A stretch of DNA of 64,000 nt from Aphelidium insulamus (taxonomy: Eukaryota; Aphelidiomycota; Aphelidea; Aphelidiaceae). Positions 1 through 64,000 of this stretch are shown piece after piece. Every line of letters starts with the position of its first letter. The stretch's first letter is position 1. Below the pieces are notes generated by a model. The model saw only the letters and a list, made by a program, of their open reading frames with translations, was not told the origin of the DNA and made no database searches. Where the stretch lies: assembly GCA_036784855.1 (NCBI GenBank), contig JAZDSV010000006.1, forward strand, positions 407,001-471,000. Direction: 5' to 3'. The position numbers and the translations under genes are program-made.

Positions 1-2604
1 GGGATCTCCCGTGGTAAATGTTCCATCTGGTACCGCGTATCCCGGTGCCCGCAGTGCGCACTGCTTTGCCGTGTCGTCGGCAAACAAAAACTACGTGCTT
101 TACGTGTACGGCGGATACGGCTTTGTCTCCAGTACGTCTTTTTGACAGTGTCGCCGAATGTGAATTCATGCATGTCCATCCAGCGGGTCCGAGTCCCATT
201 AAGGATTTCTGGACGTACAACACGGTGTTTCGACAGTGGACACTGCTGCCGGAAAATCCTTCCACTGTCCCGGCATACGGCGCGCTAGGTGTCGAGTCCG
301 CCACAACGTTTCCCGGTGCGCTGCGTCAAGGTGGCTGCCTCGTGAGCGGACAAAGTCAAAACCTGTACATGTTTGCCGGCATATCCACGGGAACAGGCAA
401 GTGACACCCATGTGATCCATCCACATGTGTACATTTACACGAATTTAACAATAATCTTTAGCATATTTCAATGATTTGTGGCGCTACAGTCCCGCAAGTG
501 GAATGTGGTCATGGCTGGGTGGCGGTGCAAACACAGGCACCCCTGCGCAAGGAGTCGCCAGTCAGCAAATCTATCCCAGCAAGAGGAAGCAGTTTGGCAT
601 GGCGGAGCACCCAACCACACACGATTTGTACATCTTTGGTGGCAGCGGCGAAAACACGTTATCTAGCACCGTCGGTACATATATATAACGTACAAATGTT
701 AAAAACTCATAACAAATCCGCGAAGGGGATTTGAATGATCTTTGGCGCTACAATCTGGCCACCGGCTCTTGGACTTGGTTGTATGGTCGTATTGACGCAA
801 GCGGTATTGCCAGCTCCTTTGTCACCAAAGGTGTGGAAGGCGGAGGGAATGCAATCGGCGGTGGTTCCCAACTCGGCATGACGTTTGGTGATAACGGTAT
901 CCTGTACTTGTTTGGTGGCATCTTTGGCAACGGTGCGTGCGCAACTGTTATATGTGTGGGGGTCTGAAGTAAATTAATGACCCGGTAACAGCCTACTCAA
1001 ACGCAATGTGGTCGTTTAACACTCAGTCCGTGCTGTGGACATGGCTGAGTGGCACTCAAGGCAATGTTCCGTCGCAGAAAAACTCTACCTCGGGTATTTT
1101 CAGTGCACAAAACATGCCCAGCACCCGATACTCTGTCGGTTTATGGCGTATTTATGGCACAGGATACTTCATTTCCTTTGGCGGAATAACATCCGGTGCT
1201 GCGGATATGAATGAGGTGTGGATGTACGACACCGCGACGGGATTTTGGTCATGGATTAGCGGTGATCATTCGGCGGGCGTATACGGAACGCTGGGCACTG
1301 CGTCCTCGTCTGCATATCCACCAGGACGACGAACAAGTGGCTGTCAGACATTGGCATTCGAGTCGAGCTTTCTTATCTATGGTGGGTTCACTGCTGGCGG
1401 GTCCTATTCTGATATGTGGCGCGTGGACTATCGTATTGCATCAGGTGCTACAGCTTCAGCTACCAGCATCGCCGTAGTGTCATCAAGCATGTTATTGGTC
1501 TCAAGTGTATTGGACGTCAGCAGTATCGAGTCACAGTTGCCTATCACATCGGAGAGTGACGTGATCACGGGCACTTTGTCCTTATACGATACAACGACCA
1601 GTACATATAGCTTGATTGTTCCGACAGCGTCTCAGCAGCAATCCGTGCAACCAGACCGTGTTTCACGATCGCTACAAAATCTCATAATTCTGGCCGTGGC
1701 AACGTTTCTCATATTGCTGGCGGTCGGATGGATATTTCTGTACGCGGCACGCATTAAATATGCAAGGCGCACCGCCGAGAAACTGGCAAATGGAGACCGT
1801 CAATTCGAGCGGGATGTGACTCAAAAAATTTCTCGTACTGCCGTATCTACCCAAAGCTCCGTCGTTTCCAATCCATTACGTCAACTACAGCACGACAATC
1901 CCTACTGCATGCCAGGTGGCGAGCTCGAGCTGTCACGTGCGGCGGAATTCCGCGACAGAAAATTGATTATGCGCACAGATGCATACGAGTGGCAGCAGTC
2001 ATCTGCATTCAGTGTGCCTCTGATTCAACAAGGTGGCATCGTCGTGCTCAAAACTCTGGTTGCAGACAGTGAATATGATGAATTTGAGCACGAGCTTAGT
2101 ATTTTAAACATGGTACTTCAATTTCGATCTCCATTCGTCACTCAGCTTATCGGTTGGAGTGCCAGCCCTGTCATGATGGTGCTGAAACAGTGTCAGTACG
2201 GCACACTACTGGAATGGTTACAGCGAGGCAATATCACCACGAAATCATACATGCTGCAGTTTGCACTCGACATTGCATGCGGTCTGCGTGTGCTTCATGC
2301 GAACAGTGTCGTTCATGCTGATCTATGCGCCGCCAATATCTGCGTGGACGCAGACCGCAGTGGACGGTTCATCTGCGTGATTTCCAACTTTTCGCATGCC
2401 CGTGTGTTTCTCGGCAACGGGCGATTGCTGGCTCCGCTTGGTGACTACAAGATTTCTGCATCACAGTACGTGGCACCAGAGTTGTTAGGCCGCCACAACG
2501 GTTGGTGCGACGATGCCCGCTTTGATGCATCTGTCCGCATCAATATTTTTGCATATGCGGTTATTACGCACGAGCTTATTTACAACAACATCTGTTGGCA
2601 ATGA
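1..2604 (+). CDS. K1: Kelch-repeat receptor-like transmembrane pseudokinase (5' partial)
   Basis: The gene enters the window already inside its ectodomain. Exons I read: 1-131, 184-396, 462-674, 726-932 and 992-2604, all joined in phase 1. Each upstream exon carries one Kelch-type repeat with DLWRY, TWLGG and YIFGG/YLFGG-like cores. A Ser/Thr-rich stalk is followed by one hydrophobic helix (about 1672-1746), a basic stop-transfer, a juxtamembrane NPLR motif and a kinase-like domain (about 1966-2592). Kinase landmarks: Lys in VVLK, Glu in FEHELS, HAD in place of HRD with its Asn kept, but NFS instead of DFG and no glycine-rich loop. The DxxxxG motif is also degraded (NIFAYA). I infer a surface receptor with a probably inactive kinase fold. 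The second intron uses a GC donor (GCAAGT). It is the nearest relative of the following gene K2. Ligand and biological role are unknown. Confidence 0.8.
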
Positions 2605-2785
2605 GAAGGCAAGCCGCATATGGGAGCATAGACTTGAAAATTTTACTTGTTTTCTAGCCACTGTGTGATATATACTGTCTGTAGCCAAAATTTAGCGTTT
2701 CTGCCAGCTGTGAGGACTCGAATTGTCGTGACTTAAACCACATCGTCGGGCTATTTATAGTCACGGGCAAAAATTAACAAAAAAT

Positions 2786-5515
2786 ATGGTTGCTTCAGCC
2801 GCGGTGGTATTGGCATTGACCATACTCCATGTTCCGGTACTGGTTAGCACACAATACGTCAATTCCACATATACCTGGATAGCAGGATCTTCCGCGTGGA
2901 ATGCTCAACGACCGAGTTCTGCCAGCGTGAATGTTCAATCTAGCACCGCCTATCCGGGCGCACGCAGTGCACACTGCTTCGCGGTGTCGTCGGCCAGTCA
3001 AAACTACGTGATATTCGTGTATGGCGGCTACGGATACGTGACAAGTATGTTACTCATATACTCTGCGCACAGTTGTTGTATTTCAACTGAAATATAGCGG
3101 GACCAAGTCCGCTCAAAGATTTTTGGACGTACGACATGGTGCTTAGACAGTGGACGCTTCTGCCAGAAAACCCAGTCAACACCCCATCATACGGCGCGAT
3201 GGGTGTCGAGTCCGCCACAACGTTTCCCGGTGCACTGCGTCAAAACGGCTGCCTTGTTAGCACTCTGAACCAAAATCTTTACATGTTTGGAGGATTGGCA
3301 ACCGCTGGAGGTAGTACATGTATACGTTAATGAGACAGCCGATTCTCATACACGTAGTAATCTACAACGACATGTGGCGATACAGTTCATCTAGTGGACA
3401 GTGGGCGTGGCTTGGTGGTGGAACGAGCACGGTAGCTCCGGTGCAGGGCACGGAAAGTCTTCAAACCTATCCGACAAAGAGAAAACAATTTGGATTTGTC
3501 GAGCATCCTATAACACGGGATATATATATATTTGGCGGCAACGGCGAAACTACAAAAGGACCGCCCGTCGGTATGCAATCAATTTGAAGCACTTCATCAT
3601 AAATTGAGCCATAGGTGATTTAAATGATCTCTGGCGCTTCAATGTGGCTACTGGCGGGTGGACGTGGCTGTATGGCAACATTGACATAAGTGGTGTGGCA
3701 TCCACTTTCAGCAGTAAAGGCGTTGAAGGTGGCGGCAATGCACTTGGAGGTGGCACTCAGTTCGGGATGGCGTTTGATGCGAACGGGCAGCTGTTTGTTT
3801 TTGGAGGACTCTACGGTAGCGGTAAGGATACTCATTCCTCAAATATTTCTCCATCCTTAAATGATCTTAGTCTACTCGAACTCTGTATGGTCATACAATC
3901 CTCAGTCGGGATTGTTTAAATGGATAAACGGAGGGCAAGGAACGGCGTTGTCCAAAAAGAATTCGGCACCTGGAGTATTTGCATCCAACAACAGCCCCAG
4001 CACCAGATATGCCTTGGGGATGTGGCGTATTGCCGGTACGAACTATTTTGTGGTGTATGGAGGGATCGGCAGTGACACGACGGATCTGAGCGAAGTGTGG
4101 CTATATGACAGTGCGGCTGGCATGTTTGCCTGGATCCGAGGCGATCAAGCCCCCGGCGCGTATGGTACAATGGGCTCGGTTTCCCAGTCATCGTTTCCAA
4201 CGGGGCGCAAAGCAATGTCTGGAGCCCCATTGGCCTACGGCACAACAGTATTGATGTACGGTGGGCAGACGACAGGTGGCACCATGGCGGACTTGTGGCA
4301 AATGGACTTTTCATTTGCCAGCGGCGTCAATTTGATTTGACAGCGATATCTGCCGCACCGGCAGTATCTGCAACATCTGCGGCGATGATATCGACTTCAG
4401 GACCAGCAAATTCGCTATCAACTTTTGATAGCAGGACAAATGCACCTTCTTTTTTGGTGAGCATTACAATAACCTCCATATCTGCGAGTGCCACTCCACT
4501 TGCCGCTCCGAATACTGCTTATCAGACTGCGGCAACGGCGCTCATCTCACAGTCGTTGCAGCAGCTCTTTGTATTGGCGGCCGTAGTCATAATTCTATTG
4601 CTGCTAACAGTGTTGCTGTTTGTATATGTAATTCGTCGTCGAGCGAGTCGGCCAGGCCGCAACAATGGTACGACGAGATCAAGCGCTGGAAAGGCCTCTT
4701 CCATTACGAATACTGCTGTATTGGTCAAGTCTGATCTCAAGCCTGGAGTTGCGCTGAGTCCTCTCCGCCAGATGCCTGACTTCAATGGTTACGAAATACC
4801 AGGTCGCCAAGTGCCACAGTCAAGCGATGAGGACTACCGCATAATCAAGCTGCTGAGTCGTACAGACACCAACGAGGTGTATGAAGCTGCGCCGCAAAGT
4901 TCTTTTCTAGCACAACATGGCACCACTGTACTCATCAAAGGATGCGTGGTGGAGATGAACAAGAACAGTTCCGGTAGCAAGAGCGCGGATGCCATGGAGC
5001 ACGAGCTGAGCATTATGAACATGCTACTCCGATGCCGATCTCCTTTCCTTGCCGAGTTGATCAGCTGGTCCGAGAGTCCGCTCATGATGGTGCTGAAACA
5101 GTGTCAGTACGGCACACTGCTGGAATGGTTACAGCGCGGCAATATCACTACAAAAGTATTCAAGCTCCACTTTGCACTCGACATTGCATGCGGTCTGCGT
5201 GTGCTGCACGGCAACCGAGTCGTGCATGGCGACCTGTGCCCCGCACATATTTACGTGGATGCAGATAGTAGTGGGCGGTTGATCTGCGTGATTTCCAACT
5301 TTTCACACGCACGTGTGTTTCTGAGTAACGGTCGCCTGCTGGCTCCACTGGGCGCCTACAAGATTGCCGCATCGCAGTTTGTGGCACCAGAGCTGGTGGC
5401 ACGCCAGAATCACTGGCTCAATGATGAGAGTCTAAAGTCATCTGCGCAGTCGGACATGTTTGCCTTGGGACAACTGATGTATGAACTGGTCGGTGGCACC
5501 ACTGGATGGTATTGA
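2786..5515 (+). CDS. K2: Kelch-repeat receptor-like pseudokinase, frameshifted copy
   Basis: The ATG at 2786 starts a hydrophobic signal peptide of about 22 residues. Exons: 2786-3044, 3098-3310, 3358-3570, 3615-3821 and 3871-5515, with the same phase-1 layout as K1. The Kelch frame of the last exon hits TGA at 4338-4340. The stalk, helix (about 4551-4625) and kinase-like domain (about 4840-5500) continue in another frame. The break coincides with a perfect 5-bp tandem duplication, TTTGA twice at 4331-4340; one copy would keep a single frame. As it stands the locus would give a soluble ectodomain with no membrane anchor, or is a young pseudogene, or is a sequencing error. An intron that restores frame (4276-4343) is arithmetically possible but would delete conserved residues. 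The kinase-like part has HGD, a His where the HRD-loop Asn should be, and NFS for DFG. The kinase segment around 5085-5150 is almost identical in DNA to K1 (2169-2235), suggesting recent exchange. Confidence 0.78.
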
Positions 5516-5618
5516 ATGCAGTTGTGCATGATGTGTTCATTTGCGAATAAATGTTGTGTTTTGCCTTCTACATACATACGATGACTGTACACTTTCAATC
5601 TATCAATCTATCTACTAC

Positions 5619-7715
5619 TTAAAGGCCTATGGCATAGCTCTTCCCACCAGCGTTCTGTAGTGGAGTATAGTGTGCTGTATGGACAGAACCGGCTCCGGTA
5701 TCGAGTTGCGCACACCACTCGTACCAGACACGGCGCTGCGATGTGGAATGATCGGCGGTGCGCCACATGTGCAGCTTGAAGTGATTGCCGGGGTGGACCA
5801 GCAGCGGCGTGCGTAGCGGGAAAAATATCGGGAACCAGCTGGACATGTCGGCGGAGTGTGTGTCTGGTACAATTGACATGCGCACTGCACCATTGTTGTC
5901 ATTAATATTGGTGGCCTGAGAAGCAGGTGGCCGGTAGAGCAGACAGTCAAAGTAGCCGGCAAATCCATGAACTTCGACGGGTGTGCACCCCCATTCGCTG
6001 AATGTTATGGTGGCCGTGCGGTCATTCCCGCAGGGATCATCGCATCGGCCTTCATCGAAAATGTCACGGCGTGGATGCTGGAATGTCCACACAGGCTTTG
6101 GCGCACACAAGCGGTCATTGACTTGCCGGAATTTGACAACGTACGGCACATCCCACGCTGAAGTGCCATTAATATGATTATCTGCCAGGGCACCGACAGC
6201 TGCATGCAGCTTGCAAGACATCACCGGCGCACAGTAGGCAGTGTACTCGGCGGGTATGCAAACACCGCCAACCCCGAGCGGGTCATCAGCGGGCATCCTG
6301 AGAAGGTTGCGCTGCGCCCCGTCCACGCATTCGGGGCCAAGTTCATTGTCGCCAAAGGAGCCAAGCAGCTCACTGACCAGCAGGTCAGCTTTCAAATACG
6401 TATCTGCGCCGGCACAGTCGTCGCGCCAGGTGCGCATGTCGGCGCACACAATGCGGATGGGCCGCACGGAATCCAGTTGATGCCACAGCGGCTTCAGGTG
6501 GACTTGCTGGCGAAGTGTGACCATGGCATTGGCATTCTTCTCCAGCACGGTGAGTGCGAGGCGCTCGATGCACTGCAGCGACTGGGCGGCGCGCAGTACG
6601 CAGTCCGCCAGCGGCCCCTCGCTGCCGGCCCCGGCAATTATCACCCGGATAGCGGTGTCTTCGCCGGCAGCTTCCAACAAATCGATCCGATCGCGCAAAG
6701 CACCGCGGGCCGCCTGTTCGTACAGCCGGTACTTTGCCGGGCACTGCATAAACACATCGTACACCATGGACGGCAGATTGTTCTTGAGCGGCTGCAGTGG
6801 GCGCTGCAGCACGTCGTCATACTCGGCCGCCGCCAGGTCACTCGGCGACACCGACAGCGGCCTGCTTGACTCTTCCAAGTGCCGCAAATACTGCGTGTAC
6901 ACATCCACACCGCGCGGGTGTCGCAGAGCTTCAGCGCCACCGCATACAAATAGCGGCAGGTCGGCGGGGTGGCGCTGCATTACCCGCGACAGCCACAACT
7001 GCAGTGCCTTGCCCAGCACGGCGTACCCGTCACGGTTCTGCAGCCACATTGACGTGTCCACGGCGATCGCCCCAACCATCTCGCCGTCCCAGAGTGCCAG
7101 CTGTGACGCAGGGGGCACCTCGGGCGGCACAACTGTGCCCATAGCCGTCTGTTCGGCGCCCGCGGTCAACACAACGTACGCGTACAAGTTGGCAGGGGAG
7201 CCGCATAGCGAGCGCACCTGGCGCCACCACAGCCAGGGCCAATTGACGCGGTCCTGGCGGCCACACAGCTCCACGCGCACCCACACGCGGGTAAATTTCA
7301 TGATGCGCAGTGCCAGCTGAACATGCCGTGCGAATGCCGCCGCACCGGCCAGTGAGATGTCCGCGACGGAGAGAATGACCGCGTGGCAGCCCAAATAGCT
7401 AATCCACTCGAGTTCCCGGCGGTGTATTGCGTCACAGTCATGGCTGCTTGAATGGTGCCACGGAAGCGCCACCGCGGCCAGATACGGCGCGTATCGCTGG
7501 TTGGTGACGTGGAGGCGCGCTGTAAAGGCCTCTTCCGCGGTGGTGGACGCGTCGATACGGGATGGATGATTATTCAGCACCGGCGCCGCCACCAAGCTAT
7601 AACCAGCACGCTCAGCCTCCACGCAGCACTCGTCAAAGCTGCTGTCAGGTGCATCTCCCTTCGGGGAGCCCGTGGGCGCCGTTTGCCGCGCAAGATGGAC
7701 GCCAAGCGGACGCAT
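5619..7715 (-). CDS. PRMT5: Protein arginine methyltransferase 5 (symmetric type II)
   Basis: A single uninterrupted 698-residue frame, close to the usual length of the family. PRMT5 transfers methyl groups from S-adenosylmethionine to arginines of Sm proteins, histones and other targets. Visible marks: an N-terminal TIM-barrel-like half; the SAM-binding loop AGAGSEGP near residue 360; an acidic motif VCADMRTW; the double-Glu catalytic loop SELLGSFGDNELGPE near residue 447; and the C-terminal end SYAIGL, like the human SYTIGL end. The Phe in YDVF (about residue 320) aligns with the human Phe that biases PRMT5 toward symmetric dimethylation. It is one of the few large intronless genes here. 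Long open frames on the opposite strand (6174-6869, 6517-7320) are shadows caused by GC-rich codon use. The MEP50 partner gene is not in the window. Confidence 0.95.
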   Translation of the reverse strand: MRPLGVHLARQTAPTGSPKGDAPDSSFDECCVEAERAGYSLVAAPVLNNHPSRIDASTTAEEAFTARLHVTNQRYAPYLAAVALPWHHSSSHDCDAIHRRELEWISYLGCHAVILSVADISLAGAAAFARHVQLALRIMKFTRVWVRVELCGRQDRVNWPWLWWRQVRSLCGSPANLYAYVVLTAGAEQTAMGTVVPPEVPPASQLALWDGEMVGAIAVDTSMWLQNRDGYAVLGKALQLWLSRVMQRHPADLPLFVCGGAEALRHPRGVDVYTQYLRHLEESSRPLSVSPSDLAAAEYDDVLQRPLQPLKNNLPSMVYDVFMQCPAKYRLYEQAARGALRDRIDLLEAAGEDTAIRVIIAGAGSEGPLADCVLRAAQSLQCIERLALTVLEKNANAMVTLRQQVHLKPLWHQLDSVRPIRIVCADMRTWRDDCAGADTYLKADLLVSELLGSFGDNELGPECVDGAQRNLLRMPADDPLGVGGVCIPAEYTAYCAPVMSCKLHAAVGALADNHINGTSAWDVPYVVKFRQVNDRLCAPKPVWTFQHPRRDIFDEGRCDDPCGNDRTATITFSEWGCTPVEVHGFAGYFDCLLYRPPASQATNINDNNGAVRMSIVPDTHSADMSSWFPIFFPLRTPLLVHPGNHFKLHMWRTADHSTSQRRVWYEWCAQLDTGAGSVHTAHYTPLQNAGGKSYAIGL

Positions 7716-7873
7716 AACAAAAAAATTTTTTCCGCCTGTAGAGACAGATTTGCCTTAACCAAGTGTATTACTTCACGCGCTGAAGGCACTGTCTCACATG
7801 GCGGCAAATGCGAGGTGCGTACTCCGTAGACGGCATCGCTAGGGGTGGCAGTGGTACTGCGGTGTAATGTGTG

Positions 7874-10710
7874 TTACACGTGGCATACATGCATGCGATA
7901 GACAAGGCGCGTACCCAGCTTGTCATTGTCCGACTGTGCCAGACTTGTCTTGAGCAAGTGGCACGCCGCCAAATCAACGCTCTCCTCCCACCCAGCGCCG
8001 CTTGCATCATCCCAGTCCAAATACAATACGGCGTTTATAATTGCGCTGTTGGCTTCATTGCCTCTGTTGTAAGTGAGCAAGCAAGTTGCAGTGAATTTAA
8101 GTCACACATTCACGCATACCGCGACTGAAGCTGAAGGAGCCTCAGCAGCATCCGCAACTCGCAGGAGACAATCTTTGACTTCTGTTTCACTTCGGTGATG
8201 TTGGCAGCAACTTTGGCAATCTGTAGTGTCATCACTGCCAGTTTAACTCACACATGCCAACCTTGGAGTTAATGTGCGTCAACAGAGTGTAAAACTGGTC
8301 GATATCTGTCTGGTTTTTTCCTTTGCATACAAGTAGAAGCTTCTTCTGCGTCAGCTGGAACTGCTTGCAAAGAACTTCCAACTTTTTATGCAGTCTACTC
8401 AAAACATGTCTTGCCTAGGCGCATATTCAGCTTCTACAGACAAATAGAAAGAATTCATCGATGTACCTCTAGATGTTTTGTGACCGACGCCTCCAGTGCA
8501 CCGACTACAATCTGCGAACAATCCAAAGTAGCACCATTAACGCGCGACACTCTGTCAATCATATCATCCAGAACCGGCACAATGGTGGCCTGGCTGCCCT
8601 TGTAGGCAATTGCTATGCGGTCTCCATTTATGATGCTGATGGTGCATTGTTCTCCGGACCAGTATCGAAACATTACTCCACTTCCATCAGTCGCTCCGGA
8701 GGATTTATACAGACTCGCAAGGTCGCACTTGACTGAAAGCGGAAATGTCACGCTCTCTAGTTGGCCATCGTCTTCCTCCTGATCTTCGCTAATCGCACTC
8801 TGGAATTGACCAAACATGGTCAAAGGAAATTTGAGAGAAATGACAGCATTTTGCTGTTTCCCTATTAAATGTCAACATTAATAATCAATATGATTACATG
8901 AAGTCACCAGATTGAAGTCGGAAACAAATAATGGAGTGGAATCGTAGAGTTGATGCGCGAGGCTTCTTTAAGCCTCCTACTGGCAGTGTAATGGTCCGAC
9001 TACTCTTTGCCATCAAACTGTCGATCCGAATAGCAGTTTTGGTGAGCATTTGAGTCAACTCAGCTGGCAACTGCAGCATCACATCAACTTCATCGATGGG
9101 TAGCGAAGAATTATTGCGAATAAGCAGCAATATCTCCTTGCCGCTCTATCTGGTATTATTCCTTGTTCACTCACATTTTAATCTCACCGTGAGTGATGAA
9201 GGGTCCAGGCGCACGTCAACGGAGCATCCATCAGACATTGCAGCGGCATTTCCTATTTCTGAGAAGAGCTAAAGGTAATAAATGCTATTTACCAGCTGGG
9301 AGGTCTTTGATAGCCTTTTGCAAACGGACATACTCGGCGTCCATTGCAGTCGTTTCGATATTGCTCTTTGGCGATATTTTCAGCTCCGCAGCTCGAGTGC
9401 CCAGATACTCCACGGACACATCGCCGTCGCCATTCATCATTACAATCATTGATCGTCGAGTTCTACTTCATGAGCATCTCAGCATACATATATATACTTG
9501 TCAAACCCAAAATCAGCTAATCTCAACGCTATCGGAGCCGTTCCACTTTGTGCTGACCACATAACTCTTGGCTCCAATAGATTGTCATACACCGTAATCA
9601 ATCCATCTGTAGAAATTGCAACCATACGACATGCAGCTGCTCGGGTCAGGCGGATTACTATGTGTCATTATACCTTTTTTCATATCGTCCCCATACGGCC
9701 AAACACTAGAAACAGTGCTGCCAAATTTGATTTCATTCTGTATAACCCCCGTCAAACCGTCCAATATGAAGCATCGATTAGTTCCTACAATTAAGATTTG
9801 TTGCAGGTACCAGATTTATAGCGAACCTAGAGCAACAATGAGGTTTGAATGGTGAATGGGATAAAGCGACACGATAGATTCGCCTGTGGTTGTCGTCCAT
9901 TCGGGTAGTAAAATTGCTTGCTTGCTCCCATGCCGCCTGCCGACCAATGTTTTGTATCTAATTTTTCAGATTGTGGATATTTAGCAAATCACGGGCACCT
10001 GTAGGAGGCAAGCGTATACTCGTCCGACAAACTAATAATATAGTCGGACGAAGAGTGGTACAACTGCGGGGATGGTAGAATGTTATTGGCCACTGATGCC
10101 ACTGTCGCCTGGGTTCCACTATCTACTATGATCATGGAACTGCTGTACGTTTGTACGCAAATAAGATCGCCTATACAGTAAGATGTAACTTATGAGAAAT
10201 AGAAAGCCCGTACTGTTGGCACCGCCAAACTTGCCGCACACCATATCAAAGCACAGTTGACCCTCGAAACTCATGCGAAAAATGATTTTCATGTTCAGAG
10301 CCTCACCCTGGCCTGCCAAGGTTAACAATGTTATGAAAAGCGTGCGCTGCACACCCTGCAATGCACCAACAACAAGTGCATTCTCCAGTAATATCGCCAA
10401 CACCGGTCTAGTCTCGCCGACGTGACTAGGTTGTTACGATATCATACCATCACACTGATTACTACCATGCAAAAAGACCGAGCTCGATCTGAACGATACC
10501 GGCCTGCATTTGTGTCTCCAACAGCAGCTCGCCTGCACCTCGTTGCTTTTGTGGGCGATATATGCGCAATAGACCGTTCAGGCCGCCGACAGCAATGCAG
10601 TTGGTGCCATCGTACGCAAAGTCTCCGACGCACAATGCAGCACTGCTGTGAGGGACTTGCCGCGTTGGTGCGTCGAATCGTCGCCACGGCAGAGTTTGAA
10701 ACAGTGACAT
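7874..10710 (-). CDS. BBS9: BBSome subunit BBS9 (PTHB1)
   Basis: A multi-exon gene read on the minus strand from ATG at 10710 to the stop at 7874. The first exon gives MSLFQTLPWRRFD followed by a beta-propeller strand pattern with GGLNGLLRIYRP, closely matching the PTHB1 N-terminus. Later exons give the propeller (CGKFGG near 10210), the helical linker (YVRLQKAIKDLP near 9300), a GAE-like beta domain (8894-9130), the platform segment (8455-8823) and the C-terminal helix with GWEESVD and HLLKTSLAQS (about 7920-8000). BBS9 is a core scaffold of the BBSome, which moves membrane proteins in and out of cilia, so the organism should have a flagellum. About ten short introns break the frame; I have not fixed each boundary. 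It starts 54 bp downstream of the myosin stop and lies in tandem with PRMT5. Confidence 0.85.
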
Positions 10711-10764
10711 TGTGGGAGTGACAACAATTATTCTCTATTCTATAATTTACCTTTAAGCGACGGC

Positions 10765-13700
10765 TCACGTGTGACTCTTGCTTAGCATGTTGTTTTTCAA
10801 GTCCAACTTGGACCCTTCGATGACCGCTTCGTGCTGCAACTCTTGATAGTCCTTCATTAGGGCAACAATCTGCTCGCCGTCGCGCGTCTCCAACACGTGT
10901 TTGGTCTGCTGTGACTCTGTTTCCACCACAATCATGATGCTGTCCTCTGCAGAAACAAAGGTGGACAGCTGTCGGTACTCGTACGAGAACACGGCGGTCT
11001 ATATAACAAAAATGAACAAGCATGCATGTTTAAATTATTTTTGTGCGCACCTTGGCCCCAGCCTTCATGATATGGATTCCATCCTGACCAACAGCCAACC
11101 AGCACTCGGATGGCAAATCACTAGAGTAGGATTGCTGCACGCAAAGTTAACGCGGAAAACCACGCTACAGTATTCAATCTGATCGTACCCGAACTTCGTG
11201 AACAGTGACACCGAAGAGCGGCCACGAGCGTATACGCTGCATGAAAAGACGGCGACAATCAGTGGCAGTCTTGCTTCGCAGAGACCCGTGCTCGGCGACA
11301 ATCATTTGCTTGATCTTTTCCGTGTGGAACGGTTTCGGCAACTTGACCTCGATGGCTTTTCTATAGCTATTGACACACAGTTAGCGTGAAAATGTTGAAA
11401 ATAATATCGTACTCAATGGTCTTTGAAGGTTGTGCATCGCCGTGCTCAATTTGGATGAGCAGTGCAAGCAAGTACAATGCATCGTCTTCTTCAACGGGAA
11501 TCCTTTGCATTGCCAGATCTTCGATCGCTTGCATGAGCGTAAATGCCTCCTCAAAGACGTTGTTGGATGGAACATTTACGTTCAAAAACAGACGCTTCTT
11601 GAACAGGAAGAGAAAGTTATCACGAGCGAATCCAGCTCGCTGGCTCATCAAATCCCACCGGCCCATAACTTCGCAAATCTTTTCCTTTGGTGCCATATAT
11701 CGATCTGTAATTTTGGAATTAGCAGTTTGCTTACGCTGATAAATCATGCCACATACGCATGTTGGCGGCGGTGTCGATGGCAAACAGAGCAAACCCGTCA
11801 ATCGTTTCCATCTGTAGACGAGACTTCATGATGTGGACAATATCATCGGCGTTGTTCCACGGGTCAAACATCAGTGCACGGAATTGGCCATCCGGAGTAT
11901 AAAATCGTGCGTGGACTTGCAACATTCGCTAATTTACATTGTTATCGATACGGTAATATAAACAAGTAAACATGGCACGTACCGACGTGAAGGATATTTC
12001 TTCTTGCGAAGGTGTGACAAGTCGCTGCTTCTCCGACATTTGAGTTTTTTGCAAAGTCTTGTAGCAGTACTTTGCAAACAAGGCTTCTTGTCGTCTTAGC
12101 GGATTAGGAGGCAGACGCGCGTCAATGACAGAATTTCTCTTAAGATGAGCGCGCATAAGTTCTAGAACTTCATGCTGATTTGGCTTCAGACATCCACAAG
12201 TTGTCGCCAGCACTCGCCAAGCATAAATCCGGGACAAACCGTCATCCACTACTTCAGGGCTGGTGTACTTTGCGAGTTGCAGATAAAGCTCGTCGCCGAT
12301 CAATTTCATATCGATAGTTTTTTGTATGATTGTCTGCGTGGGAACAGATATGTTGGCGGACAAAGCGGCATCCAGCTTCAGCGAACGTGCGGCAGTAAAC
12401 AACTCCAACAAGTTATTGTGAATCATGGCTATTCCGGCTTTGAAGTGAATCTGGTTGGGGCTCAGCGTCATTATCGGAAGCGTTATCGATTTCTGCGGTG
12501 TTAGACCACTCAAAGTGGAATTTGCATTCGTACCATGACAACGTTCCAGTCCAATTTGTAGGATCCACATTACTGCTGCTGCTGAGGCCGTTGCAGGCGG
12601 CCTCACTAGTGCCCCATTGGGCGTTGGTGGTGAAAACAGCTGCGCGAGTGCTGGAGCAGCGGCAAGCGACGCTGGGATAGCAATAAGTTTCTTCTTGAGC
12701 ACGGCCAATCGTGTTTTGTCAAGATCCTTGGCATAAATGAGCACCTCCGACTCGGGCACGTAGAGATCAACATCTTTTCTTCTATCAATTCCAATCTTGG
12801 GACTATACTCCTTCATCAGACCGGAAATATCCTCCACGAGCCGGTTCTGGAACTTGAAGACTTCTGCCTTATCATTTGGTCTACTGGCGGCCGACTTTCG
12901 AATCACGCTAATTGAGATGACGTCGCCATCAACTTCCCAGCTTTGAATCTCCATGTAGCTAAACGAGTCCACAATGGTCTTATTCTTTAACATCACATGC
13001 ACGCCACCAGCTGAAATGGCCAGAATTACATTTTCTGGATGTTGCCAAAATCCTTTGAACTGGATAGCGTATCGAGTTAATTTCGCCACGGAATAACTTA
13101 CACCTTACCTTGAGCGCAAACAATGTGGAACCATAGTACTTGAATTGCTTCAACGATTCCAAGTACATCAAGCGAGCTTGTACCGGGGTCTTGCCCTTCA
13201 GCTTCTGCTGCAGCTCGACAATGCCTTTAATCCATTGGTCGGGAGTCTGGTTGCCGTACAGACTTGCGGGTAGAAATGATTTAAGATCTGCAAATCGATC
13301 TTTCTGTGCCGCATCGTAGTCGCCATCAACTTGCGCTTTAATAGATGCGAACTGCAGGGCAATCTTGTCGTTCACCGGATAAACGTCATGCGCCACGTCG
13401 CTGCACGCTTGTGCATACAACAAATTGAATTCCACGGGGTCGACTGGAATTTCGTTGACATTGCGAAACACTCGCTTCTTCAGATATAGCTTCGAATCAG
13501 ACGTGTCGGACAATGCCGTCGGCTGACTTCCCCTAGCCTTCTTGGTACCAGTTGCATTTGCTGATTCGGCTGCTTTAGCCCAAAACGCAAGGATATCTGC
13601 AACGTATTCTGATCCTTTGATCACATAGTCTTCCCATGGCTCTTCGTGAACTTCGTAAAGCGCCCAGCCAGTGGTGTCCTTCAGATCAATCTTCGAGCCG

Positions 13701-16700
13701 ACTTCCTTCACAATGTCGTTGGCGGTAGTCGTTGGTGTGATGTGAACCGTCTTTACTCGACGATCCATCAAGTGCATTTGACAGTTCATTGGCGTCAGAT
13801 TCTTGATAGAAGTCATCTCTGATGGCGATGGTACCATCTTTCGTGAGCCACCAATGGTAAGCTTTCGTACCATTTGCTCGCTGTACTCAGCAACCTTTTT
13901 CAAGTTGTCGGGAAGAGTACGGCTATTTTGAGACAACAAATGCAGCAAATACTTTGCAAATAACTTGCTCGGCGGGAAAGTGCAGCAAGTCAGTGACATA
14001 AGCGACCAGCAAGCAGATTGGATCTCGTTCCAATTCTTGGGCGGTGTTGGTCCCGGCTCAGTCTGGCGGCAGATTTGAACATAGAGCTCATCACGCAGGT
14101 CCGGGTTCTTGATGCCCACATCCAAGAAGGCCCGGTAGTTGGCTACTAGTTCTTCTGGCTTCTTGGTTCCAGGTTCAATAATTTTGTTGATGGTTTTCCA
14201 CGCTTCCGTAGCCAGCATGGCAGACTTCTCTGATCCGGGCGGAAGTTTGATCATCGCAGTTGGAAGTGGCTGCTTGCTGTAGAAGAGCATATCGCCCAAA
14301 TCGACAGTTTGCTTCTGTTTTCGAAGAGATTTGAATGTTCCTCCTTTGACGACGACGTGCTGCTCAAAGAATTTGGTTGCAAATGCAGACAACGACAAGT
14401 CCTCCTTCTCCTCCTTCTCTTTCCGCTCTTCAGACTCGATAGCCATCTTCTTTGCGAGTGGATTTGCACGCATAGCTTTTGGCTTCTCAACAGCTGGCGC
14501 CATATCTTGATTGGAAAGGGCAACACCAGCACCGGCGGCAGCGGCCTTTGAAGGAGCTACCTTGGGCTTATCTGGCACTGAGTTGATGTCCACGTTGAAA
14601 ATGTCATCAAACTCGTTCGCGACCATCGGCGTGGGAACCAAAGGCGCCGATTTCTTTGGCGCCCCATCAAAGTCATCCAAGAAGGCAAACAAATTGTCGA
14701 GCTTGTCGCCGTCGCCGCCAGTTTTCTCCTGCTACAAATTGTTAGCAAAATCGTGTCACAAATGTCTTACCTTGGCGTAAACTTTTGCCGCATTCATCGC
14801 CAATTCTTGTTGGGCTTGAGTATTGTCGGCCTTGCTTGCCTTTTCTTCCAGCTCCAATTCGCGTAACCGTTGCGCCGCCTTGGCTTTTTCCGCAGCATCC
14901 ATAGTGGCTTGCTCGGCCTGCAGAGCTGCCTTCTCAGCCTCCAGTCGCGCTCTTCGCTCGGCCTCTTCGGCTTCTTTTTTCTCAGCCTTGAGTTGTTTCA
15001 AGTAATCGCGAGCAAACCAGCCGCGAATATACGCCTGTGCTTTGACGGTGCATTTCTTCAGATGTTTGTACCGCTCGCGGTAGACAAACATCTTCATATA
15101 CTTTTGCAGGTATTGCGCGGACTGACGGACACGCAGGTACTTGCGCCGACATATGTGGGCACGAACGACTTTTTGCACGGTAATGACATATTTGCCGCGG
15201 ATAACGTCGTTCTTGTCCGTCAGAGCGTTTACCTAATAGTTAAATAGCTATTCCTTAAAAATCGTAGCCACTTACAGCCTGCGCCTTCATAAAGACCTTG
15301 GTGCGTCCTAATTGCCAAAACGTTTTGTCAACTCCTGCATTTTTCATTATAGCAGTCGCTACCGTTTTTTCATCTCCGGTTGCTGACGAATATATGAGTA
15401 AAAATATAGCTAATAATATTAAAATTTTAGCACACATACTTCCATTAGTCAGAAAGCGATATCGATGGTTGAACGCTTCGTACGGCAAGCGTGTGGGAAA
15501 TCCAAGCTTACGAATTCTTATAGTTTCCAGCATTCCGGAATACCTCAATTGAGCTAGCGATATAAGATTTGAAATAAAACGGCACAATAAACGATTGTTG
15601 TGTACCAATTACAAGGTTGTCATCAAACACAAACGCCTTCTTCTCCCAATTGGGCTTGATGCATCGGACATAGTGCGGTGTGGTCGCGCCCAGAGTTGTT
15701 ACGAGGCTTACAAGTTGGTTCTACGTAAATAGTTACAACCAAGAGAGAGTATGGCTGACAAACCCCACCTTAAAATTCGATCCTGCTGTGGTGGCGGCTT
15801 TCTTCTGGCCACTAGCAGGTGCAGCTGCATCGGCTCGTCTGAAAAGTTTTTGCACAAGTGGATACTGTTGATAGTGTGAACAAGGTCCTCAATAATGTAA
15901 TATCACACACCTTGGAAGCGCTGAATAGCTCATAAATCTCGTCCTGAATTGCATCCCTATTCTTGTCCAGAAATCCAACCACTTGGTACGTGACCTCGCC
16001 AGCGTAATGCTTGATACCGAAGCAACCCTTCTGCGTTCGAGGCTTCACGTAGTACTCATTCTTTGCATTTGAATCATGCAACTTTGAAACGAATGTCTCG
16101 TCAGTGCCTTTTGGAACGCGGCATTCTTCATCGAGCATGGCTAACACGCCGACTTTGGCCTTCAAACGAGGTTAAAACTTCATAAAGTACTCGATCTTGG
16201 TACATACTTCAATCAAGTCTAAGCATAGCTGGTTGTCCTTGAACTCCACACTATCATACGATATCGCCTCGCGGGCATACTGTACAGTGAACGCTGGTTG
16301 ACATGAAAGCGTTATATAACATACTTCCTCTTGTTCCAGTTTGAAAATAAATTGATTAAAGAATTGCTGCAACTTTTCATTCGTGTAGTTGATGCATAGC
16401 TGTTCGAAGCTGTTGATTTCAAACAGTTCAAATCCAAAAATGTCTAGTACGCCAATAAAGTTGGCAGCCGTTTCTTTGGTAGCTGTACTACTGTTGATAA
16501 ACTCGATAAGGTAATTAAAAACTTTGTCGTAGATTGTCTTGGCAATCGAGTCTCGATTATCATTGGCCTTAGAAGTAAGGAGCGATTGTAGAAAATGCAT
16601 AATGTGTAACCTGATCTTTCTTCAAAGGAACCAGTGTTGACTCATTGCGCACTGTCAGGCGACGAAAACATAGAGCACTCTTTAATTTTTCGGCATCCAC

Positions 16701-17837
16701 TTGCATCAGCTCTGCAATGGTTTTGACCGTCTCCATGTGCTCCGGTGGGACACTGACACCTTCCTTTGATTCTTGAAACAAAAATTCGACATTTCCAAGC
16801 CTCAATATGGCAGACATCGCTTTAAAGAGCACTTCGAGATCATCTCGTGACATCTTCATCACTGTCAGAGCCAGTTTCAGATCCTCAAAGTGCTTCTTGT
16901 CATTCACTCCGGGGATCTCCAGGCAACCGCTCTGGTTGAGATAGTAATACGAGTCGAAACCATCTAACAGCATGTACTTTTTCTTTTCCTCGGCACTCGC
17001 GCCGGCAACCATTTCGTAGAATACGTGGTAGTTGCGCTCCGATTTGGCTTGACGGACCACCCGCGACTTTTCCAACAGGTAATTGACGATATTGGCACCG
17101 ATAATTTGGCACTTGCTATCGAAAAGCACCTGGACAAACTTGCCAAATCGACTAGAGTTGTTATTGCGCACAGTTTTGGCGTTTCCTGTCAGATCGATAT
17201 TAATTCTAAATTACTGGTTCAAAACTCACCGAAACTCTCCAACACCGTGTTGGCCTCAAGAATCTGCTGTTCGATCCACGATTTCGAGTCATCGCCCTGA
17301 GATGATGCCACGGTCAAGTACTGCAGAATGACCTTTGTGGACTCGGTTTTGCCGGCACCGGACTCGCCACTAATTATGACGGCTTGATTCTGCTTAAATT
17401 GGCGACAGTTGGATATGGCCGCCTCGCTGATGGAAAAGATGTGCGGTGGCTTGTCTGCCATTCTCGTGCCAATATGTGCGCGGATATTCTCCTGCCATCG
17501 GTTAGATATAGTCGCTAGATACTGACACTTGAAGCAAGTAACACACCTTGTCATAGATGGTCAGCTGTTTGTACGGGTTCAGCCCGACCAAAATGGAGCC
17601 AGTGTATGTCTGCGCGGGTCATGAATAAGCACGGGACGGCACTGCACTGAACGTTAACCAACGTAAATGAGCTGCTGCGCGTAACGGGCGGCAAGATTTT
17701 TCAAGATTGAAGCTTCGGTGAGCTCTGTTAAAGCAGTCATGTCCTCCACATGATCAGTGGGATCCCCATCTGTAAGTGCTGTGTGAGAACAAGCATGCAG
17801 CGCACAGCAGTGACGTAGGCGCACCTTGACTGGCCAT
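10765..17837 (-). CDS. MyTH4-FERM myosin (class VII/XXII-like, two MyTH4-FERM units)
   Basis: Largest gene of the window, roughly 2,000 residues over many short exons. The start ATG is at 17837 in a 13-nt first exon. Order: motor head with P-loop GESGAGKT (about 17345), switch [11 protein letters not shown], switch II DIFGFE and actin-binding parts down to about 15300; IQ neck and a charged Glu/Arg/Lys-rich helix (14756-15250); an acidic linker; MyTH4 then FERM (12980-14650); a second MyTH4 (about 12000-12700); a second FERM ending in a PH-like lobe (10765-11930). Such motors carry membrane or adhesion cargo along actin in filopodia or microvilli. No SH3 domain is visible between the first FERM and second MyTH4, where metazoan myosin VII has one; that space (12590-12680) is a low-complexity Ala/Pro stretch. 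The intron between FERM lobes of the first unit lies near 13060-13110. It shares a short divergent promoter with the Myb-like gene at 18069. Confidence 0.9.
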
Positions 17838-18068
17838 GGTCGCGCGAGACAGTGCGGAGTGACGAGAGGACAGGTACAAAACAAACAAACACAGACAGAT
17901 TAACTGCAGGGCGACTAGCCCCGCAGCAATGGTGACCTTTATTGACATGTGACCATTGCAGCTGCTCCGTTGAAGCCGACTTGGCAGAACGCAGGTACAT
18001 CTCAGGAACAAAGTGATAAAAGGAAGCAGAAAGGAGAAAGTCCGGAAAAAAGAAGAAAAAGAAAAAAT
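17838..18068. promoter_or_regulatory. Bidirectional intergenic promoter region
   Basis: The 231 bp between two divergent start codons (myosin on minus at 17837, Myb-like factor on plus at 18069) must hold both promoters and both 5' leaders. The plus-strand side near 18010-18068 is purine-rich (GAA/AAG runs) and is probably the leader of the Myb-like gene. No specific core element was identified. Confidence 0.5.
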
Positions 18069-19698
18069 ATGGACGCCATCGTCGACATGCGCCGCGCGAC
18101 GCCATTGCCGGCTAGCAAGGCGAGCACCTCGCCGCAGATAAAGAAGAACAAGCAGAAGAACGGCAAGAAAGCCGGCGTCCAACCGTCGGTATCTGTTGCT
18201 ACCATGGCCAGTAATGCCGCACCAGCATCGCATCTGCTGGACACGTCGTGGCTTGTCCCAGCGCCGCCGCCTGTTCCCAGCCCCAAGACAAGAAAGCGCA
18301 AAGTAAATACAAGAGTCTCATACCCCACACCAGTGGCCATGAATGCCGATACAAACGTGCTGCATGAGCGGTTCCTGTCGGCGGCCGAAGTGCGACAGTT
18401 GCGCACGGCTGGCCACCCGATCAAAACTGGCCGATTCGATCACAGCGAGTCACTATTGGTGCGCGGTGCCGCAGAGGCATTCTGTGCCGCTAACAACCTG
18501 GCGGTGGAACAGTTGTATGATTTTCTGGACTGTCGGCGACGTGGCGATCAGGTGTCGGCAACTGTTCCCGATAATGCTCACCAGCGCGTCGAATTGCGCA
18601 AGGAATTTTGGCGCCATGTCGCGTCCCACTTTCCGGAACGCACTCTAAACGCGCTCTATCATCACGTTCGACGCATATTCAACCCGCTGCACTCTGCACC
18701 GCGGCATCAATGGACTGCCGAGGATCTGGGCAGACTGTCGGACTTGGTTGCGCAATTTGGCCGGGACTGGCAGCATGTGGGCCGCGAGATGGGCCGCACT
18801 CCGGAAGCGTGTCGATTCCGCTACCGCATTGTCCACGCTCGACACTTGAATTCGTCTACGTCTCCGGCTGCATCTGCTAGTGACAAAGCCAGCATGTCTG
18901 ATGCCGATTGTCGCGCAACAGAGTCCGCCCTAATTCTCGCATTGGTATTCGAGCAGTGCCGGCCCGGCAAGCGGAGCAGCGCTGCATTGACTGGAATAAG
19001 CGATGTCGACAAACTGTTGGATGAGACGCAGATATCGGTAGCTGATATCTGGCGCTGTCTGGAAGCTCAGTTCTCGCAGTGGTCCACGGTGGAGACCCTT
19101 TTCAACAAGCTGTCACGAACCGGACCGCTGACAGTCGATGATGTGCGACTGCGATGCACTTGCTGTCTGTTTCCGGCACTTCGCTTCATATTCAGTGCCA
19201 AGAACGACGTGTTGGGCGAGGAAGAATTTTCTTACCGTGATCTCAGCCGCCTGTGTGCCGATGCCGTCCGCAAGCGTCGCGTCACGGTCCAAGAAGACAT
19301 TCGATTCCTCAAGGCGTACGTAAATTGATGCTGTAAGTTAATTTTCAAACCTGTTTAATAGGATTCGACGCTTATTCCCGGCGGCCAAACGGATTGGTGA
19401 TATTCGGTGGTCACTGCTGGCAAAGGAGCCGGAGCTGAGTGATCGGCCGCAGACATTCCTGCTGGCACGTCTGACCACACTTGCCAAGACATTCCTGAAA
19501 AAGTCGCAGCCAAAGTCCATTAAAATACCAAGGCACTGCGATAAACTGTTGCGCATACTGGAGGCAGGAGGGGAACTGAAATCGAAACGGTACCAGGGCC
19601 TGTACGGGCGACCTGTGCTCAGTCAGCACTTTGCCATGGATGAAGGGGAAGGAGATGACATTGAAGGTGAAGGCCACGATTCAAATGGCACTGCCTGA
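18069..19698 (+). CDS. Myb-domain DNA-binding protein, TTF1/Reb1/DMTF1-like
   Basis: Two exons, 18069-19315 and 19362-19698, joined so that the frame reads LKAIRRLFPAAKRIG. I choose ATG at 18069 because the upstream open frame begins only with GTG. The N-terminus is basic and Ser/Thr/Pro rich (NLS-like KKNKQKNGKK). The core contains a KTGRFDHSES segment, a FWRHVASHFPERT helix and a clear Myb repeat with WTAEDLGRLSDLV and WQHVGREMGRTPEACRFRYR. This order (GRF-type opener, non-canonical Myb helix, canonical Myb) is that of RNA polymerase I terminator proteins and of DMTF1. Such proteins bind DNA to stop Pol I transcription or act as general regulatory factors. The C-terminal exon continues the Myb-like helices (RWSLLAKEPE) and ends with an acidic tail. 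Which of the subfamilies it belongs to cannot be decided by eye. Confidence 0.7.
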
Positions 19699-20013
19699 TA
19701 GACGCATTACAGTTAAAATAATGACTATTTGGTGCTTATATGTATACATCATGTGCTCCCCTTGATGCACTTGCATCGATGCTGACAAAAACTGTGCTTA
19801 ATCGCCCACTGTAATTAGGCGAATCGGCGCGACTGACCAATCAGCGTGCGAGCGCGCAAATTAGTGGCGTCTCTCGCTTTCGCCGCTGTTTGAACAGATT
19901 TTCTGCTAACTTGTTGTACTTGGCGGCGTATTATAGCATAGCTACTACATCATTGCGGCGGTTACATATAGCTGTACAGTATCTATCTGGCTGTACACAC
20001 CTCGTAAGCACGC

Positions 20014-22421
20014 ATGTCTGGTATTCCCCGCTCCACGGCCACACTGTTGGCGCGTCGAACACATCAACAGCAGCAGCAACAGCATCCGCGCCGCAGTCCC
20101 GAACAGAGCAACCGAAGACCCAGCCACAGCAGCGGAGGCGGCAGCAGTGACACCCAGCTACCGCCGGCCACCGACACAATTGGCCACGGTGACCAGCCGA
20201 AGCGCAATGCCACACCGCACGTGTGGATGCACACCACGCCACGGCGCGCCTCCATGGCCCGCATGAGTCTGCAGCTGAAAACACTGCCCGCCTACCTGAT
20301 CTACGTGTCGGAGAATGGCGCCATGCAGCGCTTTGACCTCACCAAACCCGAGTACACCATCGGCCGTAAGGAGGACCGTGACGTGGTGCTGCAGTGTCCC
20401 CAAATAAGCAAGCACCACGCGTCCATTGAGCGCTCGGAGCACGGGCAAGTTGCATAATTGTTGTATCACGTCTGTCACGCTGACACCTTTTGTGGGCAGG
20501 TTCGTCATACGCGACCACAACTCGGTCAACGGCACGCTGGTCAATGGACAGGCGGTGGATGTGTGCCAGCACCTGTGTGACAAGGACCGGCTGCAGTTGG
20601 GCACGGTGGAGCTGACCTTCCACGACGAGGTCGAAATCACGCCTTACAACCAGCGCATGCTCTTCCAGACACACCCGGCATTCGCGGCACACCTCGGCAC
20701 GCGCACCTCTCCACTGGCCACGGTGCACGACGGCCACGAGCTGGAACATGATGGCGGTGATGCCGACGACGATGAGGACGATGAAGATGACGCGCTGCCA
20801 GTCGGTAACAACAGTGGCGCCGCTAGGCGCGCATCTCCGGTGGCGCCCACCGCCGTGCCACGACGTACCTACCGCTCGCCACTGGCGTCCAAGGTGAGCG
20901 GCCCGTCCGCCGTGGCCATGACGCCGGAGATGGAGCGCATGCGGCTGAGCATTGCGTCGGATCTGACGGATGGATCATCCGGCCGATCATCCTCCGACCG
21001 GGACAGCCAGCACCTGGGCCTGGTGACGATTCTGCCGTCGGAGCGCAAGTACGAGGAGACGTTGACGGTGCGCGCCGAATTGAACGGCGAAGTTAGCGAC
21101 GACGACTTCATGCCCGCCAAGAACATCAACAACATGGAGACGCTGCGCGACGACTACGAGAAGCTGCGCATGGCTTACGAACTGTCCAAACTGGGTGTCA
21201 CCGAGATCAACCTGCTGCTGGAGAAGACGCTGGAGCTGATGTTCAGCGTGCTGCCCATTGATCGCGGGGTGGTGCTGCTGGTGGACCGTAAGACGGGCAT
21301 GCTCACCACGCAGATGGTCAAGCTGCGCACGGAGAAGACGGACGCGCTGGAGACCAAGGAGATTCTCCTCAGCGGCACCATTCTGAAGCGCGTGTTCGCC
21401 ACCAAGAGCTGCTTCATCACCAGCGACGCGTTCGAAGACCCCGAAATCGGCATGGCCAAGAGCATAAAGGGCAATAGCATCCGCAGTGTCATCTGCGTGC
21501 CTCTCATTGCTCACAACGAGGTATTTATGGTGTCTATGCATACATCACCATTTATATGACAGGTGCACGGAATACTGCATTTGGACTCGCAGGACCGTAT
21601 AAATGCATTTGCGGAAAAAGACTTGCAGCTGGTAAAGACAATCTCCAACCAGACGGCCATCGCCATCGAGAACTGCAAACTGATCAACGACATTGAGAAG
21701 GAGATCACTATCCGTGAGAATCTGGGACGCTTCCTGCCGCCGCACGTCGTGGACCGAGTGATTGAGAAGGGCGAGGAGCCGATCCAGAAAGGCGGCCGGC
21801 ACACGCGGGCCACAATTCTGTTTGCCGACATTCGTGGCTTCACGCAACTGAGTGAACGCTCCACTCCCGAGGAGATTGTCGAGCTGTTGAATGACTTTTT
21901 CGAACGTTTGGTGCAGATTGTATTCAAGTATGATGGCGTGCTGGACAAGTACATCGGTGACTGTCTCATGGCGGGTTTCGGCACTCTGGAAGGCACTGAG
22001 CAGGGCTCAGAGCTGAAGGCCGTGCGTGCTGCCATGGAATTCAAGACTGCCATCCGTGACATGAACCACGAACGTGTGCGGCATGGCAAAGTTCCCATTG
22101 AAATTGGAGTCGGCTTAAACACTGGTATGAAAATATTGAGTGACACATAATTACAATTTATCTCGTTTAGGTACATTGGTGGCAGGATATATTGGTTCGT
22201 CGCGCAGACTAGAATATACTTCTATTGGCGATGCTGTAAACACATCGTCACGCATCTGCTCCATGGCACAGGGTGACCAGGTGCTTATATCGGAAGATAC
22301 GTTTTTGGCAGTGCGGCACAATGTGGAGGCCGCCTTTGTAACAACGAAGCAATTCAAGGGCAAGTCCACCATGGTCGATGTGTATGAGGTGAAGAGCATT
22401 CGCCCCGGTCGTTCCATATAA
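20014..22421 (+). CDS. FHA-GAF-class III adenylyl cyclase
   Basis: Four exons: 20014-20444, 20500-21520, 21563-22124 and 22171-22421. A Gln/Pro/Ser-rich N-terminus precedes an FHA domain (YTIGRKEDRDVVL, SKHHAS, NSVNGT), an acidic linker, a GAF domain (about 21130-21660) and a C-terminal class III cyclase domain. The cyclase has both metal aspartates (FADIRGFT and YIGDCLMAGFG), the base-selecting Lys in LDKYIGD, a Thr in EYTSIGDAVN, and the Asn and Arg of VNTSSR. Lys plus Thr is the pattern of adenylyl cyclases of class IIIb, some of which sense bicarbonate. It is soluble: no membrane helix. FHA would bind phosphothreonine partners and GAF a small ligand, so output (cAMP) is probably gated by both. 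The FHA-GAF-cyclase order is familiar from bacteria; introns show this copy is eukaryotic. Intron 1 has a GC donor. Confidence 0.9.
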
Positions 22422-22504
22422 GATTATATAATATTTGTTACAATCTTAATAGCACATGTATGCCTTGTATAGCATTAAATGGATCAACAGTGAGTCAACC
22501 TACC

Positions 22505-22520
22505 GGTCAGGGTCAGGGTT
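22505..22520 (+). repeat. GGGTCA-type hexamer repeat upstream of uS10
   Basis: The stretch reads GGTCA, GGGTCA, GGGTT. Three exact GGGTCA copies sit upstream of SEC61A at 52253-52270, so the motif recurs before two highly expressed genes. Function unknown. Confidence 0.4.
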
Positions 22521-22536
22521 GCAAAAATATTTTTGC
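22521..22536. repeat. 16-bp perfect palindrome upstream of the uS10 gene
   Basis: GCAAAAATATTTTTGC is a perfect inverted repeat 131 bp before the uS10 start codon, directly after two and a half copies of a GGGTCA-type hexamer (22505-22520). It could be a factor-binding site; that is inference only. Confidence 0.4.
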
Positions 22537-22666
22537 CAAAACCCGGCGCACATTAAACAATCCTCAACTTCTTCACTTACATACAACCAGGCCAAAAGTC
22601 GCGGTTGCACGTCGAGAAGTACACGCACACGCAAACCAACGCCCAACTATAATTCCCCCCTTAGTC

Positions 22667-23143
22667 ATGTCTGCCGCTGTTGCCGCTCCCACCAAGCCCG
22701 GATTCGAAGAGCATGTCGCTCCCGCCGTGCACAAGATCCGCATCACGCTGACCTCGCGCAACGTGAAGAACCTGGAGAAGGGTATGCCAGACAACGCATA
22801 TATGTACAAAGATGCGCACGATTTAACTCTATATGCATCTAGTCTGCTCTGACCTGATCAACCGGGCCAAGGACAAGGAACTGCGCGTCAAGGGCCCGGT
22901 GCGCCTGCCGACCAAGACTCTGCGCATCACCACGCGCAAGTCGCCTTGCGGTGAGGGTTCCAAGACCTGGGACCGCTTCGAGATGCGCATCCACAAGCGC
23001 CTCATTGACCTGAACTCTCCCAGCGAGATTGTCAAGCAGATTGTACGTAAAATATGTTGAGTATGTTTTAGTCTCACTTAATGCAGACGTCCATCGCCAT
23101 CGAGCCCGGTGTCGAGGTCGAGGTGACCATCCAGTCCGCTTAA
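22667..23143 (+). CDS. RPS20: Small-subunit ribosomal protein uS10 (eukaryotic S20)
   Basis: Three exons: 22667-22781, 22843-23042 and 23087-23143. The protein of about 123 residues matches eukaryotic uS10 throughout: [65 protein letters not shown] and the ending [10 protein letters not shown]. It sits in the head of the 40S ribosomal subunit. The start is fixed by the ATG of [10 protein letters not shown]; an upstream open frame from 22460 has no family resemblance and is leader. An AATAAA-like signal (aataataaa) follows the stop at about 23185. It is convergent with the helicase gene, 134 bp apart. Confidence 0.97.
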
Positions 23144-23277
23144 ATGGGCAACTCAAGGAAAAAGGCGCCAACGAAAGAAAGAAATAATAAACACGCCATG
23201 CATAAGAGGCAATTTGTAAAATATAGTTTTTGTTATTTGGGACGACGAGACAGCTTATGGCGGACATAGTCAGCGAA

Positions 23278-25768
<2,491 letters not shown>

Positions 25769-25997
25769 TTTGAAGTGCGCAGAGTGAAAGTAAGAACGAG
25801 CGCGAAATGAAAAACCGGCGATTGCAATCGTGAAACCGTAACCCAAGGTGGCAGCCAATCAGATCGCAGCATTGTTTGCGTGTCTGGCGCTAGCGTCGTG
25901 AAGTGCATAATAAGTGGTCAAAGCTTATTGCTATCCACCGCCCTGAGACTGATAATGTGACCCATTTCCATCAAAATAATATAAAATTTCCTTATTA

Positions 25998-27265
25998 CTA
26001 TCCATCTTTGCCGGTGCGCTGGGAGAACCCGCGGTTCCAGTTGAGTAAATTGCTAATGTCATACACCCAGTCGCCGATGCCGCTGTCGGCCCGTGTGGAC
26101 GCAAAACTGCTCCCACTGATACACGGCACGCCATTGTCGCACGCCGACACTTGCATAGTGGAAAAGTAATTGTGATCGCAATCGAGGTCAATCTCATCAT
26201 CAATGGTGTCACCCGGCGTTTTACGACTGGTCAGTGTGCCCAGACACTGTCCATCGGCAATCAGGGCTGCGCTGCCAACCCGACTGGCAGCGTTAATGCT
26301 GAAGCGCAGTACCGTGTCGGGTGGCAAGATCAGCGGACGAAAGCTGAGACTGTGCGGGCAGATGGCAGTCAGCAAAATGGAATCGACAGTAGGATGAAGG
26401 ATGGGACCACCAGTTGCCAGCGAGTACGCCGTAGAGCCAGTCGGAGTGGCAATGATCAACCCATCGGACGTGGTGGACGAGACGTGGCCAAATGCATTCG
26501 ACACCCCAGTCGGCGTGGCAATATCCAATGTTAGCATGTGACGCGCCTGATGGCTGCGATGGATTGTGACCTCGTTCATTGCAACCGCGCTTGTGGAGTT
26601 TGGTACTTGAACGTCACCAGCATCCGAGGGATCGACAGTGGAAACAAGCAGCCGAGATCGCATGAGCACATCTGCCCGCCCGCTCTGTAATATTTCATCC
26701 AGCAATTTGGGGTATGAGCGAATGTCTGCAGTCATGTCAGATAGCGTATAATTCAGGTGTTGATCTCACCAAATGGCATCAAAAACCCCATCGTGCCCAT
26801 GGAGAACGGCATGACGGGTGGCACGCGATTCGGGAACAGGCTGGACACGTGCAAAATTGTTCCGTCACCGCCCAGAGTAACCACCATGTCAACAATGCGC
26901 TCATATTCAGCCTCTGCACATATGATAATTACCAATGAAGATATACGTACTGAACTATACGTACTCTCTGGCGCCTCAGTCGACACGTAGACGGGAACGT
27001 TGGCGGCGGGATGTCTCGGACCAATAAATGCCGCTATATTTTGCGCCACTTGAGGCTCCAGTACTACGTTGACGTTGCGTGCGGCCAGCCAAGCAATAAC
27101 CCCACTGGCAGCTGTGCTGGCCGCCGGATCTCCCGGCTTCTTAATTATGAGAACTGTGCGGGGGCCGTGTTGTGCCGGCCATTCCACACGCAGATGGCGT
27201 CTGCTGACTGTAAGCGACGAAACAATGAAATCAACAAATGTACTTGGATGTTGAACTGACGGCAT
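25998..27265 (-). CDS. NADK: NAD(+) kinase
   Basis: Makes NADP from NAD and ATP. Read from the ATG at 27265 ([10 protein letters not shown]); the codon two before it is GTG and was not chosen. The catalytic GGDG motif lies in [17 protein letters not shown], followed by [16 protein letters not shown], the NEVTIHR motif and a second conserved block [20 protein letters not shown], all diagnostic of the family. At least one 48-nt intron (about 26706-26753) joins MPF to DIRSYPK, and a second lies near 26910-26965 before [12 protein letters not shown]. The N-terminus is only moderately long and shows no obvious organelle signal, so a cytosolic form is likely. Confidence 0.92.
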
Positions 27266-27656
27266 CTCCACCGCCGCATATACTAAACTGCGAGTCTGGC
27301 AGCAGGCGAGTGGAGCGGAGTGAGAGGAACCGAACGCCCCGAAACGCCGATCGCCATTGTATCATTTAAGAGTATTTAACGGGAACCTTAACCCAACCAT
27401 TTTCATCTTTAACAACGTTCCAGAGTTGCGTGCCGCTGGCAAAATCTCCGTGCCCGGCATCGCGCTTAAGGGGCGTGACACTCGCTGCCCTCTGCGGCAG
27501 GCCAGGACACAGATACAATTTCCCTGCCGCCCACGTTCATCGTGTGCCACATGCAGTGTGAATGTCTCTACCTACTGGCACATTCCTTATTTACATCGCG
27601 TTTAAAATGGTGGATTCACAGTGATATTATCTATAAGTGCTGCATAGGTGCTACTA
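27266..27656. other. Intergenic region, NADK upstream flank
   Basis: 391 bp between the end of the Oxa1/Cox18-like gene and the NADK start, both on the minus strand. It should contain the NADK promoter. I see no repeat, RNA gene or conserved frame in it. Confidence 0.4.
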
Positions 27657-28863
27657 CTACGTGCGGAGACTCCGCCACCCCAGACCTAGAGCCTCCCACC
27701 TACGCAGCGGCTGCACAAACCCCACTTTGGGAGACACTGGCGGCCGCTTAGTCGCCGCAGTCCCACCTATTAGACGCGCCAATGCCGGCCACTCATGCAG
27801 TGATGACAGGGTACAGTGGCTGGCAGCATACGCCATCATGAACATTGATCCGGCCTGCGAGCATTAGACAGCGACACGACGTACGTATAACGGAGAGTTT
27901 CATGACTTGCCACAGTGTTGGAGCCAACTACCAAGTACGAAGCGCCGGCCGCCGTGGCAATTAGAGTAGGCACCATGGCTTCCACCTGCCCGCGGACTGA
28001 TCGCGTCTTATTGGCAATCTACACACGGAGTGTCAGAGTGTGGTTAATGCACCATGATACTCTCCATACACACACACACCCTGCGCACATGCCACACTCC
28101 GTACGCCAGCGGCAGTGCCATGGCGAAAGACGCGTCCGTGGCACACAAGTCGACACCGCCACCCATCAGGGCAGTGTGCAGCGAACTCGGCACTGACCGA
28201 AAGTACGAGTCGACCGCCTGCATGGCCAGAGTGGGCACGGCAAGCTCGGCCACATGTCGCACACAAATGCTGGTGGTGGGCAGTTTGCGGCGCTGGTAGT
28301 CCTGCAGGAACTGCTGGTTGTCCATTTCACGCGTGTGGTCCGTGGTTGCCGCGTCGCCACCGCGCTTCAGCTGGCCAAACAGCGCCTGATAGCGTAGGAT
28401 ATCGTTCACATTGCGCGCATACAGATTGCCCCGTTCAATTTCCCGGCTCTGCCACCGGAACTTGACTACAGTGTACAAGCAGTCAGGCGAGCAAGGTGTA
28501 GAACATCTGCGGGCACTTACGCTGTAGCACTGCGGGTATCGATGCGCCCAGTAATACAACAGAGAGCGACAGCGGCATGCCAGTCCAGTAGGGAACGTGT
28601 GCCAAATACAGCTTGACCGGGTTGAGCCAGGACAGCCACGTGCCCATTGTATGCTGCGTGAGTAGTGTGTGTGCCTGCGCGCCGTCAAGTGCAGCCGAAG
28701 CGGCAGTGCCTGTGGCCATCACAGTGGGCGCCGCCGATGTTGCAGCTGCAGCAGCCGCTTGCCCCACAGGCATCTCGGCAATAATGGTGTGCGCGTGTCG
28801 CCGCGAGCAGAACCGCGACACAGCACACCGAAGCGCCAGCGGCCTTCCACGCACCGTGTACAT
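27657..28863 (-). CDS. Probable mitochondrial Oxa1/Cox18-family membrane insertase
   Basis: Exon 1 runs from ATG 28863; its first 30 residues are Arg/Ser-rich without acids, like a mitochondrial presequence. A segment WLSWLNPVKLYLAHVPYW leads to a hydrophobic helix (PLSLSVVLLGASIPAVLQ). Exon 2 (from about 28470) continues LKFRWQSREIERGN and a long charged loop, then a helix around AVPTLAMQAVD and another around ASFAMALPLAYGV. A short exon (about 27930-28020) adds VPTLIATAAGASYLVVG and the last exon adds AGSMFMMAYAASHCTLSS and PALARLIG, resembling the final YidC-fold helix. Five or six hydrophobic segments with charged first loop fit the YidC/Oxa1/Cox18 fold, which inserts proteins such as Cox2 into the inner mitochondrial membrane. 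Sequence identity to any one family is low by eye, so the call is provisional; the last exon boundaries are uncertain. Confidence 0.5.
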
Positions 28864-29246
28864 GTTGTGATTGTATGTTCTGTACTTGCTTGAATACGTT
28901 CGTATTCATATGCGTCAAAGTATTCGCAGATGACTGTTAGTGTCTCCTTTGCGCTGGCTATTGAGCGGCTACATATTTGCATGAGTATAGTTGGGGTATG
29001 TATAGTTGGATGGATGTGTGTATGTGCATGTATGTCCATTGCTGGAGACACTTGTGTATGTATGTATGTATGCATCTAGCTGATGTCTACAGTTAATTCC
29101 GACTCTATTTACACTACTGCGACGTCTGCATCTACAGAAAGGCCGGCCTATACACTGCTTCTCAGGTGCCTGAGCCATTACGTCACGTGGCTAAAAATAG
29201 ATTTACTATCCACCGGTCACTCGCCATCGAGAAGTGTTTGATATTC
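28864..29246. other. Divergent intergenic region upstream of K3
   Basis: 382 bp between the Cox18-like start (minus) and the K3 start (plus). It contains TGTATG/TATG-rich simple sequence around 28980-29075 and no recognisable gene. It probably holds both promoters. Confidence 0.4.
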
Positions 29247-31962
29247 ATGTTGCGTATACTGCTTGCAGCAATCGCGTTCCAGTTGGCGCTCGGCCAATAT
29301 GCCAACTCCAGCTACACGTGGTTAAGTGGAACCAGTGTTATTAATGCCCAGCGACAAGGCGGCGCTGTGGGTGTACCATCTTCATCGGCGTACCCGGGCT
29401 CGCGCTCAGCCCACTGTCTGGCAGTTACCTCTGCCGATCAAAACTATCAAGTCTACATCTACGGCGGCTACGGATTCGTCACAGGCAACAACTAATTCAT
29501 GTCGAGCCTAATGTCACTGACTGGTGCGCATAGGTGCCGTTTCTCTGCTGAAAGATTTTTGGCGATACGACGTGCAAACCTCCACGTGGACCCTCCTTCC
29601 CGAGAACCCCAGCACGTCTCCTGCGTTCGGCAGCGTCGGCGTAGAGAGTCCGACGACCTTTCCCGGAATTTTTCGTTACGGCGGCTGCCGCATCAACGGG
29701 CTAGACCAACAGTTGTATATGTTTGGCGGCGTGTCCACTTCCACAGGTATCGGGCTATAAGTTACAGTATTCCATTGACACTGCAGTGCTAAGCAATGAT
29801 ATGTGGCGCTACAATCCAAGCACTGGCAACTGGGCCTGGTTGGGTGGTGGTGCGAGCATAGATGTGCCGGTAAAAGGTGTGGACGGCCTTCGGATTTTTC
29901 CATCGCGACGGAAGCTGTTTGGATTTGCCGAACACCCACAAACATATGACATCTACTTGCTGGGCGGCACCGGAGAGAACGTTGGTGCCAACGTTGCTGT
30001 CGGTAAGTCTTGCATAGGCTTGTGGTTCGCATTGGCTAACCTCACAGGGGATTTGAATGACTTGTGGCGCTTCAACGTGACCACGCTGACGTGGACATGG
30101 TTGTACGGGCGAATAGACGCCACGGGAATCGCATCAACGTTTGGTACGCGAGGATCAGAAAGCGGCGGAAATGCTATTGGCGCACTGAATACCCCAGGCA
30201 TGGCATTCAACACAAATGGACGGCTGTACGTTTTCGGCGGCACATACAGCAACAGTACGATATAGTGTGACATGGGATATATGTATTCTCACTTCATGTA
30301 GCTTTCTCAAACCTGTTGTGGTCGTATAATGTACAGACCGGACTGTGGACATGGATTAATGGCGTGTTTGGAACGGCTACAAGTAGACGGGCAAGCACAT
30401 CCGCTGCATTCAGCAGTACATACACACCCGGCTCACGGGAACCAGCGGGATTCTGGTGCATTTCTGGCACAAACTACCTCATGACCTATGGTGGAATTGG
30501 AATACTATCCGGTTCTACCGGGTCAGACATTAACGAAGTTTGGCTTTTGGATACCACAACCAATTACTGGGCCTGGATAAGCGGTGATAATCAGTCGCCT
30601 GCCGTTTACGGCACAATGGGCACAGCATCGCCAAACAATAACCCACAGATTCGCCGCACAACATCTGGCGCATCGTTGGCGTTTGAAACGGCGATTATCA
30701 TGTTTGGCGGTTTTACAACTGGCGGCCAGCTGGCCGATCTGTGGCGCGCTGATCTTGGGTTTTCTGGCGGTGTGAACTTGCCAGTGGCTCCTCGTGCGTC
30801 TTCATCGGCTGACAGTAGCAGTACATTGTCAGTTGCCACCACTTCTGTCACGCTTTCAAGCATTCCGACGATGACCGTTGCTTCGTTGCCTTCATCAGCT
30901 ACCATTGTTTCGCCACGTTCCTCAAGCGCCAACACCATTATTCAGCCGACTGGTAAAGCTCAGGATCAATCGTCGCAACTTGTTTCCTCGTCACTGCAAC
31001 AGCTTCTCATCGTGGCCGTGGTGTCTATAGTACTTTTAGTTCTAACATTGGCACTGTGTGTATACACCATGCGCAATAAGGTCAAGTGGAGGATGCGACG
31101 CAAACCCTCGGCCGCCGCAAAACCTCTGGTACCGAACCCAACTCAGATGTCATTGACAGTCGCATCAGCCCGTTCCGGTACACGCACGATGCCTAAGAAT
31201 CCACTTCGACTCATGACGGACTTTAACGGCTTTGATATGCCCAGCAAGGAGTCGATTCTGTCCAGTGAGTCTGATTTCCGACTGTCAAAACTGCTCAAGC
31301 GGACTGGCGCGTATGAACTGAGTGAAGCTGCGGCGCTCAGTCCAATATTATCTCAGCATGGGAACACGGTTTTAGTCAAGCAGATTGTGTTGGAGATGAG
31401 TGGACAGGCCAGTAACAAAAACACGGACGCATTTGAGCACGAGTTGAGCGTGCTGAATATGCTCAGTCGACAGCGATCGCCATTCATATCGGAACTGCTC
31501 GGCTGGCTGGACGACCCTCTGGCAATTGTCACTCGCTGTTGCCAGTATGGTTCCCTGATTGACTGGCTGAGCCGAGGCAACCTGACCACCAAAGCAATCA
31601 AAATGCAATTCGCTATGGACATTTGCTGCGCCGTCAGCGTTCTCCACACCAACAGCATTGTGCACTGCGATCTACAGGCGGTCAACATTTACGTGGACGT
31701 CACGGATAATGGTGGGCGGTTTGTATGCGTGCTGGCAAACTTTGGCTGTGCCCGTGTGTTTCTCAGTAATGGCCGGCTACTTGCACCATTGAGCGTGCAT
31801 CGCGTGGACCGGACCCAGTATGTTGCACCGGAAATTGTAGCGCGGAACAACTACCTGGACACCGAAGTCCACTTTAAAACTGCTTCGCGGTATGACGTGT
31901 ACTCGGTGGGCCAGCTGCTGCACGAGCTGCTGATTAATAATAATGCTCGATACACTGCGTAG
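29247..31962 (+). CDS. K3: Kelch-repeat receptor-like pseudokinase
   Basis: Intact member of the family. Exons: 29247-29484, 29534-29746, 29787-30002, 30048-30254 and 30302-31962, all phase 1. The signal peptide is short (MLRILLAAIAFQLALG). Intron 1 has a GC donor (GCAACA), because no GT is available that keeps the paralogous frame. The stalk (about 30780-30980) is Ser/Thr-rich, the helix lies at about 30984-31065 and the kinase-like domain at about 31280-31950. Landmarks: VLVKQIV Lys, FEHELS Glu, HCDLQAVN catalytic-loop match with Asp and Asn kept, NFG instead of DFG, VAPE kept, DVYSVG kept. Of the six, K3 and K4 look most like a normal kinase outside the DFG change. Its middle (about 29793-30601) is nearly identical to K4 including two introns. 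Confidence 0.85.
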
Positions 31963-32308
31963 TGTTCAAACATGACAATTCATCGATTTCAATAGACTTG
32001 TTTTGGAATAGAGATTCCGCAGCATTAATCGCATTTAGTCAATGTTTTACTAGAGACCGTCAATTGAATCGTTTCTGAGCGCCGTAAAGCTGCTCACCAC
32101 GCTGCAAGATGAATGTATGATGAAGGAGAAGAAGCAAAGCTGTTCATCTCCAACTTCTTCAAAGGCGATGTATACTTAGCGTACCGATAATTAGGCTGGC
32201 GCGCACAAGCCATATACGTACAAGGTGCAACAAATAAAGTCGCTGATATCGCTCGTAGCGCATTCTAATAATAGCCATCGATGGTCTGTAGTCTGTATTT
32301 GAGACAAA
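31963..32308. other. Intergenic region between K3 and K4
   Basis: 346 bp separating the tandem copies; it holds the K3 3' end and the K4 promoter. No repeat or coding pattern was seen. Confidence 0.4.
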
Positions 32309-35028
32309 ATGAACATGAAGTCACTGCTACTGTTGGCGGCGACAGGCATTCAACTAGTGCTTGCGCATTACGCCAACTCTACGTACACGTGGATCAGTGG
32401 CTCCAGTGTTGTTAACGCGCCACGATCTGGTGTAGCCGTGGGCGTGCCTTCTACTTCCGCGTATCCCGGAGCACGCTATTCCCACTGTCTGGCTGTAACG
32501 TCGGCAGACAGAAACTATCAAGCCTACATCTACGGCGGCTATGGATACGTCACTGGTATGATGTTGCACCTGCTGGCTTTGATTTTTAGTGACATGGACA
32601 AGCAGTTACCGGGTCTCAATTAAAAGATTTTTGGCGCTACGATGTGCAAGCAGCCACGTGGACTATGCTTCCCGAAAACCCGAGCACGCTTCCCACTTTC
32701 GGAAACGCTGGCGAGGAAAGCGCGTCAACCTTTCCTGGTGCTCTCCGTTCAGGCGGTTGCCTCATAAATGGGCTTGACCAACAGTTGTACATGTTTGGCG
32801 GCCTGTTCTCTTCCACAGGTAGCTACTAGGAATGGTTAAAAATATTTGACACTATAGTCCTCAACAATGATATGTGGCGCTACAATCCAAACACTGGCAA
32901 CTGGGCCTGGTTGGGTGGTGGTGCGAGCATAGATGTGCCGGTAAAAGGTGTGGATGGCCTTCGCATTTATCCGTCGCGACGGAAGATGTTTGGATTTGCC
33001 GAACACCCACAAACATATGACATCTACTTGCTGGGCGGCACCGGAGAGAACGTTGGTGCCAATGTTGCTGTCGGTAAGTCTTGCATAGGCTTGTGGTTCG
33101 CATTAGCTTACCTCACAGGTGATTTGAATGACTTGTGGCGCTTCAACGTGACCACGATGACATGGACATGGTTGTACGGGCGAATCGATGCCACGGGAAT
33201 TGCATCAACGTTTGGTACGCGAGGATCAGAAAGCGGCGGAAATGCTATTGGCGCACTGAATACCCCAGGCATGGCATTCAACACAAACGGACGGCTGTAC
33301 GTTTTCGGCGGCACATACAGCAACAGTACGATATAGTGTGACATGGGATATATGTATTCTCACTTCATGTAGCTTTCTCAAACCTGTTGTGGTCGTATAA
33401 TGTACAGACCGGACTGTGGACATGGATTAATGGCGTGTTTGGAACGGCTACAAATAAACGGGCTAGCACATCCGCTGCATTCAGCAGTACATACACACCC
33501 GGCTCACGGGAACCAGCCGGATTCTGGTGCATTTCAGGCACAAACTACCTCATGACCTATGGTGGACTTGGAATCTTGTCTGGCTCTACGGGGTCAGACA
33601 TTAACGAAGTCTGGCTTTTGGACACCACGACCCAATTACTGGGCCTGGATAAGCGGTGATAATCAGTCGCCTGGAGTTTATGGGACAAAAGGAACTGCAT
33701 CGGCCTCCAACTATCCCCAAGCTCGGCGCAGTACAGCAGGCGCTGCTTTGACGTTTGATACGACGATTGTTATGCATGGCGGTTTTACAACAGGCGGTTC
33801 GTTGGCGGATATGTGGCGTGCTGACCTTGGGTTTATTGGTGGTGTAAATCTGCCCCAGCCTTTGCTAACGGCCACAACTTCCGATAGCACTTTATCAACA
33901 ATAGGTAGCGCGACATCCGAGCTACTGGTTAGCAGTACGGTAGAGTCGGATACGAACGAGCTTTCTTCATCCGCTACCACTCCAGTTGCGTCTTCTGCTA
34001 GTACAAATTCGTTGATTTCGGCGACTGGAGATTCACTGCATGACACAGCGAAGCTTTTCTCGAGCTCTCTACAACAACTGGTGATTGTGACCGTGGTTGC
34101 TATAGTACTTCTGGTTGTAACCGTGGCACTGCACGTGCACATGATGCGCAGCGTGGCCAAGCGAAGGATGAAAGCCACCGCTGAAGCTAAACCAATCGCA
34201 CGGAAGTCTATTCAGATGACGGTTGTCTCGACTGCTTCGGGAACTCGATCAGTGCCCAAAAATCCACTACGACTCCTGACAGACTTCAACGGCTACACTA
34301 TGCCCAACAAAGAATTCATATTGTCGAGCAGTAGCGATTTCCGAGTCTCAACACTGCTCATGCGGACCGGCAAGTATGATCTGAGTGAAGCTGCGGCGAT
34401 CAGTCCAATACTATCGCAGTACGGGAACACCGTACTGGTCAAGCAGATTGTTGTGGAGATGAGTGGTCATGCCAGCAGCAAGAACACGGACGCATTTGAG
34501 CACGAGCTCAGTGTGTTGAATATGCTCAGTCGACAACGATCGCCATTCATTTCGGAACTACTCGGCTGGCTGGACGACCCTCTGACAATTGTCACTCGCT
34601 GTTGCCAGTATGGTTCTCTAGTTGACTGGCTGAGTCGAGGCAATTTGACCACCAAGGCGATCAAATTGCAATTCGCTATGGACATTTGCTGCGCCGTCAA
34701 TGTTCTCCACTTCAACGGCATTGTGCACTGCGATCTGCAGGCGGCCAACATTTACGTGGACGTCACGGATAATGGTGGGCGGTTTGTGTGCGTGCTGGCA
34801 AACTTTGGCTGTGCCCGAGTGTTCCTGAGTAATGGTCGACTGCTGGCCCCTCTTGATGTTTGTCGCGTGGACCGGACACAATACGTGGCACCGGAAGTTG
34901 TAGCTCGAAACAATTACCTGGACACCGAAGTATATTTTACAGTAGCCTCGCGGTATGACCTGTATTCAGTGGGTCAGCTAGTGTACGAATTTCTGATTAA
35001 TAACTTGCTGAATTATGAAGCTCAGTGA
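32309..35028 (+). CDS. K4: Kelch-repeat receptor-like pseudokinase, frameshifted copy
   Basis: Exons: 32309-32555, 32606-32818, 32858-33073, 33119-33325 and 33373-35028. The start MNMKSLLLLAATG is a signal peptide. Compared with K3, one extra C in the run at 33631-33633 moves the frame inside the last Kelch repeat: the upstream frame ends at TGA about 33657-33659, while the downstream frame is open from before the insertion to 35028. No splice pair nearby removes the change neatly. Downstream parts are well kept: stalk, helix (about 34063-34140), NPLRLLTDFNGY juxtamembrane motif, VLVKQIV, FEHELS, HCDLQAAN, NFG and VAPE. So the break is recent, polymorphic or a base-calling error. Exons 3-5 are nearly identical to K3, the signal exon and the stalk are not. 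Confidence 0.78.
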
Positions 35029-35285
35029 TTTCATCCCATCTTATAAACGAATCGCATTTGCAAGCACTCTGTTTGCTGGGAATATTCGCTTAGATAAAAC
35101 AAATCGCAGTCAAAGGAGCTCGTCTTGTGCTAAAAAAGAAAATCAAAAAATTGTCCACGCGAAGTGTATATCATCGCTGTCTAATTCATACCTATGTATT
35201 ACAACCACAGCCATAAGATTGCATTAAGCGCAGCTTGCATGACAGACTTGCATATTGTGTGAATCGCTGCTATATCACATATATC

Positions 35286-35611
35286 ATGTCCACCGCGGCG
35301 AATGAAAAAACGCTGCGGCAACTCTCGTTCTTCTCGCGCTTCTTCTCCTTCCCCAGTCGACGCGCAGCGCTCATATTGGGCAGTCTAATGCTGGCCAATG
35401 GAATTGGACACGGCACGTTTGCCTACTTTTATCTCACGGATCCCGAGGGCACGCGGGTGAGTAGATAGTGAATCTACTAGGTGCATCAGTGCATCGGTGG
35501 GTGGTCTGACTGGAGCGCGCGTAGAGATTCCTGGCGGGACTCCCGGCCAAGGTGAGCAACGTTGGAGTGATCCCGCCCTCAGCAGCCACGCCAGAGGAGA
35601 GCAGGCAATAG
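35286..35611 (+). CDS. Small single-pass membrane protein, function unknown
   Basis: Two exons, 35286-35456 and 35525-35611, give an 85-residue protein. After a basic, Phe-rich N-terminus (SFFSRFFSFPSRR) comes one hydrophobic segment (AALILGSLMLANGIGHG), then TDPEGTRRFLAGLPAKVSN and a short Pro/Ser-rich end. The donor GTGAGT and acceptor CGTAG are clear and the joined frame stops cleanly. A basic amphipathic start with one helix is common in small inner-membrane mitochondrial proteins, but I do not recognise a family. It is convergent with the ankyrin gene, 62 bp apart. Confidence 0.55.
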
Positions 35612-35673
35612 AATTCGCCGAGTAGAACACGTTGAGATCGCATATCTATTGCACCATATCATTCACTCACTCA

Positions 35674-36456
35674 CTATTCATTCATTCGAGCAAAGCTTAT
35701 AGCATTACGGGCTGCGTACTCTTGTAGTTCACGTACGGTGCGCGTATATCCGACAGTCCTGGCCAGCATCATCGGCGTGACACATGTTGCTTTGTCCAGT
35801 TCACAGTATCTACACGCATTCACGTCAATGCCCTTGTGCGCCAGCAGAGTTTCCACCATCACCGGATCCTCTTCCGGACCGGAGCATGCATAGTGCAGGG
35901 CAGTTTGTTTCTTGTGCCCAGTGGACAGTGCATTGGGATCCGCGCCGTTCCGGAGAAGCCACCGGGCAGCCATCCAGTTGCGCGCCTCCACCGCGACGAT
36001 GAGCAGCGTGCGGCCGCCAGAATTACGGGCATCTAGCAGCGCCTCCCACTCGTCTGGCTGGAGACTCTGCTTCACCCGGTCCAGCCTGATGGATAACGGC
36101 AGAACTTCCGACGCCCACAGCGGCTCGAAATACTCTTCGTCGACGATTATTTGAACGATATCTCGAAACTTGTTCATGGTGGTCTCGGGCAGTTGGCTGT
36201 TGCCAGACGGTGCAGATTGATCATCGCCATCTGCGGCGGCAGTCAGCACAAGCCGGTGTACGCGTGAATCCAGTCTTGATGGCGCAACTGCTGGGTTGAC
36301 GTGGTGGCGGCGGTAATGTGCTGATGGAATAGCAGCAATTGTATTGAACGGGTTCACTGCCAGACCAATACGAGCCACATGCATGGCACCGATACTTTGC
36401 ACACTAGCACCGATAACGAGAAGCACGCGGGCAAGATAAGCGATTTTATACGACAT
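35674..36456 (-). CDS. Ankyrin-repeat protein, function unknown
   Basis: Single frame; the ATG at 36456 (MSYKIAYLARVLLVIG) is chosen because the frame above it starts only at TTG. 260 residues. The first 20-25 residues are hydrophobic with basic residues, possibly a signal anchor or mitochondrial targeting sequence. After a non-repetitive middle with EEYFEPLWASEVLP, at least two ankyrin repeats are readable: GGRTLLIVAVEARNWMAARW with LLRNGADPNAL, then QTALHYACSG and VETLLAHKGIDVNAC, and a third weaker unit with TPMMLARTVGYTRTV. Ankyrin repeats bind other proteins; no enzyme domain is present. Confidence 0.75.
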   Translation of the reverse strand: MSYKIAYLARVLLVIGASVQSIGAMHVARIGLAVNPFNTIAAIPSAHYRRHHVNPAVAPSRLDSRVHRLVLTAAADGDDQSAPSGNSQLPETTMNKFRDIVQIIVDEEYFEPLWASEVLPLSIRLDRVKQSLQPDEWEALLDARNSGGRTLLIVAVEARNWMAARWLLRNGADPNALSTGHKKQTALHYACSGPEEDPVMVETLLAHKGIDVNACRYCELDKATCVTPMMLARTVGYTRTVRELQEYAARNAISFARMNE

Positions 36457-36662
36457 TAACGACTGTAGAGTTTGAGCAAGATTATTTTTGTGAAAAATCA
36501 ATTGCCACGTGCGTGCGCTCTGTGCAGCTTGCCCCTGCCGATCACATTACGTCATCGGATCTGTCAGGTGCATTCCTATTGGTCCATCAGCGCTATATTT
36601 TAACTGTAAAGACAGTACGGACACACAAAGACTTCAAGTCACCATGATGCTCAAATATTAAT

Positions 36663-38285
36663 TTAATGTCCCAGAGTTGATTGCCTGTGACGACAGGTGC
36701 GAAAGTGCTGTTCCAACGCTCGAGACTCTGTAAATGTCTTCCCCGCGGCACACGAGGCCCCCGGCTCATGCCGCAGCGGGCACTGCATTTGCAGTCCCAG
36801 CAGCGGTTTGAGCGTCTCCAGATGCAGGTCCATGCCACGTGTGGACCGCGGTGTGTACAGAATGGCCTGGCCGCAGATTAAACACGGCTCGTATGTCGCC
36901 TCGGATATTTGTGTCATCATATCGTTGTCATCAATGGCGGTGTGGCTAGCAGGCACGGCCGACTGCAGCATTTCCACATCGCGAGATTGTAGCTGCAGGT
37001 GTCGACTGATGCGGTGTTGTTGCAAATCCACATCTCGGCTGAATGGTGGCCGCTCACAGTCGGGGCACTGATAGCTGCTCTGAATACCTTGAGTGCTTAG
37101 AGACGACGCACAACAGTGCTGCATTCGATAGTGCTGTTCCATTGCGCGCAGAGATGCAATTATCTTTGGACACTCGGGACACCGGAATGTGGCCGTGAGC
37201 AGGGGCAGCAAATTGTCCTCTGCATTCGAAGTCTGTGTGGCCGGAACTCCAATGGCCGGGACGACCAATGCTGGGGCTACAAGCGTGGGCCTGGCGTGCT
37301 TGGCCCGTCGATACGTTTTTAGGTGGTCTGCCATGGACGGGTCGTACAGCAGTGTTGTGGACTCGACGTCAGCGTCGGTGGCCGAGGGCAGGGCAACTTT
37401 GGGCCGCGCCACAGCACGCACCTTTTCGCGGAACTCTGTAGTGTCGACCTTCACACTAGAGTCGTCATGATCAGCCGCAGTGCCAAAGTCGACATCGGCG
37501 TCAGATCGAGCACAAAATCGGTACACAGAGCTCTCCATTGCGGAGCGCATGTGCCGCCTGGTCGCCAGATTCTTGAAACTCTGGCCGCACTTGTTCCGCT
37601 TGCACACGTAGCCCGGAAACTGATGCTCGTAGAAGGGACTGGCACCTGCGAACGACAATCCCGCGCTACCTGCTTGCCTGACAACGTCCCATCGCGTCTC
37701 CTGGCCCGCGACCAGACTGATGCACACACGCCCGCTGTCCAGTTGGTCGCCGCCATCGGCAGTGCCGCCATTCAGGTCATCGCGAGACTCACGGCGGCGC
37801 AAGACTCGCCGGGCACTATGAAAGAAATGTGCCATGAGGAAGCGGTGCAGACGAAAGTCCTCCGTGCCCAGGTGCGGATGGTTCCACACAATGTAGTCGA
37901 CGCCGTGCGGGAATTCGGCGCCGAAATGCGCGCGCAACTCCCACGCGTTGACACCGTGCCGCACCGACACGCGCCCATTCACCGCACGCTGATGATTACG
38001 GTACTTGGCATCGGAGAGCGTGCGCAGAATGGACGCGGACTCGGGGTACTTTTCCAGCACTTGGGCGCGCGTGTCGAATGACGTGGCAATGAGGTGTATG
38101 GGGCCGAGGAGACACGCGGCAGGCACGTCCAGGTACTCTGCCACGATCTCAAGTCGTGTACGCACTGACAATGCATCCACCGCCAATGATGTGCCTGGCA
38201 GCAAGTCCAGCAGTTCGGCAACCGCCAGCGAGAAGGAAAAGTTGCCGTCGCCCAGCAGCAAGATGGTTGTCGCGTCGCGTTGCAT
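36663..38285 (-). CDS. BMT5-like (DUF2431) Rossmann methyltransferase domain fused to zinc fingers
   Basis: Intronless, 540 residues. The N-terminal third begins LLLGDGNFSFSLAVAELL, the signature of the BMT5/FDXACB1 Rossmann-like domain that in yeast methylates uridine of 25S rRNA; VNGRVSVRHGVNAWEL and DYIVWNHPHLGTED (the substrate-side NxPH-like loop) and FLMAHFFHSARRVL follow in the expected order. The rest holds zinc-binding candidates: CKRNKCGQSFKNL with distal His, FRCPECPKIIASL with H and H/C, YQCPDCERP with two His, and a final C2H2-like CAAGKTFTESRALEQHF. Two of these are near-classic C2H2 fingers. The fusion suggests an RNA modification enzyme guided by nucleic-acid-binding fingers; activity is inferred only from the fold. 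Confidence 0.7.
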   Translation of the reverse strand: MQRDATTILLLGDGNFSFSLAVAELLDLLPGTSLAVDALSVRTRLEIVAEYLDVPAACLLGPIHLIATSFDTRAQVLEKYPESASILRTLSDAKYRNHQRAVNGRVSVRHGVNAWELRAHFGAEFPHGVDYIVWNHPHLGTEDFRLHRFLMAHFFHSARRVLRRRESRDDLNGGTADGGDQLDSGRVCISLVAGQETRWDVVRQAGSAGLSFAGASPFYEHQFPGYVCKRNKCGQSFKNLATRRHMRSAMESSVYRFCARSDADVDFGTAADHDDSSVKVDTTEFREKVRAVARPKVALPSATDADVESTTLLYDPSMADHLKTYRRAKHARPTLVAPALVVPAIGVPATQTSNAEDNLLPLLTATFRCPECPKIIASLRAMEQHYRMQHCCASSLSTQGIQSSYQCPDCERPPFSRDVDLQQHRISRHLQLQSRDVEMLQSAVPASHTAIDDNDMMTQISEATYEPCLICGQAILYTPRSTRGMDLHLETLKPLLGLQMQCPLRHEPGASCAAGKTFTESRALEQHFRTCRHRQSTLGH

Positions 38286-38461
38286 TTTGTTGTTGTTATT
38301 TCTTTTTTCGTCAAGTTACAATAGAGCCACCTGCCGCAATATGTCTGCAACTTGTGCTGATGTATGTAAATATGTACAGTCGCACACAATGATATTGCTA
38401 GCAATAGCAGTGTATTAATTTTAACTATTGTAGATGAAGTAGAGACTGTCCGCGGCTGTAA

Positions 38462-41232
38462 TTACCATGCATAATCGTTGTTGAGCACCTCATGCATCAC
38501 TATTCCCAACGCATAAATGTCCATCCGCGTAGCAGCGTTGAACTTTTCGTTGTAGTCCAGAAAATGGTGACGAGCCAGGGTTTCTGGTGGAACATATTGT
38601 GATGGCGGGGCTTTAAGTACCCCAAGCGGAGAGAGTAGCCTTCCATTGCTCAGGAATACTCGAGCACTGGCAAAATTGGTCAGCACACAAATGAACCGTC
38701 CCGAGGCATCCACATCGACATGAATATTGGCAGTCCGAATGTCCGAGTGCGCTACATTGTTGCTGTGCAGCACGTGCACTGCGCGGCTCAAGTCCTGTGC
38801 AAATAGTACCCTGTACAACTTCACGGTGATACTGTGGTGCTTGAGCCAATTCGAAAGCGGTCCGTGCTGGCAGCGCTTCAGCACGGCTGTTAGCGGATCG
38901 TCACTCCAGCCCAGCAGTTCCACAATGAACGGCGACCGGTGACGTAGCAACATGTTCAGCACGCTGAGTTCGTGTTCGAACAAGTAGCGATGTTTGCTCT
39001 CATTGCCGTTAACGACTACCACGGTCTTGACGTGAACAATGCTGCCAGACTGTATTACTGGTGCACTAATGGAAGACGCTTCATGTATGTCACACGAGGA
39101 GGACTTCTCGAGTAACTTTCCCACACTATAGTCCTTCCCAGCCACTAGGTTCATCGTTGCGCCTGGCATGTCAAACCCGTTATAGTCTGGCATGTATCGC
39201 AGCGGGTTGTTGTATGACACGGTGTTGACCGTCTTTGTGCCGGATTTCGAAGTCGCTGTAGCGACAGTCATGGGGAAGAGCGGAACCTCGGAATTTGTGA
39301 CATGTTTCCGTTTTTGTTTTCTCGTCACCGGCTTGCTGCGCAGTGCATATATAAACACACCCGTGGTGACAACGATCAAAATTACGACAGCAGCAGCCAC
39401 AAAGAGCAGACGTTGAAGGGGTCGCGTGATAAATTCGTTTGTAACCGCCATACTTGGCGTAGTTGGAACTGCATTGTTGATGAATGTTGTGGTTGCAGGC
39501 GGCTTGTCGGCTGTGCTTGAAAGAATGTCTGATGTGGGACTCGCAACTGTTGAGGTACTGGTAGTAGAGACAATGCCTGACTGAATGACTGTTGTACTAA
39601 TTGCATTTGCAGACGTAATTGTCGAACGCGAACTGCTTCTGAGACTAGAAGTGCTGCTAGTGAACGCTGACGAAGTAGTATTATTATCATCAGCGGTAAA
39701 CCCGAAATCGAATCGCCACATGTCGGCAAAGTAGTTCTGTGCTGTGAACCCGCCAAACGTGATGATGGAAGTGTCAAATATCAGCGGCGCTCCAGATGAA
39801 AGCCGACGAGCAGGTAAAATAGTTGCGTTAGACGGCGAGCCGCGAGTGCCATAGACGCCAGACGATAATGACTGATCGCCGCTTATCCAAGCAAAGGTGT
39901 TGGCTGTGGTATTGTACAGCCACACTTCGTTCAAGTCGCCAGATGTGGTGGTATTTAGAAAATATCCCGTTCCAGCGATAAGGGCCACATATGATGTGCC
40001 TGGTACGGGAAACATCGAGACCATAGATCTTCCACCTGGAAGGTACTGTGCATCAAATACACCGGGCTGGGCGCTTTTTTTGTTGGTGGCCCCATTGAGC
40101 GCTCCACTTATCCATGTCCAGTTGCCAGACTGAGGATTGTAAGTCCACAAAATGTTGGAAGATCCTGTACGGTGAATTATATTAATGACAACATGGAATG
40201 ACAAGAACGTACCGCTGTTATAACTCCCGCCAAAGAGGTACAGTAGCCCGTTGGAGTGGAACGTCATGCTGAGTAGCGATACTGCACCAATAATGTTTCC
40301 CGAGCTTTCAACGCCCTTGGATCCCAGAACGCTGACAACTTCGGCAATGTCAACTCTACCATAGAGCCACGTCCAGGCACCGGAAGTCACATTGAACTTC
40401 CAGAGGTCGTTCAAATCGCCTGATATTGCATCATTGAAAGGATGTGCACTTCACCTATCACCCGTACCTACTGTGCCATTGGAAGTAGTTTCGCCATTTC
40501 CGCCAAAAATATATATATCCCGCGTTTGTGGATTTTCGGCAAATCCAAACAGCTTTCGCTTGCCGGGATAGATCTGCTTGCTCTCCACATTTCGGACTGG
40601 AGTGATTGAGTTAACACCGCCTCCCAGCCATGCCCACAGACCACTCGAAGTATTATAACGCCACATATCATTTGCCACGGCTAGCCATCATAAGCCCAAT
40701 TTACTTAACGCATAGGTATAAGTCACCTGTGGTGCCAAGACCGAGAAATAGGTATAATCGTTGATCACGACCGCTTATGACGCATCCAGCTTGACGCAGC
40801 ACACCCGGAAAGACTGACACAGACTCTGAACCCAGCGGGCCGTAAGCCGGAATAGTTGCTGGATTCTCGACGAGCTGCGTCCATTCCGTGGTCTGAACGT
40901 TGTATCGCCAAAAGTCTTTTAGAGGGCCGGGACCAGCTGGAATATAAGTTAAAGCAGAGCATTGTGTAGTACTACTTGCTTGTGGAGTAGCCAGTGCCGC
41001 CGTAAATGTACACTTGATAGTTGCGATCAGCCGACGTGACAGCCAAGCAGTTTGAACTTCTTCCGCCTGGATAGGCGGTGGTGGACGGCACACCCACCGC
41101 AGCTGGCGACTGTCGCAGCGCGCTCAGTGTGCTCGAACCCGCGATCCAGGTCAGTGTGGAGTTGCGGTACTGTGCCAGCACCACCTGGGACGTGCATAAC
41201 ACTGCCAGCACGACACGCAGTGGCTCCTTCAT
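38462..41232 (-). CDS. K5: Kelch-repeat receptor-like pseudokinase (reverse strand)
   Basis: Start ATG at 41232 (MKEPLRVVLAVLC signal peptide). Exons: 41232-40980, 40936 to about 40728, about 40676 to 40470, about 40423 to 40213, and 40164-38462. Intron 1 has a GC donor (GCAAGT). The intron 40165-40212 is 48 nt, a multiple of three without a stop, so it reads through in the raw frame but is removed by comparison with the other copies. Helix at about 39345-39420, kinase-like part about 38475-39130. Landmarks: HVKTVVV Lys, FEHELS Glu, HSDIRTAN catalytic-loop match, NFA instead of DFG, PPE instead of APE, DIYALG kept. It is the only copy on the minus strand and the most divergent in the kinase tail after K6. 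Confidence 0.82.
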
Positions 41233-41325
41233 GTATACACGTATTATATCTGTTGGGTGTCCCAAAAATAGACGGGACCACCGCACGTATACGTGTATGT
41301 AAAGATCTCTACTGTAACACAACTA

Positions 41326-42405
41326 CTACTGGCCAATGCCACCGACAGCCTCCAGCTCGTCGTTGTAGGTGGCAGAGATGGTGCGGATGGCCGCGTCACC
41401 ACCGCCACCGCCACCCTCAGCGCCGCCCAAGAACTGCCCGTCGGCCGTCATGACCACGCGCCTTATTTCGCCATTGTCGAAACCGTGCGGTGTCCGGCCG
41501 CCCATGCTCCACAGCGCGTCGCCGAGCAGCGTGCGCAGAAAGCCATTGTGACTGATGACCACCATCAGCGTGTCGGGCTGCGCGAGTAGGAGATGCCGCG
41601 CCCTCTCCCGCTTCTCGGCCAGCTGTTCTGCATACCGCTCCTCCACGGAGCTGGCAGTGCTGGCAGTGGTGCCGACAGTAGTGGCATCCACTGCTGCCGC
41701 AAGTGGCGACACGTCACCACTGTTACAGGCGGGCAGCCCACGCTCCTGACGGGCCAGATGCCACTCACGCGGCAGTGCCCCAATCTCCTCGACGAACGCG
41801 GGGAACTCGTCGCGCAGCTGCTGCACCGCCACGCCCCGATCACACGGCAGCCCGTCCGGCGCCTCGTCCAGCGGCCGCCGATTCTCCTCGAAATCGGCGG
41901 CCAGCAGCAGCCGCACGCCGCGCCACTCAATCATGCGGCCGAACGCGTGCTGACAGGTCTGCAGGGCGCGTCGGAGCGGCGAGCACACGATCAGCGGCAG
42001 GTTGGCCACGGCGTCGGCGGGTAGGTGGTCCAGGAGGCGTTGGGCCTGGCGCACGCCCTCGGCCGTCAGACGCGGGTCCAGCAGCTGTGAGGTGGTGGCA
42101 AGTGGCGGGACATTGTGCGCCGCCTGGCCGTGGCGAATGAAGAAGATGACCTTGCGCGCGGTCCGTGTGGGTGTGCGTGCGGTGGCATCGGCGACGGACA
42201 GGTGCTGTGCCGCGGTGCTAGTACTGTCTGCAGATGGGGTGACCTGATCGGGCACCTGCCACGTGCTGTGGTTCATGCCAATGCCGCGCATCGGCGACGG
42301 GGGTGTCGGTGTCACCGCGACTGGCAGTGGTGGCGGTGTCTGCACCGTGTCCATATCACACTGTGCCTGACTGTTTTGGCTGTTTGGTGTCTGTGTGTAG
42401 CACAT
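41326..42405 (-). CDS. Histidine phosphatase superfamily protein (phosphoglycerate-mutase-like)
   Basis: Intronless, 359 residues. A Pro/Ser/Thr-rich N-terminal extension of about 85 residues precedes the core. Catalytic RHG is in VIFFIRHGQAAHN, the second catalytic His in VVISHNGFLRTLLGD, and the phosphate-pocket Arg in CSPLRRALQTC. An Ala/Thr-rich insert lies before the second His, and the tail carries a poly-Gly run. The core resembles the small PGM-like phosphatases of plants and fungi with RHGQAxHN. Substrate cannot be assigned; a phospho-sugar or phosphoprotein phosphatase is likely. The long opposite-strand frame at 41703-42140 is a shadow. Confidence 0.85.
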   Translation of the reverse strand: MCYTQTPNSQNSQAQCDMDTVQTPPPLPVAVTPTPPSPMRGIGMNHSTWQVPDQVTPSADSTSTAAQHLSVADATARTPTRTARKVIFFIRHGQAAHNVPPLATTSQLLDPRLTAEGVRQAQRLLDHLPADAVANLPLIVCSPLRRALQTCQHAFGRMIEWRGVRLLLAADFEENRRPLDEAPDGLPCDRGVAVQQLRDEFPAFVEEIGALPREWHLARQERGLPACNSGDVSPLAAAVDATTVGTTASTASSVEERYAEQLAEKRERARHLLLAQPDTLMVVISHNGFLRTLLGDALWSMGGRTPHGFDNGEIRRVVMTADGQFLGGAEGGGGGGDAAIRTISATYNDELEAVGGIGQ

Positions 42406-42456
42406 GTGCTCTGTCTAGGCTTCTCTTACTCTTATGTGTGTATGTGTGTATGAATG

Positions 42457-42476
42457 TATATATATATATATATATA
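42457..42476. repeat. (TA)n microsatellite
   Basis: About ten TA units in the gap between the histidine phosphatase gene and the small secreted protein gene; (TG)n/(TATG)-like sequence lies just before it. No gene in 42406-42609. Confidence 0.8.
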
Positions 42477-42609
42477 ATGCATAGCCATCTCCACACACGC
42501 AAAACACCACGCAGGGATCGGGCATGACTCTCTACGCGCCGATTGGTCGACTACATATTTATAATATTTCATATATATTATTACATACAGTGCATATATA
42601 TTCTCACAG

Positions 42610-43086
42610 TTAACGCGCCCACGGAAACCAGCACGGCCAGCACATTGCCGCCAGCTTGGTCTCCCGGTCGTCGTTGATGTCGAGTGTGGGCGCTCCGTCC
42701 GGCTCTCCGTCACAACTATTTGCACTCGGCGTGTCATCATGCACATCGGTATCGGCGCGTGTGTCAGCGTTGCCGGACGTGTCACGCTCTTGTCCGCTCA
42801 GCTGAAGTGCTGCATCATCTTGAGATAGTGTGTAATACGGGTCACTGTATCGGGGTGGTGGCGTGTCCAGCACAGAGCGATCGTTGTGAGTGGTGGTTGA
42901 GGGTGGCCGTGCGCGAGTACCCCTAAATACACTCATCAACTACATCATGAGTAGAAGAAGCAATTGTACATACCGTACACCACCACGTAGTCTATACCAT
43001 GCTGACACGGGACTGCCGTGTGATGGTGCAAACTGAGCCACCAACAGTATCGCTACGTTTAACACGATCCACGTAGACAACTTCAT
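42610..43086 (-). CDS. Small secreted or anchored protein A, Cys/Trp tail
   Basis: Two exons, 43086-42974 and 42922-42610, give about 141 residues. The start MKLSTWIVLNVAILLVAQF is a good signal peptide with a cleavable end near SHGSP. The mature part is disordered and acidic (DTDVHDDTPSANSCDGEPDG) with a Tyr-rich patch (PRYSDPYYT) and stops with CWPCWFPWAR. The next gene upstream (43325-43819) has the same layout, phase-2 intron in the same relative place, and a related ending, so the two are tandem paralogues. The Cys/Trp tail could be lipidated or membrane-binding. No known family. Confidence 0.55.
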
Positions 43087-43324
43087 TGTAGGTGAGGTGA
43101 ACGCACTACAGTATCCGCAGCGTCAGCATGACTACTGAAGGCAACCGATCGCGGACAAATGGGGCGTATGTCACACATAGGTGGTATTTCGACCGCCTCA
43201 TTGCTAATTCAGGTGGCTCTGGTACTCATTTCACTTGTGCTATGAATGCAGATCAACAGGCACTGTCCACAGAATGATGTGATTTGCTATCTTTAGTCAT
43301 AGTGTATCCGCAGAACGGCACGTG

Positions 43325-43819
43325 TCATTCGAAAATGTTGCCAAGCGGCCAGCATCCCCAGCAGGAGCACTTAATTGTGGAACCTCTTTCCGTATTCGAC
43401 GGTGTCTGATAATAGCCTTCATCTTGGTCTTCGAACTCATCGCCGCTGCCATCCACATCACCTTCACCCGTCTCTGACACTCGAGTACCGCGAGTGACAT
43501 CTCTTTCGCTGTATTCGCGCGGCAATTTGCGCACTGGTGCTGGTGGTCCCTCGTCATCATCCACTTCGCCTGCCGCCGCTCGCTCGCCATTCCAGTCGGG
43601 AGAAGCTGCATCAACTTGACGCGTAGTTTGGCGGTTATTGGAGTTACCGCGACGGAATGGATGTCTGCAGGCAGTGAGATACATTAATGCAAAATAAGTT
43701 CACGCATACTTCAATCTGTCCAGCCAATGATGCTTTGTTGGCGCCGCTTCAACCACAGACAGCGCGATGCAGACAACCAAGGCGGCCACAGTAGTAGCTT
43801 GTGCAACACTCAGGCGCAT
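43325..43819 (-). CDS. Small secreted or anchored protein B, Cys/Trp tail
   Basis: Two exons, 43819-43710 and 43664-43325, give about 149 residues. The first exon encodes a signal peptide (VAALVVCIALSVVEAAP), then HHWLDRLKHPFRRGNSN. The mature chain is acidic and Glu/Asp/Gly rich, has QDEGYYQTPSNTE, comparable to the Tyr patch of protein A, and ends KCSCWGCWPLGNIFE. Signal peptide, single phase-2 intron, disordered acidic body and CxCWxCW-like tail are shared with protein A 240 bp away. I do not recognise the family. Confidence 0.55.
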
Positions 43820-44044
43820 ATTGGCAAAGGCGAAGTGAATGTGAAAGTGAAAGTGAAAAATGAAGTACGTTTAATAATGGCGCCGCCATGCGTCACACAT
43901 GCGCGGTCGACGCCTCATCTCGATTACACAATTGTTGAACATGCCTTGTGCATTTCGCGGAATAGCATTTTACCACTGTGCAATATAAATAGTAAATAAT
44001 ATAATAATATAATATGATGGCATACACTGTGCTATAGTGGCATT

Positions 44045-44048
<4 letters not shown>

Positions 44049-44086
<38 letters not shown>
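44049..44086. repeat. (CA)n microsatellite upstream of TRAPPC1
   Basis: About 18 CA units ending nine bases before the TRAPPC1 start codon, in its leader or promoter. Confidence 0.85.
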
Positions 44087-44088
<2 letters not shown>

Positions 44089-44094
44089 ATCATC

Positions 44095-45038
44095 ATGACA
44101 ATATACGCCGTGTACATATTCGACAGGCGCTGCGAGTGCCTCTTCTACCGGCAGTGGAACGGTGCCGCCGCCGCCGTCGGTCCTGCCGCTCCACTCTCGG
44201 ACTCCATGCGGCAGTCACAGCAGCAATTACCACCACCTGCAGCATCCACGGCCACAACCACCGCATCCACGGCCGCCCTGCCGGACCTGATGCCGAATAG
44301 TGGTAACGGTGGCGGTGTGGAGGGTGGCCCGGCTGCTGGGATGGGGTGGCAGGAAGAGTCAAAGCTGGTGTACGGCGTGGTCTACTCGCTAAACAATCTC
44401 GTCAGCAAAATGAAGACGGCCCCGGCGTCCTCTGGGTATGTGGCATAATTCTTATGTATGTATGTATGTATATATATATATATATATGTGTGTGTATGTG
44501 TGTGTGTATGTCTATAGTTGCATGCATATATGTATATATGTGTGTGTGTATGTATGTGTGTATTGATGTATGTCTATAGTTGGATGCATGCATGTATGTT
44601 TATAGTTGGATGTATGTATGTAGTACATTGTGGGGAGTGCTGTAGCTATGTAGACACTGAATAATCAAAAACAGACAGGTGACGTGCTTCCAGACCAGCC
44701 AGTACAAGCTCCACTACTACAGCACGCCGTCATGCGTGCGCTTCATAATGATCACGGACACCGCCGTGCCGGGACAGTTGCCCGTGTCACTGCTGGTCAC
44801 TCCCGGGGGATCATTCATGCCAGCTACGGCCGCACAACAATCATCCGGCATGAGTAGTAGTGATGCCGTGCCGCAGACTGTCCGCGCCGCCCTGAACCAA
44901 CTGCACAGCCAAGTGTATGTGGAGTACGCCGTCAAGAGCCCGTTCTTTGAGCCGGGGCACACCGCAACCCTCATGACTGACGAAGTGTTTGGCGCGCGAC
45001 TGGACACCTTTGTGCGCCAGCTGCCGTTCTTTGCATAG
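44095..45038 (+). CDS. TRAPPC1: TRAPP complex subunit 1 (Bet5)
   Basis: Two exons, 44095-44435 and 44675-45038. The start MTIYAVYIFDRRCECLFYRQW and, in exon 2, FQTSQYKLHYYSTPS, HSQVYVEYAVKSP and LDTFVRQLPFF match TRAPPC1, a longin-fold core subunit of TRAPP complexes that activate Rab1/Ypt1 for ER-Golgi and Golgi traffic. Compared with the roughly 145-residue human protein it is longer: a Gly/Ala/Pro-rich insert of about 55 residues follows the first strand pair, and a second Ser/Ala/Gln insert lies in exon 2. The single intron is 239 nt and filled with TATG/TG repeats. Confidence 0.92.
44452..44632. repeat. TATG/TG/TA simple-sequence tract in TRAPPC1 intron
   Basis: Most of the intron consists of (TATG)n, (TA)n and (TG)n with short ATAGTTGGATG-like interruptions. 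This explains why the intron is about four times the local norm. Confidence 0.85.
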
Positions 45039-45185
45039 CTAAAATATATAATTTGTTGTCTATAATTGTTCTGTAGTAAATACATACAGCTTGTTAATAG
45101 TCAACACTCGGCAGCATGATTGAAGTACACTGCATACATACATACATACATATATACATTCACACACTGCAAATATTTACTGTGA

Positions 45186-46412
45186 ATGGGCCTGTGCAAG
45201 TGCAAGAACGTCACCAACTTGTTCTGTGAGTGCCGCTGTCCACTGTACTCATATATGCAATGCACCGCATACTCACTGCTGCAGGCTTTGAGCACCGCAA
45301 GAACGTTTGCGACCGCTGCATTGTGGCCGACCACTCGCAGGTTAGCCAGTCCATGCCAGCACATATATATACAAGCCACTTGCAATCCGCTCACTATCAT
45401 GCAATAGTGCGTGGTGCGGTCATATCTACAGTGGCTGCAGGATAGCGACTATGCACCCGGCTGTGTGCTGTGTCGACAGCCATTCACGGCGCCCGATACC
45501 GGCCCGGTGGTGCGGCTGCCGTGTCTGGGTGCGTCTTGTATACATTATACGGCACTGTAGCCGCCGATATGGATGAGCATACTGACAACTCATACTGGTG
45601 CAGATTTGTTCCATGTAAAGTGCATTGATGCCATGTGCGACGCTCTACCCGCTGCAACACCTCCGTCAGGCTATGCCTGTCCCACCTGCAATGCAAGTAT
45701 TGCCGCCTGAATATGATTCTTCATATGTACACACTTATTTATATATAATGAGTAGGCCCCAATACTGCCGCCCGATAATGCTGCATCGCTGGTGGCTGGC
45801 GGTGTGCGTGATGCCTTCTCGCAGTCCAAATGGGCGCGGCCTCTGTTGAAGCAGCGGGCAGACAATGCGGCAAGTTGTTACTCTCTATTCAATTTCAAAC
45901 AAGTTAACACGGGACAGACTGCTGGCGCCGATAGCAGCAGTGTGACAGTTCCATTGACACCGTTGCGGTCAGCCGCGCCGTCCACAGCGCGCCTAATGCC
46001 CGCCGCTGGAAATAACAGTATCAACAACAACAACATGTCGGCCCAGGTGAGCATACCCATGATGGACACGCGGTCGGCAGAGGGCCGGTTCAGCACACGG
46101 CACGGCCACGTGGACCCCGACGAGGAAAAGTATCAGCGGCGTCAGTCACGTCTGCTCACGTCCAACTCGCTGCCCGCCCGCCTCCTTCGCCGTCTGCTGT
46201 ATGTAACCACTCATGCATACTTCATCTAAAAATATGTCAGAGCGGCGCCGGCAAAGGTGCGCCGACACATATCAGCGAGGCGTGTGCTGATCGCCGTTGT
46301 GTTTTGCGGCATTCTGTTCTTGCTCAGTGTGGGAATATTCATACGGCCTTCGCCGCCGCCAGACGTCTCAGCCACCACAACGGGCGCACAGCAGCAAGTT
46401 TACGATGAGTAA
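45186..46412 (+). CDS. ZFPL1: Zinc finger protein-like 1, Golgi membrane protein
   Basis: Several exons: 45186-45225, 45285-45340, 45408 to about 45530, about 45603-45690, then further exons to the stop at 46410-46412. The start [22 protein letters not shown] is joined across intron 1; it is followed by CIVADHSQCVVRSYLQWLQD (residues as joined), CVLCRQPF, DLFHVKCID and YACPTCNA. This is the B-box-like plus RING-like pair typical of ZFPL1. The disordered middle carries EKYQRRQS, like the conserved KYRRR of animal ZFPL1, and a C-terminal hydrophobic helix (VLIAVVFCGILFLLSVGIF) anchors the protein. ZFPL1 is a cis-Golgi protein linked to GM130. Middle exon edges near 45690-45760 are approximate. 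Confidence 0.9.
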
Positions 46413-46495
46413 ATTGGAATTATCATAGTTAAAAATAGTTGTATGTATGTATTATAGTAGTAGTCTCTGTGGCACTGGCATCTCCCCTCACAGCA

Positions 46496-47536
46496 CTACT
46501 TGGCCTGCACAAAGGACTTGACGGCGTCCAGCCAGCGCGTGTACTCTGTCTGCTCCTTCCAGTGCGCGATTGATTGCACCATGTTGGAGAACTCTTCGTC
46601 GATACCGCGCTCCGACAGGTACTCGTAGAACGCGTCGTGTAGGTCCGCGTCCAGCTCCTCGAAATGCGGCCCGGCATACAGCTGGCGGCGCTGGGCGTCG
46701 GCGTCGGCGTCACTGCCCACGGCCAGCTTGGAGTCGGCGCAGAAGTCCACGTGGTCGATGGTGCAGTCGTCGCCGGTGCACGACAGCGAGAATGTCATGG
46801 TGCCCGCGTCGCTACCACTGCCGTCCTTTTTGCTGATGTCGACAGTGACTTGCACGACGTCATCGTCGTCCTCCTCCTCCTCCTCATCGTCGTCAGCTTC
46901 CAGGTCGTCGTCAGACTTTTTGGCGTTGGACGCTGCGGCACTCGCCTCCTCCATTTCCTCATCGCCATCGCCCATCTCGTCGTCAAACAAGTCGTCGTCG
47001 GCGGGCGGCGTGATCACGTCGATCGTCACGGCAATCAGCTCATTGCCCGCCGTGCGCACCAACTTGATGGTATTTGCGCCCGCCTTGTCCTCCACCTATA
47101 CATAATATAATAAGTACATATGTAGATAGTATCAATGTGGTATATCAGTTAAGTTGAATGATATACCTTGAAGCCGGACTTGTCCAGATACTCTTGCAGA
47201 TATGCGGGCAACTCGCCGCGCTTCAATCCCTCCTCGGCCTCTACAATGACCAGTCAAGATGCAGATAAATCAATACATAGATAGTAATCTACACGCACCC
47301 TGCTCCGACTCGTATTTGATCTCCATGTCGAGAGCGCGCACGAGAGCCGAATCGGATTTCTTGCTGTAGGCGTCGGCGAGCACGACGCGTCCCGCATGCA
47401 CAGAACGTGTGGCGGCAACAACCAGCAGTGGCGATGGCGACGACACGGTGGTGGCAGCCGCCGCTGACAGGCGCACAATAGGCGAGCGGGTGGCGCGGGT
47501 GGCAACGGCAACGTGACGCGACAAGCGGGACAGCAT
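46496..47536 (-). CDS. C1QBP: Mitochondrial p32/C1QBP/Mam33 protein
   Basis: Three exons: 47536 to about 47299, about 47247-47168, and about 47095-46496. The N-terminus is Arg/Ala/Ser-rich, a mitochondrial presequence. The mature part has the MAM33 pattern: an amphipathic helix (ALVRALDMEIKYESEQ), VEDKAG with a beta strand, a long acidic loop of Asp/Glu, ISKKDG, LYAGPHFEELDADLHDAF, YLSERGIDEEFSNMV and a final helix EYTRWLDAVKSFV. These proteins form acidic doughnut trimers in the matrix and support mitochondrial translation and ribosome assembly. The acidic loop (about 46860-46990) is longer than in the human protein. Confidence 0.93.
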
Positions 47537-47930
47537 TGTAACTATATATGTATTCAGTGCTTAGTTGAACGCACGATGAACGATTTTAGTGTTTTACCGT
47601 TCTTCGTTCTTCACTGTTCTACTGCAACTCACCGCCTGCTTGTATATTAATAATCAGACCACTTGAATTGCCCACTCCATAAAAGAGATGCAGTCTAAGA
47701 GCGTCTGTGGTGCATGCTTTCACTATAACTATGCACGTGTGATATCAAAGTCGGTAATGGAATTGATGTCCATCCATTCAGCTATTTCCATGTAAATATA
47801 CGCGCAAGCCCCTTCTAGCAGTCTAGTAGGCACTTGATGCACCTATGGGATATTCGGAAACATGTGCATTTGGCACTATGGGACAACCCTGCTGCGATTA
47901 ATAGTCAGCTAATATTTACAATCTAATCAA

Positions 47931-47965
<35 letters not shown>

Positions 47966-48006
47966 ATCATTCTAATCAATCTACTGTCTACATAAAAGCA
48001 CAACAA
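47537..48006. other. Divergent intergenic region with (TA)n tract
   Basis: 470 bp between C1QBP (minus) and THUMPD1 (plus). It contains a (TA)n microsatellite at about 47938-47964, 40 bp before the THUMPD1 start. No coding pattern or RNA gene seen. Confidence 0.5.
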
Positions 48007-49128
48007 ATGGCCAAGAGGGGACGCGACGCGCAGGACGATCGCGGTGGCCGCCGTACAAAGTACAAGGGTGGTGGCGCTGGCAGCTCCGTGTTCCCCATGG
48101 TGCCGGGTATGCGTGGCCTGCTGCTCACCTGTAACCGTGGCATGGAGAAGCGCGCGGTGGACGAGGCAATGGACCTCTTTGACCACGTGCGTGCGTGCGT
48201 GCGTGACAGATGTCTGGGTAGTGAGTACATATGATGATTTAATCTACATAGTTTGCCGACAAGTTTGACGCCGAGGACAAAAGCAACCAGAGACCGCTCG
48301 ATGAAGGCACTGTGGTAGACGTCAATGCAGATGATACAACGGATGTTCATCCGACTGATACCGCCGCGCTGGAGGACGAGTATGCCCGAGAACTATCTGA
48401 CCTGTCACGAGAAAAGACGCGTGAACGCGCGGCCAAGAGACGCTTCCACGAACTACGCCTGCCCAAGGTGGACTGCGTGACCTTTCTGCAGTGCGGCACT
48501 GCTGAAGAAGATAATACGTGTACGCGAGATCCCTCCCATTTCATCGTTCGAATTGCTCGCGCGCTTCAGGCTCAGAATGCTTCAGATTCTACTACTGGCC
48601 CAGACAGTGGCAGTGGCGCGTCGTGTCTCTGGTTCAGACACGTGCTGCGCGTGATGCCCATACAGGCTAGTTGCTACGCCAATCTGCCAGACATGACCGA
48701 CGCACTGACTCGACTATGCCACGAACATCTGCCGGCTCTAATTGCCGCGCGTCGTAGCTCTGACAATCATGCGGATATAGATGCGGTTGACAATTGCAAG
48801 TCGGCGCTCACGTTTGCCTGCGTCTACCGGCACCGCAACAACGATAGACTGGACCGAGACGAGGTGGTGAAGATGGTCGCAGCCACTGTTGGCAGTGTGG
48901 GTGGTGCCGGGTTCACCGTCGACTTGAAGGCGCCCTCCATTGTCATTTCGCTGGAAGTTGTTCAGGTGTGTCTATGGGTACATCGGTCAAACTATTTTCT
49001 ACCCATTCTATCTATATATATTGTAGTCCATCTGCGGTATGGCCATTATTGAAGACTTTTATGGGCTGCGCAAGTTGAATATGCAAGAACTGTCGCGGCC
49101 ACCTGCGCCTGCAGATGATGCAGTTTGA
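48007..49128 (+). CDS. THUMPD1: THUMP-domain tRNA acetylation cofactor (THUMPD1/Tan1)
   Basis: Exons 48007-48185, 48252-48965 and 49027-49128. Diagnostic parts: GMRGLLLTCNRGMEKRAVDE at the N-terminus, LRVMPIQASCYANL, CVYRHRNNDRLDRDEVVKMV in the THUMP core, DLKAPSIVISLEVVQ and, after the last intron, SICGMAIIEDFYGLRKLN. THUMPD1/Tan1 binds tRNA and helps Kre33/NAT10 acetylate cytidine 12 of tRNA-Ser and tRNA-Leu. The start has a basic Arg/Lys/Gly stretch. A charged insert (EDEYARELSDLSREKTRERA) separates the N-terminal strand from the THUMP domain, as in other eukaryotes. Confidence 0.92.
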
Positions 49129-49265
49129 GTTGTATAATTGCCAACAATAAATGTAAAAGGTTGATACAGCATATGTAATAATCCGCACGATCTTTTGGCC
49201 ACCGTTTGTTTGCTATGTACCAAGACACTAAAATAGCGGACTTGAGCTACCTATCATAAACAGCG

Positions 49266-51979
49266 ATGCGCGACCTCCTGATTGTCGCGGTGCTGCTCCT
49301 GCTTCTCCCGCTCGCCGAATGTATCTTATTGATAAACGCCACCTTCACATGGATATCGGGAACCCAGACGTTTAATGGTGTCGGTGTATCCGGTGTCGCG
49401 GGCGTTCCATCGACTGCCGTGCGCCCAGGAGCTCGCCACACCCACTGTTCCGCCGTACTATCGCCAACCACAACTGTCAACAGCTATCAAGTATACGTGT
49501 ATGGTGGGCAGCGCCAGTCGTCAAGTACGTCTTATGCAGTTTTCGGTGGTGTTACAACAGAATGATGAGCTCGCCAGATTTCTTGAAGGATTTTTGGCGA
49601 TACAACATGGCCACCACCGAGTGGACAATGTTTGCCGAGAACCCGGTGGGCACGCCGGCATACGGTAGCCTGGGCGTGGAAAGCAACTCGACCTTTCCGG
49701 GCGTGTTACGACAAGCTGCGTGCATCGCCAGCGACTTGAACGGGCAATATTATATCTTTGGGGGTCTCTATACTGCCGGCGGTCAGCATTCAATGACATA
49801 CTTGTATTCAGCTACACTGATGTACCTATTAGTCTTTTACAACGACATGTGGCGCTATAATCCCGTGAGTGGACGTTGGGCGTGGCTCGGCGGAGGGAAT
49901 AGCACGTCGGTACCCGTGATGGGAGTGGAGAGCTCATCTATCTACCCCACAAAGAGACGACAAGTGGCCGCGGCCCAACACCCAACCACGTATCACTTTT
50001 ACATCATGGGTGGAAGTGGAGTCTCGACTGGTGGTGCAGCAGGTAGTATTATATATGGAGGTGGTTGTTCTGGGCTGATGAGCGCTAATCAGGTGATCTG
50101 AACGACATCTGGAGATTCAATATTGCCACCAATGCATGGACATGGGTCAGCGGGCAGATTGACATGGTTGCTGTGCCCACCAACACTACCATAATTGGCG
50201 TTGAGGGTAATGGAAATGCTCTGGGATCTTTGGCAAGGCACGGTATGGTTGTTCACCCCAATGGGTACATGTACGTATTTGGCGGTGGATACAACAACTG
50301 TAAGCAGATGTATAATTTTGCGCTTCTGTTAACTGTTCCATTCAACAGTGTATTCCAACCTGTTGTGGCGCTACAATATTACATCTGGGTTGTGGACTTG
50401 GCTGGCTGGTCAGATTGTTCCAGCTGCAGACATCAAAGGCATCACGTCTGGCGATTTTGATCCTACGTACACTCCGGGATCACGAGAGCCTTGTGGACTC
50501 TCGTTCATTTCAGGGACACGATATGTAATACTCTTTGGCGGCGTGGGATATACTGCCAGCACGGTTGCCCCCATTGACAGCAATCAATTGTGGCTCTTTG
50601 ACACGGACATCAACCAGTGGTCTTGGATTGCTGGAAATCAGAGTGCAGGAATTTATGGTACGCTGGGTACGAGATCTTCAGTCAATTACCCGCCGGCGCA
50701 CTCACGCACCAAACTGCTCCCACTGCTTTACAACTCATCCGTGGTATTTTTCGGAGGTGGAATAGCCTCTAGCATGTACGACGATATGTGGCAAATGGAT
50801 TTTGACTTGGGCGGAAACTACACGATTCCGCCGATTCTCTCCCTCCTGCCCACTACCACATCCGTCAATAGTTTGTCACAACTGCTCGCCGCGTCTTCTA
50901 ATATTTCATTAGTCAGCTCCACCGCCAGTACGACAACTGCAACCACTGAATTATCATCTTCGGCTGTTGCAGCCACTGCCAACACAGGCTTGCCATTCGT
51001 ACCCACAGACAATCTCGCAATAATGTCTCCTGATCTAGTTCCAACATCGTTGCAAAAATTGGTCATTGTGTCCGCGATTGTTGCTATGTTGCTGAGTGTG
51101 ACTCTTGGTCTTATGGTTCACGGGCTGCGGATGCGAACAATGCAGAAAAAACTCGTCGGCAAGGCTCCCGCCTTCCTAACCACGAAACTCGAGCCAAAAG
51201 CAACAACACTGTCGCTTACGCCCATAACTCGAAACAACCCTCTGCGCCACCTATCGGACTTCAATGGATACGACATGCCATCAGCAAACTTCAAAGTATC
51301 TTCAGGAACTGATTTCCGCCTAGCCCACTGCACCGAAGAACAGCAACCAGGGCAGCATTTTGAGTTGCATGAAGCATCAGTGCTTCGGCCAAAGTTAGCC
51401 AAGCACGGTCAAACTGTTATTGTCAAGAAGATTATTGGCGACTCGAACAGGGCCAATGATTACTTTGAGCACGAACTGAGTGTCCTGAACATGGTTCAGA
51501 AGTATCGTTCATCATTCGTTACGGAACTGCTTGGCTACTGCTTTGAGCCCATGATGATGATTGTTACGAAACGTTATCCGCAAGGCTCGCTCCGCAACTG
51601 GCTTCATTACCGCAGCGTCACCGTTAAATCACTCAAGCTATTTTTTGCGATGGATCTTAGTTACGCAGTACAAGCGCTGCACGGTGCAAAGGTTGTGCAC
51701 TCGGACATACAGCCGGCAAACATTGACATTGACGTGTACGAGAACGGTCGCCAGTGCTGTGTGCTGACCAATTTCGGCAATGCACGAGTCTTTCTTAATA
51801 ACGGCCGCCTGCTGGCACCGATTACTCCGCGTCATCTGATAATTTCCTCATATTTGGCGCCAGAGATTTTTTCGAGTCAGCAATGCCTAGAGAGTTTCAA
51901 GAACGCGATTAAAATCGATGTTTATGCAATCGGCATAATAATTCACGATTTGTTGGCCAACACGACCCCAGACGAATAA
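49266..51979 (+). CDS. K6: Kelch-repeat receptor-like pseudokinase
   Basis: Start at 49266 with a strongly hydrophobic signal peptide. Exons are approximately 49266-49524, 49570-49780, 49840-50042, 50095-50300 and 50350-51979; the first junction is unclear because the expected phase-1 join is not obvious there. The Kelch repeats show NDMWRYNPVSGRWAWLGG, DLNDIWRFN and LLWRYNITSGLWTWL. Helix about 51052-51120, juxtamembrane NPLRHLSDFNGYDMP, kinase-like part about 51313-51960. Landmarks: VIVKKII Lys, FEHELS Glu, HSDIQPAN catalytic-loop match, NFG for DFG, LAPE, DVYAIG. The segment before the Lys has an extra EEQQPGQ insert. It is separated from K5 by seven unrelated genes. Confidence 0.82.
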
Positions 51980-52332
51980 ACTAACTGGGCACAAAATCGC
52001 ACGAAAACCATTCGGTCGATAGTAAAAGGCAAGAGTTTAAGAAACGGATAAAGAGTAGAGCTGATTGCTACATATGTGTAGACATTTGTAAAGAGCTGCA
52101 GTATCGTTCAACATATATCTTGCTGCAGGCATATTTAATTATTTCATATAATTGTTGCAGCAGTCCATATATATTAACTATATGCAATAACATCCAGATG
52201 ATCCAGCAATGTTTAGGCCGGCTGTTACAATTGTGTGTCCAGACTTCAGCCAGGGTCAGGGTCAGGGTCAAGTTTCCATTTCCATTACAAAGCGCCGTCA
52301 ATTGAAGCCGTTATAATACACACAGCGACATC
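51980..52332. other. Intergenic region upstream of SEC61A
   Basis: 353 bp between K6 and SEC61A. It is AT-rich in its first part and carries three exact GGGTCA units at 52253-52270, about 60 bp before the SEC61A start codon. Otherwise nothing recognisable. Confidence 0.5.
52253..52270 (+). repeat. Three tandem GGGTCA hexamers upstream of SEC61A
   Basis: Exact 6-bp tandem repeat, also found in two and a half copies upstream of uS10 (22505-22520). It is a candidate promoter element for strongly expressed genes; the role is inferred from position alone. Confidence 0.5.
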
Positions 52333-54264
52333 ATGGGCGGTAAGTTGCCGCACCTGCGTGTTTCCGCAGACTCAAGTGCCGCGGGAGCCCGTGCTGCAGA
52401 GCTATGAAGCCTGGACTCATTGCCCTCATGCTCACACGCTGCACTCGTAGTCCGTTTCCTCCACCTGATCCGCCCCTTCATGGCCGTCATCCCGGAGGTC
52501 GCCCAGCCGGACCGCCGGGCAAGTGCTCCACCTCCCACACGCACGCATTACACAAGTACCGCTAACACTGTGCAGGTGCAATTCCGTGAGAAGATTCTCT
52601 GGACCGCTGTGACTCTGGTGATCTTTCTGGTGTGCTCGCAGATTCCCCTGTACGGCATCATGTCGTCCGACAGCAGTGTACGTCGTCTACATATCGCCGC
52701 CTGGTCATGTCTGGTCATGCCTTACTGAATTTGCGCTCCTTTGCAGGACCCTCTGTTCTGGATGCGTGTGATTATGGCGTCCAACCGCGGTACGCTCATG
52801 GAGTACGGAATAACGCCCATCATCACGTCCGGGATGATTATGCAATTGCTGGCCGGCGCCGGGATCATTGAGGTGGACCACTCGCTCAAGGAGGACCGTG
52901 CCTTGTTCAATGGCGCCCAGAAACGTATGCCATTATTCAAGTATATCTCGATAACCGCGGCTAATATTGACACAGTGTTTGCTCTGATCATGACTTTTGG
53001 CCAGGCTATGGTGTCCATCATGTCGGGATTCTATGGCAATCCGAGGTGCGTGAATGTACCATTTGAATATGTTATGACTTATCATTGCAGTGAAATTGGC
53101 GCCGGTATCTGCTTGCTGCTTGTGCTGCAGCTGACCGTGGCTGGAATGATTGTCATTTTGCTGGATGAGCTGCTGCAGAAGGGCTATGGACTGGGCTCTG
53201 GAATCTCGCTGTTTATCGCCACCAACATTTGTGAAAACATTGTCTGGCAGGCGTTCTCGCCCACCACCATCAACACTGGTCGAGGTGAGGATATTTAGAT
53301 TTATATGAGTTCAGCGCTGACAAAATTTTCAATTAGGAACCGAATTCCACGGCGCCGTTATCGCCTTCTTCCACTTGCTGATCACCCGCAATGACAAGTT
53401 CCGCGCGCTCAAGGAGGCATTTTACCGCTCGCATGCGCCCAACATGAACAACCTGCTGGCGACCGTGGTCATCTTCGCCATCGTGATCTACTTCCAGGGC
53501 TACCGCATCGAACTGCCCATCAAGTCTAACAAGTTCCGCGGCCACCAGGGCACCTATCCCATCAAGCTATTCTACACCAGCAACATGCCCATCATGCTGC
53601 AGTCCGCGCTGACCAGCAACGTGTACTTTATCTCCCAGATGCTGTACAGTCGCTACCCAGACTTTTTCCTGGTTCGCCTCCTGGGCGTGTGGGAGGTACA
53701 TTGACATGTGATTATTCAGTGCCTTGTAATCATTTTATACTTACATTTTACTAACAAATGTGGTAGCCATACGAGGGAACCAGCCAGCTGCACGCTTCGA
53801 GTGGCTTGGCGTACTACATATCTGCGCCGCGTGACTGGGCCGCCACCCTGAGTGACCCGCTGCACTTTGTGGTGTATGTGGCGTGCATGCTGTCGGCGTG
53901 CGCCTTCCTGTCCAAGGCGTGGATCGAGGTGTCGGGATCGGGACCGCGCGACGTTGCCCGCCAGCTCAAGGAGCAGCAGATGGTGATGCGCGGCCACCGC
54001 GAGTCCAGCATGTACAAGGAGCTGAAGCGGATCATCCCCACCGCGGCCGCCTTTGGTGGTCTCTGCATTGGCGCCCTGTCCATCACGGCCGACATGATGG
54101 GTATGCCGCAGTGATATAGTGATATAGCGAGCAATTTACAATGATCCGTAGACGCCATTGGATCCGGCACCGGTATCCTGCTGGCCGTCACCATCATCTA
54201 CCAGTACTTTGAAATGTTTGTCAAGGAGCAGCAGGACCTGGGCGGCATGGAAGGACTGTTCTGA
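52333..54264 (+). CDS. SEC61A: Protein translocon channel subunit Sec61 alpha
   Basis: The multi-pass channel for protein entry into the ER. Exons: 52333-52339 (seven bases, ATGGGCG), 52451-52518, 52576-52677, 52747-52924, 52976-53045, about 53090-53285, about 53337-53695, about 53767-54100 and about 54149-54264. Joined protein: [19 protein letters not shown], then [13 protein letters not shown], the plug [81 protein letters not shown] and [18 protein letters not shown]. These match animal and fungal Sec61 alpha throughout. The second intron has a GC donor (GCAAGT). The intron 52925-52975 is 51 nt with no stop and is removed by comparison with NGAQKLF of other species. Confidence 0.96.
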
Positions 54265-54605
54265 GCGGGTCGGGCGGTGGCGGTGGCGGTGAAATGGTGT
54301 GTGTGTAGGTGTTGTGTGTTTGTGTGACGAAAGCGGCGCGTGAATATTCCCGAGCAATCGGAAGCAGAGTGTTTACAACCCCGCACGCCGCCTCCACGTG
54401 ACACAATTCTCCACACACACACACACACACATTGCATCGCGGCCCACGATCGCCGCCCAAGAACCAATAATAAAGCTCTCAGACAGAATGGCGGCCGCGT
54501 GAAATATCTTTTTGCTGGAGCATATAAAGCGCCTGCAAGCGCGCCGGTGTGAGAACAGCAGTCTGTCTATATATATTTATATAAATATCAAAGTGACAAG
54601 TTCAA
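54265..54605. other. Intergenic region between SEC61A and ALDH3
   Basis: 341 bp with a (CA)n run at about 54413-54432 and an AATAATAAA polyadenylation-like signal near 54466 for SEC61A. The remainder should hold the ALDH3 promoter; no gene seen. Confidence 0.5.
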
Positions 54606-56342
54606 ATGCCTTCAGCAGCCAGTTGGTACACCAGCGAGTCGCAACTGACTGCGGTATGCCTTGTCTGTATTGCACGTATGCACACATTGTATTAATTAAT
54701 GCTTCCACGCGTAGGCGCACGCCAAAGTCCGTGCCAGCTTTAGCGCGGGCAAGACCCTGCCACTAAAGTATCGCCTGGAACAGCTCAAGGCCCTCGCCCG
54801 TTTCCTGACCGAGCACAAGCAACCCCTCATTGACGTGCTGGTGGCGGACGGCAAGTGTCGCGCCGAGGCCGAGGTGGCCGACATCATCAGCACGCAGAAG
54901 GAGGCGCATGCATTCATCTCGTGTCTGGGGCAGTGGGTGAAACCGGTGTCGAGATCGCTGGACTGGGTCAGCACGGTGTCGCTGGATGCGGCCACCATCC
55001 GCGCGGAACCACTCGGTGCCGTACTGGTCATTGGCACGTGGAACTATCCCGTCAACACGGCCCTGTCGCCACTCATTGGCGCGGTATGTGCATAGTCTTA
55101 TTATATCTCTGCTTCTAACAGAACTCTCAAACTCTCAATAGATCGGCGCGGGCAACACGGCCGTGCTTAAACTGTCGGAAGTGGCAGAGAACACGGCGCG
55201 CTATTTGACACAGCATCTGCCCGCATACCTGGACCCCGAGTGTTATGTGGTGGTGAATGGCGCGGTGCCAGAGTCCACTCGCCTACTGGCACTCAAGTGG
55301 GACCACATCTTCTACACCGGCAACGGCACGGTGGGCCGCGTAGTTGCGCGTGCCGCCGCCGAACACCTGACCACATGCACACTGGAGCTGGGCGGCAAGT
55401 CCCCGTCGGTGATTGATCGCGGCGTGGATCTGGCGGTGACGGCCAGACGCATCGCATTCGGCAAGTTCCTCAACTGCGGGCAGACGTGCATTGCCACCGA
55501 CTACGTGCTGGTGCCCACGGAGCTGGCGGAACAGTTTGTCGGCCAGTTGAGCGCGGCGCTGGCCAGCTTCTACGAAGGTCTGGGCGGGAAGGATTTGCAG
55601 CAGAGCGAGTCGTACGGCCGCATTGTCAGCGACCGTCACTGGCAACGGCTGGACAAGCTGCTCAAGACCACCAAGGGCACGGTGGCCATTGGCGGCGCAC
55701 GCAATGGCCCGGCCCGCTTCATTGAACCCACAGTTGTCACCGGGGTCAAACCAACCGACTCACTGATGCAGTCCGAGGTATTTACGTTTGTACTTTTAGT
55801 TCCAATACATATGCATGCATAACAATAATAACAGATATTCGGGCCCATCTTGCCCGTGCTTGTGTATGACAAGTTTGAGGAGGCGCTCGAGTTTATTCGC
55901 GCGCGTGACAAACCGCTGGCCGCCTACCTGTTCTCCAAGAGCCGCGCCAACGTTGAACTATTCCAGTCCACAATCTCCGCTGGTACTGTAATGCTTTTCC
56001 TATTGCTACAAAGAAGTATTTATTTTCAGGCGGCCTGGTAATCAATGACACCGTTATGCACTATGTGACGTGGAATGTACCGTTTGGCGGTGTGGGCGAG
56101 AGCGGCTACGGCAAGTACCACGGCAAGGACTCGTTCGATGTCTTTTCGCACCAGAAGCCCGTGCTGTGGCGCACCAGCCACATGGAGTTTGTCAATCAGA
56201 TTCGGTAAGATTATTACTAATGTGTACATGTCCACACTTCATTGTATATAGCTATCCGCCGTACACGGACAATAATCTGCGCCTGTTGGAACTGGCATTA
56301 CTGCAGACTGTGCGCCAGGCACCCACCAAGCCCGCCAACTAG
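54606..56342 (+). CDS. Class 3 (fatty) aldehyde dehydrogenase
   Basis: Six exons: 54606-54653, about 54715-55083, about 55141-55776, about 55835-55981, about 56031-56205 and about 56252-56342. Oxidises long-chain or aromatic aldehydes with NAD(P). The family marks are VLVIGTWNYPVN and PLIGAIGAGN (nucleotide site, split by an intron), DHIFYTGNGTVGR, the general base Glu in TLELGGKSP, the catalytic Cys in FGKFLNCGQTCIA, EIFGPILPVL, and VPFGGVGESGYGKYHG. Length near 480 residues is normal for ALDH3. The C-terminus (RYPPYTDNNLRLLE) also matches the family, but the tail lacks the long hydrophobic anchor of the microsomal ALDH3A2, so a cytosolic enzyme is likely. Confidence 0.95.
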
Positions 56343-56871
56343 CCTGTTAATATTCAAGCTGTCTGCATCTCCATCATTCACAATATATTTGCCCTTTAAT
56401 TGAGTGTGGAGTAAAGATGTATGTTTCAACAAGATATCAAGACTTCAAAAGTATCTAACTGTTATTTAATACCAGTTGACAGAACAAGTCTACAAGCTGT
56501 AGACAAGAACCAAGTGAGAGAGAGAGTCAAAGGTTAAAGGTAAGTAGAAAGGGAAGGCAAAGCAACAAGTCTACAAGCTGTAGACAAGAACAAAGTAAGG
56601 GAGAGAGTCAAAGGTTAAAGGTATAAGTAGAAAGGGAAGGCAAAGCAACAAGTGTACAAGCTGTGGACAAGAACCAAGTAAGGGAGAGAGTCAAAGGTTA
56701 AAGGTATAAGTAGAAAGGGAAGGCAAAGCAACAAGTCTACAAGCTGTGGACAAGAACCAAGTAAGGGAGAGAGTCAAAGGTTAAAGGTAAAGGTATAAGT
56801 AGAAAGGGAAGGCAAGCCGCAAGTAATTGGACGAGCGCCAACAAACACGCGTCGCTGATACAGAACACAAT
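56343..56871. other. Intergenic region holding the minisatellite
   Basis: 529 bp between ALDH3 and CFAP184, both plus strand. Apart from the four-unit minisatellite and AT-rich flank nothing was recognised. Confidence 0.6.
56484..56820. repeat. Minisatellite, four units of about 81-90 bp
   Basis: Units begin ACAAGTCTACAAGCTGT at 56484, 56565, 56648 and 56731. Each contains a purine-rich AAGGGAAGGCAA end and a TCAAAGGTTAAAGGT middle. Unit 4 has an extra AAAGGT. The array ends about 50 bp before the CFAP184 start codon, so it lies in that gene's promoter or leader. Confidence 0.9.
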
Positions 56872-58889
56872 ATGGAGGAGGAGCAGTCCGCGGTAACAGC
56901 GCCCGCAGAGACTGTTCAAGTCCCGGCTGACGCGGCACAAGTCTCGCCCGCAGCAGCCGATGTGGAAGACTCGCCAGCTCCGGCTACATCTGGCGAAGAT
57001 ACTTCTGTAGCAACGGCGGAAGTTGGCGGTCAGGCCACGGAGAACATGGAAGTGTCGGCAGATCCAACTGTTGTGGCCGACACGGCGGCGGATACTTCGT
57101 CAGCACCCACCACAGACACGGCAAATGATACAGCACCAGCCGGAGTAAATGTGCTGGACCCTCCAAGTGACGTGCCAAGTGACGCGCCAGTCACCACCGT
57201 TGATACAGCAGCGGTGCCAGCAGTGGACGTGCAGGTGCCAGTGGAAGAGACCACGACAATAGTCGACGCGTCTGCGCCAAGCAGCGACGGCAAGCCACCC
57301 GTGTCTGGCAGCGAGAACCATCTCCTGGGAGTGGTCGCGTCGGCCAGCACCACGGATGCCAGTGGCGGCCCTGACAGACGCGCACTGGGCAGCGTCAGGT
57401 CGCTGGCTGCGATGCCCGACTTTTTGCTCCGGCTATCGGAACGGGCGCTCGACAGTGGCAGCGCCGACGAGCAGCCCACTGACATCTCCGCCGAAGAGCA
57501 CCAGCAAGTAGCCTCAGCAGGAAATGCAGATGTATTCACTGGCGACAACGAAACTGCTAGTCCCGCCAGCCCCGGAGAAGCCAGCGGCAGTGTCGCCGAC
57601 GGGTCTGATCAGCAGGCGCCAGACACCGCCGACCCGGTGCCCACGGCGCTGGACGACCAGCAACTGCTGGCCGAGTGGGCCGAGTGTCGCGCGCGCTACA
57701 TCACCGCACAGCAAGAGGTCGGCGAACGGCGCTACAAGCACAAAACCGCCACCCTGGCCCCGCAACCATCCAGCACAAACAGTGCCCGGGCCGTGACGTA
57801 CGCGCCCGGCACGGCCGCCGAAGAGGAGCTGGTGGACCGCGAGTTGTACAGACGGTACGCGGCGATGTTGGCGCAGTACGCGGTGTCGGCCCGTGAGTAC
57901 GAGCGCTGTCTCACGGAGGGGCAGGCGCGCATTCAGCAGCTGGAAGCAGCCAGGACCACGGCGCACGACAATGCCACCGCCAAGCGACGCGACTATGTCA
58001 AGTGGCGGCGCAAGCTATTCCAGCAGGCGCAGTCCCACCGCACTGGCAGTGCCATTCCCCTCAAGGTATGTCCATATCTGTATCTCTATATCTGTATATA
58101 TGTATAGTTGGAATATGTTTATGTAAGCAATGTCCAGCTATAGTTGGAATCTATAGGCGTATAACATACTATGTATAAATACTAAACTCTGAATGTATAG
58201 ACAATTGAAAAGTTCGAGTCCGCGGAGGGAAGAAAGGTGGAAGAACTGTTCCAGGTGCAACTGTCCAACGGCCAGCTGGGCGCACAGATCCATCGCATTG
58301 AGGCCGTGACAAGGGAGCGCGAGACCCTGGCCGGCGGTCTGCACCTGATCGACTTTGAGCAGTTGCACATTGAACGCCAAACGCTGCAGACCAAGATCAA
58401 GGACCGCACGGTTGATGGGGACAAGTTGCGGGACAAGGTGTCGCGCATGGTCCAGACGCTGACGCATGTGAATGAGAAGGTGGCATGGCTGCGCGGTCAG
58501 GTGGCCACCCTGGAGTCGCAGCTTGGCGAGGCCGAACGCCAAGTGCAGACCACCAAGGACAAGGTGCCGCTGCAAAAGAGTGTTCGCGATGGTTTGCGCC
58601 GCAAAAATGTTGAACTAAAACAGAAGACGGCCCTGCTCGGCAATGCAAAGCTCCTGCGCGACTTTGAACAGTGCCTTGTACGTGCACGGTAGACATTGAT
58701 AGCATATATGGCACTAACTCTATCTGACAGGATGCTATAAAGGAACGAGAGAAGGAATTGGCGCGACTGAAGGAAGACTACAAGACTAGAGAAGCAGCCA
58801 TCAAGGCCAAACAGCATGCGGCCCTGGTCGACAAGTATCAAATGCAGGTGAAGCGACTGGACAATGCGTTCTCATCAGCACAGCCGTGA
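56872..58889 (+). CDS. CCDC96: Ciliary coiled-coil protein CCDC96/CFAP184-like
   Basis: Three exons: 56872-58063 (approximate end), about 58201-58677 and about 58732-58889. I take the ATG at 56872 (MEEEQSAV); the frame above it starts only at TTG. The first 300 residues are acidic and Ala/Asp/Thr-rich low complexity. Then comes a coiled coil with the family signature GLHLIDFEQLHIERQTLQ, KIKDRTVDGDKLRDKV and VQTLTHVNEKVAWLRGQV, followed by LLRDFEQCL. This DUF4201 pattern is shared by CCDC96 and CCDC113; the long acidic N-terminus favours CCDC96. The pair binds axonemal doublets near radial spokes and the dynein regulatory complex. Together with BBS9 it indicates a motile flagellum. Confidence 0.82.
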
Positions 58890-59022
58890 TACGCTGGCTG
58901 TAAATAAAGTTTGGATCATCCTGTCCTGCTACAAAAGTATTTCACGAGTGCAGTAAGAGTAGCAGACCGAATTGAACATGTGTGCACTGTGTATTCAATA
59001 GTGTCGCTGATAGAAATCATTA

Positions 59023-59782
59023 TCACGGATAGACGGCCATAAACTGCTCGGCAACAATGCGAGCCCGCGCATTCAAGCTCAACTTCATCTCGCTGATCTC
59101 CTTGTCAATCTCTTCCATGAACTGCACGATAAAGTCCACCAGCTTGTGCTTGTACATTTGGTCCGTGTGAAAGTTGGTGATCAAGAAGCTGATGTCATAG
59201 CCCTGCCGACACTTATATGCATATAACAATCACAGCATTTGACATACGGCGATGGCCTTGCGCCGCAGCACCACAAAGTTCTCGGCGCGCATCATCAGGA
59301 AGCGGGTGAACTTGTGGCAGAGAATCGTCTCAATCTCATCGGCCTGTTTGATCTTGATGGAGACGCGCACCGAGTTGACGGACGCCTCAATGAGCACCTT
59401 TTCATTCTCATTGCGGCTCACTACCACCGGTGTCAGCAGCACCTCCTTGCTGGCTCTGGTTGGGCGGTGCAGGTCAGTCAGTAGATGTAAGAGAGGAGCA
59501 GAAATGCACTTAATATACGTAAACACGCACGGCATGCGAAAACATATCCATTACACACAGCTCAATGCTCACATCTTACCGCGCCTCCACCTCGGGCTTG
59601 TTGTGACGCTCCACCACCTGCGAGGCAAAGTTCTCCAAGCACAGGGCGGCCGTGAGGGTGGCGCGCACGGCATTCAGGTACGGTCTCAGTGTGCTGGACT
59701 AGGCGGGACGTGTCAGTACGGGGCATATTAGAGAAGGGCGAGTAATGGCATCGCATCGACGGCGGCGGAGTGTACTTACCAT
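59023..59782 (-). CDS. ARPC4: Arp2/3 complex subunit 4 (p20)
   Basis: The start codon alone forms the first coding exon (59780-59782), followed by GTAAGT. Next exons: about 59702-59580 ([28 protein letters not shown]), about 59455-59246 ([34 protein letters not shown]) and about 59203-59023 ([40 protein letters not shown]). The chain is nearly identical to animal ARPC4 and about 168 residues long. ARPC4 is a structural core of the complex that nucleates branched actin. The ATG-only exon is deduced from the need for a Met before SSTLRPY and the perfect splice signals. Confidence 0.95.
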
Positions 59783-60889
59783 CGAGAGCGAGTGATTGCG
59801 TAAATGTGAGTGTGTGGCGGTAATACATATTTAATTTCCCATGAGAAAACAATAATCCGTGCATCCGGCATCCCGTGCGCGACATACGATGGGCAAAATA
59901 ATCGCGTCTACAGCATGTAGGTACACTGTGTGTGCCAGTATGAACCTGAATTCTTTATTCATTACGTTCTTGATTTGTTTTGAAAGGCGGAGCACAAAGC
60001 GAAATGGCACCGGCGACCACATACTTTTTGACACTCAGAATTCGTATACTTTCAAGCGCATTAAATCAAATTAACACAGAAAACCATTGGCTGCATTTTT
60101 GAGGACTGGGGCGGACGAGATTCTTGCTGGCTGCCTAACTCCAAAAAACGATCCTTGTCTGGAACACTGCGAAGCATTTTGAGCATGGACGGACCCGAAA
60201 CAGTTAGTGTTCCTCCGCCTTCATTGATTATATGTATATAAACACGTCGCATCATATGTTGGATGCTCATGCATACATACGCCAGAAATACAAGTTTAAA
60301 GCTCACATCTCCTGCAGATCGAAGAATGTTAATCATATTCAATAGGCTCAAAGAAGGTGGCCGAAGGCACTGGCTCTTTATTGTACGGATGAAAGAATGG
60401 ATGCCAGCAAACCCGCGGCGCCCGTTAAGCCAGTGCACCGCAGCTGCAGCACATCAGCATGAAGCCTACGCAGCACAGCAATCCACTGCGGCCCAAAACA
60501 ATTACTACAATTATCCAGGACTGGAGCAGGGGCTTTCCTCTTGACAAGTCCTGTTAGTCGTGTTAGTTCGCGCACTGCTTATAAGTGCAACGCCTGAGAT
60601 TTCGAGATTTTACCGCAGTCATTTCTCCCAGTTTATTGACATGAGAGATAGCAGCGATTGTGGTTCGGGTCTGTTCGGGTCTTTTCAGCAACTTGCCTCG
60701 AGAAGGCCATAGCTGTACAGGTTGCACTGGTTCAGGCACCCCAAGACTCGGATTCAATCTGCCGGCAGCTGTGGTAGACCGGCCGCTCCAACGACATTGT
60801 TAAGCGAAAGCGCAGTAGGCAGACCCCGCCAAAAAAAGAAAAAAGAAAAAGAAAGAGAAAACAAAAAAAAAGAATAAGAAAACACTTCA
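59783..60889. other. Unassigned 1.1-kb region, possible minus-strand gene
   Basis: No recognised gene. On the minus strand an open C-terminal-like segment at about 60061-60220 reads GGGTLTVSGPSMLKMLRSVP and continues to a stop at 60061, after an intron-like stretch (GTGAGC to AATGAAG, about 60221-60306). Further up, open pieces containing KAPAPVLDNCSNCFGPQW (about 60490-60540) and TRTTIAAISHVNKLGEMTAV (about 60610-60670) could be more exons. They match no family I know and could be chance. A purine-rich A/G tract sits at 60829-60875. The ARPC4 promoter must be at the left edge. Confidence 0.25.
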
Positions 60890-63373
60890 ATGACAATTGA
60901 CACTGCCACGCCCAGCTCAACGACAGTTGGACTACAACAGCAACATCACAATCGCCACGAACAACTCCAAATCACGCGTCACAGTCTCCACAGCAAGTTT
61001 ACATGTGACAAGTTTCGTGGACACGTTTCCTCCGCCACCACTAGCACTGTGACAGCGTCTGGTGCAACATGTGACAGACTGGAAAACAAAGTAGACGCGC
61101 AAGATGCCATCGCGACGCTTCATCGACGTGACACGCCTCTAGACAAAGTCATTACATGTATGGGTGTTACTTGTTTAGTGCTTCGCTTTGCTCACTGAAT
61201 AGTTCTCGAAACCTACCACAAGCACGACCTGGATGCTATAGTGACAGAGCGGCGGCGCGGAATAATCAACCCTACTCCTAGCCCTTATATTATTATTAAC
61301 CTTGTGCTGACCATTGATATTGGGTTGCTGATGGACTCGGACGGTAAGCTGCCCCAGTGTATTAGTCTACACGCCACCCTTAATTACATGCTAAGCCATA
61401 CTGGCCACGCAAATGCTCTCGGACTGGTCGACATATACAGTAGAAATCTGGACGGTGGCTGCGCTAAGGCTATTGAACAATAATGTGGGGACTGGACAAA
61501 AGATATCGCCAGAGGAGCTACGAGTTCGCGTTCGACTCCGCCATGTCCCCACGTTTCCCTGGTAATTGGTTTGAACCACGCACAGTTCCTCACAACAATT
61601 TAGCATGTCCCTTGCAACGCTGAGCGATTTAAAAAGTCGTAGCCGCGTTCCCGACATTGATGGGCCTCTGCTGCGCGCTGAACAAAAGCTATTTGCATGC
61701 GTGGGCATTGTGCATTCTGTTTACGCCCCCACCTCGAGGATGCAAGTTATGTGCCAAACTTTCATTAACAATGTAATAATACTGGATGTCAGGTTCAGCA
61801 GTCGGTTCGTGTGTCGGAATCTGCATTGCCGAAATAAGGCGTCGGTAGTTCAGCGCCATGCTGATGACCGGCAAATTACTGCTAATAATGCCGTTGCACC
61901 CGTTGTCTGGTCACTGAAGCGAGACGAGCTTGGCAATCAGCTGGACTTGTCTTGTGACACTGGTAGCGCGCACAAGGTGGATTTGGAGTGTCCTGGCTGC
62001 TATGAGCCTTTGTCAGAAGATGTTGCCGCTCGTATCTATACTGGTATGTGGCAATGGGCCGTAACATTCGATTAAGAATATTGTAGTTCAACAGCGGGCC
62101 GAGATTGCAATCGGAACTGACAACAGGAATGCTTCTCTGTTAACCATCGTGGTCGAAGGTTCTACATATATTCACTGATCGCAGATGATGACATCGCATA
62201 CACTGCAGCCAGCCACTACAGACAGGTATTGCTTCAATTGTTTTGAATGCACTACTATAACGACACAGTGCCAACAGTTGGATCCGCATGGGACCAGTCC
62301 ATGCATCTAGTTGAAACCTTTGGCGGTATCTTATCATGTTCATGTTTTTACATCTGTGTTAATTTTTTAGCTGCCGTAGCACCAACCTCCAGATGGCACA
62401 AGCTGAAACTGATGATTCTTCTGAGGTATGTCAAGTACAATGAACAATGTCGTCACATTATTAGCTTGGTATCGTTACCAGAAAACCGACCTGCTAGCCA
62501 TGAGTGATTGTAAGCGATGAGTTTTTGACTGGTTAATATTTTTTTATCATATGTGTTCAGTGATGAAATGGCGAGCGTATCATGTGGAAAATAAGACGGG
62601 AACCTTGACTGCAATGCTGCGATGTAACATCTGGTGTTATGTTTGCCTGGGCGCAGCGGTTGCTGAGGCGGATCAAACGCCTTTCATTTCCAGACTTGTG
62701 CCACCAAAAAACTTGGCTCGCCAAGAGATGATTACCGAATTTGACCTAGCGGTTTTACTCACGACTACTGGCAGCGTCAATACCTGTGAACAGGATCTTG
62801 TGCAATTTCTACTCCATGATGGCCACGACCATGCTGACCGTCATCTGGAACTACAGAGCGTACGTGAAAACATTGCATGCAATCCTCTTGTAACACGAGC
62901 GGGACAGCATATAATTGCTGCCAGCTCACTGGAAGTGGAGCTATCCGACGAGTGTCGCGAAATTATCCAAAGCTACTACCGCAAATACCGAGCGGTTGTG
63001 TGTACGGCGGAAAACCACTTGAACGCCACAATGACACCAACTCACCTCCAGTCCATAGTGACAATCTGTAAATCCCATGCCAAGGTACATTCAGTCTCTT
63101 ATAGTTTGCAAATAAATCTGACTATCGCAGTTGTGCCTGCGCGAGGAGACTATAGCTGAAGACGCATATGTTGCCATCATGCTCAAGGAAGAAACGGCGG
63201 CTGCAATCCATGGTCCCACTGCGTCATTGTTTGGGTTCCAAGCTCTATCGGATGATCAGTATAGCGCTATGGCTCTGTTTGGCCACGACAACCATGGCAA
63301 TGCACCTATGGGAACCGCTACTTTTCACCGCTTCTGCCGCCACGCAGCCTGCATTCTGGGAACCACAATATGA
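60890..63373 (+). CDS. MCMDC2: MCM-domain protein resembling MCMDC2
   Basis: Multi-exon gene from ATG 60890; the first exon is joined at about 61158 to 61203 giving DKVITFLETYHKHD, similar to the start of animal MCMDC2. Later exons show a zinc-ribbon-like pair: RFVCRNLHCRNK and LECPGCYEPLSED, spaced as in MCMDC2. The C-terminal half has an MCM-type segment ITEFDLAVLL with HDGHDHADRH, then the MCM lid and sensor region YYRKYRAVV and TPTHLQSIVTICKSHAKLCL with REETIAEDAYVAIML, which ends the protein at 63373. No Walker A GxxGxGKS is readable in the exons I could follow, in line with MCMDC2, a meiotic recombination factor lacking a good ATP site. MCM8/9 are alternatives. Middle exon edges (61480-62560) are not resolved. 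Confidence 0.55.
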
Positions 63374-63425
63374 AAAAGTTGAATTCATGCATTTATGCTC
63401 AATATAACTGCAATTGACTGTCTTG

Positions 63426-64000
63426 TCACTTTTTTGCCTTTGATTTCGATGATTTGACAGCCGTTGTCGTTGATGCTTTCGCGGCCTTGGTTGTTTTCTT
63501 TGCGGCGGCTGATTTCGCTTTCGGTGCCGCCTTTGCCTTCTTGACAGCCGTGGATAGTTTGTCGTGGTGCTGCACATGGTTAGAGAATATGAATATATAG
63601 ATATATATATATAGACAAGCATGCCTGTTCCGCCTTGTGTAGACTGTAGCGACCGCGTTTTCCCAGCGGATGCACCAGAGCGCCCTTGTCAGTCAGGCGT
63701 CGCAGTTCCGTGCGCAAGTGCGCGGGAAACGTGTTGGGAGGGACATCATAGTGCGTGCCAATGTACTTTTTGATGGCTGGCAGTGACACGCCCACGGCCG
63801 GATGCGCCTTCTGCGCCGCGATAGCCTCTGTGTGTGTGGAATGTGCTGCTGTTAGTACTGCGGTTAACATATCGCGCCTCACTGCTTACCGCTTATCATG
63901 TGACTATGTGTTGGTATCAGTACGAAAATTACAGGTTCACTGCGGCACGTACCGGTAGCTGGGATGGTTGTGTTGGTGTGCACTGGACTCCAGGCCTTGC
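63426..64000 (-). CDS. Linker histone H1 (5' partial)
   Basis: The gene runs off the right edge. Exons on the minus strand: 64000 (cut) to 63953, a 14-nt micro-exon 63903-63890, 63827-63625 and 63569-63426. Joined, the globular winged helix reads HPSYRHMISEAIAAQKAHP, GVSLPAIKKYIGTHYDVP, FPAHLRTELRRLTDKGALV and GKRGRYSLHK, typical of H1/H5. The last exon is a short Lys/Ala-rich tail (KKAKAAPKAKSAAAKKTTKA) with stop at 63426. H1 binds nucleosome dyads and linker DNA. The last intron (63570-63624) has a GC donor (GCATGC). The tail is shorter than in animal H1. Confidence 0.9.

Follow-up and report, generated by a model that had tools for sequence, protein, structure and literature searches.

Six Kelch-headed putative pseudokinases of Aphelidium insulamus and a receptor-kinase family that ends after helix alphaF

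Within a stretch of 64,000 nucleotides from the genome of Aphelidium insulamus lie six genes, each of which appears to join an extracellular Kelch propeller to a kinase-like tail on the other side of a membrane. These genes raise the question of whether they form a receptor family of their own, as the initial annotation of this DNA had proposed, or are part of something larger, and of what their kinase-like tails might do. Throughout, we refer to the whole stretch (C129:407001-471000, from an assembly of 18.0 Mb in 169 contigs) as the window, and to the six genes as K1 to K6.

All six genes were found where the annotation had placed them, each with a leader, Kelch repeats, a stalk, a helix and a kinase-like tail. 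Their positions in the window, along with two further features discussed below, are as follows.

1..2604, plus strand: K1, 836 aa; exons ..131, 184-396, 462-674, 726-932, 992-2604
1729-2601, plus strand: JM and truncated putative pseudokinase of K1
2786..5515, plus strand: K2; exons 2786-3044, 3098-3310, 3358-3570, 3615-3821, 3871-5515
4640-5512, plus strand: JM and truncated putative pseudokinase of K2
29247..31962, plus strand: K4, 844 aa; exons 29247-29484, 29534-29746, 29787-30002, 30048-30254, 30302-31962
29787..30254, plus strand: gene-conversion-like tract, K4 exons 3-4, near-identical to K5 exons 3-4 (32858-33325)
31087-31959, plus strand: JM and truncated putative pseudokinase of K4
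31963..32308, plus strand: gap from the K4 stop to the K5 start, 346 nt
32309..35028, plus strand: K5; exons 32309-32555, 32606-32818, 32858-33073, 33119-33325, 33373-35028
34153-35025, plus strand: JM and truncated putative pseudokinase of K5
38462..41232, minus strand: K3, 861 aa; exons 41232-40980, 40936-40727, 40680-40468, 40419-40213, 40164-38462
39340-38465, minus strand: JM and truncated putative pseudokinase of K3
49266..51979, plus strand: K6, 836 aa; exons 49266-49524, 49578-49781, 49833-50042, 50093-50299, 50349-51979
51104-51976, plus strand: JM and truncated putative pseudokinase of K6

The start of K1 exon 1 lies 134 nt upstream of the window. Our splice models give an identical gene plan in all six copies and a common layout: a hydrophobic leader comes first, followed by a Kelch propeller with six blades by motif; a Ser/Thr stalk then leads to a single membrane helix and to the kinase-like tail. 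Exon 1 encodes the leader and the first Kelch strand; a single intron (39-65 nt in the models) interrupts each of blades 1-4 at an equivalent position; and the long last exon carries the remainder of blade 4, blades 5-6, the stalk, the helix and the tail. The splice sites were modelled without RNA and picked for agreement among the copies; some picks are not the top-scoring ones, and several are GC-AG. That the Kelch repeats and the helix with its tail belong to one gene, as had been claimed, is nonetheless probable, since blades 5-6 and the tail share a single frame in four of the six copies. K1, K3, K4 and K6 are open throughout, at 836-861 aa. K2 has a frameshift in its stalk, near 4340, and K5 has a one-base frameshift in blade 5, near 33630, where one surplus C lies within a C run. 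These frameshifts reflect either sequencing error or decay and, since they affect two of the six copies in the window, some copies may be pseudogenes.

We wish to know, first of all, whether the tail is a kinase. All six tails exceed the cut-offs of PF00069 and PF07714 in a Pfam profile search, and the K4 tail is predicted by structure modelling to take a two-lobe kinase fold, in keeping with the fold that the annotation had assigned. The best sequence matches are TYK2, ULK3, EGFR and IRAK4, with B-Raf in another search. The tail of K1-K6 therefore appears to be a TKL/TK-like kinase fold, a grouping that rests on these best matches. With TKL/TK kinases such as B-Raf, IRAK4, KIT and FGFR2, which are among the best sequence or fold matches, the tails have in common the N-lobe, helix C, the catalytic loop, the APE region, helix F and the fold; unlike those kinases, the family is without helices G, H and I, and K1-K6 are also without the DFG Asp and the Gly-rich loop. 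Of the features of an ePK, the tails thus have the Pfam score and the two lobes, and are missing helices G-I (subdomains X-XI). The intact catalytic domain of a metazoan-type receptor tyrosine kinase is likewise missing, given the stop after alphaF and the loss of DFG in K1-K6.

According to the motif table, Asn replaces the DFG Asp in all six genes, and the Gly-rich loop is gone from all six; the VAIK-type Lys and the HxD Asp are retained in every copy, and the catalytic-loop Asn in five of the six. If a pseudokinase is a kinase fold from which at least one of the VAIK Lys, the HRD Asp and the DFG Asp is absent, then K1-K6 qualify through the DFG Asp, and the earlier label of pseudokinase appears apt on the evidence of these motifs. 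The residues that are kept would also suit tails that still catalyse, as atypical kinases using NFG and hence not pseudokinases at all. Loss of the DFG Asp or of the Gly-rich loop is usually inactivating, with exceptions, and both are lost in each of the six copies, so that we consider catalysis of this kind improbable.

Alternatively, K1-K6 could be copies of active receptors that are decaying into pseudogenes or were damaged in sequencing. Not only are K2 and K5 frameshifted, but copies at C129:473-475 kb and C129:518-520 kb match in two frames as well. Against this reading stand the four fully open genes, the position of the K5 indel in a C run, and the pattern of substitution. In eight of the nine pairs of pseudokinase tails dN/dS is 0.15-0.28 (the K4/K6 pair is saturated), and this range includes sequence 3' of the K5 frameshift. 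The Kelch blade exons give 0.06-0.23 (one pair is saturated), and the stalk alone is looser, at 0.37-0.41. The dead tails are under purifying selection, and we regard decay or damage as an unlikely account of the six genes. Between K4 and K5, dS is 0.107 in exons 3-4, whereas the kinase part gives 0.72 and exons 1-2 give 0.97-1.77, a difference that suggests gene conversion over the tract listed above.

Are K1-K6 the whole of the family? With the last exon of K4 as the query, 86 stretches of the genome match; with a second member as the query, 78 do. Merging all 86 rows of the former search with the 41 kinase-reaching rows of the latter yields 67 or more distinct loci with the kinase, spread over 26 contigs; ten of the 67 are on the window's own contig. 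The number 67 is a lower bound, as four further loci were seen (on C138, twice on C150, and at C86:396647). One of the 67, at C106:75374, is a partial match only. Forty-three of the loci read as closed ORFs and 24 are unread. A search for SH2 returned no match, nor did it return one in any control, and it is therefore uninformative.

All four catalytic residues (Lys, HxD Asp, Asn and DFG Asp) are kept in 24 of the 43 read members, and also in the database relatives P0079-P0083; when we call such members active, we mean that their motifs are intact by sequence, as distinct from a measured activity. In the other 19, which include K1-K6, neither the DFG Asp nor the glycine-rich pattern remains. 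In a maximum-likelihood tree, rooted at the midpoint only, a branch with support 100/99 separates these 19 dead members from the rest. Among them K1-K6 do not form a clade of their own, but are interspersed with members from C94, C64, C106 and other parts of C129. The lineage-specific system of surface receptors put forward in the initial annotation is supported, in the form of an expansion, whereas its self-contained family of six genes is not, given the number of loci and of intact-motif members.

The tails of this family share an unusual end. In all 43 read loci the ORF stops 13-30 residues past the Asp that starts alphaF, with a median of 21 and with 40 of the 43 falling within 18-25, which leaves the domain without helices G-I. 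For a frame that simply continued into random sequence, the probability of such agreement among stops would be ~6e-17, where the loci are taken as independent and the range was picked post hoc. P0079-P0083, which are the five strongest of 55 database matches (32-50% identity), end at about the same place; among the remaining 50 matches, all at E 1e-9 or weaker, are many bacterial kinases whose C-lobe is complete. Of 143 rows of kinase matches in this genome, at least ten from other kinases extend without a break in frame to 239-254 of the model's 258 positions, and so the model and the assembly are able to show a full C-lobe. A candidate full-length exception at C91:36400-37092 was rejected, since what it encodes looks like a complete Ser/Thr kinase from outside the family.

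The kinase domains might be complete after all if a short intron after alphaF led to a small downstream exon, carrying helices G-I, that our reading frames missed. Introns are indeed short here (39-65 nt) and some donors are GC; moreover, when K4 and K2 are read through their stops, PF07714 is matched to positions 248-249, about 6-8 bits above the proteins alone. Such an exon is difficult to reconcile with the near-constant position of the stop, and with its recurrence in the five database relatives. No common splice donor was seen at the ORF end among the 43 read loci. The similarity of K4 and K5 DNA stops about 20 nt before the stop codon, with none downstream, and a gap of 346 nt separates the K5 start from the K4 stop, which leaves little room for a missing C-lobe exon. 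We also searched the 900 nt downstream of the 43 loci with an alphaF-to-alphaI profile, for which 41 of the 50 weaker database matches supplied a usable segment. There was no alphaG-I signal there, the best score being 13.4 bits, within the 10.6-13.9 bits that 20 shuffles reached at best; as a positive control, ten sampled hits from the profile's own, mostly bacterial, training kinases scored 75-139 bits in nine cases and -0.2 in one. Because K5 shares nothing in this region and no alphaG-I signal follows, the gain on reading through K4 and K2 is taken as chance, a decayed remnant being the other reading. We therefore reject the hidden exon, which we judge very improbable.

Our main reading, to which we assign a probability of about two in three, is that K1-K6 belong to the kinase-dead branch of a large family of single-pass receptor kinases that is specific to this lineage and ends after alphaF, and that its dead Kelch members probably partner active ones.

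The ectodomains of K4 and K6 exceed the Kelch cut-off. K1-K6 have the Kelch repeat motif in common with KLHDC2/Attractin/LZTR1-type and bacterial Kelch proteins (six GG motifs in K4); unlike in those proteins, the propeller here appears to be extracellular, stalked and fused to a membrane kinase. By inspection, the ring of the K4 propeller appears to be closed by an N-terminal strand. A full-receptor model of P0081 was set aside because its propeller part was too poor, with pLDDT 30-74 per ten-residue block in the Kelch part; the best 50 fold matches listed for it are kinases. Across the family, ectodomains were classed by simple motif and Cys counts. On this basis Kelch is found in 15 of the 19 dead members, the other four being too short in the read frame to class, and the 24 intact-motif members of this genome comprise 20 that are Cys-rich, three with Kelch and one undecided. 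K2, among the dead members, has its Kelch on its other exons. Four of the five database relatives have Kelch, and P0083 has WD40 repeats by Pfam; in three members scanned, the Cys repeats are Ephrin_rec_like by Pfam. Ectodomains are, as far as these counts and profiles indicate, swapped on one type of kinase: Kelch occurs with dead or intact-motif kinases, Ephrin-receptor-like Cys repeats with intact-motif kinases, and WD40 in a relative. Contig C91 carries, in addition, 12 Kelch stretches with no kinase match within 1.5 kb, and the two of these genes that were read end in a stalk that is mucin-like and acidic, followed by a membrane helix and a similar short tail that carries no kinase.

How might such a set of receptors work? 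A secreted six-blade Kelch propeller would be displayed on a variable Ser/Thr stalk, and the Kelch and Cys-rich heads may read external ligands, perhaps in the glycan or cell recognition that the annotation had suggested. At the membrane, tails with intact motifs might then phosphorylate one another or partner proteins, doing so without the docking surface that alphaG usually provides. Kelch members with a pseudokinase tail would bind ligand and, by analogy, could serve as allosteric or scaffolding co-receptors of active members; the kinase-less, short-tailed Kelch members may be further partners or substrates. The C-lobe of a kinase is normally stabilised by helices G-I, which also assist in substrate docking. 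The loss of these helices in intact-motif and dead members alike poses the question of whether a kinase can signal without them, which is directly testable with natural proteins. The family brings together different ectodomains (Kelch, Ephrin-receptor-like, WD40) on one tail type with an active, dead and kinase-less receptor set, in what is probably a lineage close to the base of Fungi. We advance only tentatively, and would sooner doubt than accept, the broader proposal that the lineage's major surface-receptor system is built on kinases without helices G, H and I, whose intact-motif members are active, whether by themselves or with a partner that completes them in trans; such a minimal receptor kinase would have active, dead and kinase-less arms beneath interchangeable propeller and Cys-rich ectodomains.

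Parts of this arrangement have counterparts elsewhere. HER3 is a pseudokinase co-receptor of HER2, and the present family likewise has both active-looking and kinase-dead members, which it may pair; its ectodomains and truncation are unlike those of ErbB. RIO and other atypical kinases have a reduced C-lobe with the distal helices missing. The same helices are missing here, but the present family keeps an APE-type motif and sits in membrane receptors.

An expansion of receptor-like protein kinases, uncharacteristic of fungi, has reportedly occurred in aphelids. The available part of PMC10608142 describes a difference in receptor-like kinases for aphelids. Like those kinases, the family of K1-K6 is a large receptor-like kinase expansion in a small-genome holomycotan lineage. 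The aphelid expansion has already been reported; the new part is the family-wide truncation after alphaF. Our literature search, which covered titles and the starts of abstracts, with most subscription literature outside its scope, found nothing on Kelch-ectodomain kinases or on an alphaF-truncated receptor kinase, and the words kinase, kelch and receptor do not occur in the available part of PMC11767097.

The placement among holozoans that the initial annotation had implied is doubtful: genome size, GC, division-II chitin-synthase-like loci and the reported aphelid difference in receptor-like kinases seem to point to Holomycota and, within it, probably to an aphelid, which the myosin noted below also suggests. 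Chitin_synth_2 has 20 matching pieces in the genome (best E 8e-235); these fit Holomycota but are not decisive, and the family also matches in four bacterial controls. PRMT5 gave 59 matches at 28-39% identity, the best being Rhizophlyctis rosea at 35%. The genome of Aphelidium insulamus is given, in the available part of PMC10608142, as 18.93 Mb in 274 scaffolds with 52.05% GC. A MyTH4-FERM myosin is present, and GC in the window is near 52%.

A stretch shared by K4 and K5, two of the six window genes that join a Kelch ectodomain to a truncated pseudokinase tail, covers one pair of exons:

window 29787-30254, K4 exons 3-4
window 32858-33325, K5 exons 3-4

Compared pairwise across these exons, the two genes are nearly identical (dS 0.107), while the exons on either side are strongly diverged. 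Near-identity confined between exons so diverged makes gene conversion between K4 and K5 over exons 3-4 likely. In the splice models chosen for the family, GC-AG introns occur at K1 intron 2, K3 intron 1 and K4 intron 1; at K3 intron 1 an alternative GT site scored higher but disrupts a propeller blade.

Most of the 26 aligned tails carry a juxtamembrane motif N-terminal to the kinase. Its form is NPLRxMxDFNGYDMP-like in the K members and NNTEFAMPGFLQ-like in the members that keep the catalytic motifs.

Kelch genes lacking the kinase are found on another contig of the same genome:

contig C91, L073-L076, kinase-less Kelch genes

In the two of 12 Kelch stretches that were read there, a long, mucin-like and acidic stalk leads into a membrane helix; the tail beyond it is short and kinase-less, carries an RRSSF motif and is acidic at its end.

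Elsewhere in the window, minus-strand pieces at 11929-17210 resemble a single MyTH4-FERM myosin gene. Repeats at 23371-23573 and 25370-25566 would give Gly-rich sequence if read on the minus strand, the latter falling inside a DEAD-box helicase frame, in its N-terminal part, and a purine-rich unit of 81-83 nt is present as four tandem copies at 56460-56811.
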